64,000 nt of DNA from Neocallimastix lanati (nom. inval.) (lineage: Eukaryota > Neocallimastigomycota > Neocallimastigomycetes > Neocallimastigales > Neocallimastigaceae): NCBI GenBank assembly GCA_016946835.1, contig JACVTC010000066.1, positions 643,501 to 707,500 on the forward strand, given 5' to 3'. The notes below the pieces were generated by a model. It ran no database searches. It saw nothing but the letters and a program-made list of their open reading frames with translations, and had not been told where the DNA came from. Numbering within the stretch: position 1 is the stretch's first letter; each line of letters opens with the position of its first letter. Both the position numbers and the translations under genes were made by a program. Below are positions 1 to 64,000 of this stretch, in pieces.

Positions 1-1019
1 TCATCATCCATTTCTGTAATATCCAGGTCTTTTTTGATGCAGTCAATAAGATCTAATGCCGTTAAGTGACGTTTGAGAGCTCTATACCATCTTGGAAAGT
101 TTTCTGTAGTTAATTTAAAATTTTGATAATTAAAAACCGATTTATTTGTCATAATTTTACGAAGTTTGGGACAGTTACTCTGAAAATGGCCTTGTTCTTT
201 ACAGAAATAACATACTTTGATAGTTAGATTTTTCATTTTTCTTGTTAAATCCTCCATTTCTTTTCCTTCTTTAGACCTTTCTATTCTTAATTTATCAAAA
301 CTTTTTTGGTTATTATAATTGTTAGTATTACTACTTCTAAGATTAGAACGAGAATAGTTATTAGAAAAAGAATTATTAGATGTAAAATTATGCCTTAGTT
401 GGGTACTTTCTTAAGTTGACCTATTTTGCAAACGGTCTACCTTTTCAGCGATTTGATAAGCTTTTGAGAGAGTTAAATCATCATCCAATGCTACTGGTTT
501 CCAAGCTTCTTGGTTGTTTTCTAAAGCATCAACATAATCTAATACACTGACATGTCTTTTTCTCTTTTTCTCTAGTTTTAAGTATAAGGTTTTAAATTTG
601 ACATTAAAATCCTTTACCCTTTCATTTCTTTTTATTTTTAAAGATCGTAATTCCCTTAATAAATTATTTTGGTCTTCTTTAGTGCCATAAAATTCTTCTA
701 ATGCATTAGTTATCTCTTGTAAGGAAGGATAATACTTTTCAGATGAAGATTCCGAGCCTGAAGAGCTATCTTCTTCATCATTGTCAATTGAACTATCATT
801 GGTATTAATTTGATTTCCGAGTTCTTGAATAATTTGTCTCGGTTCTCCTGTTGAAGTTAAAACGCAAGCCAAGAAAATTTTTCTTTCATCTGTCACTTCA
901 CCAAGTTCTACCCAAAGTTCAAGATCAGAACACCAGGTCTTGATATCTAAATTGTCCTTAGACAATTTTTCGATATCCTTTAATTCTTTCTTTAGTTCTC
1001 TGAAATGAATGTCACTCAT
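1..1019 (-). pseudogene. Ty3/gypsy gag region (element H), cut by the window edge
   Basis: Minus-strand gag-type region starting at an ATG at 1017-1019. The first 200 or so codons hold an acidic, Glu/Ser-rich capsid-like part with the usual gypsy gag sense (a DIKTWCSDLELW-like segment, then LRELRSLKIKRNERVKDF). A CCHC zinc knuckle of the form CYFCKEQGHFQSNC lies at about 170-212, as in nucleocapsid. The element runs off the left edge, so pol is not seen. Family knowledge: gag forms the virus-like particle in the cytoplasm and packages element RNA. It is a fossil, probably with at least one break in the visible part. A related gag is at 20527-21460. Confidence 0.75.
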
Positions 1020-1188
1020 TTTTACCAGAATTTTTAGTATTTAACTAATTTGAATTTAATTTATTTATTAATTAATATTTTATTTTAAGTAGTTTGATTA
1101 AAGAAAAATAACAAAACTACCAAGTATTTGTAAAAAAAATTATATATATATTAAATATATTAATTGTAAATAGTATAATTTATTTTTT
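1020..1188. other. A+T-rich leader of element H
   Basis: Sequence between the gag start and the hairpin repeats. It is nearly pure A/T with no open frame. By position it is the proximal 5' leader of the minus-strand gypsy element. Confidence 0.4.
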
Positions 1189-1402
1189 TTTATTTCAAAC
1201 ACTCTGTTTAACAGATAAAAAAAAATAATATTGTTATAATATTAATTAATCCTTTATTCCAAACACTCTGTTTGACGAATAAATAAAAATTTTGTAATAT
1301 TAATGAATCTTTTATTCCAAACACTCTGTTTGACGAATAAATAAAATTATTGTTAATAATATTAATATTTACTTTATTTCAAACACTCTGTTCGACAATA
1401 AA
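1189..1402. repeat. Four spaced hairpin repeats in the gypsy H leader
   Basis: Four copies of a 31-bp imperfect palindrome at 1189-1219, 1253-1283, 1311-1341 and 1373-1402, spaced 58-64 bp. The best copies read TTTATTC, CAAACA, loop CTC, TGTTTG, AC, GAATAAA, so a 13-bp stem closes on a 3-nt loop with a 2-nt bulge. The inner CAAACACTCTGTT core is constant and the outer stem varies. Spacers are A/T only. Position suggests a cis-acting RNA or DNA element of the gypsy 5' region (packaging, dimerisation or protein binding). That role is inference. Confidence 0.8.
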
Positions 1403-1933
1403 GAAAGAAAACTTTTGTTCAAGAAAAAATTATTATATTTTTTTTATTGAGTAAATAATAAGTACTATACCCGGAGAATCAATAATTATTTCATATGCAT
1501 ATATTATAAATTTAAATCGTTTTTCAAACCCCCAAGTGAAGTTACTGCGTCGTTCGACCTCGTTCTAAAGACCGTCAGTCAGATACTCTTGATATATCGT
1601 AACCTTATCTTTAAAACCTCTACTACCCCGCTTCAATGCAACCTCACTCTGTTTTACTTTGCGAATTTAAAATTATTTTTATATTTTTATAACCTCTACT
1701 ACGTATATCGTTATCTAGATACTATATGCAAGTATATAATTACGCCGGATACCTAAAAAAAAATTTTGTTGGAATAAAGAAAAATATTTTAATGTGTATA
1801 TTTTTAAAAAAAATTTTTTTTTTATAATTTATAATTAATAACAATTTTAATATATACTAATAACTTAAAAATTAAATATTTTAAAATTAATTATTATAAT
1901 TAAATAGCATTTCCAGCTACTTTCCAATAGCAT
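1403..1933. other. Mixed-composition block upstream of gypsy H
   Basis: No gene. The stretch 1510-1740 is clearly richer in G+C than its surroundings and contains two copies of a CCTCTACTAC motif (about 1617 and 1693). On the minus strand it has TATA-like A/T boxes. It may be the promoter/R-U5 part of an LTR belonging to element H, but I could not find matching LTR ends. Confidence 0.3.
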
Positions 1934-2108
1934 TGTTAGGATTAGTAAAAATCGTTTACGTTTTATACAGCTTACCTATTACGGTGTCATGGATAAAACG
2001 CACAGAGTACAATTATTCTCAAACGAATATTGTAGCACATTGCCTTACAATATAAAAATTGTTAAGGATATACTTACGTCGATAATTTTTACTCCTACAA
2101 TCCCAACA
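1934..2108 (-). repeat. LTR-like block with 10-bp inverted termini
   Basis: On the minus strand this 175-bp block begins TGTTGGGATT and ends AATCCTAACA, a 10-bp terminal inverted repeat with one mismatch and the TG...CA ends of an LTR. A TATA-like GTATAAAACG lies near its end. No clear target duplication flanks it (AGCAT on the left, ATAGT on the right), so it may be the 5' LTR of gypsy H or a solo LTR. Confidence 0.5.
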
Positions 2109-2632
2109 ATAGTACTTATTCTGAAGGGTACTAATTCAATTTAATTATAACAATTAAAATAAAATAACTTAATCAAAAGTTATTTAATTAAAGCTTCATT
2201 AATAAATTTTTAAAAAAAAAATTTATCTATCACTTTAACTTTATAAAAGGGTTTTAGAAAAAAAAATGTTTTATAAAAACTATTTCATAAAAAAAATTTT
2301 TAAATTAATAACTAATATTTTAAATAATTATCTAATGCAATATTAAAATTTTGTTTTTTCCCGATATCTCCACCAAAACTTATGTTATGGTTCTTTGAGA
2401 AAAACAAAATTTTTATACACAAAAGATAAAGATTTAAAATATTTATTTGCACAATAACAATTTTATAATTTATTTATTTATTTAATTTTTAAAGTAATTA
2501 CATTATTTATTCAATTAATTAAACTAATTAAATTTTATTAGCTAAATTATTACTATTCCTAATATTAATACTAATACTATTACTTATATTATTACTAATA
2601 TTATTACTATTTTTATTTTATTATTATTATTA

Positions 2633-2664
<32 letters not shown>

Positions 2665-3391
2665 TTGTGTTATCTTTTTTTTTAGAAGAAGTTATTTTCT
2701 TCAGATATTTATATTTGATTTCATTTTTAAAGTTTAATATCTTGGAAATGAAAAAGAATTTAAGATTTAATTAAAAGAATTATTAATTCATTCTTAATTA
2801 AATGTTAAATAAAATTATTAACAATATGTTTAATATAAATTCCATAAAGGAATAAAAAAAATTATTATTTAAAAAGATATTATAAAGATTTTAATTAAAT
2901 AATATCTGGAGTAAATAATTAAAAAGTTTTTAATAAAATTTTTAATTAAAAGTTTACAAAAATATTAATTGAGTTTTATAAAAGATAATAAATTATTTAA
3001 TGATAATTTATTTTAAGTTTAATAAGAATTAATATTAATTTATAATGTTATTGAAAGTTAATAATAATTAATTTGATAAAATTATAATAAAAATATAAAA
3101 TAATTTTAATATAGATTCAATAAAGAATTTGTTAATATAAATTTTGAAGAGTTTATATGTATTTTAATATTAATTTAATTAAGTTTCAGTAATGATTTTA
3201 TAAAAAATATTTTTATAAAGATTTTAATTAATATTATAATAATTTTAATTAATTTATAATATTATATAATAAAATTTTTAATTTAATTCAGGGAAGAATA
3301 TAAGAAAGTTCCATTAGTAAAGAATATAAACTTAATTATGGTTAAGTTATGTCTAAACATAACAAAATAAGTAATTTATAGTCATTCTTTA
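2109..3391. other. A/T-only intergenic stretch
   Basis: No open frame and no recognisable element. It includes a (TTA/ATT)n microsatellite at about 2545-2665 and otherwise long A/T tracts. Confidence 0.5.
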
Positions 3392-3646
3392 TCAAGACTT
3401 CCTTCTTATTATGAGTTTTTCGTTGGCTCTGTTTAATATTTTAATAAAATTCTTTGTGTTTCTATCTAAGATTGAGAATTGTTTGTTTACATTTTCTTCA
3501 AAGTCTTTCAAAAAATTAAAATCATCATCTTCGTGATCTTGAATTTCTTGTTCTTCACTTTCATAATTATAGTTTTGTGAAGTTGATGATTCTCTGGATT
3601 TTTCTGAATTTCTAGATTTGTTAGTTTCCTTTTTGGAATTTAGAAT
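3392..3646 (-). pseudogene. Acidic 80-odd codon coding fragment, possibly gag of copia M
   Basis: A minus-strand open stretch of about 80 codons ending in TGA at 3392-3394, without an in-frame ATG. The product is very polar: SRNSEKSRESSTSQNYNYES, then EEQEIQDHEDDDF, then a basic tail ending RRKS. Codon use is clearly coding-like. It lies about 170 bp downstream (minus sense) of a copia primer site at 3822-3834, so it may be part of the older copia element M, but I recognise no domain. A fragment of a host gene is the alternative. Confidence 0.35.
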
Positions 3647-3821
3647 TTTGAATTTTAATTTTAAAAAAAAAAAAATTTAAATTTTGAAATTTTAATTTTG
3701 AAATCTAATTTCAATAATTTTTGAATTTGTAAATTTTAAATTATTTATTTAATATTTTAATTATAACAAGCTTGTTTAATTTAATTTTTGTATTTTTATA
3801 GCTAATAGCTCATTAGGTAAG

Positions 3822-3834
3822 TGAGACTCTTAAT
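3822..3834 (-). promoter_or_regulatory. Copia primer-binding site of element M
   Basis: Plus strand TGAGACTCTTAAT, 13 of the 14 bases of the tRNA-Lys(CUU) anticodon-arm primer site found beside the LTRs of A, B, C and D. It marks the inner edge of an older copia 5' LTR to its right. Confidence 0.55.
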
Positions 3835-3922
3835 TAGTTAAGAATGTAACTGAAATCTTACAATCTCAATTATGATTATTTATAGTTAATATGGCTTTTA
3901 TTTATTTATATTTAATTATATG
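3835..3922 (-). repeat. Part 1 of copia M LTR, interrupted by element A
   Basis: Sequence between the M primer site and the left end of element A. With its continuation beyond A (10336 to about 10502, ending TTAACA) it totals about 255 bp, close to the 215-242 bp LTRs of A, B and C. Inference: A inserted into the LTR of M. No second M LTR was found to confirm it. Confidence 0.4.
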
Positions 3923-4139
3923 TGTTGTTTATTAAAGATTTTTATTAATAAGTTTTATTTATATAAAATATAAATAGGTAATTTCAAAGATTTAACGTAG
4001 TAAAATTTACATGTATTTATACTAAAATGTGGCTTGTTCTATATTATTATTAATTAATTACATTATATTAAATATATATTAAAATTATATTATCATTAAT
4101 CTAGAATTGTTTTAATATATAAATTCACATATTGTAACA
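3923..4139 (-). repeat. 3' LTR of copia A
   Basis: 217-bp LTR matching 10114-10330 except at about three positions. On the minus strand it begins TGTTACAATATG, just after the polypurine tract. Confidence 0.95.
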
Positions 4140-4153
4140 TTCCCCTCTAAACT
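4140..4153 (-). promoter_or_regulatory. Polypurine tract of copia A
   Basis: On the minus strand TTTAGAGGGGAA directly precedes the 3' LTR. This is the position of the plus-strand primer in LTR retroelements. Confidence 0.8.
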
Positions 4154-4273
4154 TAAATTATTTAAAATTATTTTAGTTTGAATTGTTTAGATATAAAATA
4201 AATAAATTTATAAATTTATATAAATATTAAATAAAATTTAATGTATTGATTTCAATAGATTTATGAAAATAAA

Positions 4274-5210
4274 TTAATGTGATTTATAAAAAATTTTATC
4301 TGTAAATGTTTTCATTTTAGATCCATTTATATTTTTAGTTAATGCATCAGCAAGCATTTCATTAGTGTTTTTATATTCTAATTTTATTCTATTATTTATA
4401 ATATTATCTTTATCAAAATAATATTTTATAGAAATATGTTTAAGTTTTGTGTTAATTTCTCCATTTTCAATGCAGATTTTTGATGCCATATTGTCAGTAT
4501 ATATAGTTATTGGTGATTTCTTATTAAATAATTCAATTAATATATTCCTAATCCATAATACTTTCTTTGTACATTCAGATGTGCTTGTATATTCTGCCTC
4601 TGCAGTAGAAGTAGCAACTGTGTTTTGTTTCTTGGAATACCAACAAATGGGTGAATTTCCCATTAAAATGATATGACCGGAGGTAGATTTTCTGTCTTCT
4701 TTATCTCCTGCAAAATCGGTATCTGTATAAGCATGTATATGTCCTTGCCCGTTGAATAATAATTTAAAATTTTTAGTATTATTTAAATATTTAAAAATAT
4801 TTATTACTTTCTTCCAGTCAGAAGTTGTTGGGTTTTCACAGTGTCTTGCGGCTTTATGGACCGAGAATGAAATGTCAGGTCTAGTACATTTTGCTAGATA
4901 AATAAGTGAACCAATGGCACTTTTATAAATAGTAGGGTCAAACGGAGTATTATTTTCAGAAATAATATTATCTCCAGAGCATGGTGTATTACATTTTTTA
5001 ATATTATTAATTTTGTAGGATTTGAGTAAATTATCTATAAAGTTTCTTTGATGTACGTAATATTGTTTATTTTTATTTTCAATAGTTATTCCTAAAATAT
5101 ATTTAACTGGTTCACAATTAGATATATTAAATCTTTTTGTTATTTTATTTATGAAAAATTTTATTTCCTGATCTGATCCCGTGATTATCATATCATCAAC
5201 GTAGATAGCA
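4274..5210 (-). pseudogene. Copia A RNase H and distal reverse transcriptase
   Basis: The minus-strand coding part contains the RT active-site box IYVDDMIITG near 5165-5205, the palm/thumb segment KYILGITIENK, the GSLIYLAKCTRPDISF motif typical of copia RT, then the RNase H signatures YTDTDFAGD, STAEAEY and DNMASKICIENGE, ending in the conserved ADALTK tail. Family role: copying of element RNA to DNA and removal of the RNA strand in the virus-like particle. The domain is split from its upstream half by the solo LTR at 5211-5946. Fossil. Confidence 0.9.
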
Positions 5211-5946
5211 TGATATAAAACAAATATGTGTAGCAACATATTTGTATATTTAATAATAATTATTAAATATTAAATTTATATCTCTTTTGTCAATAATAAT
5301 ATTTGAAATAATTTTATTATTCATATATTATTCAATATTTATATATATATTATTCATTATAATATGAAATATATTAAATATATTAAATTAAATAGTTAAT
5401 TTCTTCTAAATATATATAAGAATATTATTATATATATAATTTAACTATTCATATTTATTTTTAAAGTTTATATTAAAAAGACATAATACTTCTATATATT
5501 ATAATATATAATATAATGAAATAGTTTTAGTTATTTTAATTATAATTAAATATATATAGTTGATATTATTTATTATATTCATATTTATTATATAATTATG
5601 AATATAATAAATATGAAAATTTTTAATTATGAAAAATTTTATTATATATTTAACTTTATTATTCTTATATTCATTTTAAGAATTATATAGTTATATTTAT
5701 TATATTTTTTTAATATATATTTATTATATATTATACTATACTCCGATATAATATATTTTAAATGTATATTTATTATTATTAATAATTAAATTATTAAAAG
5801 ATTCCTAATAACTACTCTTCTTTATTTGTAGTTTAGAGAAGACCCTTGGTTAATAGGGTTTTATAAATTAAAAAAATATTAATAAAGGTTAATTAAATAT
5901 AACGATACTATTAAAAATTAGTAGCACATAGAAGTCCCGCATATCA
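5211..5946. repeat. Solo LTR-like insertion X-a inside the copia A RT region
   Basis: 736-bp non-coding insert with TG...CA ends and inverted termini TGATAT...ATATCA. Its left end carries a subterminal palindrome (ACAAATATGT, 6-nt loop, ACATATTTGT). Flanks are AGCA on the left and ACCA on the right, a 4-bp target duplication with one mismatch. The other end (GTCCCGCATATCA) lies exactly 10 bp from CACGTG at 5957-5962. Related copies are at 8408, 23871/30852, 30879 and 32309. The TG...CA ends favour an LTR over a MITE. Confidence 0.85.
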
Positions 5947-6435
5947 ACCAATCAAACACGTGACTTTATTATTGAAAATTTTGAAGAACATACAAGGTTC
6001 AGACTTTAATTGTTTAAATCCATTGTTAGTAATAAAATTAGTGATTGTTTTGTACCATTGCCTTCCTGACTGGCGTAAGCCGTATAATGCTTTGTTTAAC
6101 TTCCAAAAACCTTTACCATAATTTGGATCACCTTGCGGAATTGATGTATAAATTACTTTGTCTAAAACAGCATTTAAATATGCTGACTTTATGTCTAACT
6201 GAAACATATTCCAATGTAGTTTTGCAGCTATAGAGATTATTAGCTTTAAACTGTCTGAATTTAATGTTGGTGAATATGTTAAATCGAAGTCTGTACCGTA
6301 TTTTTGTGTAAATCCACGGGCGACTAAGCGAGCTTTGTATTTTGAAATGTTATTATTTTTATCTCTTTTTGTGGCAAATACCCATTTTGTAGTAATAACT
6401 GATTTGTTATTAGGTATATGTCTTACAAAAGTCAT
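5947..6435 (-). pseudogene. Copia A proximal reverse transcriptase
   Basis: Minus-strand fingers/palm part of copia RT: WVFATKRD, KARLVARGFTQKYGTDF, YSPTLNSDSLKLI, QLDIKSAYLNAVLDKVIY and WKLNKALYGLRQSGRQWY. These are the standard RVT_2 blocks in order. The CACGTG hexamer at 5957-5962 lies within this coding sequence, which shows that it belonged to the target before X-a arrived. Fossil. Confidence 0.9.
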
Positions 6436-6458
6436 TGTTTTATTTCTATATAAATTAT

Positions 6459-7106
6459 TTAATTCTTCTTTGATGGCTTCAATCCATTTTTCTTTATTTT
6501 TACATGTGATAGCTTGATTAAAACATTAAAACTTAATGGGTTGTCGAGTTCGATAGATTGAATAGATAAATTAATGTCCCGCTTTTTGCTTGATTCTTTA
6601 ATTAATGGACTACCATGGCGTTTCATTAAAATTTGTGGAGTTGGTACATTTATATCACGTGCCTTTTTGTTATTCATGTTATTATCTATGTCTAATGTTC
6701 TTTTATTTGATTTATGATTGTTTAGATTATTAGTGTGCGTATTTGAATTGTTCAAAGTTGTAGAATCATCGGAATTGTTATAGTGTTGTATATCTGATGA
6801 TAATTTGTTGTTTAATTGATCGTTATTATTACTATTTTCATCAATGTTATTTGGTTCATTTTATGGCGCATCCTTATTATTAATATCGTGATTCAAATTG
6901 TTTTGATTATTTATTTTGTCTTTTAAATCATCATTATTTTCAAATAATGAATGATCAATGTTATTATTATAATTTAATGATAGAGTGTTTTTATTGTTAT
7001 TGTTATTGTATTTGTGTAATTCGTAATTAAAAATATAATTTGCTGGTATATCTTCTTGGAATATAGCTTCCCTAACTAAATGAATACTTTGATCCTTAAA
7101 ATCCAT
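6459..7106 (-). pseudogene. Copia A Asn-rich linker between integrase and RT
   Basis: Low-complexity minus-strand coding dominated by Asn, Asp, Lys and Leu (NNSNTHTNNLNNHKSNKRT, NNNNNKNTLSLNYNNNIDHS). It occupies the place where copia polyproteins have a variable region between the integrase C-terminus and RT. Comparable linkers occur in B and C. It probably encodes a disordered segment. No domain is seen. Fossil. Confidence 0.75.
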
Positions 7107-7138
7107 TGCTATGTTGCTATTTGAATCAAAGTTAATTC

Positions 7139-8206
7139 CTAAAATATACCTTGTTTGGTGTTTGGTTCAAATCTAGAGTTTTTATTCATAGTATTATTGT
7201 AGTGCATAACACAACCAAAAACTTTAACTTTATCTAGATTAACTTTTCTGTTATAAAATATTTCATTCGGAATCAGATTAGAAATATTTTCATGTGGCGT
7301 TATATTGTACAAAAAGTTAGAATATATAACAGCAAAAGACCAAAAATCGAGGCTTAGCTTAGCCCAATGTATTAATGTTTTGGTTGCATTTTGTAATGTT
7401 TGATTATACCTTTCTGCAATACCGTTGTTTTGTGGATTATATGGAGTAGAAAATATCTTTTTAATACCCATCTTTCTGCAGAATTTCTTGATACGAGAAT
7501 TATTGTATTCTCTTCCATTGTCAGATTTAAAATATTTAATTTTATTTTCAAAGTGATTATTGATGTATTTAATAAAATTAATAATTATATTTACTGCCTC
7601 CGATTTTTCTTTCATAAGATATACCCAAGATTTTCGACTAAATTCATCAATGAAGGTAATAATGTATTTGAAGTTATCTTGAGATACCGGATTAATAGGC
7701 CCCATAATGTCTGAATGTATCGTTTCGAGAACCTTTTGAACCTTTGGAGGAGTCTTATTGTGTGGCTTTGATTTAAGTTCGGATATGGCGCATTCCAAAC
7801 AGTTATTAGTTTTGATGTTGTGTAATTCAAGGTATTTTGAAATATCCCTTTGATAAAAGTGACCGAGTCTTTGATGCCAAAGCATTAATGATTGATTATT
7901 TAATTCTGTAGAGTTTATATCAGGTTTGTAATATTGAGTAGAAGGGATAACAAAAGTATTTGTATTGTTTGTGGCGAATTCTCCAATTGTATAATTATTT
8001 TTAAAAATTTTTAGATAGATATTGTCATTTTTATATAATATAGTGGCGTTATAACCATCCTTAGCAAGTTTGACACCACCTATAAGATTTTTGTTTATAT
8101 CTTTGGAGTAAAATACTTTTTCTAGTATAATTTTGTGGCCGTTGATTATGACATTAAATCTTCCAAATCCTTCAAATGTGCATGTAGATTTATTTGCACA
8201 CTTCAT
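7139..8206 (-). pseudogene. Copia A integrase
   Basis: Long minus-strand stretch with the GAG-pre-integrase/zinc part (LMLWHQRLGHFYQRDISKYL, then NNCLECAISELKSK) followed by the rve catalytic core: TIHSDIMGPINPVS, FIDEFSRKSWVYLMK, KYFKSDNGREYNN and TPYNPQNNGIAERYNQTL, carrying the DDE residues. The downstream IPNEIFYNRK and KVFGCVMHY blocks are also copia-typical. Role: joins element DNA to the host chromosome. Fossil, though this part looks well preserved. Confidence 0.92.
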
Positions 8207-8407
8207 AGTAATATTTGTTTTGGTAAAATTTTCCAGAATTGATATATCATTCGTAATATGTTCACTGGGTCCTGTATCGTAAGTCCAAAGTATGGTTCTA
8301 GTAGTATCGTGACCAATATTGTCACGTGAATTGAAAATGTAATTTTCTGATGAAACTTTTGTATTTTGAGTTAGAGAAACAGTATTTTCGTTTAAATCTT
8401 CTGGTTT
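8207..8407 (-). pseudogene. Copia A protease region
   Basis: Minus-strand WTYDTGPSEHITND (about 8245-8290) is the copia aspartic protease active-site block, corresponding to the D-S/T-G-A motif followed by H-M/I-T. It sits just upstream of integrase, as in copia. A CACGTG at 8323-8328 within this stretch carries no X insertion. Fossil. Confidence 0.8.
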
Positions 8408-8972
8408 TGATCTAAAACAAATATGTGTAGTAACATATTTGTATATTTAATAATAATTATTAAATATTAAATTTATATCTTTTGATAATAATTTTTATAA
8501 TATATTATTAATTATTCATTATTATATTATAATTACTATTATAATATATATTAAATTACATATTATTTTATAATATATTATATTATATTATTTATTTTAT
8601 AATTATATATTATTATATTAAAATATAATAATATTTTTATATTTAACTTTAATAGGATTTTTATTATATTATACAATATATTATTATGTATTATTTTATA
8701 TTTATTTTTTCTTTTACATATAATATACATTTATTATTTAAATATAGATATTGTATTCTTATATATATATAATTTATATTATATGTTTAAAATATATTTC
8801 ATACTATTAAATTTTATAATTTTAAAATGTAATTTCTTAATAATAACCAATTTCTAATAAATTAATTTAGAAAGGGGGTTTTTTAGTTTTTAGGAAAAGG
8901 AATAATAAATTAAATAAAGATATAACTATATTATTATAATTAAAATATAGCACATAAAAGTCCCGTATATCA
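8408..8972. repeat. Solo LTR-like insertion X-b inside copia A
   Basis: 565-bp non-coding copy of family X, left end TGATCTAAAACAAATATGTG, right end GTCCCGTATATCA. It is flanked by GTTT on both sides (8404-8407 and 8973-8976), a perfect 4-bp target duplication. The right end is 10 bp from CACGTG at 8983-8988, which lies in copia A coding sequence. Same orientation as X-a. Confidence 0.88.
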
Positions 8973-9465
8973 GTTTATTTATCACGTGATTTTCATATAA
9001 TAAAGAATTATTTAAGATCATGTGATTTGTTTGTTCATTATATTTAGTATCATTATATTCAATACTATCAATGAATTTACCATGCATTGTATTGATTTCT
9101 TCATAGCATGGAGTAAATTCCCTTTCATCTAAACATTCAATATTATTTATAGTATTATTATTTCTTCTTTTACGGTTGTTATTTTTATTTCTTCTTTTGT
9201 TGTTGTTATTGCGGCTTCCTTTATTGTAATTGTTGTTTTTATTGTTAATAATTTTAACTCTTGAGTTATTTTTGTTTGTTCCACATGGATTGAAATAGCA
9301 GTCTTTTGCAAAATGACCTTGGTTACCTCAAATTAAACAAAATTTTGTTTGTTTATCATAATTTCGTACATTAGAAATGTAGTTAATACTGTGGCTTTCA
9401 ATATTATCAATGTCCATTTTGTCTTCGTATACATTGTTCGATGTTTGTCCTAAGTTATTCTTTGA
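8973..9465 (-). pseudogene. Copia A nucleocapsid region
   Basis: Minus-strand coding between gag and protease: a basic Arg/Lys/Asn-rich segment (about 9140-9280) and a zinc-knuckle-type block with GHFAKDC (about 9290-9340). Family role: binding of element RNA. Fossil. Confidence 0.65.
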
Positions 9466-10092
9466 TTATTGAATGCTGATTCTTGAAATATAATTACTTT
9501 TTCTTTCTCGGCGGTAGGATAACATAGTGTATTTGTCCTTGATTTCTGTGTAAAAAGTTCCTACTTCCATAGAAGAACTGAATGTGACCTTGTCTTGTAG
9601 CTCCTTAGGAAGTGCATCATACATAATTGATATTTTTTCCATTTTTGGAAGGTCCATAGAAGATGTTTTGAGAAGCCTAAATAGTTCACAGATTTCATTG
9701 ATTACTTCCATAGTTTCATGGAAGGAATTTGCGTGGATCGTATATAGTTGTTTGATCCACATACCACAAAGGGCCGAATTGTCTATATAATATAGTGTTT
9801 TTAGTTTCTGCATTTTAGCGTACGCATTTGGAGAGTCTTTAATGAAGAATTTTATTCGATCGACCACATTTGCCGTAATATCTGAACATACTTGAGCAAC
9901 TTCAGCAATACAGTCGTCATAAAACTTCCTTTCATTGGCAGTTGATGATTCCGAAATCTTCAATGTGGCTAAGTAATTGGAAGTTACATATTTCGTTAAT
10001 TTCTTTGCTTTAAAGTGGTCATAAATGGCAGCATACCAAATTGGATAATTTTCACTTCCGGTGAGCTTATCGATGGAGAAGTTAGTAGTCAT
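9466..10092 (-). pseudogene. Copia A gag (capsid part)
   Basis: Minus-strand open stretch of 208 codons from an ATG at 10090-10092, 8 bp from the primer site. MTTNFSIDKLTGSENYPIWY is the copia gag N-terminal block in which the element sits next to a conserved Trp. KMQKLKTLYYIDNSALCGMWIKQLYTI and the following LLKTSSMDLPKMEKISIMYDALP match the UBN2-type gag helices. Forms the virus-like particle. Fossil. Confidence 0.88.
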
Positions 10093-10099
10093 TTTGAAA

Positions 10100-10113
10100 T
10101 GAGACTCTTAATC
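10100..10113 (-). promoter_or_regulatory. Primer-binding site of copia A (half tRNA-Lys CUU)
   Basis: Plus strand TGAGACTCTTAATC abuts the 5' LTR. It equals nucleotides 27-40 (anticodon arm, CUU anticodon) of tRNA-Lys as known from animals, so the minus-strand RNA would pair with a tRNA-Lys cut in its anticodon stem. No 3'-CCA-type site is present. Confidence 0.8.
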
Positions 10114-10330
10114 TGTTGTTTATTAAAGATTTTTATTAATAAGTTTTATTTATATAAAATATAAATTGGTAATTACAAAGATTTAACGTAGTAAAATTTA
10201 CATGTATTTATACTAAAATGTGGCTTGTTCTAGATTATTATTAATTAATTACATTATATTAAATATATATTAAAATTATATTATCATTAATCTAGAATTG
10301 TTTTAATATATAAATTCACATATTGTAACA
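10114..10330 (-). repeat. 5' LTR of copia A
   Basis: 217-bp partner of 3923-4139, immediately followed by the ATATG target duplication at 10331-10335. Confidence 0.95.
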
Positions 10331-10335
10331 ATATG

Positions 10336-10502
10336 AATATTATATAATAAAGAATATTACAGTTTAACAAAATATAATAAATAAGATTTATAATAACTAT
10401 TTAATAACTATCTAATAACTAATGTATTCATAATGTGGCTAATTGTGGCCTATTAATATTACAATGTATAATGTATAATTATAATGTAGCTAATACTTAA
10501 CA
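10336..10502 (-). repeat. Part 2 of copia M LTR
   Basis: Continuation of the sequence interrupted by A. It contains a doubled ATGTATAATGTATAAT-like motif and ends in CTTAACA, a plausible LTR terminus. Inferred only from length and position. Confidence 0.35.
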
Positions 10503-11159
10503 TTAACAATATTAATAATAAATCTTATTTTTTTATTTTTATATTAATAATGAAATTTTGTATTAATAATATTTTTATATATTGATAATTAAAATTTATA
10601 TGTTATATTTTTAACTTTTATTATAAAATTTTATATTAAAATGTTTTATTTTATATTGAAAAATATTTTATTTTATTAAAAACCTTTATACTAGAATAGT
10701 ATTTTTATTTTTATTTGAATATTTTAACAGATTGTAATAATGATTATAGCCAATTAAATAAATTCTTATTAGAAATATTTTAGATAGATTATTCTAAAAA
10801 AAAAAAAAAAATCTTTTATTAATATTATAAATGTATTTTATCTATATTATTATAATTAAAATTTTATATAATTGATTATAAAATCAATTTAAATTTTATA
10901 ATAAATGTGATAATTTTGTGGCAAAAACAACTTTTATATCTTGAAAAAAAAAGTATAAATAGTTATAAATTTTGATACTAATTTTTAATAATCATCAATT
11001 AATAAATAAAGAATTAATAAAAAAAATAAAATAAATAAAATAATATCTGTGTATTTATTATTGTTTTCCTATTTAATTTCTCATAACCTTAATAATTTTT
11101 GATAAAGGATGAAATTTAAAATTTAAAATTAATTAATAAACTAAAATTAACAATTTATA
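10503..11159. other. A/T-rich spacer between copia A and copia B
   Basis: No gene seen. Long A/T tracts only, including a run of A at about 10797-10811. Confidence 0.5.
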
Positions 11160-11164
11160 ATAAT

Positions 11165-11379
11165 TTTTATTTTTATTTTTATTTTTTTATTTTTATTTAT
11201 TTAAGTTCTGTTTATTTTAATTATTATATTATTATTTTATTTTATACTAATTACATGTATTAGTTTTTACTACATCAATTGCATAACTTCATCTTAATAT
11301 GTGTTAAGCCACATACATACATAGAGATTTAAATATATATAATATAAATTATTATACTATTTGAACTTTATTTTTAACA
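11165..11379 (-). repeat. 3' LTR of copia B
   Basis: On the minus strand starts TGTTAAAAATAAAGTTC right after the polypurine tract and ends in an (AAAAAT)n-like tract. The terminal A-rich end is unlike the usual CA ending. Confidence 0.92.
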
Positions 11380-11394
11380 CTCCTCCTAAAGTTC
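11380..11394 (-). promoter_or_regulatory. Polypurine tract of copia B
   Basis: Minus strand GAACTTTAGGAGGAG directly before the LTR. Near-identical tracts precede the 3' LTRs of C and of copia I. Confidence 0.8.
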
Positions 11395-11399
11395 AAATG

Positions 11400-12931
11400 T
11401 GACTAACACTTAACCATAATAGAATCTCTAAATTTATTTAATAGATATGTATTAAGATACTTTGTAAAACCATCGGCTAGATTATCTTCAGACTTTATAT
11501 ATTTTATTTTCTTTAATAAGATCTCTTGTGTGGTGATATTTTATGTCTATGTGTCTAGATCTTGGGTTAATAGTTTCATTTTTGCAATTATAAATGGCAG
11601 CTTTATTATCTATATTTATTGTTATACATTTACAATTTAATTTTAATTCATTTAATACATTTTCATACCACAAGCAATGTCTAGCGCATTCGTTTATTCC
11701 ATAATATTCACTTTCGGCAGAAGATACAGATACACAGTGTTGTAATTTTGAATACTATGAGATAGGTCCTGAACCTATTTTAATTATATAACCGTAGTAG
11801 ATTTTCTAGTCTCTACACCTCCTCCGTAATTTGCATCTACATAAACATTTAATTTTAAGTTTCCTGAATATTTTAAACCATAGTTAGGTTTTCCCTTGAG
11901 ATATCTAAATATTTTGATGACATTATACCAATCTTCATAATTTGGATCTTTGGCTTTTCTGGAAGCTTTATTCACAGGAAATAAGATATCCGGTCTAGTA
12001 CATATCGCGAGATATAATAAGCTACCTATAGCTTGTTGGTATTTCGTGATATTGAATTTTCTTTTTCTTAATTCTTCATTTTCTTCTGGTATCATATTTG
12101 AAGATATTTTATACTTATCTACGTTAAGTTTTTTTAATATATTCTCTAAATATTTACGTTGTTGTAATAGATAGCCGTCCTTTTCTTTTATGAATTTAAC
12201 CCCAATGATTGTATCCACGGGACCTATATCAGTTATGTTAAAATAATTTTTTAATAAATGTTTTGTTCTATGTACTTCATATTCATTACCTGTTAATAAT
12301 ATATCATCTACATAAACTGTAAGTAGACAAATAATTTTATTCCGATTATTCATTTTAATATAAATGCATGGTTCACTTCGAAGTCTTTTGAAACCAATAT
12401 TTATAAGTTTTTCATTTAAAGTCTCGTTCCACAAACGACCAGACTGTTTCAAACCGTACAAGGCTTTATTTAGTTTCCAATAGCCATTTTTATAATCTTC
12501 AGCACCTTCTGGAATTTCCATATAAACATCTTCGTTTAGTGTAGAGTTTAGATAGGCTGATTTTATATCAATTTGATATATGTTAAAATTATTGGCTGAT
12601 GCAATAGCAATTGCTATTCTCAAAGAGTATTGTTTTAATATGGGCGAGAACGTCTCATTGTAATCAATACCTTGTTTTTGTGTAAAACCTCTGGCTACCA
12701 GTCTTGCTTTTCTTTTATTTATACTATTGTATTATATTTTTATCTGAACACCCACTTTGGTGTTATTATATTACTACCCTTGGGTACCCTATCAACTTTC
12801 TTATAAACTTTTAAGTTTTTCATACTGTTTAACTCCTCCTTGACTGCTTGTAACCATTTATTTTTATTAATTTTATTGAATATATCATGATAATTATAGG
12901 GTTCACACAGCTCCTCCTTTGTAGATAACAA
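11400..12931 (-). pseudogene. Copia B reverse transcriptase and RNase H
   Basis: Minus-strand RVT_2 blocks: KWVFR near 12740, QIDIKSAYLNSTLNEDVYME, WKLNKALYGLKQSGRLWNETL, CLLTVYVDDILLTGNE (active site YVDD), IGSLLYLAICTRPDILF, then RNase H pieces YVDANYGGGVETRKST, CARHCLWYENVL and NIDNKAAIYNCKNETINPRS with the HIDIKYHHTRDLI block. The order is typical of copia. Fossil with several breaks. Confidence 0.92.
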
Positions 12932-14336
12932 AGAAAAATTATTTTCTATTATATCCTTTAAATTAAATGATTTTATTTTCTTTGATTCTGGTTTTAATTC
13001 AGAATCAAGTTTTCTCTTACCTTTCCGTTTGACGTTTTTGTCCTTTAAATTTAATGACTTTAATTTATTTGATTCAGTTTTGTTTCTGAATCAAGTTTTC
13101 TCTTTCCTTTGCGTTTACTTGTTTTCTTATTATTTGTTTTATATGGGGTTTCTTTATCATTATTAATATTCGATATTGTTGAATTATTTGATTTATTATT
13201 CATATTACTCATCTAATTTATTTAATTCTTTATTTTCATTTGAATTTTCATTTGAATTTTGTCTTTTGTTTATATTCAAATTTAAATTATTGTTCATATT
13301 TAGGTTTAATTCTTTGTTTACATTTGAATTTTATTCTTTGTTTACATTTGAATTTAATTCTTTGTTTATATTTGAATTATTATTTATACGTTGGACATCG
13401 TTCATATTCGACAGACCATCATATAAATTATTAATTCCCATTTTTGTATTAAAATTATTTTTATATAAATTTTTATTTGGAATTTAATTATTATTTACAT
13501 TATTATTAATGGAACTTGAATTTCCATTTATAATGTTATCATTACAATTTGAATTATTTATGAATTGTTCCATTTTATCGATTTTATTATTATTTATGTT
13601 GTTAATTAAATTATATTTACCTTGAGAATTATCTTCTGAATTTTTATTGTTTAAATTTCCTGAATTTGATGAATTTTGAGCATTATTTTCATAATTTATA
13701 ATTTTATTAATATAATCATTATTTAAATTATTATCATTTAAATATAAATGACCCTTTATCCATTTAGAAAATTATTATAATTTTCATTTTGAATATAATT
13801 ATTTTTATTTAAATAATTTAAATTTGGATTTATAAATCCAGCATTGTAATTGTAAATGGCCGGATTTAAGTTTTCTGCAAAAGGTAAATTGCTACTTAAA
13901 TTATTGTTTAAATTATTTAAAGGTAAAGTATTATAATTATTATAATTTTTATATGGGTCAATTATATTGGTTGATTGGGGAAAATTTTTATTTGAATTAG
14001 GACTATAAGTAAAATTAATATTATTATCATTTAAATAATTTTTATTAAAATTATATTTATTAAAATTATTATAATTTGGATAATTATTATTTATATTATT
14101 ATTATTATTTAAACTATTATTATCTAAATTATTATTATTTAAATTATTTAAATTATTATTATTATTTATATTGTTATTATTTGTATTTAAATTATAATTA
14201 ATAATATTATTTTTGTTTTCTTCTCTATTTTCTGTGGCCTCTTTATTTTCATGTTCCTTATTTTTGCTATTATAGTCTTGGAGTAATATTGTACTTTTGT
14301 TATTTTCATCGTATTCTTCCATATTAACCAGTTATA
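12932..14336 (-). pseudogene. Copia B Asn-rich linker
   Basis: About 1.4 kb of minus-strand coding of very low complexity between integrase and RT, for example NNNLNNLNNNNLDNNSLNNN with repeats of Asn-Leu-Asn-Asn and Asn-Tyr-Asn. The reverse strand of the segment 13176-13487 gives a Phe/Leu-rich shadow frame only. It is much longer than the short linker of classical copia. Likely disordered and repeat-driven. Fossil. Confidence 0.8.
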
Positions 14337-15350
14337 TATTTCTGGTCTTGTAGAAGGTGCGGAAATATTACCAGGGATATCTTCGAAGAATTCAACTGTC
14401 CTTGAAAGAACTATTTTATTATTGTGTCATATATTATGTAGGCTGTTGGATTATTATCATCATATCCTAAAAATATTCCAGGAAGGGAGGTTCCGTTGAA
14501 TTTTCGTCTAAATTGCTTTGGGATATAAAAGTAAACTTGGCAACCAAATACTCTAAACTTTTCATAATCGACCTTGATATAATTCCTCGAAGGGCACTTT
14601 GTTGTTTTTACCATTATGTGGTAACCTATTATGAATGTAATTTGCTGTCCTTACAGTATCTTCCCAATATTTATGATTTAGCTTACCATCTTTGAGCATG
14701 GCGGTGGCGTTATAAATGAGGGTTTCTTGTAAACGTTCGGCTCTTCTGTTTTGCTGGGGGTTGTAAGGTATTGAAAATTGTTGTTCAATACCATTTTCTT
14801 CACAAAATTTCCTAAAGTTATTATTTGTAAACACCGTACCGTTGTCGGTTCGTATATATTTAATATTTTTGTTGAAAATGTTGGTTACTTTCTTATACCA
14901 TTTTCTGAAAATATTGAATACTTCGACTTTTGAGTTCATAAAAAAGACCCATCAGTACCTGGTATAATCATCTAATATACTTAAGAAATATTTATTTCCA
15001 TATATGGAGCTATCTAGGGATGACACTGTATCCATATGTATAAGTTCAAACGGCTCTTTTGACTTGTTTCTTGCTTTATTATAAGGTTTATTTCTCATCT
15101 TGGACTCGCATATTACACATTTATTTTGTATGTTTATATTTTATAATTTTTCCTTAATGTTATCTATATAAAAGTGGCCAAGACGGCGGTGCCATAGCTC
15201 CATGTTTTCTATATTAAAAGCTTTTATAATATTGTTACATGTAATAGTTTTTTTGTTGTTGTCCCTATTATATTCTATTTTATTTTTAAAAATCCATAAT
15301 TTATATATTTTGGATTTATTAGATTTGGTAGTAAATATCCTTTTGCCTTC
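14337..15350 (-). pseudogene. Copia B integrase
   Basis: Minus-strand blocks: ELWHRRLGHFYIDNIKE (GAG-pre-integrase, about 15170-15215), a zinc-type CVICESKM segment, then the catalytic core with YIRTDNGTVFTNNNFRKFC, SIPYNPQQNRRAERLQETL, KYWEDTVRTANYIHNRLPH, and the C-terminal KFRVFGCQVYFYIPK and NGTSLPGIFLGYD. Fossil. Confidence 0.9.
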
Positions 15351-15359
15351 TTTGTTGTA

Positions 15360-15670
15360 AATGGTAACTAAATTTCATAATTAAAATTGTAAAATATTGT
15401 TTTATAACCTTCTTCACTTAAGTTGTCAATTGACAACAAACTTTTTTTGAATTTAGGGATATATAATACATTTCGTAATGTAATTTCATTATTGTTAATA
15501 TAGCCTACGTACGTACCTATGTACGTAGCAGTAACTGTACCTCCGTCAGCGAATTGGATTATTTCTTCACACCTTATCTTATCTATTAAACTTGATAATG
15601 CATTTGTCATGTGATAGGTGGCTCCGGAGTCAATTGTCCAACTGACTATATTACTTGGTAGCTTCGCTTT
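15360..15670 (-). pseudogene. Copia B protease
   Basis: Minus-strand WTIDSGATYHMTNALSS is the canonical copia aspartic-protease block (DSGA, then HMT). It is followed by IIQFADGGTVTATYIGTYVG and the hydrophobic LRNVLYIPKFKKSLLSI block. Processes the Gag-Pol polyprotein in family members. Fossil. Confidence 0.9.
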
Positions 15671-15706
15671 AGTTGACGGGGCAGTTACATAGTAACTCTC
15701 GGCACG

Positions 15707-15991
15707 TTATTTTCTGCTTTTGTAGCGTCCACTCCTCGGTCGAACGGAGTATGAGGATTGGATATCCTCATCTGAATTGTAATCTTGGAGGCTTATTTGA
15801 GCATCAACAAATTCGCAATATCCATCCTCTTTGTTTATACTTGCGTTTTTGGCTTTGATATTATTGTTCTTTTTTCTTTTGTTCTTCTCATTATGCCAAC
15901 AGTCCCGTGCTATATGTCCTAACTTGATACATATATAACATCTTTTTCTTCCTCTGTTGTTTCTTTGTGTAAACCTATTTTTCTTAGTCAT
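15707..15991 (-). pseudogene. Copia B nucleocapsid zinc knuckle
   Basis: Minus-strand basic stretch with CYICIKLGHIARDCWHNEKN, a CCHC knuckle, followed by Lys/Asn-rich sequence and an acidic EDGYCEFVDAQISLQDYNSD segment that recurs in element C. Fossil. Confidence 0.88.
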
Positions 15992-16005
15992 TGAGTTAAC
16001 ATTTA

Positions 16006-16755
16006 CTATATTATTCTTGTGGTTATTTTCTTTTTAAGTTCCTTAAGATATTTTAGCTTAGGGACCTTCTTTTTTAGACATATGGTAACATCTTCCCATT
16101 TCCCATCGTGGTCTGTTATGTTAACTTCCAATGTTATTTCATATGGAAGAGCGAGATAAAGATATTCAAATTTCTTCTCATCGCTGACTTCCATTTCAAG
16201 ACTACTTAATTCATTGAAAATGTTGTTCATTTCTTCAATAAATAATGAAATATCATTTTCTTTGTTATATTTAATATTCTCTAACTTATTTTTTAATTCT
16301 AATTTCCTTTCTTCATTTGATCTAGTATTGCTTGATTTTAAAATGTTCCAAATTTGATAGGCACTAGATCTCTGAAAATCTAATTTAATTTTGATTTCAT
16401 CTGATATGCTATTGTTTATCAGATGCTTAGCTAAAGAATCTAGCTTAATCATTTCTTTTGTGACGTCTTTTTCATAATATAAGTCATCACAACCTCTAAC
16501 CTTTTTATATTTCTTTAGATTTTCTTTAGCTATTTTGTTTTTCTTTATAACTTTTACCTTTTCTTCGTAAACATAGTCATCAACATCATTAATAACTAAT
16601 AAAAGATCTATATCCGTTAACCATAGTCTGTAGTTATTAGATGTTAATAGGTGTTTTGTAGTAGTTGGTTTATTTGTTATGTTTACTGTATTCATTTGGT
16701 TTAATATATTTACTGTTTCTTCAACAGTATTCGTTATATTCTTTTTTTCACTCAT
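16006..16755 (-). pseudogene. Copia B gag (capsid part)
   Basis: 249-codon minus-strand stretch from an ATG at 16753-16755, 9 bp downstream of the primer site. It has the copia gag N-terminal pattern TSNNYRLWLTDIDLLL, then IKLDFQRSSAYQIWNIL and FIEEMNNIFNELSSLEMEVSDEKKFEYLYLALP-type helices (UBN2 family). Fossil. Confidence 0.9.
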
Positions 16756-16764
16756 TACTGCTAA

Positions 16765-16778
16765 TGAGACTCTTAATC
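16765..16778 (-). promoter_or_regulatory. Primer-binding site of copia B (half tRNA-Lys CUU)
   Basis: Plus strand TGAGACTCTTAATC directly next to the 5' LTR, identical to the site of copia A although the two LTRs are otherwise unrelated. Confidence 0.8.
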
Positions 16779-17002
16779 TTTTATTTTTATTTTTATTTTT
16801 ATTATTTTTATTTATTTAAGTTCTGTTTATTTTAATTATTATATTATTATTTTATTTTATACTAATTACATGTATTAGTTTTTACTACATCAATTACATA
16901 ATAACTTCATCTTAATGTTATATGTGTTAAGTCACATACATACATAGGGATTTAAATATATATAATATAAATTATTATACTATTTGAACTTTATTTTTAA
17001 CA
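16779..17002 (-). repeat. 5' LTR of copia B
   Basis: 224-bp partner of 11165-11379, ending TTTTTAACA on the plus strand, followed by the ATAAT duplication. Confidence 0.92.
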
Positions 17003-17195
17003 ATAATAATTTACTAAATTATAAAATCATAAATAATTATTATATTTTTAACAATAATAATTTACTAAATTATAAAATCATAAATAATTATTATATTTTT
17101 AACAATAATAATTTACTAAATTATAAAATCATAAATAATTATTATATTTTTAACAATAATAATTTACTAAATTATAAAATCATAAATAATTATTG
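16992..17195. repeat. Four-copy 51-bp tandem repeat carrying the LTR terminus of copia B
   Basis: Four near-identical 51-bp units. Each contains TATTTTTAACA, the last 11 bp of the copia B LTR, followed by the ATAAT target duplication and flanking AATTTACTAAATTATAAAAT. The open frame across it is a by-product of the 17-codon period, not a gene. Since the unit includes element plus flank, the duplication arose after the insertion. Confidence 0.9.
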
Positions 17196-17934
17196 TAAAA
17201 AGTTAGTATTTTCAAATAAAATTTTAAGATTAATAAAAGAACAATGTAAATTTAAATAATTAATATAGAAATTAAATTTAAATAATTTTATTATGTAAAA
17301 TATATTTTATTATATAAAAATTTGTTATTATTTGATATAATTAGAAAATAGTTATTTTATTTTAAAGACTTAAAACTAATTCTTTTTTAAAAATAGAAAA
17401 TAAGACTTTAAATAGAATTAAAATAGTAATACTTTTTATTTTTAATATTTCTAAAAGATATAAATAGTTAATTATATAGTTTAATCTTAACGAAAATTAT
17501 AAAAACATGTAATAATTCTTATTTAAAAGAACAACATTTTTGTTAACATTTTTGTTTATCAAAACTTGTTCAATAAATTCTTATTTTATCTTTATTTAAA
17601 TTCAAAGGTATTTATTTAATATTATAAATTTAAAACTTAATAAAAATTAATATTTAAAAATTAAATAAAATTTATGTGTTAAAATAACTTTAGTGTTTCT
17701 AATAAATTAATTTTAAAAAGTTTTATAATAAAACATATTTTAATTATTTTAAAATTTATCTCTTTGATAAAGAGTTATTAATAAACAAAAAGTAAGCTAT
17801 TAATAATTTCATATCATTTAGTATTCGTTACAATATATAATAATCGTGTAATTATATTACAAAAAAAAAATATATATTTTTTAAAAAAAATGCCTTATAA
17901 GTTTTAAAATTTATTATTTCATACAAATATTCTT
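17196..17934. other. A/T-rich spacer
   Basis: No gene or element recognised. A/T-rich throughout. Confidence 0.5.
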
Positions 17935-17976
17935 TGGACTTCAAGGGACGAAGTCTGATCTAAAACGTGGGCCTTC
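17935..17976 (+). promoter_or_regulatory. 3' internal end of a gypsy element (polypurine region)
   Basis: GGACTTCAAGGGACGAAGTCTGA, carrying a GACTTC/GAAGTC-type stem around AAGGGAC, is shared with 39938-39961, where it precedes the LTR of gypsy F. It marks the 3' internal end of a plus-strand gypsy copy whose body is not otherwise seen here. Confidence 0.6.
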
Positions 17977-18622
17977 TGATACAAGATGACAAGAAATATA
18001 ATGATATTTTAAAATTATTATTAAATTATATTAATTAATTAAAGTTTGTAATATATATTATTATAAAATTAATTATATAAAAATAGTGAATTATATTAAT
18101 TATAAATCATATAAAATAATATTATTATAGTATAAAATTTAGTTAATATAATATAGACTTTTATATTAATGTTTATATAAAATATAATAATTATGATTTA
18201 ATATAGAGATAATAATTATGAAAAATATATAAAATTATCATAAAATAAAAAAAAAAAAAAGTTGTTAATGAATTATTGACATATGTTAATTAGTAATAGT
18301 TGATTTAATATAATGAAAATGTTTTAATTAGTTAGGATAATAGTTTAGTTATTAGTTTTGATGAAAATTAGTTGTTTAAGTAATTAATTGTAAAATATAA
18401 TTATAATTAAATTATTATTATTAATAGTTATTTAATATAATAGCAAAAATAAAAATAAAAATAAAAATAAAATATTACAAAACAAATATCATAAAATAAA
18501 AACTTTTAAATAACTAAATATCATAAATAATATTATTGTTAGAATATATAATTTAATACAATTCCCCAGTGTAGCTCCAAAAAACTATTGTAAATACGAT
18601 TATTTTAAAATATATCAAGTTG
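17977..18622. other. A/T-rich stretch downstream of the gypsy 3' end
   Basis: Probably remains of a 3' LTR, since it follows the gypsy polypurine region, but no partner was found. No coding. Confidence 0.3.
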
Positions 18623-19441
18623 TGTTACGATACAAATAATAAATAAAAAATAAATAAAATTAAATAAACTATTAAGAATAATTAATAAATAAATAAGAAT
18701 AAAATATTAAAGTATTAAAATATATAATAATGAAATTAAATAATGTATAATGTATAATTAATTAAATTATTTAAAATAATGTATTAATTGTATTTATTTA
18801 ATATTGTAATATTAGATATTTTATTATAAATAATTAAAATTATATTTATTATTATTTTATATTTTTATTATAAAATTTTTATTATACTTTATTATATTTT
18901 TATTATTATCTTATATTAAATATTATATTAAAATTATATTTCATTATATATTATTATAACAAAATTATATTTTTGTTATTATATTTTTATTATATTTTAA
19001 ATATTTATTTTTATTCCAATCAAATAAATATTTTAAAGATATAAAAAGAAAATAGTAAAACAATACTTTAGTTCTTCCTCTTCTTTCAACTTTATTTTTA
19101 TATTATTCTTTTAATTTTTTTAGAATAAATTATTAAATATTTTTAATTAGTATAATTAATTAAATAAATAAGTAAAACTAAATTACACTCTTATTAAATT
19201 GATTAATTTTATTTTTTTTTGTGTTTTTATTACGGTTAAGAATAAAATAATTTTGGTTTGTTTTAAGATATTCAGATTGTTAGGTAAATTAGTTATATTT
19301 TAGAGATAAATTTATTAAATTATTTATTTAAATTATTTACATTAGAATAGATAATATAATATTTATTTTTATTAAAGGAAAATTAAATTTTAATTATTAG
19401 AATATATTATTTTTTTTTATATAATCTTCAATTTTGTACCA
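18623..19441 (+). repeat. 5' LTR of gypsy G
   Basis: Starts TGTTACGATACAAATAA, comparable to TGTTATGTAACAAATAA at the F LTR (39977), and ends TTTTGTACCA. It shares with F the block around a TATA box (ATATAAAAAGAAAATAG at about 19039) followed by TTAGTTCTTCC, presumably the promoter and start site. The final 147 bp recur at 23095-23243. Confidence 0.75.
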
Positions 19442-19446
19442 TAAAT

Positions 19447-19465
19447 CTTGGCGAGCTTTACAGGC
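19447..19465 (+). promoter_or_regulatory. Possible primer-binding site of gypsy G
   Basis: TTGGCGAGCTTTACAGGCC, 5 bp after the LTR, begins with TGG as expected for pairing to a tRNA 3' CCA end. I could not assign the tRNA. Confidence 0.4.
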
Positions 19466-20526
19466 CCTGAAGATAAAAAAAATAATATAAAAATAATTAT
19501 TAAAAATATTAGATAGATAATAAAGTTGTAGAAAAAAAATTAACCACTAGAATAGTTAGAAAATTGAAAGTAAAAAAAAAAAAAAAAAAAATTTGGATTA
19601 TAAATTAAAGTTGGAAATTTTATTAATAAAATTATTGGTAATATAAAAAAAATAGTAATAAATTATTGAAAAATAATTAGTGGGTAAATAGAGAATTAAA
19701 TAATTAAATTAAAGTAATAATTTCCTGTAAATTTGAATATTGGAAAGTTTAAATTTTTATAATTAAATTTAAATTAAATAGTATTTAGTAATAAAATAAG
19801 ATTATTAAATACTAATAAAAAGAATATTTATTATTTTCATTCAGAAGAAAAATTAAAACCAAAAATTATAAAGATTTATATACAGTGTATAAATCGGTTG
19901 AAAATTAATTGGTAAAGAATTAGTGTGATTCCAATTTTTACTAATTAAGGTCTTTAATTGATCTCGTGAGTGCGTGAATACGTCTCAAAGTAATAACTAT
20001 ATTCCCCACAGCACTTTCCGTAGTTTATCAACTATACGAGTGTTGGCAGGGTTTTTGGACAAGATCGAGCACTGGAACAATAATGAACTTATATCACAGA
20101 AGGTATAAGGTCCACTTTACAAACCTTTATAAAAATATAAAAATAAAGTTTTATTATCAATACATCGAATTAATTAATCAATTCAATAAATAAATAAAAT
20201 TTTTTTTTATTCACCCAATTTTAATTAATTCAATTTCAATTTATTCAATCTCACTTCAGTATCAGTTTAATTTAAAAATAATCATCATTCCAAAATTAAA
20301 TTTTTAACAAAGAAATTTTCGCTTTATATTATTTATTCAAAAAAAAAAAAAAAGAAAAATTATCAATACTTCTAATTATTCATCCATTAAAAAATTAATT
20401 CAACAAATTCAAGCAAAATAATAAAAAATATATATATAAGAAATAAAAATATAATCTTATAATTAACAAAACAATAAAACTTATTCATTTATCAATCCAT
20501 CCATTAATATATTCAATCGTATTAAA
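19466..20526 (+). other. Long 5' leader of gypsy G
   Basis: About 1.1 kb without a gene between primer site and gag. Most is A/T-rich, but 19960-20135 is G+C-balanced (GTGAGTGCGTGAATACGTC, GAGTGTTGGCAGGG). This may be RNA structure or a separate old LTR piece. Confidence 0.4.
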
Positions 20527-21470
20527 ATGAAAATATTAGAACAAGAAAGTTTGCTTCCCCATCTTAATGAATATAATAGAGATATTGATTCTTGGTGTGA
20601 CGAATTCACAAAAATCATGTCTTTAGCCAATATCACCAATCAATGAGTATACACTCCTGGGAAATAGAGTGTGTTGAAGGAAAATTAAGGGGAATAATAC
20701 AAGATTTATATACAATTGAAGATGGTGTTCACAATAATCCAACAATTCATGAAATTAAGGACGCAATTGAGAAGGCTTTGGAAATAACACCACAAGAAAA
20801 ATGCAAACGACTTCAAAAATTAAGAATCCAGAAAGGAGAAAGTATAAAAAATTTTAATTGGAGATATAAAAAAATGTATAATAATTTCCCAAAGTTTTAC
20901 CAAACATTTATCACAATAGAAGATTATGAGGAATCAATTATTTATAGACCCTACGCAAGATCACAAGTTATTACACAAAGATGTTTGGATTTAGAAGATG
21001 GATTTGAAGAAGCTGAACTTGCCGAAAGAGCTGAAGAAAGAAGAAATAACAATAATGAAGTTATAATGACAACATTATATGATAATCATCCATTTTATTA
21101 CAACAATAATAATTACACAGTTAATCCTTACAGACAAACCAAAACAATAAATTATAATTCCGCTTTTAACGAAAGAAAAAGTTAAATCAAGAAAAATAAT
21201 TTTAATCAAAGATATAACAAAGGAAATGATGACTTTCAAAATAATTATAATAGATTTCACTTTAATAATGATATAGTCAATAATTATAAAAACTATAATC
21301 CTATTATAAGAAAAGAATCAAACTTTTCTAATAATAATAATATTAATGAACCAAAATCAACTTATCAACTTATAATAATCAAAAAATTTGCTATAGATGT
21401 GGTCAAAAGGGTCATTATTACAATCATTGTCCTTACTCTTTCAAACTACTTGCAGAAATAGAATAAATGA
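20527..21470 (+). pseudogene. Gypsy G gag
   Basis: Begins with ATG at 20527 (MKILEQESLLPHLNEYNRDI, followed by SWCDEFTKIM). The capsid-like part includes LRIQKGESIKNFNWRYKKMY, the region that matches LRSLKIKRNERVKDFNVKF in gag of element H. A CCHC knuckle CYRCGQKGHYYNHC lies at about 21390-21435. Fossil with several breaks. Confidence 0.85.
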
Positions 21471-22140
21471 ATAGTAATGAATCTTTAAACTTTTAAATGA
21501 AAGAAGGAAAACTTCCAACAATCAAACCAAAAATGAAGTTGCTGCTGTTGCCGTAAGAAACAATAAGAAAACAAATAAAGAAAAGCCTTATAGTAAATAT
21601 AAAACAAAAACAAATAAAACTATTAATACCAAGAATAATCATAATAATGAAGTTGAAAAAATAGAATTAGAAAATGATGAATTACAAACAAATGAAAACA
21701 ATAATACGAATGCTAGTTTTAATATCGATAAAAGCAATAGCAATAAAACTCAAACTGAGATCGATATTTCAATTTTACCTATTACAACACGTTCGACTGA
21801 AACTGAAAGACTTAATGAAATTGACGTTTCAGTTTTAGCACAGCCATCTATCAAAAAAGCGAAATAAAATGCTAAAAAACAAAAAGAAAAAAAAATCATT
21901 GAAGAATCAGAAAATATTATTTAAGAAACTAATTTTAACAAACAAAATAAATTACCAAGTACACAATTAGAAGAAAGAAAAACTAAAAATAACAATACTG
22001 ACAAAATAGAAAAACACATTATGATAATGGATGGACAACCAAAATATGATATAACAAATGATCTCAATAATAAATTTGCAAATATTACATTTTCACAATT
22101 ATTAGATATTAGTCCAAAATTACGAGCGGAATTTATAAAA
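21471..22140 (+). pseudogene. Gypsy G linker and pre-protease region
   Basis: Lys/Asn/Glu-rich low-complexity coding, ending in the block NITFSQLLDISPKLRAEFIK (about 22080-22140). That block recurs at about 34140 and 38770 and is a known pre-protease landmark of fungal gypsy polyproteins. Fossil. Confidence 0.65.
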
Positions 22141-22680
22141 GCATTGAGGTAAAAAGAATAAGAAATGGAGAATGTGTTTGGACTTTAGGAAATTAAATAT
22201 CGTCACAATAAAAGATGCCTATGCATTACCTATAATCGATGAAATATTATTTTCAATTGGAACTGAGGTTAAAGTGTTCACTACAATCGATTTATTTTCT
22301 GGTTTTCATCAGATTCCAATGTATAAAGACGATATACCTAAAACAAGTTTCACCACTATGTATGGCAATTACCAGTTTCGAGTAATGCCTTTTGGATTAT
22401 ATATTGCTCCGGGAACCTTCCATAGAGAAATGAATAGGATATTTCTACCACTTATTGGAATTTATATGTTTGTTTAAATTGATGATTTAGTTATATTCTC
22501 TCCTTCTATTGAACAACATATAGTAGATCTTAATAAAGTATTCAACATCATTAAAGATAATAGTTTAAAAATTAATTTAAAAAATACAACTTCTTCAAAG
22601 AAAAAGTCAATTTATTAGGTCATACTTTATCAATTAACTGAATTTTTAATGGAATTTCCCCTATACAAGGAAAAATTTAA
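22141..22680 (+). pseudogene. Gypsy G reverse transcriptase part
   Basis: RVT_1 landmarks in order: CLDFRKLNIVTIKDAYALP, FTTIDLFSGFHQIPMYKDD, KTSFTTMYGNYQFRVMPFGL and the IDDLVIFS active-site block near 22480. Fossil part of the gypsy pol. Confidence 0.9.
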
Positions 22681-23094
22681 TAATATATATAAAACTATTT
22701 ATTTATAAACAAAAGATTTTTTAATTAATAGTTTTTATTATTTATTAATTTACTAAAACTAAAATTAATTTTTTTAAACTCTTTATTTTTATTTATTATA
22801 TTAATACTTATAATAATTTTAATTATATATTTAATATTAAAAAACTATTTTTATAAATATTAACTATTTAAGATTATTCCTAAATTAATATTTAACTATT
22901 TAAAACTAAACTAAGTTAACTAAATTAATTAAAAAATATTTTCAATTTAAAAAATAATTAATAAATTTTATTTCAATAAATTTTATATTAATAAAATAAT
23001 TCATATACATTAAATAAATTAAAATTTCATATACATTAAATAAATTAATTGTAAGAAAATTTAAACTATTTAATGTATTAAAGATTTATTAAAT
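22681..23094. other. A/T-rich stretch between the gypsy G RT part and its LTR tail
   Basis: No coding seen. A/T tracts only. Confidence 0.4.
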
Positions 23095-23243
23095 CTTTAC
23101 ATTTAGAGATAAATTTATTAAATTATCTATTTAAATTATTTACATTAGAATAGTTAATATAATATTTATTTTTGTTAAAGGAAAATTAAATTTTAATTAT
23201 TAGAATATATTATTTTTTTTATATAATCTTCAATTTTGTACCA
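23095..23243 (+). repeat. LTR tail related to gypsy G
   Basis: About 149 bp over 95% identical by eye to 19295-19441, ending TTTTGTACCA. Presumably what is left of a 3' LTR. Confidence 0.75.
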
Positions 23244-23870
23244 TAAATTCTTTAAATAATTTAATTAATTATTTATTTTATTTAATTATCAATTTATTAT
23301 TAATTAATTATTGTTGGATTATAATAATATATAATTCAACATATTAACCTAATAACGTTATTAATTATAAAGCTATTTTATATCTTAATTTTAATAATTA
23401 TTGTTAAAGTTTTAAGATAATTTGGTCTTAAACGATTAGTTCAAGATGCCAAATTATAGTAATTAATTAATAATTAAATTTACTCTTATTTAAAATATAT
23501 TGTTATTAGTAAATTTTATAAATAAGTTTTTATTTAAAATATAAATTTTATTTAATCTTAATAATATTTTATTACATTATTATTTTATATAATTATTACT
23601 ATAATTTAAATTGCAATAATCCTACAAAGAGTTAATCAAAAGATTTAAACATGTATTTATATAAAATAATTAATTAATTATTAAAATATTAATTATTAAT
23701 ATGAATATGTAATAGTATTAATATAAGTTTGATATTGATAATATAAAATAAAATAATAATATAAATATTTAATATAAATAAAATATAAGAATCTAATATA
23801 GCTAAATATTATATTTTATAATTAAAATATAATATGTAAAGATTTTGATAATAATATAGAAATTTAATAT
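23244..23870. other. A/T-rich spacer
   Basis: No gene seen. Contains GATAATTTGGTCTTAAACG-type unique sequence near 23410-23460 but no recognisable element. Confidence 0.4.
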
Positions 23871-23968
23871 TGATATAAAACAAATATGTGTAGTAACATA
23901 TTGTATATTTAATAATAATTATTAAATATTAAATTTATATCTTTTTTGATAATTATTTTATTTTATTT

Positions 23969-24928
23969 TGTTAAAAATAAAGTTTATTATAGTTTATTAA
24001 TGTAAAGAGGTGATTATCCCAATCACATTTTAAATTAAAAATTTTTCTTGTGTAATTCAAAAATGTAAATTATTCTTTGATTTATAAAATAATAATCAAA
24101 GTAAATAAATCATATGAACTAAATTTTTGAATTATATTCTTTAAGCCACAAGATAAATTTTTAATGTAATAATTTTTATAAAATTTAATTCTGAGAAAAT
24201 TATTGTTGTAAAATAATTTAAATGAATTAATTAAAGTTTAAAACAAAATAAATTAATAATTTATTTTGTGAAAATTAAGTTTCAAAATTTAATCATGACT
24301 CCTTTAACATTGTTTTTAAATCGAAAATAAATAAAGACTTTACTTATAATATTAAAATAATAAATAGATAATAAATGTACTTAATTTTAATTATTTAGTA
24401 TTTAGTTTAATTAATAATTATTATTTTTCTAAATTTAGCTATAGTTTATAAATTTATTATTTAATAAAATTCATTAGGATAGTTTTATATTAAAATATAT
24501 GTAATTTAAATAAAATAATATATTATCAATGTATTTAGGAAAAGTATAAATAGAAGATACTTTTCACATTTTTTCTCGATGTAATTGTTATTGAATAAAT
24601 AACTATTAATAAATATTAAATATTAATAAAATATATTTTTAATAAAAATTTTTTAATAAAATAAAATTTATTGTATCTTGTTATTGTAATCTATTTTAGT
24701 ATATTCTTTTACAATTAATTATTAAGTTAAAATATATTTAAAATAAATATTGTATATGTTAACTAAATATTTGAGGCTTATATATATTATAATAATGAAC
24801 TAGTACAAAAATATGATTGTATTATGTAAATGTATTGATATAAAAATAATAATATTTATTATAATTGAAAATAAGAACTTAATAAAATAAATAAAAGTGA
24901 TTAATTAAAAACAAAAATAAATTTAAAA
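23969..24928 (+). repeat. 5' LTR of copia C, split by solo LTR Y
   Basis: Pieces 23969-24000 and 24719-24928 together match the 3' LTR 30319-30560. It starts TGTTAAAAATAAAGTTT and ends AAATTTAAAA rather than in CA. Confidence 0.93.
24001..24713. repeat. Solo LTR Y inside the copia C 5' LTR
   Basis: 713 bp with inverted ends TGTAAA...TTTACA (TG...CA) and a perfect ATTAA duplication at 23996-24000 and 24714-24718. Inside: a long imperfect inverted repeat (TCTTGTG, AATTCAAAAAT ... ATTTTTGAATT, CACAAGA; about 24047-24155), a TATA box TATAAATAG at 24545-24553 and AATAAA signals shortly after. This is the layout of an LTR promoter read on the plus strand. No internal region of this family was found in the window. 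Confidence 0.88.
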
Positions 24929-24942
24929 GATTAAGAGTCTCA
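24929..24942 (+). promoter_or_regulatory. Primer-binding site of copia C (half tRNA-Lys CUU)
   Basis: GATTAAGAGTCTCA, directly after the LTR. Same 14-mer as in A, B and D. Confidence 0.8.
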
Positions 24943-25030
24943 TAGACTTATATGTGCAAAATATTTGTAGTGTTGTGAACATAAAAATAAAATAATTTTT
25001 TAAAAATAATAACAAAAACTCAATCTAAAA

Positions 25031-26037
25031 ATGAGCATAACAAACGTAACGTCAACAAAAGTAATGTTGACGAAAGACAATTATAACATTTAGTTACTTG
25101 ACATGGAAATGGTCTTACAAATAAACGGTGTCGTAGAATATATCGATGAAAGATTATTAAAAACAATACAAGAGAACGAAATTCCAGAAAACATAAGAAG
25201 TGACCATATAAAAGTAAGAAATTCTCATATCTTATATTATGAGGAACAGGTTACCAAGGAAATGATTAGAAGGGATGCTACTGCCAAATTTTTGATAAGT
25301 AATAGCATTTCAGAAGAAATGAAAGCTAAAATAGATTTTAGAAGAAATACCGCTTATGATGTCTGGAGAATCATAATGGAAAGGAATAATAAATCTAATG
25401 AAGAAAAAAAAGAATGAACTAAATAATCAACTGGAAACATTGATATATCAAAAGGATTCAGATATATCCATTATTCATTGCCGAATTAGATAGAATTTTT
25501 GCAGAACTGTATGTACTTGGTGAAGTGCTATCTGAAGAAAAAAAATACAATATTTTGTATTCTGCGTTACCTTATGAAACTGTCATAGAAACAAATATTA
25601 TTTCAACCAAGAAAAAATACACTGAAAGTTGTAAACTCTTGAAAACGACAATTCCATATATAAAATATTTAAAGGAAGAATCAAAAAATAAACAAAGAAA
25701 CAAAGCAGCAGTCATTTTAAATACAACTAAAGTAAATAACAGAACTCAACTTAAAAGTAAAGAAAACAACAGAAGCAATAACAAGAATAATAACAATAAA
25801 GAAAATAGGAAATGTTTTATATGTGGGAAGATAGGTCATATAGCAAAGAATTGCTGGCACAATAGAAAGAATAAGAATAATAAAAGTAATAATAGAGCAC
25901 ATGCCAATAATGCTACTAATAAAAAATCAGAAACTTACTGTGAATTTGCAGATTCTATAAATGATCTGAGAGATTATGATACTGATGACGAAGGAGAATC
26001 ATCAAATACTGTGGCACCAAGGCCAAAATACTACTAA
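25031..26037 (+). pseudogene. Copia C gag with zinc knuckle
   Basis: Starts at ATG 25031, about 90 bp after the primer site. Contains the gag pattern LTKDNYN and MEMVLQINGVVEYIDERLL, then MKAKIDFRRNTAYDVWRIIM (cf. IKLDFQRSSAYQIWNIL in B), YNILYSALPYETVIETN, a basic Asn/Lys region and the CCHC knuckle CFICGKIGHIAKNCWHNRKN at about 25812-25870, followed by an acidic CEFADSINDLRDYDTDDEG tail. Fossil. Confidence 0.92.
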
Positions 26038-27292
26038 AGAAAATAAAAAGAATATAAGGAACACCAGTGTAAACAAAGTAACACTTCCAGCGAATATCAA
26101 GAGTAGCTACTATCTATCAAATTTAGCAGAACAGAAGAATATTCCAAAAAGTATAGTTAGTTGGACGATAGTTTCTGGTGCTACATATCATATGACTAAT
26201 AATTCTGATACATTGATTAATAAAAGAAAATGTAATGAAATAATTCAATTCGCTGATGGTGATACAGTTGCTGCTACATACATTGGTTCGTATATAGGAT
26301 ACATTAATAATAACGAAATTAAATTAAAGAATGTATTGTATGTACCAGAATTTAAGAGAAACCTATTATCAATAGATAATTTAAGTGATGAAGGCTACAA
26401 AACCTTATTTTATAGACATAATAACAAAAATCTAGTAACTATATTTGATCCAGGAGGAAAAAGAATAACGACAACAAAATCAAATAGCTCAAGAATATAT
26501 AAAATTTGGACGTTTAAAAATAAAATAAAATGTAATCACAATACAAATAATGCAATAAAATATAATAATATCATAAAGGCTTTTAATGCAGAAAATTTTG
26601 AATTGTGGCACAAACGTTTAGGTCATGCTAACATAGATAACATTAAGGATAAACTAAGTACAATTAAAATAAAAGAAGGCTGTAATATATGTTCGTATAA
26701 AATGAAAAATAAACCATATAAAAAGGTTATTAATAATAGCAAGGAACCTTTCGAACTGATTCATATAGACACGGTATCTTCTCCAGATACTTCTCTTTAT
26801 GGAAACAAATATTTTCTTACAATATTAGATGACTATACACGATATGCATGGGTGTATTTTATGAAAAGCAAAGCTGATACATTTAATACGTTCATAAAGT
26901 GGTACAAAAGAATAAAAAACATCTTTAATTACAATGTTAAACATATCAGAACAGATAATGGAATAGAATTTTGTAATAACCAGTTCGACAAGTTCTATGG
27001 CGAAAATGGTATAGAACATCAAAATAGTATATCTTAAAATCCACAACAAAACGGAAGGGTGGAAAGACTTCAAAGCACACTAATATACAATGCTGGTTCT
27101 ATGTTGAAAGGGGGAAAACTTAATCATAAATACTGGGAAGACGCAGTAAGAACCGCAAACGACATTCTTAATAGGTTACCACATGCAGGTAACAACAATA
27201 AAGTACCCTTTGAAGAATTATATAATAGAAGAGTTGACTATGACAAATTCAGAGTGTTTGGATGTCAGGCATTCTTCTATGTACCCAAGTAA
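25976..27292 (+). pseudogene. Copia C protease and integrase
   Basis: Protease block SWTIVSGATYHMTNNSDT and FADGDTVAATYIGSYIGY (about 26155-26310); GAG-pre-integrase LWHKRLGHANIDNIKDKLST with zinc-type CNICSYKM (about 26600-26710); catalytic core IHIDTVSSPDTSLYGNKYF, ILDDYTRYAWVYFMKSK, HIRTDNGIEFCNNQFD; then NGRVERLQSTLIYNA, YWEDAVRTANDILNRLPH and KFRVFGCQAFFYVPK. Standard copia order. Fossil. Confidence 0.92.
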
Positions 27293-28740
27293 TTCAGAAA
27301 AAAATCAATGGAACATCACTTCCAGGTATATTCCTTGGATATGACGAAACAAATCCAACTGCATATATAATTTATAATACTACTAATAATAAGATAGTTT
27401 TAGCAAGAACTGTAGAATTTTTTGAAGATGTTCTAGGTAATGCTTCAGCCCCTCTTTCTACACCAGAAATGTTTTATTTTAATAGAGTTATGGATGAAGA
27501 AGAAGAACAAATGAAATTAAACAGTGATTATAATAAAGAAGAAGAAAATGAAGAAAACATAGGTAACACAGAAAATAATAAATTAAATAATAATTTGGAT
27601 AACACAAAAATTAATGAATCAACAAGTGTAAAGAAAGAAATTAATAATGAAATTAATTATAATATGGATCAAAATAAATTTTTGAATCAACCAACCAATA
27701 CAATTAATCCATATAATATTTTATATCCAAATAATTTAAATTACAAAATTTATAATTACCCAAGTGACTATTTACCTTTTATAAATAATTTAAATTACCC
27801 ATTTCAAAATTTTCAAAATCCAAATTTAAATTACATAAATAAAAATAATTACATTCAAAATGAAAATTATAATAATTTCTTAAACGAACATAATGGTCAA
27901 TTTTACTACGGTAATTATGAAAATAATAATTTAAATAATATTAATTATAATAATTTAAATAATTTAAACAATTATAAAAATGTTCAATTTGATAATTTAA
28001 ATCGACCATATCAAGTAAGTAAAAATGATTTAAATTATAATAATTTAAAAAATAATAATTTAAATAATAACACTACAAACATTGACAATGGTGAAAAAAA
28101 ACATTAACGTTAATGTAAATAATCAAAGTAATAATTTAAATTCAAATTTAAATTCAAATTTAAAAATTTTAAATGAAAAAAGTATAAACAAAAATAAAAT
28201 TTAAATAATAACCAAGATAATTTAAACAATTTAAACAAATTAAATCAAAACAATTCAAATAATGTAAACATCAGAAATGAAAATATAAATAATAATTATA
28301 ATAATTTAAATAATTTAAATTTAAATAAAAACGAAAATAAAATAATTGGAAATAATAATAACAATATTAATAATAATGTAAACAATGTAAATAATAAAAT
28401 TAATATCAATAACAATAAGAGAAATATTGAATTTAATGTAAATTCAAACCAACAAAGTATAATTAACAAAAGAAATGTTGAATTAAATAAAAGTCCAAAT
28501 GAACAAATTGAAAGAACGGAATTAAATTCAAATAAACAAAACACAAATAATACGAATGTAAATGAAACAAATTATATAAACATAAATAATAAAAAATATA
28601 AAATCATAAAAATAAAAATATAAAGAATCAGATGAACAAAATAATAACAATTATAATAATAAAAAAATAAAATCTTTCAATATAAACGATATATTAAACG
28701 ATAATTACACATTATCTACCAATAAAAATAACAATGTATA
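27293..28740 (+). pseudogene. Copia C integrase C-terminus and Asn-rich linker
   Basis: Starts with NGTSLPGIFLGYDETNPTAY, then becomes Asn-rich for about 1.2 kb (NNLNYNNLKNNNLNNNTTN and variants), with the motif PNLNYINKNNYIQNENYNN shared almost exactly with the linker of B. Longer than in classical copia. Probably a disordered, repeat-expanding segment. Fossil. Confidence 0.8.
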
Positions 28741-30290
28741 TTCGCTATTATCAGTGAATGAGAAATTATGTGAACCATATAATTATAAAGATATATACAC
28801 TAAAGTTAATAAAAAGGAATGGTTCAAAGCAGTAAAGGACGAATTAGACAGTATGAAAGATTTAAATGTATACGAAGTGGTAAGTAAAGTACCAAAAATT
28901 ATAATATTGTAACTCCTAAGTGGGTTTTTAGATATAAATACAATCCAGACAACTCCATAAATAAAAGAAAGGCCAGATTAGTGGCTAGAGGTTTCACCCA
29001 AAAACAAGGTGTGGATTACAACAATACTTATTCGCCTACTTTAAAGTATGATTCCTTAAGGACAATCACGGCATTAGCAGTGATAAATGGATTCAACATC
29101 TACCAAATTGATATAAAATCAGCTTACTTAAATGCTGAATTAGATGAAGAAGTGTATATGGAGATAGTGCTGAGTATCATAAAAAAGGCTACTGGAAACT
29201 CAAAAAGGCCCTCTACGGACTCAAACAGTCTGGACGTTCATGGAACAATACCCTTGATAAGAAATTAAAAGAAATAGGATTTCATCGTTTAATAAGTGAG
29301 CCATGTATCTATATCAAGAAAAATAACCAAAATAAATTAACATGTATTTTAACCGTTTATGTTGATGACATATTACTAACAAGTAATGAACATGAAATAA
29401 ACAATACTAAAAATTTGTTAAAGAAATATTTCAACATTACAGATATCGGAAATGTAAATACTATTATAGGTATTAAATTTGAAAAAGAGAAGGACGGTTA
29501 TTTATTACAACAAAAGAGGTATGTTGAAAATATACTTGATAAATATAATATAAATAAATATAAGATATCATCAAACATGATACCAGAGGAAAATGAAAAG
29601 TTGAGAGAGAAAAAATTTAACATCACAAGATATCAGCAACTATAGGGTCACTTTTATACCTTGGACTCTGTACCAGACCCGACATTATGTTTTCCGTAAA
29701 CAAGGCATCACGTAAGTCAAAGGATCCTACTTATGAATACTGGTTAAACATAATAAAGATATTTAGGTACTTGAAAGGAAAGCCAAACTATGGCTTAAGA
29801 TATAGAAAAGATGCAAAAATGAACTTAAGAGCTTATGTCGATTCTGACTTCGGAGGAGATAAGGAGACCAGGAGGTCAACTAAAGGTTACGTAATTTTGT
29901 TTGATTCTACCCCTACAACATGGTATTCGAAGTTGCAAAAGTCTGTAGCAGTATCCACAGTTGAAAGTGAATATTATGCTATTGATGAATGAATGCGCAA
30001 GACACTGTCTATGGTATGAAAATATACTAAAAGAATTAAATTTAAAGCAAAATTATATTATTGTTAATGTTGATAACAAAGCTGCTATATACAATTGCGA
30101 AAACGAAACTATAAATCCTAAATCAAGGAATATAGACATAAAATATCACCATATAAGAGAATTAGTTAAGGAAAATAGAATCAAATTAAAGTATGTTAAG
30201 TCCATGGATAATTTAGCTGACGGTTTTACGAAGTACTTAAATACAAACCTAATGAATAAATTCAGGGAATCTATATTAGAGAAATTCTAA
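28741..30290 (+). pseudogene. Copia C reverse transcriptase and RNase H
   Basis: RVT_2 blocks: VNEKLCEPYNYKDIY, FKAVKDELDSMKDLNVYEVV, ARGFTQKQGVDYNNTYSPTL, FNIYQIDIKSAYLNAELDEE, CILTVYVDDILLTSNEHEI, IGIKFEKEKDGYLLQQKRY, CTRPDIMFSVNKASRK, then RNase H: YVDSDFGGDKETRRST, TWYSKLQKSVAVSTVESEY, ARHCLWYENIL, NVDNKAAIYNCENETINPKS and NLADGFTKYL. Fossil with several breaks. Confidence 0.93.
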
Positions 30291-30303
30291 ATAAACCAGA
30301 ACT

Positions 30304-30318
30304 AAACTTTAGGTGGAG
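30304..30318 (+). promoter_or_regulatory. Polypurine tract of copia C
   Basis: AAACTTTAGGTGGAG immediately before the 3' LTR. Confidence 0.8.
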
Positions 30319-30560
30319 TGTTAAAAATAAAGTTTATTATAGTTTATTAATTATTAAGTTAAAATATATTTAAAATAAATATTGTATATGTTAACTAAAT
30401 ATTTGAGGCTTATATATATTATAATAATGAGCTAGTACAAAAATATGATTGTATTATGTAAATGTATTGATATAAAAATAATAATATTTTTTATAATTGA
30501 AAATAAGAACTTAATAAAATAAATAAAAGTGATTAATTAAAAACAAAAATAAATTTAAAA
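30319..30560 (+). repeat. 3' LTR of copia C
   Basis: 242 bp, uninterrupted partner of the split 5' LTR, followed by the TATTT duplication. Confidence 0.95.
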
Positions 30561-30862
30561 TATTTTATTTCAATATGTATTATTATAATTATAATAATAA
30601 TAATACTTTATTTCATATAAAATTTATATAGTTCTATATATTAGAATATATAATTAATATATTACCTACTTCTTATAAATAGATTAAATTATTTATATTA
30701 GAAATAGAGGACTCTCTTGTAAAATTTTAGGAATTAAAATTATTATTTTAATTGTACAAATATTATAATTTTATTAATAAAACTTACTAAATAATCATTA
30801 TTTTAAAAACCCACTGCTTATTAATTATTACACATAAAAGTCCCATATATCAATATGACAAT

Positions 30863-30868
30863 CACGTG
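30863..30868. promoter_or_regulatory. CACGTG flanked symmetrically by X1 and X2
   Basis: Palindromic hexamer with X1 ending 10 bp to its left and X2 starting 10 bp to its right. Both X copies point the same terminus at it. CACGTG is the E-box bound by bHLH factors of the Cbf1/Pho4/USF type. That such a factor guides integration is inference. Confidence 0.7.
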
Positions 30869-30878
30869 TTTACATTAT

Positions 30879-31559
30879 TGATATGTGGGACTTTTATGTA
30901 CTACTAATTTTTAATAGTATCGTTATATTTAATTAACCTTTATTAATATATTTTAATTTATAAAACCCAATTAACAAAGGGTCTTCTCTAAATTACATAA
31001 AGAAGAGTAGTTATTAGCAAATATTTATAATTTAACAAATATTAATAATAATAAATATACATTTAAAATATATTATATCGGAGTATAGTAAAATATATAA
31101 TAAATATATTAAAAATAATAAATATAATAAATATTAACTATATAATTCTTAAAAATGAAAATAAGAATAAAGTTAAATATATAAGAATATAATTATAAAT
31201 ATAAATATAATAAATAATATCAACTGTATATATATTTAATTATAATTAAAATAACTAAAACTATTTCATTATATTATAATATATAGAAGTATTATGTATT
31301 TTTAATATAAACTTTAAAATAAATGAGAATATTTAAGTTATATATATAATAATATTCTTATTATATATATTTAGAAGAAATTAACTATTTAATTTAATAT
31401 ATTTCATATTATAATGAATAATATATATATAAATATTGAATAATATATGAATAAGAAATTATTTCAAATATTATTATTGACAAAAGAGATATATATTTAA
31501 TATTTAATAATTATTTTTAAAAATAAAAATATGTTGCTACACATATTTGTTTTATATCA
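30879..31559. repeat. Solo LTR-like X2
   Basis: 681 bp, begins TGATATGTGGGACTTTTATG and ends TTTTATATCA, with a perfect TTAT duplication at 30875-30878 and 31560-31563. Orientation is opposite to X1. It is long-form like X-a. The hairpin-bearing end (ACATATTTGT) is on the right. Confidence 0.9.
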
Positions 31560-32308
31560 TTATTTAATTTATATTAATTTCAATATGTTTATAATATTTA
31601 GTCAATTAGTTGGCCTAGACTATTTCCTAAATATTTTAATAAAGTTAATTTAATAATAATTATTATATACTACTATTTATTAATTTATTAATATTTAAAT
31701 TTAAATAACTGAATTATTGAAATTGAAATTGAATTGAAATTCAATTATTATCTTAACAATTATAAAATCATTAGATTTAAATTTGATTTATGACATTAAT
31801 TTATGTTTGAATAATAAAAACTATTTTATATTAATTAAGGTTTGAATATTTCATTTATATCGTGTATTAATCTAGTTTTTTATTGTATTTATATTAAAAT
31901 TAATTTATATATTTTTATTATTTAGTTTAATAATTAATGAAAGAAAATTAATATTTATACTTTAATATAGGAAAAACTTTATTATAGTAAATAATTATAA
32001 AAGAGAAAAATACTAGAAATAATTTAGTTCTCTATCCAAGAATAATAAATACTAGATTACAGTAATTCTTGAGATCAAAGTATAAATATAAATATTAGTT
32101 TTAGGAATAAATGTTAGGTTTCATTTTAAATGATGATATGAAGTTGTAATTCTTCTAAATGAATAAAATTTAAATAAAATAATTTTTCATAAAACACATT
32201 AATTGTTTCCCCCATTTAAAAGAACAAACCTTAAAAGAACCGAACCTGAATTTCGTACTTTATCAGTATATAAAACATAATATAAATAATTACACGTGAT
32301 GTCATATG
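31560..32308. other. Spacer with an interspersed repeat
   Basis: No gene. The part 31745-31860 is over 85% identical by eye, in inverse orientation, to 54455-54560 (shared ATTAGATTTAAATTTGATTT and ATTAATTAAGGTTTGAATAT), so it is a piece of a dispersed repeat. The remainder is A/T-rich with slightly mixed sequence at 32020-32270. Confidence 0.5.
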
Positions 32309-32689
32309 TGATATGAAGGACTTTTATGTGTAATAATTTATAAGCAATGGGTTTTAAATAATGATAGTTTAGTAAATTTTATTAATAAAATTATAATATT
32401 CGTACAATTAAAATAATAATTCTAATTCCTAAAATTTACAAGAGAGTCATCTATTTCTAATATAAATAATTTAATTTATAAGAAATAGGTAATATATTAA
32501 TTATATATTCTAATATATAGAACTATATTAATTTTATATGAATTAAAGTATTATAATTATTATAATTATAATAATACATATTGAAATAAAATAAAATAAA
32601 AAAATTATTATCAAAAAGATATAAATTTAATATTGAAAAATTATTATTAAATATACAAATATGTTACTACACATATTTATTTTATATCA
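32309..32689. repeat. Solo LTR-like X3
   Basis: 381 bp, short form of family X, begins TGATATGAAGGACTTTTATG and ends ATTTTATATCA. CACGTG at 32293-32298 lies 10 bp outside its left end. Flanks TATG and ATTG do not give a clean 4-bp duplication, so they have drifted or the copy is rearranged. Internal sequence matches the right piece of X1 closely. Confidence 0.82.
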
Positions 32690-33087
32690 ATTGAAATTAA
32701 TTATTATTATAAGTCTTATTTATTAATATTCTAGAAATTATTAGGGCTAAGATAATTCTTCAAATATTAAATAAGAATTAGTATTAATTATTAATTATTT
32801 AAATACATATTATTTATAATTAAATAAATAATATTTTTAATTATTGAAATTTAAATAACTGAAATTGAGATTTCAATTCAGTTATAATTTTAACAATTTG
32901 TTGAAATAATAATTGAATTACATTTCAATTCCAATAATTCAGTCATAATAATTTCAATAATAATAAATAATATATAATTAATGTTAAATATCACAGTTAT
33001 TTAATTATTTAATTACATTGTTCATTATACTACATTATTAAGTGTAAAATATTTTTATTCAATAATATAATGCAGTGTAACGTTAAA
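32690..33087. other. A/T-rich spacer
   Basis: No gene. Contains several ATTTCAATT/AATTGAAAT-type short inverted repeats at 32850-32960. Confidence 0.4.
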
Positions 33088-33252
33088 TGTTACCAGTAAT
33101 ATTAGACTCCTATAGAAAATAATTATAAATAACATGTAATGACATATTCTTAAATGAATAAATTCTTTCTTAATGTAAAAGCAATATAATAAATAAATAT
33201 ACACATAATAAAATATAAATTTTATTTCTGATTTTAAGTGTTATATTTAACA
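33088..33252 (+). repeat. Copia D LTR, first copy
   Basis: About 165 bp, TGTTACCAGTAA...ATATTTAACA, immediately followed by a tRNA-Lys primer site. About 140 bp of it are repeated at 33318-33462. Confidence 0.7.
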
Positions 33253-33266
33253 GATTAAGAGTCTCA
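33253..33266 (+). promoter_or_regulatory. Primer-binding site of copia D (half tRNA-Lys CUU)
   Basis: GATTAAGAGTCTCA, abutting the LTR, then a short direct echo (TCAATGTCTCAATGACTC). Confidence 0.75.
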
Positions 33267-33297
33267 ATGTCTCAATGACTCAATAATTCATTAACAA

Positions 33298-33472
33298 TTG
33301 TTAATATCAAATTTCAATATATTAGACTCCTATAGAAAATAATTGTAAATAACATGTAATGACATATTCTTAAATGAATAAATTCTTTCATAATGTAAAA
33401 GCAATATAATAAATAAATAAACACATAATAAAATATAAATTTTATTTCTGATTTTAAGTGTTATATTAAAAT
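33298..33472 (+). repeat. Copia D LTR, second copy just downstream of the primer site
   Basis: Starts TGTTAATATCAAATTTC and then follows the first copy closely (ATTAGACTCCTATAG ... TTTTAAGTGTTATAT). Only about 45 bp, including the primer site, separate the two copies. Confidence 0.7.
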
Positions 33473-33498
33473 AAAGAAATATTAGCAGTCACATTAAA

Positions 33499-34360
33499 AT
33501 GACTAAATCAGAAAATTCAACAACTACAGGGAGTTTCCATAAAAATTGACACACTACTGATAAATATTTTTTAAATCCATCAAATTCACCATATAATAAT
33601 TATATAGGAGAAAAGAAAAATAATAATAATTATAAATCAAGAAATAAAATTAAAATTAAAAGAACATCTTTAAGCAGGAAAGGTAGTAAAAGAAACTTCA
33701 AATCTTATGACATTAATTATGAAAACCAAAACAATTCAGATTCAGATTTTTCATTCAACTTCTGCTTCAATATAACAAAAAATATTGAAAAAGATAATTT
33801 TAATAACAGTTCAATAACTTCAGGAGGTCGCCCAATACAAAAGGATAGAAAATTTAATAATAATAATATTCAAAATAATTATCCTTTTGTTAGTGGATAT
33901 AAACCAAACTAAAACTTTATTGTTCTATAGGCAAAGAAAAAGTATTAAGAATAAAATTAATAATAAAGATTTAAGTAATATAATTAATAAAACTAAAATA
34001 GTTAATAATATTAAAACTAATAATATGGATACAATGAAGAACGAAAATTTAACAGAAAAAAAAGAACTAAAAACTTACCATTCAGATGATGAGAAACCAT
34101 TAGCAATATAATATTTGCAAAGATTTATTAAATATTCCAGTAAATATTACCATTGAACAACTCCTTAACATTTCAAAAATTTCTAAAGACGAATTAATCA
34201 AAGGTATTAAGAATTCAAAGCAAAATAATATTATGCTAATAATCCTATTATAGGTAATTATAATAATAATAAATAGTACCAATATTGGTAATAATGAAAA
34301 TTATAGTGATACTAATTATAATAGTAAAATAGCTAACAATTTAAATAATAATAATATTAT
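33499..34360 (+). pseudogene. Asn/Ser-rich coding fossil with gypsy pre-protease block
   Basis: From ATG 33499 (MTKSENSTTTGSFHKN) a Ser/Asn/Lys-rich coding stretch without a recognised domain, then NIPVNITIEQLLNISK near 34130-34180, which matches the gypsy pre-protease block of G. Copia-type control region and gypsy-type coding are thus side by side. The boundary between them is not clear. Fossil. Confidence 0.5.
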
Positions 34361-35460
34361 TTTACAAAAACATGATGTTGTAGTTGTACATAATTATATT
34401 AATGGCCATCCTGCTTCCATTTTCATTGACTTGTGTAGTAATATGAATTTAATATTTCGTAAAATTTTAAAAAAGTTTATTAAAAGTTATCATTATTAGC
34501 CATGATAAAAGAACAATTAGGTAAGCGATGGTTGATAATAAGTTGTGTTTATGATATTGTTCCCTTAGCCGGGTTCTGTTGAGTTTATTACTGATTTTAA
34601 AATTTCTGATAAAGACGATCCTTTTTATGATGTGATTATTTCTCTTAAAACACAATCTGATAACTGGATTCTTATTGAAACAATTCATAAAATTCTTGCA
34701 TATATGAGTGTGGACAATAAATTAGTACCTATTAGTAATATAGAAGATATAAATATTTCCATTCTCACTCACTATTACGTGTTTCTCCTGAACCAAAAAT
34801 CGATATCGTTGAGGCCACTGTATTTGTTAATACTAATGAATCTAATTCTAATATTTGTACAAAAGGAAAAAGATGACATAATTAATTCTATTCTTAAACA
34901 TCAACGATGGTGTGATAAATTTAGTAAATTTCAGGTTGATATTGTTTATCACCCTGGTAAAGCTAATTTGATTGTTGATGCATTGTCTAGTGTTGTTCGT
35001 AAAGACTTCTATATTACTAATGTTTGTATTAGGTTTTAATTATCTTTTTAATAGGGATATTCTGTTCACTACTGTTAACAATTCTAATATTTCCTATGAT
35101 TCGTCCATTGTTAATAATTCACCCATTGGTAGTTCTATTCTCACCCAGGAGGAGAACGAAAAATTATTTCTGAATTTATGGTATAAATTTTAACCTATAG
35201 ATTTATAAAAATTGATAATAATTTATATTTTAGGGATGGCGAAAGGTTACGAAAAATTATTAATGATCCCTATGAAAAAATTAAAATTATTACTTAAGAA
35301 CACAGAGTAGGACATGAAGGTATTCAGAAAACGTATGTGAGAATAAAAGAAAACTATTATTGGAAAAATTTAATTTTTGATGTAAAAAAATTTATTTCTT
35401 TAAGCAAGATTTGTCAGCTTAATCGTTCTGAACCTTTGTCAAAGCGGGTACTAATATATA
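34361..35460 (+). pseudogene. Ty3/gypsy pol fossil E: protease, RNase H, integrase N-terminus
   Basis: Aspartic protease-like NGHPASIFIDLCSNMNLIF at about 34400-34460; the RNase H end HQRWCDKFSKFQVDIVYHPG followed by KANLIVDALS at about 34895-34995; then integrase zinc-region pieces GHEGIQKTYVRIKENYYWKN and CQLNRSEP at about 35310-35440. Order is gypsy-type (RT/RNase H before integrase). Old and heavily broken. Confidence 0.75.
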
Positions 35461-36482
35461 AAAAGGACTCCGATGGGATAATATAAGAAGAAAGGCCCGA
35501 CAAGTAGCTAGGGAGGTGTTCACCTAAAGGTATGAAATAGATTATACTTTCACCTTTTCCCTCACATTAAAGCTAGACTCACTGCGAATTATCGTTGCCC
35601 TTGCAGTACAAAGAAACCATCGAATAATGCAAAATGCCGACCTAAATGAAGACATTTATATCAAGGCACAGAAGGGACACCCAATGAACAACAAAGGATT
35701 CTTAAAACTCAACAAAGCCCTATATGAATTAAAGCAGGCAGGTCGTTAATGGAACGAGACACTGAACAACACATTCAGAAAGATTGGCTTCCGAAGATTA
35801 ATTAATGAAACGTACCTCATAGAAACCGAATCAAAGGTGGTTCTATACATTGTAACGGTCTATGTAGATGTTATATTACTAATGGGTAAAGAAAAAGAAA
35901 TTATATATGTAAAGAACAAATTAAAGTATATTTTAATATTAAAAATATAGGTGATATTGATTTCGTCATTGGAATAAAATTTAAAAAATATTACGATGGA
36001 TATTTCATTCAACAACGAGGCTACATAAAGGAACTATTAGTTAAGTTTAAACTAAAGGATTATTACCTGCTAAAAACCTGAAACCCATTGAGAACCTCAG
36101 TTTAAGAAAAAGAAAGTGCGACGAAAATTATACAGGAGAGCTAATTTCTGCAGCTTAGAATACTAGCTAGTTGGGGTATTTACATTCATCATCAAGAATC
36201 CAGAGGTTGACTTTTTCGTGTCGGTGGCGCCCTCGTAGTCTGCATCTACGAATGCCTTCAAAGACCTTTCTTATGTGAACTTTATCCCATAGTTGATAGT
36301 ATACCTCAGATACTTGAATATTCATTCACCCAATATATTAATTCTAAAGAGAATCTAGCAGATGGATTTACAAAGTATCTTTCTCCTTAATGGATAAATT
36401 CAGAAATTCACTACTCACGGAAATGAAAGACCATTGAGACAAATCTCACGTATCTTTATGAATAGTAAGATTTGAGGGGGAG
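35461..36482 (+). pseudogene. Copia RT/RNase H fossil R with polypurine tract
   Basis: Recognisable copia blocks: KARQVAREVFT, TFTFSLTLKLDSLRIIVALA, GFLKLNKALYELKQAGR, and the YVDVILLMGKEKEI version of the active-site block; at the end NLADGFTKYL-like sequence and a polypurine tract GATTTGAGGGGGAG at 36469-36482. Old and heavily broken. Confidence 0.8.
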
Positions 36483-36916
36483 TGTTAAACAATAATATTA
36501 ATGTGTCAAACATAATACCAACCAATTATATTTTACCTGTAAACAAAATAAAATGAGAAAGTTCAATAGTTTATAAAGAAGGAGAGCTTTAAAAATATAT
36601 TATTTTTTATTTACAAAAAATAAAGCTTCATTAATATTATATACTTCATAAGTATATTTTTATAATTATAGTGTTTAAAAAGTCGATGAACTATAACTCT
36701 CTTTAAATTGATTTTTGTTACTTTTTCTTTTACCTATATTTTAAAACATTAAAGAAAAATGATTGGAGTAAAAAAAAAATATTATAAATTTTAGATCAAA
36801 ATTAAAACGATTAAAAAAAATAATATGTCTCTTAGTAATGAGATATATTATTTTAATTCTAATTTTAACTTTTGTTTTTTATTATGAATTTCGATAACAA
36901 TTTTATAATATATTAA
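36483..36916 (+). repeat. Probable 3' LTR of copia R and A/T-rich tail
   Basis: Starts TGTTAAACAATAATATTAATG right after the polypurine tract. The end is not defined because no partner LTR was found. At 36818-36853 there is a hairpin (AATAATATGTCTC, then GAGATATATTATT). Confidence 0.5.
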
Positions 36917-37102
36917 TTAAAATTTATGTTGTTTTGTGAATCTTTTCCAATAATTATAACAAAAGTCCATTTGTTTATCTACATAATTTCTATCATTTAA
37001 ATTGGCAATAAATAATCTATTAAATTTATATTGAAAATCATTCATCATACGTTTTAATCCTTCCCATAAACTATTTAATAATCTAAAGTAGATTTTGAAT
37101 TC
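36917..37102 (-). CDS. Short unidentified ORF, about 61 codons
   Basis: Minus-strand open stretch, bounded by stops, that ends at 36917-36919. It reads like real protein: FRLLNSLWEGLKRMMNDFQY, then KFNRLFIANLNDRNYVDKQM and DFCYNYWKRFTKQHKF. There is no ATG at the start of the open stretch (first Met pair at about residue 19). No family recognised. It could be the last exon of a host gene, a gag remnant of an unknown element, or chance. Rich in aromatic and charged residues, unlike the Asn-rich surroundings. Confidence 0.35.
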   Translation of the reverse strand, partial: EFKIYFRLLNSLWEGLKRMMNDFQYKFNRLFIANLNDRNYVDKQMDFCYNYWKRFTKQHKF

Positions 37103-37740
37103 TTATTTGGCAGATAAATATTTCAGCATTAAAATAAAAATTTAGTTAAAAATATTTCAAATAATAATAATTTAGGTGAAAATAATTTAAATGAGAATAG
37201 TTCAAATGAAGAGAATACTTATTTAAATGTAAAGGAAAATATTAAGATAACAATAAACAAAATGTGGAAAACATTATTCCAAATAATAATAATAATAATA
37301 ATAAGGAAATTGATTAAAGAATTAATTTAGAAATTAATTCAAATAAAATTAATGTTGAAAATCACTCAAGAAATTCAAAATTAAAAAAAAAGAATCTAAG
37401 GAAATAAAAATAAAAATAAATAATACGAAAAGTAATGTAAACCTAATAAATCAAATATATCCTGAAAACAATAATATTGAAAACAAAAATTTGTGAAAAT
37501 CCTGAAAATTCTGACAAAAATCCTGTAAATTCAAATAAAAATCTTAAAAAAAATCCTGAAGAAGTTATAAATAAATATAAAATTAATAAAAAATATAATG
37601 ATTCAGAAAATAATCTAAAATCTAATTTACATTCAACTTTAAAAAATAAAGACAATAAAAAATTTTTAAAGAATTAAAATTTATTAAAATCATATAAATT
37701 AAAAAATAATTTTATTAATTCAAAAAATAAAATTAATAAA
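37103..37740 (+). pseudogene. Asn/Lys-rich coding fossil (copia-type linker)
   Basis: Plus-strand low-complexity coding resembling the integrase-RT linkers of B and C (NLGENNLNENSSNEENTYLN; KNPEEVINKYKINKKYNDSE). No flanking domain is preserved next to it. Fossil. Confidence 0.5.
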
Positions 37741-37782
37741 TCAAAAATTGACTGCCCCACTCCCGGTTAGAGGATAGAATAA

Positions 37783-38109
37783 AATGATGGGGAAAAAGTA
37801 TATAATAGAAAGAGAAGACTTAAAAGAGGGCTTATTGGGGTAAATGGTATAGCTGATAATGAAGGTTCAAAAACAGTAACAAAAATTAAAATTAGAAAAT
37901 TTGATAAAGAAATAAAACAAATGAAAAAATTATTTAAATCTCAACTAATCAAACAAACATATATCAATAGATTTGGTTTTGTATGGATGGGTGCATCAGC
38001 TGCATCAAAAACAATATGGTATAGTGTCTGTCATTTAAAATTCAATAACTTATGTAACTATATGGAAAATAGAATAGTTTCCAGCCAATCAGTTAATGGC
38101 CAACAATAA
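37783..38109 (+). CDS. Unidentified basic ORF, about 108 codons without a clear start
   Basis: Open frame ending TAA at 38107-38109. Internal ATG at 37921. Upstream it reads KVYNRKRRLKRGLIGVNGIA, then a Lys/Ile-rich helix (KFDKEIKQMKKLFKSQLIKQ), then an aromatic, small-residue segment INRFGFVWMGASAASKTIWY and CHLKFNNLCNYMENR. It is not Asn-rich and not like the surrounding retroelement coding. Lies between the copia-type linker and gypsy F. No domain recognised. Could be a host exon or a captured segment. Confidence 0.4.
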   Translation, partial: NDGEKVYNRKRRLKRGLIGVNGIADNEGSKTVTKIKIRKFDKEIKQMKKLFKSQLIKQTYINRFGFVWMGASAASKTIWYSVCHLKFNNLCNYMENRIVSSQSVNGQQ

Positions 38110-38739
38110 ACAGTATCAAAATCATTACAAAGTATTTATAATAGCCCTAATAGTTATATCTATATTGGTAAGTGTACTTTTAAATACGTATTAAATAATT
38201 TTACTAATTACATCATGACAGTTTAGATATATGAGTTGATATAAAAAAGAAATACACCTTACCCAATAGCATAAAACGAAACAATTAATGATGCTAATTC
38301 AGCACCAGAAGCATGTATACAAAAAGGTTCAAAATCAATGTATGATGAAGCTTCTGCACAAAACCCTGACTAGGTAGTAGGTGATCCAATAGTTGAGGTA
38401 AGTACACAATACTGGCATAAGACCAACAGATTATCACCTATTTAATACATTCTAGAAAGTAAAACAAAGAAGAAGAATAGTTTTACCACCAACATGCAAA
38501 CATAAATATACTGTAATATATCAACCTAAGAAAAGATTAACTCTGGCTAATTTGATGTATCCATTTGAATCATTCGATCGTGCCTCTAAAACAGGAAAAG
38601 AACATATAACGCAAGCAACGTTATTTTGTTTTCAAGATCAAGTGACATATGAGGATAATCAAAGAACAGATACAAATCAAATAGGAACGTAACTTGGTAA
38701 ATTAATAGTTAGTTGTGTAAAAACTGTAATTATTTGGAA
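38110..38739 (+). other. Coding-like sequence upstream of gypsy F, unidentified
   Basis: Short open segments such as SKSLQSIYNSPNSYIYIG and, at about 38475-38690, RIVLPPTCKHKYTVIYQPKK with DRASKTGKEHITQATLFCFQ. Base composition is more even than in the spacers. No family recognised. Possibly the decayed gag/linker part of gypsy F. Confidence 0.35.
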
Positions 38740-39937
38740 TATGAATAACTAATATTACCCTACTACATTTATTAGATAGAAGTCCAAAATTTCTAGCAGT
38801 CTTTATTAAGGCCTTAAAACTCAAAAGTTGAAACTATTAATACATCACCAGAAGAAATTGTATTATCCCATGCATAGATAAGATGTAGCATTTTGTAATT
38901 GATGATGGTGAAAAATTTTATAAGAATAATGGAAAATTAAGAAATGTTATTTTCAATGAAAAAAAAAATAATTAAACTTATACAAGTGCTCACAAAATCG
39001 GTCATGAAGAAATATTTATAATATATAATCGACTTAATAGAAATTATTATTGAATTAATATGATATTGGATGTAAAATATATAGTCAGAACTTGTAAAAG
39101 ATGCCAATTATTTAGACCTCTGTCATTTATTATCAAACTGAAAACATAGCAACTAAACAAGGTTTATCATTCACAAGAGTTGGCCTAGATATTATAGGCC
39201 CATTACTTACAACAAAAATGGGAAATAAATACATAATTGCTTTAGTAGATAACTCAACAAATGGGTAGAAGTAGAGCAAACCAAATGCATAAAATGCAGA
39301 ATCTGATGATATTAAAAGGTTTTTATCAGAAACTTTTTCTCGTTACGATATTCCTGAATTAATTGTAACTGACAAAGGACCTCAGTTTTATTAAAAGATA
39401 TCTTGATTAATATGTTATATATTTTATTTTGGAAATATCTATCATCATGATTTAATGGTGAAGTCGAGAACCTTAACAAAGAAATTGGAAAATATTTAAG
39501 ACTTCTTTGCAATAAAAATACTTCTTAATGAGATGAAAATATTACCAAGCGTTCTATGGGGTATTACATACAAGTAAAAATAAAACAACTAAAATTTTAA
39601 AGTTTTGAATTTGATGGAAGACGTGATCTTCAAACATTTGAATTAGTATTAAATTTGGAATAAAAAAAAAGATTTTGAAAGTAATAAGAATTTTTAATAA
39701 GAAGATTTATAACACATTACAAATGGATAAAAGAAGCCATAAACAATATTCAAACTGCTAATAAAATATGGGAAGACAAAAGAAAGCAAATTAAAAGACT
39801 TAAAGCAGAATATAAATCAGGAGATTTGGTTATATTAAGTACATAAACAGACGAAAACTCGATCCAGTAACAAAGGAAATTGTCAACAGAAACGTTCACT
39901 TAAAAAATATTGTTCCATATCAATTATGTGAAATTGA

Positions 39938-39976
39938 GACTTCAAGGGACGAAGTCTGAACTTAAGAGTGGCATTA
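39938..39976 (+). promoter_or_regulatory. Polypurine region of gypsy F
   Basis: GACTTCAAGGGACGAAGTC, a 6-bp inverted repeat around AAGGGAC, then TGAACTTAAGAGTGGCAT. The same 19-mer core is at 17937-17955. It precedes the LTR start TGTTATGTAACA. Confidence 0.65.
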
Positions 39977-40926
39977 TGTTATGTAACAAATAAATAATTA
40001 AAATTAGAAATAATTAAAGACAAAATATTATTGATAATTTAAAAAATAAATATTAAAACATTAAAAAAGCAAAAAATTAGTGATATATAATTTAATAAAT
40101 GTATTATTATTTTCATTTAACATTGTAATACTTTAATATTTTAATACTTCTAAATTTTTATTATTAAATTTTTATTATAAAATTTTTGTTAAATTTAAAT
40201 CAATCAAATAACTATTTTAAATGTATAAAAAGAATAAAGTAGTACATAATAATATTTTAATACTTCTAAATTTTTATTATTAAATTTTTATTATAAAATT
40301 TTTGTTAAATTTAAATCAATCAAATAACTATTTTAAATGTATAAAAAGAATAAAGTAGTACATAATAATATTTTAATACTTCTAAATTTTTATTATTAAA
40401 TTTTTAATATTAAATTTTTATTATAAAATTTTTGCTATTAAATTTAAATCAATCAAATAACTATTTTAAATGTATAAAAAGAACAAAGTAGTACAATATT
40501 TCAGTTCTTCCGCTTTTTCTTAAGACTTTTTTATTATATTATTCTTTTATTATTTTTTAAGTTTAAATAATAAATTTAAAATAGTTTATATTAAAATAAT
40601 TTTAAAATACTTTATATTAATAATAAAATAAATTTAGAATTAGTTTAAATTAAATAAGTTAAAAATATTTTATTATTATGTTTATTAAAGTGTTTAAAGG
40701 TTTAATATTATAATTTAATGTTTAATAGTTAGTTTTAAATAATTAGAGTTAATTAATTCATTTAGATTATGTTAAAATATATTTATTTGAATTATTTTAG
40801 TTTATTTTAGATTATTTTAGATTAAGATTATTAAATTTAAATTTAAAATATTAGAATATTAATTAAAATTTTCTTAAGTTATTAGAATATATTATTTTAT
40901 TATAATAATCTTCAAGTAATGTAGCA
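39977..40926 (+). repeat. 3' LTR of gypsy F
   Basis: Begins TGTTATGTAACAAATAA, ends about ATGTAGCA. Shares the TATA/initiator block and the tail ATTAGAATATATTATT...ATCTTCA with the LTR of G. Contains a threefold internal repeat. Confidence 0.7.
40134..40495 (+). repeat. Triplicated promoter segment in the F LTR
   Basis: Three tandem copies (starts 40134, 40250, 40366; period 116 bp, third slightly longer), each with ATTTAAATCAATCAAATAAC and the TATA-like GTATAAAAAGAA. The initiator block CAGTTCTTCC follows only the last copy (about 40500). This is similar to enhancer or promoter duplications seen in retroviral LTRs. Confidence 0.88.
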
Positions 40927-41099
40927 GAGTTTCATTGTTTCATTACAATAGTTATTTTATTATATTTTATTATAATTATATAATTATTTTTATTACAATG
41001 ATTCACAAAAAACGTTAAAAGTATATTATTTAAAACCTATTTTCATCTTTTAGTAATATGTTCCATGAATCATCTTCTTTTATTAGGCATAGATTATTG

Positions 41100-41950
41100 T
41101 TAAAAGATTAATATATAAGTTGTTTCTTTAAGAGCTCTTAGTACTTATTAAAACTTCTAATAAGTTTTTATCATTATCAATAACTCTGAAAATATCATGA
41201 AAAATAAATTTTTCGATTTAAATATTTAGTAAATAAATTTCTGCATAAATGTTTTATAATATTTATACAATATTTAGATTCAGTATCATTCAAGTATATT
41301 TTATCCATTTGAATTGTAATATTTTCAAAATCATTACTATTATTACTATGTTCGTTATTGAAATCATTATTATTGTTTTGATTGTATTTTTTCGTATTTT
41401 TTAAATAGTTTTTCAATGAATGAATTTTTTTTTCTAATTGCAGTAAGTGTATTTTAATCTTTGGTTTAGTTGGTGGAAGTTTGCCTTCTCATTTTTTGAA
41501 GTTTAAATGATCATTGGGACTATTAATTTAATTTTGATTTTCTAATTCAACAAGTTGTTTGAAAGAATCGAGACATTGTTTATAGTAATGGCATATAATT
41601 TGAGATTTTTATGTAAAGATATTTTTTTTACTAGGTTTAACTTCATTATTCAGATATTTATTATTAAGTCTTGTATTATTAAATCTTGTTTAACATTTTC
41701 TGGATTGTTATTTTGCACAAATTATTTTCTGTTGTATACTTTTTTATTATTTGCAATTTTTAAATTATTAAATCTATATTGGAATTCATTTTTTTCATTA
41801 TAATTAAGTTTGGTTGATTCCTTTTATTATATGATTATATAATTGTTTTTATTGTAATTTTGATTGTAATTTTGATAAATTAGAAAATTGATTGATTGAA
41901 AGGACAAATATAATTTCTAAAATAAAATGGTTAAAAACTAAATTCTGTAT
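41100..41950 (-). pseudogene. Decayed gag/linker fossil O
   Basis: Minus-strand remnants: PTKPKIKIHLLQLEKKIHSL and NYLKNTKKYNQNNNNDFNN at about 41330-41500, with a Lys/Asn-rich gag-like character similar to the post-knuckle part of gypsy G (about 21500). No domain is preserved. The overlapping plus-strand Phe-rich frame at 41555-41803 is judged a shadow. Confidence 0.35.
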
Positions 41951-41999
41951 TCTTTACCTCTTCAATAATGATATCTCAACTTTCTTCAGTTTTTTCAGC

Positions 42000-43460
42000 A
42001 CATGAATTTCTCCATATAAATATTACAAAATAATAAAAAAGTTAAAATGAAAAAGTAATTAATAAAAATAATATAAATAATAAAAGAAAACAAATCAAAA
42101 ACATAACGAAAACAATGATATAAATATATAAATAATAAAATCAATAATGATATTAATAATAATAGTAAAAAAAATAATAAGAGCTACAACATGAAAATAA
42201 TATTAATTAAAGTAATAATAATGAAATAATTAATGTACATAATATTAATATAAGTCAAGACAACATTAACATTATCAATAATGAAAGCAATAATTAAAAA
42301 ATCAATGACAATATTAATAACAACAAAGTTAACAACATTAGTAAATTATAGCCAACATAATCATAATACAAATGAAAATAAAATTATTAATTTTATATCT
42401 ACCATTTATCAAAAGAATTATTTAAAGACTAAATAAATAAAACATATGAATTAATAATACTATTATTACAACTGTAAATAAAAAACTAATCAATATTCTC
42501 TTAGAGAACCTGAAAGTTATCAAGGTATAAATAATTTAACTGGTAAAAAGAATGGATTAATGTTGTAAATGAAGAATTAAACAATATGAAAAATAGTAAT
42601 GTATTAGAAACAATTATTTATCAAAAGATACAAATTTTATAATCTCAAGATGGGATATTCAAAAATAAAAGAAGCACAGATAAGTGAAATAACAAATAAA
42701 AGGAAAGACTATTTGATAGAGGATTTAAGTATCAAATAGGCATTGACTTTCACTATACATTTGCACCAACATTAAAGCAATTCAATAAGAATTATAATTT
42801 CAATTGCTTCTCAAAATTTTTTTAACATCGAACAGATTAATATAAATGCCTCTTATCTGAATATCACGATAAATGAAAAAAATTATATGACGCTCCAGGA
42901 ATGTCATCCAGTCATAATAAATATTATTGAAGATTAAAAAAGGCTATACATGATCTGAAACAAAGTGGATGTGAATAGAACAAAGAAATAAATAAATTTT
43001 TATCAAGTGTAGAACTTAAAAGAATGATATATGAACCCTGCATATATGTAAAAAAAGATTAAAATAAAAACAATAATGTTTTATGTATTATTATACATAA
43101 AATATTATTGTTTTTATTTTGTTTATATAGATTTTATAATAATTCATGAAAGAAAAAAAAATTAAATTTATAAAAGAATATTTTAAAAGAAAATATAAAA
43201 TTAAAAAAATTGGAGACGTAGATTTAGTGATAGGAATAAAATTTATCAAAAAATAATTACATGTATTTTATACATCAAAAAAAATAAAAAAAAGAAATTT
43301 TAAAAAAGTTCAATATGAATTATAAAACGCCTTTAAGAATTAAAGACCTATCATTGATAAATGAACTAAGAAATATAAAATTCAATCAAACTATTTACAG
43401 AAATGCAATATGCAATCTATTATATATTGCGATTTGCACAAGGCCATTCATGTTTAAGAA
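42000..43460 (+). pseudogene. Decayed copia fossil P: linker and RT
   Basis: After an Asn-rich linker (42040-42440) come degraded copia RT blocks: NLREPESYQGI, NEELNNMKNSNVLE, FDRGFKYQIGIDFHYTFAPT, KKAIHDLKQSGCE, KRMIYEPCIYVKKD and a final LLYIAICTRP near 43415-43445. Same block order as B and C but far more diverged, so old and very broken. Confidence 0.7.
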
Positions 43461-45310
43461 ATGATTTATAATTTATTGAATTGGAAAGATTATTTTTTGA
43501 TATTTCAGATAGATTATTATTTCTAAATAGTTAATTAGAAAAGTAATATAGATTAAATCATGTTAAACATGATTATTGGAGTTCATAATATATATGTAAT
43601 TGGAAATAATATTAAACCAAAAATTAAAGAATAAAATTATTGAGTATGAGAAATTCGTGAAAGAGTTAGAAAATATAGGTTAGAATAGAAAATTAGCATT
43701 TAATTTAATATATATTAATTTATGTAATTTTTATAAAAGAAAAATATGAAAATTAAATGAATAAAGATTAAATTTAAATAAAAGTATAAGAATATGTAAT
43801 TCAAGAACAGAAAATAAAATTTAATAGTTATTCAAAAACAAAATATAAATGAAATGATAAATAGTCAGTATAGAAATAAGATTATTCATTTAGATGAACC
43901 TTATAAATATAATAAAAATAGAAGAATTATATAATGAAAATAGCAATATATTAAATATTAAAAAAGATGGAGTTATGATTAAGAAAACTTATTATAACAT
44001 TGGTGTCGTTGTACCAATGTTTTAATATAAAAATTCTTTTAATAGAAAAGATATTATTAGATCAAGAGGAATTCTTTAATTTAGAGTGTTCAAATTACAA
44101 ATATATTTGAAAGTTATAAGTAAATATAAATTAAATAATTTAAATAAAAGTAATTTGTTAAATGAAATAATGTATTTAATAATCGAAAAAAATATTTAAA
44201 AATTTTGGAAAATTAATCAATTAGTTCTTCATTACTAATTGGGGAACCAATTGATTATGATTTCATATTGAAAAATTAATATATCCATTGTAATTCATTG
44301 CTTAAATTAACAATTGATAGTATAAATAATTTAATGATGTTAAATTACACTTAGCAAGATTCATTAATAAATAATGAAAAGTTTATTGAAGAAATTAATA
44401 ATATTGATGTTAGATATTGGAAATTTAATGTTAGATATGGATAATGGAAGATTAATATTTATATTTTATGAATATATGCAACAGTTAATATTAATTACAA
44501 TTTTTTGAATGGATTTATTTCATTTTTGGATAATAGTTTTTTATAAAATAATTTAATAAGAGTAATAATATATAATACGTAACATTTTAAATAGTTGAAT
44601 TAATAATTATATATATTGTGTAATAATTTAAAAAATAATATATATGTAATTTTATTATTAATTATTGATTATTGTATTTTTTAATTCTTGTAAATATGGT
44701 TAATATAGGCCATGTTAATAATAATGGAAATCAAGCGATAATAATGGAGGAATATATTGAGCAAAGGGAAAAACAAATGAATATGGTGAGATAAAATAAG
44801 TTAATTATATGGATTTTACACCTACTAATAGTAACTTTGTGAATAAAGTTTCAATTGAATAGATTAGTCGTTATATGAAGGTGGTATATCAAATGAAGAA
44901 GAAGAAAATTAGAGGATTGGAAATAATTAGTATACGAATATTAATAAAATTGAAATTCTGAAATTTGAAAATGTTAAATATTCCAAAATAGTAATGATAT
45001 TATTATAAAAGAATTTATTTGTTCATTTGGTTTTAAATATGTTGATCCCAAAACAACTAATGCCAAATTTAAAGTTTAAAATAAAAGAAGAAGAGAATAG
45101 TAAATTTTATGTAATTAGTGGAAGTACGGCAGAATCAAATATATATTAATGATTAATTTAAATTTTATAATTCTAAAGGAGTTAACATTTCATCTTTGAA
45201 ATTTGGATTAAAATATGATAAAGACTTTAAAGCATATTTGGATAATATAAAAAAATTAAATAATTTAAATACACATAATGAGTACCCATCTCCTATTATG
45301 ACCATAACAA
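43461..45310. other. Unidentified A/T-rich, partly coding-like stretch
   Basis: Short open segments in all frames. No block I can name. One possible remnant reads YDKDFKAYLDNIKKLNNLN at about 45220-45280. Confidence 0.3.
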
Positions 45311-45319
45311 ATATAACTA

Positions 45320-45545
45320 TTAAGTTCCCTCCAGACGTCTGCCTAGGGCTGTATCTTTAACATTCATATATATATCTCCATTGACTGCGAGCATCGGAAT
45401 GGGAACAATTCACCCCTCAACTAGATGTAATTATTGGAGTGAGGACATAATACTATCAGTGCCTATGATTAAAATGTGTAGTATCGCAGGGGTTGGGTCC
45501 TATATGCTAGGTAGTATCTGGAATCGAACCAAAGGATCCTTATAT
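45320..45545. other. Isolated G+C-balanced island
   Basis: About 225 bp near 45% G+C inside DNA that is otherwise almost pure A/T. The plus strand is open for most of it (VPSRRLPRAVSLTF, then TASIGMGTIHPSTRCNYWSE). The minus strand carries GGTTCGATTCC at 45520-45530, identical to the consensus tRNA B box/T-arm, with a pairing stem TTTGG/CCAGA around it, but no matching acceptor or A box upstream. It could be a tRNA-derived SINE piece, an organelle insertion or foreign DNA. Not identified. Confidence 0.5.
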
Positions 45546-45549
45546 TGTA

Positions 45550-48500
45550 ATAATATGTTTTATTTAAATTATGTTGATTTTGATTAATATATAAATGAAA
45601 CTATTGTATTCATTGAAACAAGGTATAAATTTAATCCAATCTCTAGATCTCTTATTGAATTTTATTAGAAAAATGTTATTATTATTAAAATTATTTTAAG
45701 TATTTATTAAGAAAAAATAAATTTATTTTTAAAATATTAATTAATTATTAGGCTGATGAATCAAGTAATGAAATTTTTTAATATTAATTATAATATATAT
45801 AATAATTCTAAAGTACTAAATGAAGTTGCTTCATTTTGTCGGAGGGGATTATATAATATACATATAAATGATATTGAATTATGAAATAATAGAAAGTAAT
45901 GATAATGATAATTAAATATTAATAATAATAATCAAAATATTACTATTGGAGTTGAAAAAAAAGGAACATAAATGAAAAATATACTAATTGTTTTATAATA
46001 TGTTAGTGTTGAAATGTATATATTTAAATAATAAAGTATATTATTTAATTAAAATGAATTAATTTTTTTTTAAATATTTAGAATATCCATTCTAAATATT
46101 TAAAATATTGATGATAAAGAATTTAATTTTTTAATAAAATATAATAAACTAGAAAATATATATTTTTTAAATTTTAATGTTATTAAAATAGGTAAATATA
46201 GAAAGCCATAGAAATATTAATATATAATATATTGAATTTTAAAATGTAATAATGATGGATATAAGTTTTCAAGAAGAGTTATATATTTAATATGAAAAAT
46301 TGGAACATAATGAAATAGATTATAGAATTATTAATAAAGAATATATAATAAAATATTATTATAGGAATATCTAAAAATAAGAATACTAAAGTAAAAATGG
46401 AAATAATTATATATGATATGATAGTGAAGCATAATAATATTTTATAGATTATACTCCAGATTTAAATAAATATAATTGAAATGCAATATATATACATAAA
46501 ACAAACGATACTATTTATATAAAATTGTTAAAGAGGAATTTATTTAAATAGTAAATATATGTTTATAAATTGTTATTGAAACATCTATTTATTGTGAAGA
46601 ATATAGATTATCTAATAACGTAACAGAGAAAGAATTAAATTTAAATAATAATATTTTCTTAAGAATATTAATCATTTAATTATAAATTAAAAATATAATT
46701 TATTAAAAAATAATTTTAATATGATATTTATGTATTATAATTAAAGGTAAATATTTCTTAAAAAGATGATTTATCTCTTTAAATGAAATAAAATTATAAT
46801 ATTATTGTTGTTTTAAATAATGATACGAAAATTTTTAATACAAAAGTGATAGAGACAATTTGTTAAATAGAAAATATTGTTTTTAAATTAATTAGAAAAC
46901 TCTATCTTTCAGTTGGCATTGGGAAGTGTAAAATTGAAAATAATAACTATATAATTATTTATATAATTGATGAAACAAATACAATGAAAATACTTTTAAT
47001 TATATTTTAATGAATATGATAATTTAAACTTTGTTCCTTTTGAATATTTTAATTGGTGTATATATTCATTAGTAATGCTGGTTATATCATTAAATAAGTA
47101 AACAAGTAATTTTTGAAGATCAAAATAAATTTATTTTAATATTAAAAATTAATATATTTTTTATTATATATATTTCAATAATAAAACGAAATTGAATAAT
47201 ATTGTACAAATAATTAAAATGAAATTTATTATTTATACACGAATTCATTAATTCGTGTATAAATAATACAGAAAAGTTTTTGTTAAAATTAATAATAGTA
47301 ATTATGAAAAAAAAAGTAAAACTAGATAACTTTTATATAGAAATTGAAAGAAAAATTATCGAATGGTAAAATCAAGTTATTCTTAAATTTTGTAATGAAG
47401 ATTTTAGTTACATTCGAAATGTTTTTGAAATAATGTTTTGGAATATTTAATTTAATTATTATATATAATAAAGATTATATTTAATTTGATATTGTAATTG
47501 GTAATATATATAATGTTAATGATTTTCAAAATTACGATTTAATATAATTTCATTTAAGGATGAATATAGATATTTAATTATTAGAATAATAATAGATTAT
47601 GAATATTATATTACTATGTTTATTGTGTTTGTGATGAAATTAATGATTTTAAATAAATAAAAATTTATATAAAAATTATAATAAATGAATGTACTTTGTT
47701 TAATATATTTCTTTATATGAATATTTAGGCTCATTTAAAAGATATATATAATGTTCTTAATAAGAAAGATGGGTTCGGATTGGTAGAATTTGCATTAATA
47801 ATTTAAATCAATCAAAACAAATAAAAGTATTTCTAGTACATTAATCCTCAAATAATTGAAGGTAAAAAGAATATATAAGTTGAAATTAATTTAGAAAATA
47901 TAATAAATCTATAAATGTTGTTCTTATAACTATACCATAATAATGGATAATGGAAAACAAAATTTAATACCAATATATTAATCTTGTTAAAATGATTAAT
48001 AAGAATAATCATTAAAAGAATTACAGAAAGAAGTACAAATCGAGAATTTATTAGATTTAAAGAGAATCTTATAGTTCATGTTAATAAAGTAACAATTTTC
48101 CAATTCATGTGAATCCAACTGTTAAAACAATTCTGACTCTATTAAATATAATATAAATAGTGGAGACGGATGAATAAAATTTAATAACTGAAGATATTCT
48201 TTATTTAAATACTCTAAATATTAAATAAAAAAATAGTTGATAAATTAAGTCAAAAAATTAAATTGTAAAAAAGTAATTTAATGATAAAGTTATTGTTAAC
48301 AATAAAAATCAAAATGTAAATGATTATATTGTTCAATATGGTGAAGGTAAAAATGATAATATAAACTTTAGAAATATTGAAAATGTGAAATTATAAAACT
48401 AAAAATAAATTTTAATTATGATAGTTTTAAATCAATTAATGTTAAGCCTAATTTTGATTAAAAGCTAATAATATTATCATTTTTTATTTATTAAAGTATA

Positions 48501-51189
48501 TTAAAATTTAATATTAATATCTATATATTATATGGAAATTTAATTTATTTAATTAAGAAAAAAAATTTTAGATATAAAATTTTAATAACTTTATTCAAGG
48601 ACTGAAATGTTTCATAATTTTGTGAATTAAAATATATAATAGATTCATGTATTAATACAAATTTGAGAACAAATTTAAATCAAAAAATTATACTATACAA
48701 TTATCAGTAATTGATTGTAAAACTACAAATAAAGAATAAAAATTTAAAGTGGAATAAATTAAGTCAATGACATTAATATTTTATATCAAAGTAGTGATAA
48801 AATTGGTTTTGAATATGTGTAAAATCATTAAATAACGGAAAAAATATTGAAGATTTTGTATAAAATTCCAATAATTGAAAATGTTATTAATAATTCAAAT
48901 TATAATAGGTATAATCAATAAAGTAAATTATGAAATAACGAAATTAGTAAAAAAGATTGATAATATTTAAAATTTAATGTATAATAATACATCAAATTTT
49001 AATGTATGTGATATATATTGTTTTGGATAATATAATATATTATTTTTATATTAATAATGAAAGTTTTAATGAAAGGATATAGATATTATATATTTATTTT
49101 TCTGATGAAATTTATAAAAATGATGAATAATATTAATTTATTTTAACTTGTAGTTGTTATATTAGATATATACAATTATGTACTATTTGTATCAAAAAAA
49201 TATAATATAATATTATATGATAAATTTAAATAGAAATTTTATCAATAATGAAAAATCTATTATATATAAAAGATGAATTTTATCAATAAAAGTGAATATA
49301 TCTGAATTATTAAAGTATTTTAAATCTTTAGAGGTAACTGTTTTTAATGATTTTAATTAAAAAAATATTTTATGTTCAATTTTAAATAATAAAGGAAAGT
49401 TAAATGCAAAATATTATTTAAAATTAATTAATATATATACATTTTAAATAAAACTTTAAATATAAAAATATATTAATTTATAATTATTATATTAATAATA
49501 TTTTTATAAATTTTAATAATGTAATTTTAATTGCTTAATTAATATAACATATTTTAATAGTAAAGTTTAGGTATTGTTGACAATTATAGTAATCGAGATA
49601 TAGTTTATCTAGCACAAAAGAATTGAAAATAATGATATAGATATAGAGGAATTAGATAATGAGATAGAAAAGAGAAAAGTAATAAAGAAATATTAAAGAA
49701 ATGGAATTGAAAATATGAATTAAAATAATATTATGTAGAATTACAATTTCATTATGATTTTTATGTAGATCATCCAATTAGTGAACAAACAAATAATGAA
49801 ATGAAAGTCAAATTATAGAATTTTTAATTGAAAATAATATATTATAGAAACCTTTTTTTTTTAAATTATGATTAATATTTTTTATATAGATAAGTTTTAA
49901 ATAAATGAAGAATTTATAATAAAAGCCAGAGAAGTATATTATTTTTTAGATTATTAAATTTAAAAATGTTAATGTTTGGTATCATTCAAATAGAATTTTA
50001 TATTTAATTGATGTGAATATATTAAAATGAGAAAAAAGTTTAGTTGATATGTTGTTTTTGAAGATGAAAAAGAATCTTATGTTTCATATTATATTAAATC
50101 CGTAAAAATATAATATAATTAATAGGAAATTAATTATTTAAGAGTAAGATTTAATAATAAATTAGTAAATATTAATATTGGACAACTCAAGAATGTTGTA
50201 TTAAAATTGGATCTAGATTTAAAAGTATGTGTGTTTGATTTTCCTAAAGGTATATGTATACTTCCATTTAATATAATATATAAAACAATAGAACTATTTA
50301 AGTTTGTTTTTTAAATATATTTGTTGAAGAAATTTTAAATACTCGACATACAATTAACATTAATATTAATGAAGTAAAATAAAAATGGTATAACGAAGAT
50401 TTTAATATGTATTAAATATTCTTTTACTGTGATTGGTAATTATTTTTTAGGATTTAATTATAATAAAAATAAAGTAATATGAAATATACAGGAAATGAAA
50501 ATGAGTCGAATCCTAAAATTTCTATTATGTTATTTAAGAGTTAAAGCCATCTTCGATCAGAATGAATTAATGTCAACGTTAGATCCAATATTTGATATTG
50601 AATTAATTTATATTAATTAATAATATAATATTATATATATATTAATAAAATATTTATTATTTATATATAATATAAATAATAAATATTAATTGTATATTAT
50701 AATTTTAAATTTACATTTTATTATAAAATAAAATGCAAATAAATATATATTTAGAAATTGTATAAAATAAATTGATTTTTCATTTGAAAATCAAAAATTA
50801 ATTATATAATTAAAAGGTATTAATGAAATTAAAGAAAATAAAATTGAATTAATTAGAAAAAAATTATGAATAAGAAAATATTAACAATGAATTAATCAGT
50901 TTAATAAAAATAAATTAATAAAATTGAAACTGTTAAATTTCCAGTGAATATTAATTAAAATCTAATGAAATTTTAATAATTTATGACAAAAAGTAATGAA
51001 TTTAAGCATATGGAAGAAGCTATTTTATATCTACTAGTAAACAATGAATTATGATTTATTTATTATAAAGTAAAAGAAACTGGATTATTAAATTCTATGA
51101 TCTTTATAATTTTGAAATATTATGTGATATTTATAATATAAAAAAAAATTATTTATATACAAAAAATAAACCAGGTTTACTATTCCCAA
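45550..51189 (+). other. Long decayed coding-like region of unknown origin
   Basis: Over 5 kb without a usable gene but with many short, codon-like plus-strand segments, e.g. EIERKIIEW (about 47340), FPIHVNPTVKTILTLLN (about 48100), LQFHYDFYVDHPISEQTNNE (about 49745) and GQLKNVVLKLDLDLKVCVFD (about 50180). Asn, Ile, Tyr and Asp dominate. I recognise no retroelement or host domain. It may be one very old large gene or several. Confidence 0.3.
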
Positions 51190-51700
51190 AATTATCTAAA
51201 ATGAAGAAGGAAACAAATACATAATTGTTTTAGTTGATTACTTTACAAAATGAGTGGAAGCAGCCAACTATAAAAGTTTTTTCCTGTCATGGTATCCCTT
51301 AATTGTATTTGACAATGGACTTCAATTTAATTATGATAAAACAAAGGTAATTCTTGATCTATATGATTATGTCTATATTGTAAAAATTTATATTCCAAAT
51401 TCAAATAGTGAAGTTGAGAACAGTAATAAAGAAATTGGAAAATATGATTTCTTTGTATTAAAAACACTTCTCAAAAGGATGAAATATTACTGAGTGCTTT
51501 ATACAAGTAAAAATGGAACAACAAAAATCTGTTTTAAATTACTACATGGTTGACGTGACCTTCAACCATTCGAATTGGTATTAATTTTAGATAAAAATAA
51601 TAAGATTTTCAAAACGACAAATTTTTAATAAGATTCACGACGTATTACAAATTGATAAAAAATAGCTGGTAAAAAATAAATTCCATATATGTAGAGAAAT
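51190..51700 (+). pseudogene. Ty3/gypsy integrase fossil N
   Basis: Plus-strand integrase core pieces: NKYIIVLVDYFTKWVEAANY-like block (about 51205-51275), VFDNGLQFNYDK (about 51305-51345), and IPNSNSEVENSNKEIGKYDF (about 51390-51450), matching the order D...D...E of gypsy integrase. Old. Related to F (cf. EVENLNKEIGKYLRLL there). Confidence 0.75.
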
Positions 51701-51826
51701 CCTTTTGTTTGTGCTGAAATGAATTGAGGACTGTTTCTGTAATTAATAGCTCTTGCGACTAAATACGGTAGATAGAAATTTAATAATATCTTTTGATTCT
51801 ATTCTCTTAAGAGGTTCGGCCTCGAC

Positions 51827-52036
51827 CTATCCAGTGAAATAGTTTACAAGAACTACTATATACTGATTATTATTATCTGTAACATACACGGGATCTATTA
51901 AATTAAGACAAACTCTGACAAATGGAGCTTCAGCTAGGGGTCTCATAGTTTTTTCAGAATCCAATGAAAATGGACGTGGGCGAAATAATTGACATTTAGG
52001 ACAAGTTTTCACCACTAAATTGACGTTTTTCGTCAT
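51827..52036 (-). pseudogene. Gypsy K integrase, N-terminal and start of core
   Basis: Zinc-region CPKCQLFRPRP followed by FVRVCLNLIDPVYVTDNNNQ and YIVVLVNYFTG, the start of the rve core. Fossil. Confidence 0.82.
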
Positions 52037-52076
52037 GTTCTCCTAGTAGTAATATCTCTCAAACGGTCATAAGTTT

Positions 52077-52420
52077 TTAGGAAGCCCTAATGTGTCTAAC
52101 CTGATGAGCCTCTAAAAGAAGTGTATTTTTGTGAACTTCATTCTTGATAACTTTTCTCAGATTTATACCTTCCTTATAATATTCTTGACTATCAATTTGA
52201 ATAAATTTTGAATTTATATAGTTGTCCATTAAAGGGATAGCTGAGGAAACTTGAACTTCTTCTGGATCTTTTGTACATGGTAATCTAGACAGTGAATCTG
52301 CAATTACATTCTTCTTTCCTTCGTAATGTACCTTAATTTTCAATTGACAAATTCTAAAATCTAGGTAGTTAATTGTCTGTCAGCGGTTTCTTTTTTTTTT
52401 TGAATAATCCCACTAAAGGT
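52077..52420 (-). pseudogene. Gypsy K RNase H end
   Basis: KIKVHYEGKKNVIADSLSRL is the gypsy RNase H terminal block (cf. VYHPGKANLIVDALS in E), followed by a spacer with HKNTLLLEAHQVRHI leading into integrase. Fossil. Confidence 0.82.
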
Positions 52421-53400
52421 CTATAATCCATATTGAGAATCGTTTCAAAGTCATTACCTGTTATATACGATTAAATTTTATTACACAGAAAAATGTAGCA
52501 GCACCTTCAAGTTTAGTTACCAAATAGTTTTTCTCTTCCTTTTTCAATGTTCGGCTAACATAAGTGGACTGGGAACTCCTTTTTCTCTTGGATTTGTCAC
52601 AGAACTCCTCTGAAACCTTCGTAAGAAGCATCGGTTCTTACTATAAATGGTTTCGAAAAATCAGGAAACTTTAGTATTGGGGTAATTGAAAATACAATTT
52701 TTTAATTTTTTGAAGCTTGTTTGACAGTCCAGACTCCATATGAATTCTTAATTTTTCTTGAGTAGGTACAAACAATGAGCAATCTTTGCGAAGTTCGTAA
52801 TGAATTTACGGTAGTATCTTACCATCCCTAAAAATAATCTAAGAATTAACACAACTTTCAGTCCATCTCAATATTTGATAGCATATATTTATCCCGCAGT
52901 GGGTTTAATACCACTACTGTCAACAGATGATCTAAGACTACAACTTCCTTCATAAAGAAGTTGCATTTTTCAATATTGATTTTCAAATCGTTAGATTTTA
53001 GAATTTGAAATACTTCATTAATGTTCTTAAGATGTTATTCTTCACTAGAAGAGAAAATTACTATATCATCAAGGTAGACAAACATGCACTTACCAATCAT
53101 TGGGAAAAAGATTCAATTCGTCCATCTCCCGCTGGAAGGTCATAGGAACGTTAGTGATAGCCTTGTATCTCCTTCTATGGAAAACAAAATCACCTCAATG
53201 AGGAGAAGGAGCGCATAAGAATCATTTGTAGTCCTTTTGTTTAATTTCCGGTAGTCTAAACAAAGTCTCTATTTTCCATTTTTCTTGGGTATAAAGATAA
53301 CAGGCGAGGGCCATGGAGAGTGAGACGGAACAAAAAGTTTCTTGCTAATTAGCTTAATTCTTCTTTGAGAATATCATCTTTAGCCTTCGAAAGTCTATAA
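52421..53400 (-). pseudogene. Gypsy K reverse transcriptase and RNase H start
   Basis: RVT_1 landmarks read on the minus strand: CLDYRKLNKRTTNDSYA (about 53210-53260), PMTFQREMDELNLFP (about 53095-53140), RYYRKFITNFAKIAHCLYLL (about 52750-52820) and TNPREKEFPVHLC-like RNase H pieces. Fossil with many breaks. Confidence 0.8.
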
Positions 53401-53819
53401 TTACGTTGTTTTATTGGTTGGCTTTCTTCTTTTAGATTAATTAAATGAAGAAGAAAACTTGCTTTTAACAGATCATCTGTACCCAAGGTAATGATATCGT
53501 CATAAGCGTTTAGTAACTCTCTTATATTCTTAAGAAATTTCTCATCACAGATACCAATACTTTTGTCGTATGTCCTATTGAGGGTTTCACTCCTAGATTC
53601 CTCCTCACAAATATTATATACAAAGATTTCAGGATCACAGTTATCAACAATAGAATGAGTCAGTTTGGCAGTTATAAATAAATTAACTACTTCTTCTTGT
53701 TTAATTTCAATGGCTTCATTTGATCTATCAAGCTCGTCTAATTTTTCAGTTATCTCCTATAGATTATATTTATTGTTATATTTATTATTAATTTCTTTGA
53801 ACAGTTCCTTAAGTTCTAG

Positions 53820-54240
53820 AATTTTCAGACTGGAGTTGATTTTACATTATCGAAAGTAACGGGATTAATGAACAGGTAGTTTTCGATAATTGTTTCATAA
53901 CTACTAATAATGATATCGAACAATACTTTATTCTTTTCAATTAATCGGAAATTGGTTTCAAAAGTAATGTTTCCATTGGTAAGAGGAAGATAATAAAGAA
54001 AACCAGGAGTTTCATTTATGTCCAATAATACTTGTGTTACGATTTCATCGGTAGATTTTCCAAGTAAGATTTCGAAATGAGGTTGATGCCAGAACCGTAA
54101 TCTAAGTAGACCTTAGAGGGAAAATTGTAAACTCTGCATTTGGAAATGGCAATTTTTCTTTTGCGCACCAAGTTTACCTGATTTTCTTTATTAAATTTAA
54201 GTTGCCTATTTAGCTCAGTCTCAAGTTGTGGAGAGCCGGA
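53820..54240 (-). pseudogene. Gypsy K protease region
   Basis: FPSKVYLDYGSGINLISKSY followed by LENLP (about 54045-54125), a D-x-G-S type aspartic protease block of the gypsy kind, then PLTNGNITFETNFRLIEKNK and a VLFDIIISS segment like the inner protease strands. Fossil. Confidence 0.72.
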
Positions 54241-54454
54241 ATATTAGTAATAGGTAATGGGTTGTCCTTCAGGGTTTTCTTTTCCATTGGCCTATTTGTA
54301 TAAAGCATCTTCTTCTGTTTTCCCTGTTTTCTTGATTGTTCTTCACTATCCTATCACTTTGCTCTGTCCCATATTTATTATGCATATTAAAATATAATTT
54401 TCATATAACTATATTTGGTTTAATTTATTTATACTTTTACAATTTTCTTTATGA

Positions 54455-54560
54455 TATAAAAATGAAATATTCAAACCTTAATTAATATAAAATTAGTTTT
54501 TATTATTCAAACATAAATTAATTTCATAAATCAAATTTAAATCTAATGGATTTTATAACA
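54455..54560. repeat. Dispersed repeat, inverse copy of 31745-31860
   Basis: Shares ATATTCAAACCTTAATTAAT and AAATCAAATTTAAATCTAAT with the other copy in opposite orientation, separated by about 22 kb. Confidence 0.7.
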
Positions 54561-54689
54561 ATTTAGATATGAGGCTTGATTTCTAATTATTAATTATATT
54601 TATAATTAATAATAAATTTTATAACATAAATCAATGCTTTTAACTGTATTCTTATTATTTATATTTATATTTATATTGTAATTAAATGT

Positions 54690-54895
54690 TTTCTTAAATA
54701 ATAATTATTAATATTTATATTCATTTAATAGTTTATTTTAATCACAAGAACAATTAATTAAATACATATAATTATAACTAAATAACATAAAAATAAAACA
54801 TTCCTCTGATTAAAGAGAAGTGTTGTGTTGAGTAATGTTAAGTTAGTTTGTAATTAAAAATATAAGAAAGTTGTTAAATAGCTTTTAAAAAAAAG
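54690..54895 (+). repeat. Dispersed repeat Z, copy 1
   Basis: About 200 bp repeated directly at 58320-58515 (shared TTTAATCACAAGAACAA, AAATAACATAAAAATAAAAC and GAGAAGTGTTGTGTTG). Ends undefined. May be LTR pieces of one element family. Confidence 0.75.
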
Positions 54896-56089
54896 TAATC
54901 TCAATAATAAAAATATAAAGGGGCCTTTTATAAAATAAAATTATATATATTTTTGAAATATTATTATATTAAAATCACATTTTATATAAAAAAATAACTT
55001 AGTAAATTTCATATTATTTTATATTTTATAATAATATGTTAACAAGTTATTTTTTTGTATCTTTATTATTTTTATTTAGCAATTTAAATTAATATAAATT
55101 TTTGTATTAATAATAATAATAATAATAATTAAATAAATTTTATAATTCTAAAAATCATTATTATCACTAATATTATTATAAAATAATTAATAATATTATT
55201 TAATTAAATTTTTTATTTTTTCTCTATTTCTTATATTTTAAATGTCTTTATTTTATTTAATTTATATTTATATATTAATACATAAATAAAAATAATTATA
55301 TATTCATGAATATTTTTATTAAATATTAAAATTTCGCAATTAAAGTAGTAAATATACATAATATCAATCCACTGTTATACAAAATTATTTCATATTTAAA
55401 AATTTATTTTAATAAAAATTATATAACAATATTTATCTTGGATTATATTTTATTCACCTGATATAAAATTATATATATCTTGAATTATATTATTATATCT
55501 TGAGTTTTATTATATAAATTGAATTAAATTATATATATTGCATTGTATTTATTATTTATATTATATTAATTTTATTATAATTTATTTTTTTTCATTTTAT
55601 TTTGCTTTATTTTACTTATTTATATATAATATATTTTTTAAAAAGAATATTTATATATATAAATAATTTATTTTATTTAATGTAATTGATAAACAAATTA
55701 TAATAATTAACATATAATTTTTTCACTGAAAGTTATTTTACATTCTTAACATTAAATAAGAAGTTTTTAACAACTTCATTAATAAAAAATTATTTGTTTA
55801 TTTTATTGTATAAAAATAAACTTTTAACTAACACAAAACTATTTTTAATAAATAATTAAATAAAACTAATTATTTTATATTTGAGTTATATTCATTCTGA
55901 TATAACTAGGAGAAATATATATTTGGTATGTATTTATTTTATTTAACTTTAAAATAACACACACAACTAGACTTTTATTATTCTCTTATTTTTTAATAAA
56001 GTTACTTTTCTAAATTATTTCTTAATAAATTTTTAATACTATAATTTTCATAATAATTTAGGTTTATAATATTAATATAATAATAATTT
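54896..56089. other. A/T-rich spacer
   Basis: No gene or recognisable element, only A/T tracts and short microsatellites, e.g. (AAT)n at about 55112-55132. Confidence 0.45.
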
Positions 56090-56500
56090 ATTAATAGTGA
56101 TAAAGTACGGTTTGGTTCAAATTCTCTTGTTGGGAGAAGTTTTATTTAAGTTATTATTTAATATAATTTTTATTTATTTATTATTTAAAAGTAATTATAA
56201 AAATTATTTAATACATGTATTTAATTATTATTTTGTAAATATAAAAGAAATATAAAATAAATTGGCATAAAACATTGCAAAGAATAATTATAAAGAATTA
56301 TTCTTGCTTTTATATTTATAATTCATAATAAACTATTTAATTAATTAACTTTTAGATAACTATTAAGTATTTAAAGTATTAAATATAAAACTATAAAATA
56401 AAATATAAAATATTAAAATAAAATATTCATAAAATAATAATAATAAAATAAATTTATTATAATTAATAAAATATAAATTATTAATATAAAATAATAATTA
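56090..56500 (+). repeat. Long inverted repeat, left arm
   Basis: Imperfectly inverted relative to about 59990-60480. Shared blocks: GTGATAAAGTACG, TTCAA.TTCTCTTGTT, GGAGAAGTTTTATTTAAG, AAGAATTATTCTTG. The pair encloses copia fossils I and S, with about 3.5 kb between the arms. Confidence 0.75.
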
Positions 56501-58002
56501 TTAAAATAATTAAAAATATAATAAAATAAATATCAATATAAAATAATATAAAAATAATAAAATTTTACGAAAACAGTTCTAAAGGGCGCAAACATAGTAA
56601 CACCAAAGTGGGTATTTAGATACAAATACAATTCCGATAATACTATAAATAAAAGGAAAGCAAGATTAGTCGCAAGAGGTTTTACCCAAAAGGAAGGTGT
56701 TGACTATAACGAAACGTATTCACCTACGTTAAAACAGGATTCTCTTAAAATTGTAACATCATTAGTAGTCATATATGGCTTTAATATTTACCAAATTGAT
56801 ATAAAAGCGGAGTATTTATATGCTGACTTAGATGAAGAAGTTTACATGGAGGTTCCTGAAGGTGCAAACGGATATAAAGAAGGTTTTTGGAGACTCATAA
56901 AAGCTTTATGTGGATTAAAGCAGTCAGGCCGCCTCTAGAATAATAAAATAAATAAAGAATTAATAAATATTGGTCTCATAAGGTTAAAGAGTGAGCCATG
57001 TATGTATGTAAAATTTAATAAAAATAATGAAATAATATGTTTATTAACTGTTTATATTGATGATATACTCATAACTGGTAAAGAAAATGAAGTAAATTTA
57101 ACTAAACGATTACTAAAACAAAAATTTAATATAACTGACATTGGTCCAGTTGATACAATCATTGGTATAAAATCGAAAAAACAACGAATGGATACATATT
57201 ACATCAACAGAGGTATCTAGAAGATTTATTAAGTAAATTTAATATTAATAATTATAAACCATCTCAAAACATGATTCCAGATGAATATCCATAATTAAAA
57301 GTAAAAAATTTAATGTTACAAAGTTTAAACAAGCTATTGGAAGTTTATTATATTTAGGAATATGTACACGCCCTTATATATTATTTGCAGTAAACAAAGC
57401 TTCGCATAAATCTGATAAATTCACTCATGAAGATTGGGACAACTTATTAAAGGTATTTAGATATCTAAAAGCAAATAAAAATTATGGTTTGAAATTTACG
57501 AAGAATACAACATTAAATGTTTACGTAGATACAGACTATGGAGGAGATAAGGAAACAAGAAGATCTACTACTGGTTTTCTTGTAATGTGGGAAATACGCC
57601 CACTTCCTGGTATTCAAAGTTACAACATTGTGTGGCGGTTTCTACTGCTGAAAGCGAATACTATGGAATTGATGAGTGTGCAAAGTGCTGTTTATGGTAT
57701 GAAAACATTTTTACTGTGTTAAAATTAAAATATAATTGTATTACCATAAATGTAGATAATAAAGCTGCTATCCACATTAGTGAGAATGAGACTGTGAACC
57801 CAAAGTCAAGGCATATCGATGAAAGATACCACCACATAAGAGAACTTATACAATTAAATAAATTCAAATTAAAATACATCAAATCAAATGAAAATCTAGC
57901 CGACGGTTTCACAAAATATTTGAATACTACTATGATAAATAAATTTAAAAATTCTATCATGTATAAATTTTAAGTTAAATTCAGTAATTAATTTATAAAA
58001 CA

Positions 58003-58018
58003 AAACTTTAGAAGGAGT
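58003..58018 (+). promoter_or_regulatory. Polypurine tract of copia I
   Basis: AAAACTTTAGAAGGAG before the LTR start TGTTGAAAATAAAGTTT. Confidence 0.78.
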
Positions 58019-58233
58019 GTTGAAAATAAAGTTTATTATATTAAATTAATTACTTTGAAATAAAACTGTTATGTATTAAAAGTGAGGCTTATAAATATTG
58101 TAGTAAATATTACAAACATAATATATTATTTTAAATTTTGTAAATTCATGTAATATAAATAAATGAAGTATTTTAAATAAAAATAATAAATAAAGTTAAA
58201 GTGATTACGATTACATTCACTTTTCAAAATATA
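58019..58233 (+). repeat. 3' LTR of copia I
   Basis: Starts TGTTGAAAATAAAGTTTATT, parallel to the LTRs of B and C, with the internal TTGAGGCTTATATATATT-like block (here GTGAGGCTTATAAATATT). The end, near 58233, is approximate. Confidence 0.75.
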
Positions 58234-58319
58234 TTCTTATTATTATATTTAGATTTACAGAGTTATTAAATATTTCCTTTAATAATAATTATTAATATTT
58301 ATATTCATTAAATATTTCC

Positions 58320-58515
58320 TTAAATAATAATTTTTAATATTTATATTCATTTAATAGTTTATTTTAATCACAAGAACAACTAATTAAATAGTTAATTATA
58401 ACTAAATAACATAAAAATAAAACATTTCTTTGAATTAAGAGAAGTGTTGTGTTGTGTAATATAAAGTTTGTTTGTAATTAAAAGTATAAGAAAGCTATTA
58501 GATAGTTTTTAAATG
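58320..58515 (+). repeat. Dispersed repeat Z, copy 2
   Basis: Direct copy of 54690-54895. Followed by GATAGTGCATTTCGGACTCGCA at 58518, which resembles the left end of the gypsy L LTR (AGTGTATTTCGGACCCACA at 60557). Confidence 0.72.
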
Positions 58516-58844
58516 GGGATAGTGCATTTCGGACTCGCACGTAGTTAGTTATAAACCACTTATTTTTAAGATGGCATATTATATATATATTTTTTTATAT
58601 AAATAAATAAATAAATAATAAATAAATAAATATTTAATAATTAATTATAATCTTTATAATTAATTTTATCATTTTCATAATATCAGAATCAAAATATATT
58701 ATCAGAAATATTTTAAAATAAATTCATGAGGGATTAATACAATTTAATAATATCATAATTCATTGTAAAAAAATAAAAATAAAAATAAAATTATATACAT
58801 ATATAATTTTATATAAATATTCAAAGTGCCCTATTTGTAGTTAT
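58516..58844. other. A/T-rich spacer with an LTR-end-like motif
   Basis: TGCATTTCGGACTCGCACG at 58523 matches the terminus of the gypsy L LTR. The rest is A/T microsatellite including (AAAT)n at about 58600-58635. Confidence 0.4.
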
Positions 58845-59466
58845 TCAAAACTTAAAAATAAACCTTTCAAATCGTCATATAGCAAAGCAAAAAAATATAT
58901 TTCAACTCATACACATGGATCTTATAGGTCCAATCCAAAATTCTCTCTACGACAAAAAAATATATTTTAACCATTTTGGATGACCATTCAAGATTTGAAT
59001 GGACTCTATTTATGAAGAGTAAATCTTAAACTTTTTATCACTTCCATAATTGGTTTAATAAAATAAAAAAATCAATTTAATAAAAAGAATTCAATATATC
59101 CATACAGATAATGGCACCGAATTTAACAACAAAAATTTTAGACAATTCTGTATTAACTATGGAATACAGCATCAATTCACTGTTCCCTATCATCCACAAC
59201 AAAATGGTAGAATAGAACGATTCAACGGTACTATAAAATCAATTCTGCAAAATCAATGTTAAATGATGCAAAATTGATTTTACCATTTTGGGAAGACACC
59301 GTAGCCACTACCAAACTACATTCGTAACCGAATCCCTCATAAAGGTATAAACAATAAAATTCCATATGAACTTCTAACTAATAACAAAGTTGATTACTCA
59401 AATATATCTTCGGATGTAAAGTTTTTTAAAACATTCCAAAACCATTCTGTACCAAATTTCAAAATA
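58845..59466 (+). pseudogene. Copia integrase fossil S
   Basis: Plus-strand blocks: CPICSYSKLKNKPFKSSYSK (zinc part), THTHMDLIGPIQNSLYDKKI, IQYIHTDNGTEFNNKNFRQF, FTVPYHPQQNGRIERFNGTI, then NRIPHKGINNKIPYELLTNN and NSSPGI. Copia integrase in correct order. Old, several breaks. Confidence 0.88.
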
Positions 59467-59509
59467 ATTCCTCTCCTGGTATATCCCAAGAATATACCAG
59501 GAGAGGAAT
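59467..59509. repeat. Perfect 18-bp foldback in copia integrase fossil S
   Basis: ATTCCTCTCCTGGTATAT, 7-nt spacer, then its exact reverse complement. The left arm is the copia SSPGI(F) coding block and the right arm is its inverted copy, where the element stops. Confidence 0.95.
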
Positions 59510-59989
59510 AAAAAATAAAGTTAAAGTTCACAATAATTGCAGCTATAGAAAAGAAGAAAAATAAAATAAATAAAAATAAAATAAAATAAAAAAAAAAATT
59601 AACTTTAAAATGAATTTTATGTGGAAGTTCATTGATTAAATTTAATTATCATTGATTTTCACTAATTAACTTTAGGAAATAATTGAATTTTATATTGATA
59701 TAAAAAATTTAAATATTATATAGGTATGATAGATATTATCAATTTAATTTTGATTGAATATGTTTTAAACATCGAATTATTAATAAATTATTTTATTAAT
59801 AATTACATAAAAATAAATCAATAAATCATTTGTAAATTCGTGACATAAATAAAACGTGATTGAAAATAACATGATAAAATTAAAATTATGTAAAGACATA
59901 AAATTATGCAAGAGCATAAAAATTAATATAAACATAAAAATTATTACATAAATTTTATGTTAAAATTGAAATAATTTATAAATTTCTTT
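59510..59989. other. A/T-rich spacer
   Basis: No gene. The part 59777-59825 is repeated at 60507-60555 (AAATTATTTTATTAATAATTA). Confidence 0.45.
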
Positions 59990-60480
59990 TTATTATTTCT
60001 ATATTATTTTATATTGATATTTATTTTATTATATTTTTAATTATTTTTAATAATTATTATTTTATATTAATATTTTATATTTTATTAATAATAATAAATT
60101 TCCAATATTATTATTATTTTATGAATATTTTATTTTAATATTTTATATTTTTATTTTATACTTTATATTAAATACTTTAAATACTTAATAGTTATTCTAA
60201 AAGACTTAATTAATTAAATAGTTTATTATGAATTACAAATATAAAACCAAGAATAATTCTTAATAATCATTCTTTGCACAGTTTTATGCCAAATTTATTT
60301 TAATAATTCTTTTATATTTTCGAGATAATAATTAAATTCATGCATTAATTAATTTTATAATTATTTTTAAATAATAAATATATAATAATTTATAATTAAA
60401 TAACAACTTAAATAAAACTTCTCCGAACAAGAGAACTTGAACCTAGGCGTACTTTATCACTAATAAAAATTAAATTTTGA
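59990..60480 (-). repeat. Long inverted repeat, right arm
   Basis: Inverse partner of 56090-56500. On the minus strand includes CGCCTAGGTTCAAGTTCTC, which has a tRNA B-box-like GGTTCAA core. Confidence 0.72.
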
Positions 60481-60558
60481 TATAAAACTCAAATAAAAGC
60501 TTTATTGTTAATAAATTATTTTATTAATAATTATATAAAAATAAATTAATAAATATAG

Positions 60559-60764
60559 TGTATTTCGGACCCACAGAAATGAATATAGAAATACATACAA
60601 AATAAATACAAAATAAATTTAGTAAAATTTAATACATAATTTAATAAAATTTGCTACATTATTAATAATTAATTATTTATAAAATTAAGTAAACTTAATA
60701 ATTATTTTATAATTATTAAGGATTAAGGAATATAGACTTATAACAATAAGTCTAATTTCTTACA
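60559..60764 (-). repeat. 3' LTR of gypsy L
   Basis: 206 bp. On the minus strand starts TGTAAGAAATTAGACTTATT with an immediate hairpin (AGACTTATTGTTATAAGTCT) and ends GTCCGAAATACA. Confidence 0.75.
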
Positions 60765-60778
60765 TTGCCGCTTCTAAT
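60765..60778 (-). promoter_or_regulatory. Polypurine tract of gypsy L
   Basis: On the minus strand ATTAGAAGCGGCAA lies directly before the LTR. Confidence 0.6.
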
Positions 60779-60784
60779 GATCAT

Positions 60785-61820
60785 TTAGTTCAGGTTTCCT
60801 TTTGGTGTATGGCTCCAGTTGTGAGATATGAAATACCGGGTGTAAGTGAAGATTTTCTGGTAGTTCTAACCGGTAGTTCATTCTTTCCCGCACTTCAATG
60901 ATCTTGAACGGACCTAAATATTGATTTGATAGTTTTTTAGCGAGTTCGTTGGTAAAATAGTAACGCTTTAGCCAAACAAGGTCACCAACTTTGAAGGAAG
61001 GGCCGAAAGCTTTTCTAGAATCAGAATATTTTTTGAAGTCTTCTTTTGCTTTAGTAAGAGAACTCTAAATGCATCGAAATGAGCGGACCAATCCCTAGTC
61101 AAGACCGAAGCGTTATCTTTAAGCAAAACTGGAGGAGCGTCAATATTACAATCCGGGTTAAATCCATAGTTAGCGCGAAAAGGGGACATTCCAATTGATT
61201 TGTGTAGAGAATTATTATATGCCATCTCGCATAAGGGAAGGTAAAAGTTCCATTCGCTCTGAGCAGTAGAACATTAACAACGAAGATATTGCTCAATTAT
61301 AGAATTAGCCCGTTCCACTTGATCATTGGATTGTTGATGGTGGGCAGTAGCGAGTCTAGGTTTTGTATTCAAGGCGGAGCAGAGTGAAGTCCAGAACTCG
61401 GATGAAAAATGGGAGCCATGTTCGGAAATAATTATTCTTGGAAAACCGTGATACCTAAAAATATTAAATAGAAGCATTTTGGCAGTTAGATCGGCAGGTG
61501 GAACATCAGAGCAAGGCACTAAGTGAATTATCTTGGTAAGATGATCGGCAACAACCATGATGCACGTACAATTTTGTGAACTTGGGGGAGAAACTATAAA
61601 ATCGACACCGATGATTTCCCACGGCTTGTTGGGAACTGGAAGTGGATGACTCTTTCCATATGGTTTATGGCGGCGTATTTTGTTTCTTCCACAGATTGTA
61701 CAAGAGCTGACGTAGTTTTGAACGTCCTTGATCATATTAGGCCACCAATAAAACCGCTTAAGTTTTTCCAGTGTTTTATCTACACCTTGGTGACCATTTG
61801 TTGGGGGTATCATGGAATGA
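60785..61820 (-). pseudogene. Gypsy L integrase
   Basis: H2C2 zinc region GHQGVDKTLEKLKRFYWWPN with CTICGRNK; catalytic core with PWEIIGVDFIV, MVVADHLTKIIHLVPCSDVP, GSHFSSEFWTSLCSALNTK and HHQQSNDQVERANSIIEQYL; then the WNFYLPLCEMAYNNSLHKSI-type block with SPFRANYGFNP; and a C-terminal GPY/F-type part LGPFKIIEVRERMNYRLELP followed by HPVFHISQLEPY, as in chromovirus-like gypsy elements. No chromodomain recognised. Fossil. Confidence 0.9.
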
Positions 61821-62470
61821 TTTGAGTACCTTACCTCTGAAGGTGGATGGAACGATTATTCTTTTTTGGAAATGGAGAACACCTTTAATGACGCTGAAAA
61901 GAGAACTTTTAACTGATCCATTATTATCTGAAATATTCTGAAGTATTCCTTTACAATAGCTATCCTCATTTTGAGCCTTAATTAAGGAGTTTAAGTTATC
62001 ATTTGTAGTACAGCAGAAGATGTCTTCATTAAGAATAGAGTTAACTGTAGTATTATTTCTTCCTTTTGGTATGTAATCTGGTCTTCTTGACAGTGAGTCG
62101 GGTTTACCACTTTTATTACCAGCTCTGTATGAAATTCTGAAAGTAAACTTCGATAAAAATAAACTCCATCTGATTTGGCGTTGGTTAAGGTTTTGAGGTT
62201 TCTTGAAATAAAGGAGGTTTTTATGATCAGTTATGACTTGTACAGGGAATTTAGCACCTTCTAAATGGTGCCTCCAGACATCGAAAGCTACGATAATTGC
62301 GAGAAGCTCTTTATCATAAATTGTGTAGTTTGCTTCTGCAGTAGTGTGTGATCTGGAGTAGAATGCGATTGTGTTTTTGTTATGGAAAATAAATTTATTT
62401 CCTTTTGAGGATGAAAAGTGAGAAAGACAATGATCCTCAAGGAAATATATTTTATTCGTTCTGAAATTGA
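61821..62470 (-). pseudogene. Gypsy L RNase H region
   Basis: Minus-strand RNase H_like blocks: IAFYSRSHTTAEANYTIYDK, ELLAIIVAFDVWRHHLEGAK, VITDHKNLLYFKKPQNLNQR, RWSLFLSKFTFRISYRAGN, KPDSLSRRPDYIPK, followed by the spacer to the integrase. Fossil. Confidence 0.9.
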
Positions 62471-62471
62471 T

Positions 62472-62800
62472 TTATTGTTGGTGAAGATTTAGCCAATCTC
62501 TTCCTAATATTAAGGCTATTCCATTTAACTGTAGATTTGCAATAAAAAATTCGTAGAGTTCCTTATGATCCATGAATATTAATTCTAGTTTTTTAGTTGT
62601 TTGTTTAACTATCATTCCTTTTTGGTTGGGAAGTTGTATACTCATAGGTGTAGGGAGGTTTACTTTTGGAATTCTATGAGCCTGAACGAAATCTTTACAA
62701 AGATAACTCCTTGCAGATCCTGAGTCAATTAAAGCATTAAGTTTAATCTTTTTCCCGTTTACAATTATGAGGAAAGTGGTCGTCATAGAGTTATTTGAAC
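62472..62800 (-). pseudogene. Gypsy L protease
   Basis: KIKLNALIDSGSARSYLCKD (D-S-G active site) and the second conserved strand NGIALILGRDWLN, spaced as in gypsy retropepsins, with QLPNQKGMIVKQTTKKLELI between. Fossil part that looks well preserved. Confidence 0.9.
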
Positions 62801-63564
62801 TTGGAGTATAGTTTGCTGACAATAATTCTTCTTTGCTGTGATGTTTATTAAATTTATTCTTATGATTATTTTTTAATGAAGACTTGTTAAGTTCATACTG
62901 CTTCCTTCTAAACGTTTTCGAAATAGTATTTTTCTTTTGTTCTTTAATTTTCAATTCTTGTTCTATGAAACACTTCTTGTCGTTTTCAATAATGATATTG
63001 GTAGCCTCAAATAAATTTTTAGGTTTCTCCAACTTGTCAAATTTTTTACGCACCTCTTCTACTAAGCCTCTTCTTATCAGGTCAATGTTCACTTCATCTG
63101 GCCACCCGATACGATTTGCCGGTCTTCTAGATTCAATAGTAAAAAATGCCGCTTAACCCAAATGTGAACTTGTTTAAGATTAATTAATTTTTCAATGAGA
63201 ACGTATTTCTGTTCTCTTGTATCTCCAAAGTTGTCCACTAACATTTATTTAAAGTCTTCATAAGTTAGAGTTCTAAGTGTACCGTCAGCCTTCAGAGAAA
63301 GTGACCATTTCTTTGGTGGTCCACTAAGTTTACTAATTACAAAATTTTCTTTAAACTCATCGGATGGGAAGGAACTAGGATGCTCGATAAAGAATATCTC
63401 GCATTGTTCTAATACTTCGCACAAGTCAAGTTTAGCATTTGAAATTATATTGTTTGATAAAATACCATCCGGGGAGAAGAAGCTGGAATATATTCTGTGA
63501 GAGCGTTTATAAGCCTTGCCGAGTCAACTTCATTGGGATGCGTTTTTTCTTTATTGGATTCCAT
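62801..63564 (-). pseudogene. Gypsy L gag
   Basis: From MESNKEKTHPNEVDSARLIN, the capsid-type part LCEVLEQCEIFFIEHPSSFP and FVISKLSGPPKKWSLSL follows the Ty3/gypsy gag pattern, then the YEDFK and TREQKYVLIEKLINLKQ blocks and a basic Lys-rich C-terminus up to about 62850. I see no zinc knuckle. Fossil. Confidence 0.85.
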
Positions 63565-64000
63565 ATTCTTTGAAATTGTTTAAAATATTATTGTTATATT
63601 ATATGAAAGTAAAAATAATTAAAGTAGATATAAAATATATAAAAATTTTTTTTTTTTATTTATCTATTTATATATTATTCATTTGATATATTGGAATTAT
63701 TATTTATTATTTATTAATTATTATTTATTATTTACTCCTTATTATTATTATTATTCAATATATTATTTTATATTGTTTATATATTCTATTGAATTTTTTT
63801 TTTTTTCTATATTATCTATAAATTAAATCTAATAGGATCTAAAAATTTTTTTTTTATATATATTATTTTATCTATAAATATATTATGTCTATTGAAATTT
63901 TTTTTTTATTAAAAAAATTTTTTTTGTAATAATATTTTATACTATTAATATATTATGTCTATTAAAAATTTTTTTTTTTTTAAAATATACTATTAATTTT
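63565..64000. other. A/T-rich region upstream of gypsy L gag
   Basis: Poly-T/poly-A rich leader, with about five repeats of a TATATTATnT...CTATTnAAATTTTTTTT-type unit spaced about 60-100 bp (63775-64000). The 5' LTR must lie beyond the window or be unrecognisable. Confidence 0.45.

Follow-up and report, generated by a model that had tools for sequence, protein, structure and literature searches.

Results

The window, the whole 64,000-nucleotide stretch of Neocallimastix lanati DNA analysed here, carries five copies of an LTR termed X and six CACGTG hexamers (at 5957, 6656, 8323, 8983, 30863 and 32293), four of which serve five X ends (Table 1). The sequence-only reading had claimed that every copy presents the same terminus to a hexamer, and the gap from the terminal ATATCA to CACGTG is indeed exactly 10 bp at 5/5 U5 ends. 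Its further claim that six such hexamers, four of them with X, lie far above chance is borne out by shuffling, where 0.86 sites are expected and 0/100 shuffled windows contain six. The layout is X U5 end, 4-bp target duplication, 6 bp and then the E-box, with the U5 end facing the latter. The duplications read AGCA/ACCA for X1, GTTT/GTTT for X2, ATAT/ATAT for X3 and TTAT/TTAT for X4; no matching duplication was found at the ends of X5, and comparison with the related repeats in L030 and L058 did not restore one. In the imperfect X1 pair the original target word is probably preserved on the right, as ACCA, since this word stands at the X1 site in two of three uninterrupted copia copies, the third having GCCA. 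The hexamers of X1 and X2 had both been placed inside copia A coding sequence: this holds for X1, and is less certain for X2, which falls between the integrase ORF and the gag ORF of that copia A element.

Table 1. X LTRs, target duplication and E-boxes in the window
Feature	Position	Strand	Remarks
X1 solo LTR (TGATAT...ATATCA)	5211..5946	+	736 bp; splits the copia A reverse-transcriptase domain (RVT_2)
X1 target duplication ACCA	5947..5950		left copy, 5207-5210, reads AGCA
E-box CACGTG	5957..5962		10 bp from X1 U5 end; found in three uninterrupted copia A copies
X2 solo LTR	8408..8972	+	565 bp; GTTT duplications at 8404-8407 and 8973-8976
E-box CACGTG	8983..8988		10 bp from X2 U5 end; found in copia A copies without X2 (L106, L107)
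X3 LTR, U3 part	23871..23968	+	right limit set by eye at the start of a copia-type LTR, whose element splits X3
X3 LTR, U5 part	30561..30852	+	left limit approximate (alignment to X5); ATAT duplications at 23867-23870 and 30853-30856
E-box CACGTG	30863..30868		serves X3 on its left and X4 on its right, with a 10-bp gap to both U5 ends; target uninterrupted in L069
X4 solo LTR	30879..31559	-	681 bp; TTAT duplications at 30875-30878 and 31560-31563
E-box CACGTG	32293..32298		10 bp from X5 U5 end; target repeat without X5 in L030 and L058
X5 solo LTR	32309..32689	-	381 bp; without matching duplication

The empty sites used for comparison were paralogous repeat copies within the same genome rather than orthologous sites of other strains. 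The hexamer is present in 3/3 close uninterrupted copia A copies examined at the X1 site and in 2/2 at the X2 site, and the X3/X4 target is uninterrupted in L069 with 35/35 bases identical; when the joined X3/X4 query bearing both TTAT copies is aligned to L069, a 4-base gap falls there, as a single TTAT predicts. For X5, the empty sites in L030 and L058 cover the right side only. Because uninterrupted paralogous copies carry CACGTG together with its spacer, the hexamer is target DNA, as had been argued, and its being a part of the element was rejected.

By sequence, X belongs to a Ty3/gypsy-type retrotransposon as its LTR, and the element probably lives in an anaerobic gut fungus. A relative labelled Orpinomyces has an integrase 65% identical. 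The pol order is RT, RNase H, integrase (RVT_1 at 997-1157, RNase H at 1220-1350, integrase zinc-binding domain at 1487-1535 and rve at 1557-1647, the last with 31.0 bits slightly below the 32.6 cut-off). X LTRs have TG...CA ends, the two 384-bp LTRs of the element in L072 are identical and flanked by TCCA duplications, and TGGTGGAGATATCGGGGA recurs 3' of X 5' LTRs, where it is read as a putative PBS. A perfect 4-bp duplication flanks 30 of 42 X solo LTRs, vs 1.6 by chance, in a set excluding 3' LTRs preceded by internal sequence and the outer ends of doubly matched pairs. Paired LTRs, the PBS-like sequence and a Gag-Pol ORF speak against a DNA transposon, a reading that was rejected. Pfam gives no chromodomain, the mark of a chromovirus, downstream of the integrase at E up to 1, and the ORF ends shortly past a weak C-terminal domain match; neither HLH, chromodomain nor any other tether domain known to Pfam was found in the Gag-Pol ORF, and an element-encoded tether domain was accordingly rejected. 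The X end pattern had 0 matches in each of viral_contigs and genome_contigs, and the terminus shorthand of the sequence-only reading, taken literally as a search pattern, gave one two-mismatch match and one in the control.

The spacing extends genome-wide. Across the 199,045,447 bases (199 Mb) searched, CACGTG occurs 5501 times, vs 2291 for the reversed palindrome. Exact X U5 ends number 706, and 172 of them have CACGTG within 30 bp, vs ~0.6 expected by chance over 31 offsets per end; the reversed control gave 0 matches. Scattered distances would have spoken against guidance, and the gap is exactly 10 bp in 85 of the 100 matches listed out of these 172. The contrast with U3 is strong: of 680 exact ends a mere 6 have the hexamer in the adjoining 30 bp, at scattered distances with 1 at 10 bp, and among 75 U3 flanks neither CACGTG nor CAYRTG stands at 10 bp (0/75). 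Window shuffles, genome-wide matches and the genomic CACGTG background together led us to reject chance as the cause of the pairing. The double use of one E-box by X3 and X4 recurs in L010, L046, C116 and C127. Some 10-bp spacers, CATTTGACGT and ATATGACAAT among them, are repeated many times in the matches listed, and therefore part of the 172, judged by these spacers, are repeats of a few target families.

We also sampled U5 flanks without regard to the hexamer. The sequences retrieved covered 99 of 100 listed places (all but C35:187423). After 13 duplicate contexts were dropped there were 106 distinct ends; 19 running into internal sequence (5' LTRs) and 5 directly adjoining another X were removed, and the remaining 82 flanks yielded 77 distinct ones after 5 near-identical were dropped. 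Exact CACGTG stands at +10 in 25/77 of these flanks; among genomic U5 flanks outside the window the figure is 23/77, or 28/82 with the window's five. The assertion that X 'always' sits 10 bp from CACGTG is thus true of the window and not of the genome, where the hexamer is degenerate. Most of the sampled copies do lack the exact word (52/77), but 45/77 carry CAYRTG and 59/77 a hexamer with at most two mismatches, which points to an E-box class rather than a single word as the target. At most one mismatch is seen in 45/77, where offsets 20-38 predict 0.16 flanks with no mismatch and 0.53 with one; three or more are seen in 18/77, about a quarter. The wider motif is RTCAYRTGA: information content peaks at +8 to +16, with C in 55/62 and A in 57/62 of the near half and T in 50/62 and G in 46/62 of the far half, and the excess conservation of the near over the far half-site (16 vs 7) is not significant (p 0.09). 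Furthermore, three elements sit at CACGCC, CAGCTG and CATTAT (two to four mismatches), all with CA at +10; since their LTRs are identical these insertions are recent, and decay after insertion therefore cannot account for all deviations.

Together, genome-wide spacing, end polarity and empty sites demonstrate, at the level of genomic sequence, that X integration is guided to E-boxes at fixed spacing, as had been proposed. As to possible readers of the motif, the genome has 13 HLH matches, 7 of which show a His-Glu-Arg basic region within one exon, with no match to the scan pattern at the remaining 6; such a basic region marks CACGTG-reading bHLH proteins (class B). The one candidate searched against the PDB best matched MITF (E 1e-11), and by these domain matches the genome codes for MITF/USF/Cbf1-like bHLH candidates.

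Discussion

We consider it likely that the X integration complex docks beside E-boxes (RTCAYRTGA, best CACGTG), held by a host bHLH dimer and with its U5 end facing the E-box. Such docking would be how the complex picks its sites, and the E-box motif and the His-Glu-Arg bHLH domains encoded in this genome argue for a host E-box-binding bHLH protein as the tether. At the sites that could be compared the hexamer predates the insertion and outlasts it, so that one E-box can be reused from the opposite or the same side. A dimer of the MITF/TFE, USF or Cbf1 type on the E-box would hold the integrase. From centre to centre, duplication and E-box are separated by 11 bp, roughly a helical turn, which would place both on the same DNA face, and the polarity may come from contact between the tether and the half of the complex bearing the U5 end. 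That a MITF/TFE- or Cbf1-type bHLH is the dedicated docking partner of the integrase, through a contact specific to the U5-bound half, is a narrower proposal that we regard as evenly balanced.

A tether of another kind, such as a bZIP protein that recognises the ACGT core or some factor yet to be named, is unlikely. Some target repeats do read TGACGTCACGTG, overlapping a CRE-like word, and the three recent insertions retain the near TCA, two of them without the far TG; but CATGTG, CACATG and CATATG, which lack the ACGT core, are frequent at +10, and positions +4 to +7, the place of a bZIP partner half, are not conserved. Still less probable is direct recognition of the E-box by the X integrase, with no host protein. 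A sequence-reading surface on the U5-bound integrase would simply yield exact spacing and fixed polarity, but Pfam gives only the usual zinc-binding domain, the catalytic core and the weak C-terminal match, soon after which the protein ends; integrase sequence preferences are usually centred on the cut, whereas the palindromic motif here lies to one side of it, and CAYRTG degeneracy is typical of bHLH dimers. The recurrent spacers could suggest that hexamer and spacer belong to the mobile unit, or that X spread jointly with its hexamer as one composite unit, a hardly credible reading given that the sampled flanks mostly differ (77 distinct of 82), that X copies at the same target have different end sequences and that the uninterrupted targets contradict it for all five copies in the window, with one side covered in the case of X5. 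Random integration with survival only beside E-boxes, for instance where least harm is done, is compatible with the static sequence of older copies and equally far-fetched, as selection is not expected to act on single-base spacing or on which end faces the hexamer, and the three copies with identical LTRs keep CA at +10 despite their mismatched hexamers.

To our knowledge, few LTR retrotransposons choose their sites through a host protein with base precision. Ty3 of Saccharomyces cerevisiae does so under TFIIIB direction, and of the integrases with solved structures its own matches that of X best (7q5b, E 1.8e-28). The targets differ: Ty3 insertions lie upstream of type III genes (PMC5371812), whereas the X targets examined belong to a copia element or to dispersed repeats and adjoin E-boxes. 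The closest known parallel to guided X integration is Tf1 of Schizosaccharomyces pombe, which is directed by the host DNA-binding protein Sap1 and has its insertions at -9 and +19 from the Sap1 motif (PMC5741268; PMC5371812). Both are gypsy-like LTR elements at a fixed base distance from a motif, whose binder would be a bHLH in the case of X; they differ in a 21-bp Sap1 motif vs the E-box, in two unequal distances vs one, and in a competence that for Tf1 depends on fork-barrier orientation (PMC5371812), whereas X nearly always turns the same LTR end towards its motif. Such fixed end-polarity is not described for Tf1 in the available parts of these papers (PMC5741268; PMC5371812). Like Tos17 and plant LTR elements, X shows a sequence preference around its duplication, but the palindromic preference of Tos17 flanks the duplication symmetrically (PMC6911290), and that of X lies on one side, nearly always that of U5.

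Our literature search on E-box-, bHLH- or Cbf1-guided LTR elements, or on anaerobic-fungal LTR elements, found no such report among the papers listed. A single genome offers scores of insertions that share the same geometry, so that the geometry of integrase docking on a thoroughly studied transcription factor fold can be put to a direct test. If the docking of X on a bHLH dimer is true, it would add a new class of host partner to LTR retrotransposon targeting, in a fungus probably of an early-diverging lineage, and each E-box would be a reusable landing pad, with the same element end entering first, one helical turn away.

E-boxes faced by X in the window

The E-box hexamer CACGTG occurs six times in the window, against 0.86 occurrences in shuffled sequence and an earlier expectation, from a sequence-only reading, of about one or fewer; four of the six are faced by the ends of five copies of the LTR family X (termini TGATAT...ATATCA), each across a gap of exactly 10 bp. 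The X coordinates, spacing and target-site duplications of that reading held up when rechecked on the window sequence. X1 interrupts the RVT_2 domain of the copia-type retrotransposon copia A; in that element X2 falls between the ORF for integrase and the one for gag. At the X1 target site, three uninterrupted copia A copies read ACCA (two) and GCCA (one), so ACCA is probably the original target and the left duplication, AGCA, the altered one. An ORF at the window's left edge resembles the Ty3 capsid family, with a match just below cut-off (E 2.1e-6), and a second Ty3/gypsy element may therefore lie there.

Window features and dispersed copies of the X target repeats
Feature	Window position	E-box start	Other genomic loci
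X1	5211-5946	5957
X2	8408-8972	8983
X3	23871-23968/30561-30852	30863
X4	30879-31559	30863
X5	32309-32689	32293
X-free CACGTG, copia A region		6656, 8323
ORF, minus strand	411-1019
Dispersed repeat ATATGACAATCACGTGTTTACATTAT	30853-30878	30863	L023, L032, L069, L085
Dispersed repeat AAATAAAATACACGTGACGTCAAATG	32289-32308	32293	L022, L030, L058, L084, L090, L091

The hexamer as pre-existing, reusable target

The hexamer had been assigned to the target rather than to the element, and the empty sites of X1, X2, X3/X4 and X5, all of them paralogous rather than orthologous copies, do carry CACGTG, with the spacer likewise present, for example at locus L069 and in copia A copies without X1 or X2. L069 matches the joined X3/X4 flanks at 35 of 35 bases, reading ATAT-GACAAT-CACGTG-TTTACA-TTAT with each duplication single; three copia A copies lacking X1 read ATCAAA-CACGTG after the 4-bp site, and two lacking X2 read GTTT-ATTTAT-CACGTG. 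Where the X1 site has its hexamer, three distantly related copia copies, at 71-72% identity, read CATTTG. The X5 target repeat is free of X5 at L030 and L058, each of which bears another X across the same hexamer. At L106 another X adjoins a CATGTG that is also found in the window copy of copia A, its TATT duplication lying 6 bp from that word (judged by eye, the spacing being taken from the duplication and the U5 end being atypical).

The E-box remains usable after insertion, since one hexamer bears two X insertions at several loci: two ends surround a single hexamer at 10 bp each at X3/X4, L010 and L046, and the same layout recurs, among the matches listed, in pairs on contigs C116, C127, C214 and C235, the last two of which look like copies of one place. 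L023 has two tandem X copies in one orientation, both with ATAT after them; CACGTG lies 10 bp from the inner copy. Both dispersed repeat families in the table have received X repeatedly from both E-box sides.

Genome-wide spacing, polarity and word preference

Across the 199-Mb genome, window included, the U5 (ATATCA-side) end pattern with at most one mismatch occurs at 871 places (reversed control, 0) and its exact 15-base form at 706 (reversed control, 1). CACGTG lies 0-30 bp downstream of 172 U5 ends (reversed control, 0), where the 5501 hexamers in the genome lead us to expect, by our own arithmetic, about 0.6. The hexamer is 2.4 times as frequent in the genome as its reversed palindrome GTGCAC (2291 occurrences). 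The distances are not scattered: among the 100 matches listed of the 172, 85 fall exactly at 10 bp, four at 11 bp and five at 22 bp, with 9, 13, 20, 21, 23 and 30 bp represented once apiece, and in three of the five listed 22-bp cases (contigs C25, C59 and C97) a second U5 tail inside the gap ends 10 bp from the hexamer. At the opposite, U3 end, only six of 680 exact matches have CACGTG within 30 bp (gaps of 24, 24, 20, 10, 16 and 23 bp), two of them in copia A copies, where another X happens to lie close to the X2 hexamer; against 172 U5 ends, this makes the polarity of U5 toward the E-box strong, the U3 end at 10 bp being the single possible exception.

That X always faces CACGTG is true of the five window copies but not of the genome, where 25 of 77 flanks have the exact word at 10 bp. 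These come from a hexamer-blind sample (99 of 100 listed matches among the 871, the window and a few other loci) comprising 106 distinct ends: 19 5' LTRs, 5 directly abutting another X and 82 bordering genomic DNA, with 77 distinct flanks among the last. A further 20 flanks are one base off, 14 two off and 18 three or more off, with 0.16, 0.53 and 1.0 expected for zero, one and two mismatches from offsets 20-38 of the same flanks, and a first set of 62 flanks gave an information peak at +8 to +16 with the consensus RTCAYRTGA. Given these counts and this consensus, what holds genome-wide is a preference for E-boxes at an exact spacing, not for one fixed word. Three elements sit at CACGCC, CAGCTG and CATTAT; their LTR pairs are identical, which marks them as young and argues that weaker words serve as targets in their own right, beyond any that arose by decay of CACGTG. 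In copia A at L114 and L115 (contig C52), another X, oppositely oriented and with GTAG duplications, lies six bases away from the X1 site, and its word at 10 bp is GATATG, one base from CATATG, despite a CACGTG close by.

Identity of X

A 7.3-kb copy at L072, with two identical 384-bp LTRs and TCCA duplications, contains one long open ORF. Pfam searches found in it, arranged in Ty3/gypsy order, reverse transcriptase, RNase H, an integrase zinc-binding domain, an integrase core that scored just under cut-off, and a weak match to the integrase C-terminal domain; they found neither a chromodomain nor an HLH domain. The closest solved structure to the integrase part is that of Ty3 (7q5b). An identical (100%) protein stands in sequence sources labelled jgi and ena, and the closest named relative (65% identical) carries an Orpinomyces label, Orpsp1_1, which JGI uses for an anaerobic gut fungus. 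Taken with the low G+C, these matches make such a fungus the likely host. Among 42 solo LTRs, 30 have perfect 4-bp duplications (1.6 expected between unrelated flanks), seven more agree at three of four bases and none has a perfect 5-bp duplication.

Five shorter elements (L040, L046, L049, L057 and L063; internal part 2.1-2.5 kb) have the LTR and a PBS-like stretch in common with X, and inspection showed none with a long reverse transcriptase or integrase ORF. Judged by eye, L049 and L063 have Gag-like ORFs of 541 and 505 aa, and the other three a 373-474 aa ORF like the X protease region, without its DGGS motif. The LTR pairs of L049 and L063 are identical, so both seem to have been mobile recently, presumably mobilised in trans.

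Proposed docking on a bHLH protein

X resembles the kind of system formed by Tf1 and Sap1, in which Tf1 inserts at positions -9 and +19 relative to the Sap1 motif (PMC5741268), with the orientation of the fork barrier governing its use of Sap1 sites (PMC5371812); X differs in its motif, its one distance and the end that faces the motif. The literature searched, with subscription papers mostly outside it, yielded no description of LTR elements guided in their integration by an E-box or a bHLH protein.

Sequence comparison establishes the exact spacing, the polarity, the 4-bp stagger and, at the sites checked, both the pre-existence and the survival of the hexamer. There are 13 HLH matches in the genome, seven of them with the basic region H-N-A-x-E-R-x-x-R, which we take to mark the CACGTG-reading bHLH class. 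Compared with solved structures, one of the seven is closest to MITF, USF2 and TFEB, then SREBP, with weaker matches to Pho4, Tye7 and Cbf1; the observed RTCAYRTGA fits the known MITF/TFE and Cbf1 sites. One of these bHLH proteins may be the partner. We propose that a protein dimer on the E-box would hold the integration complex and, because the centres of stagger and E-box lie 11 bp, about one helical turn, apart, that both would be presented on the same face of the DNA.
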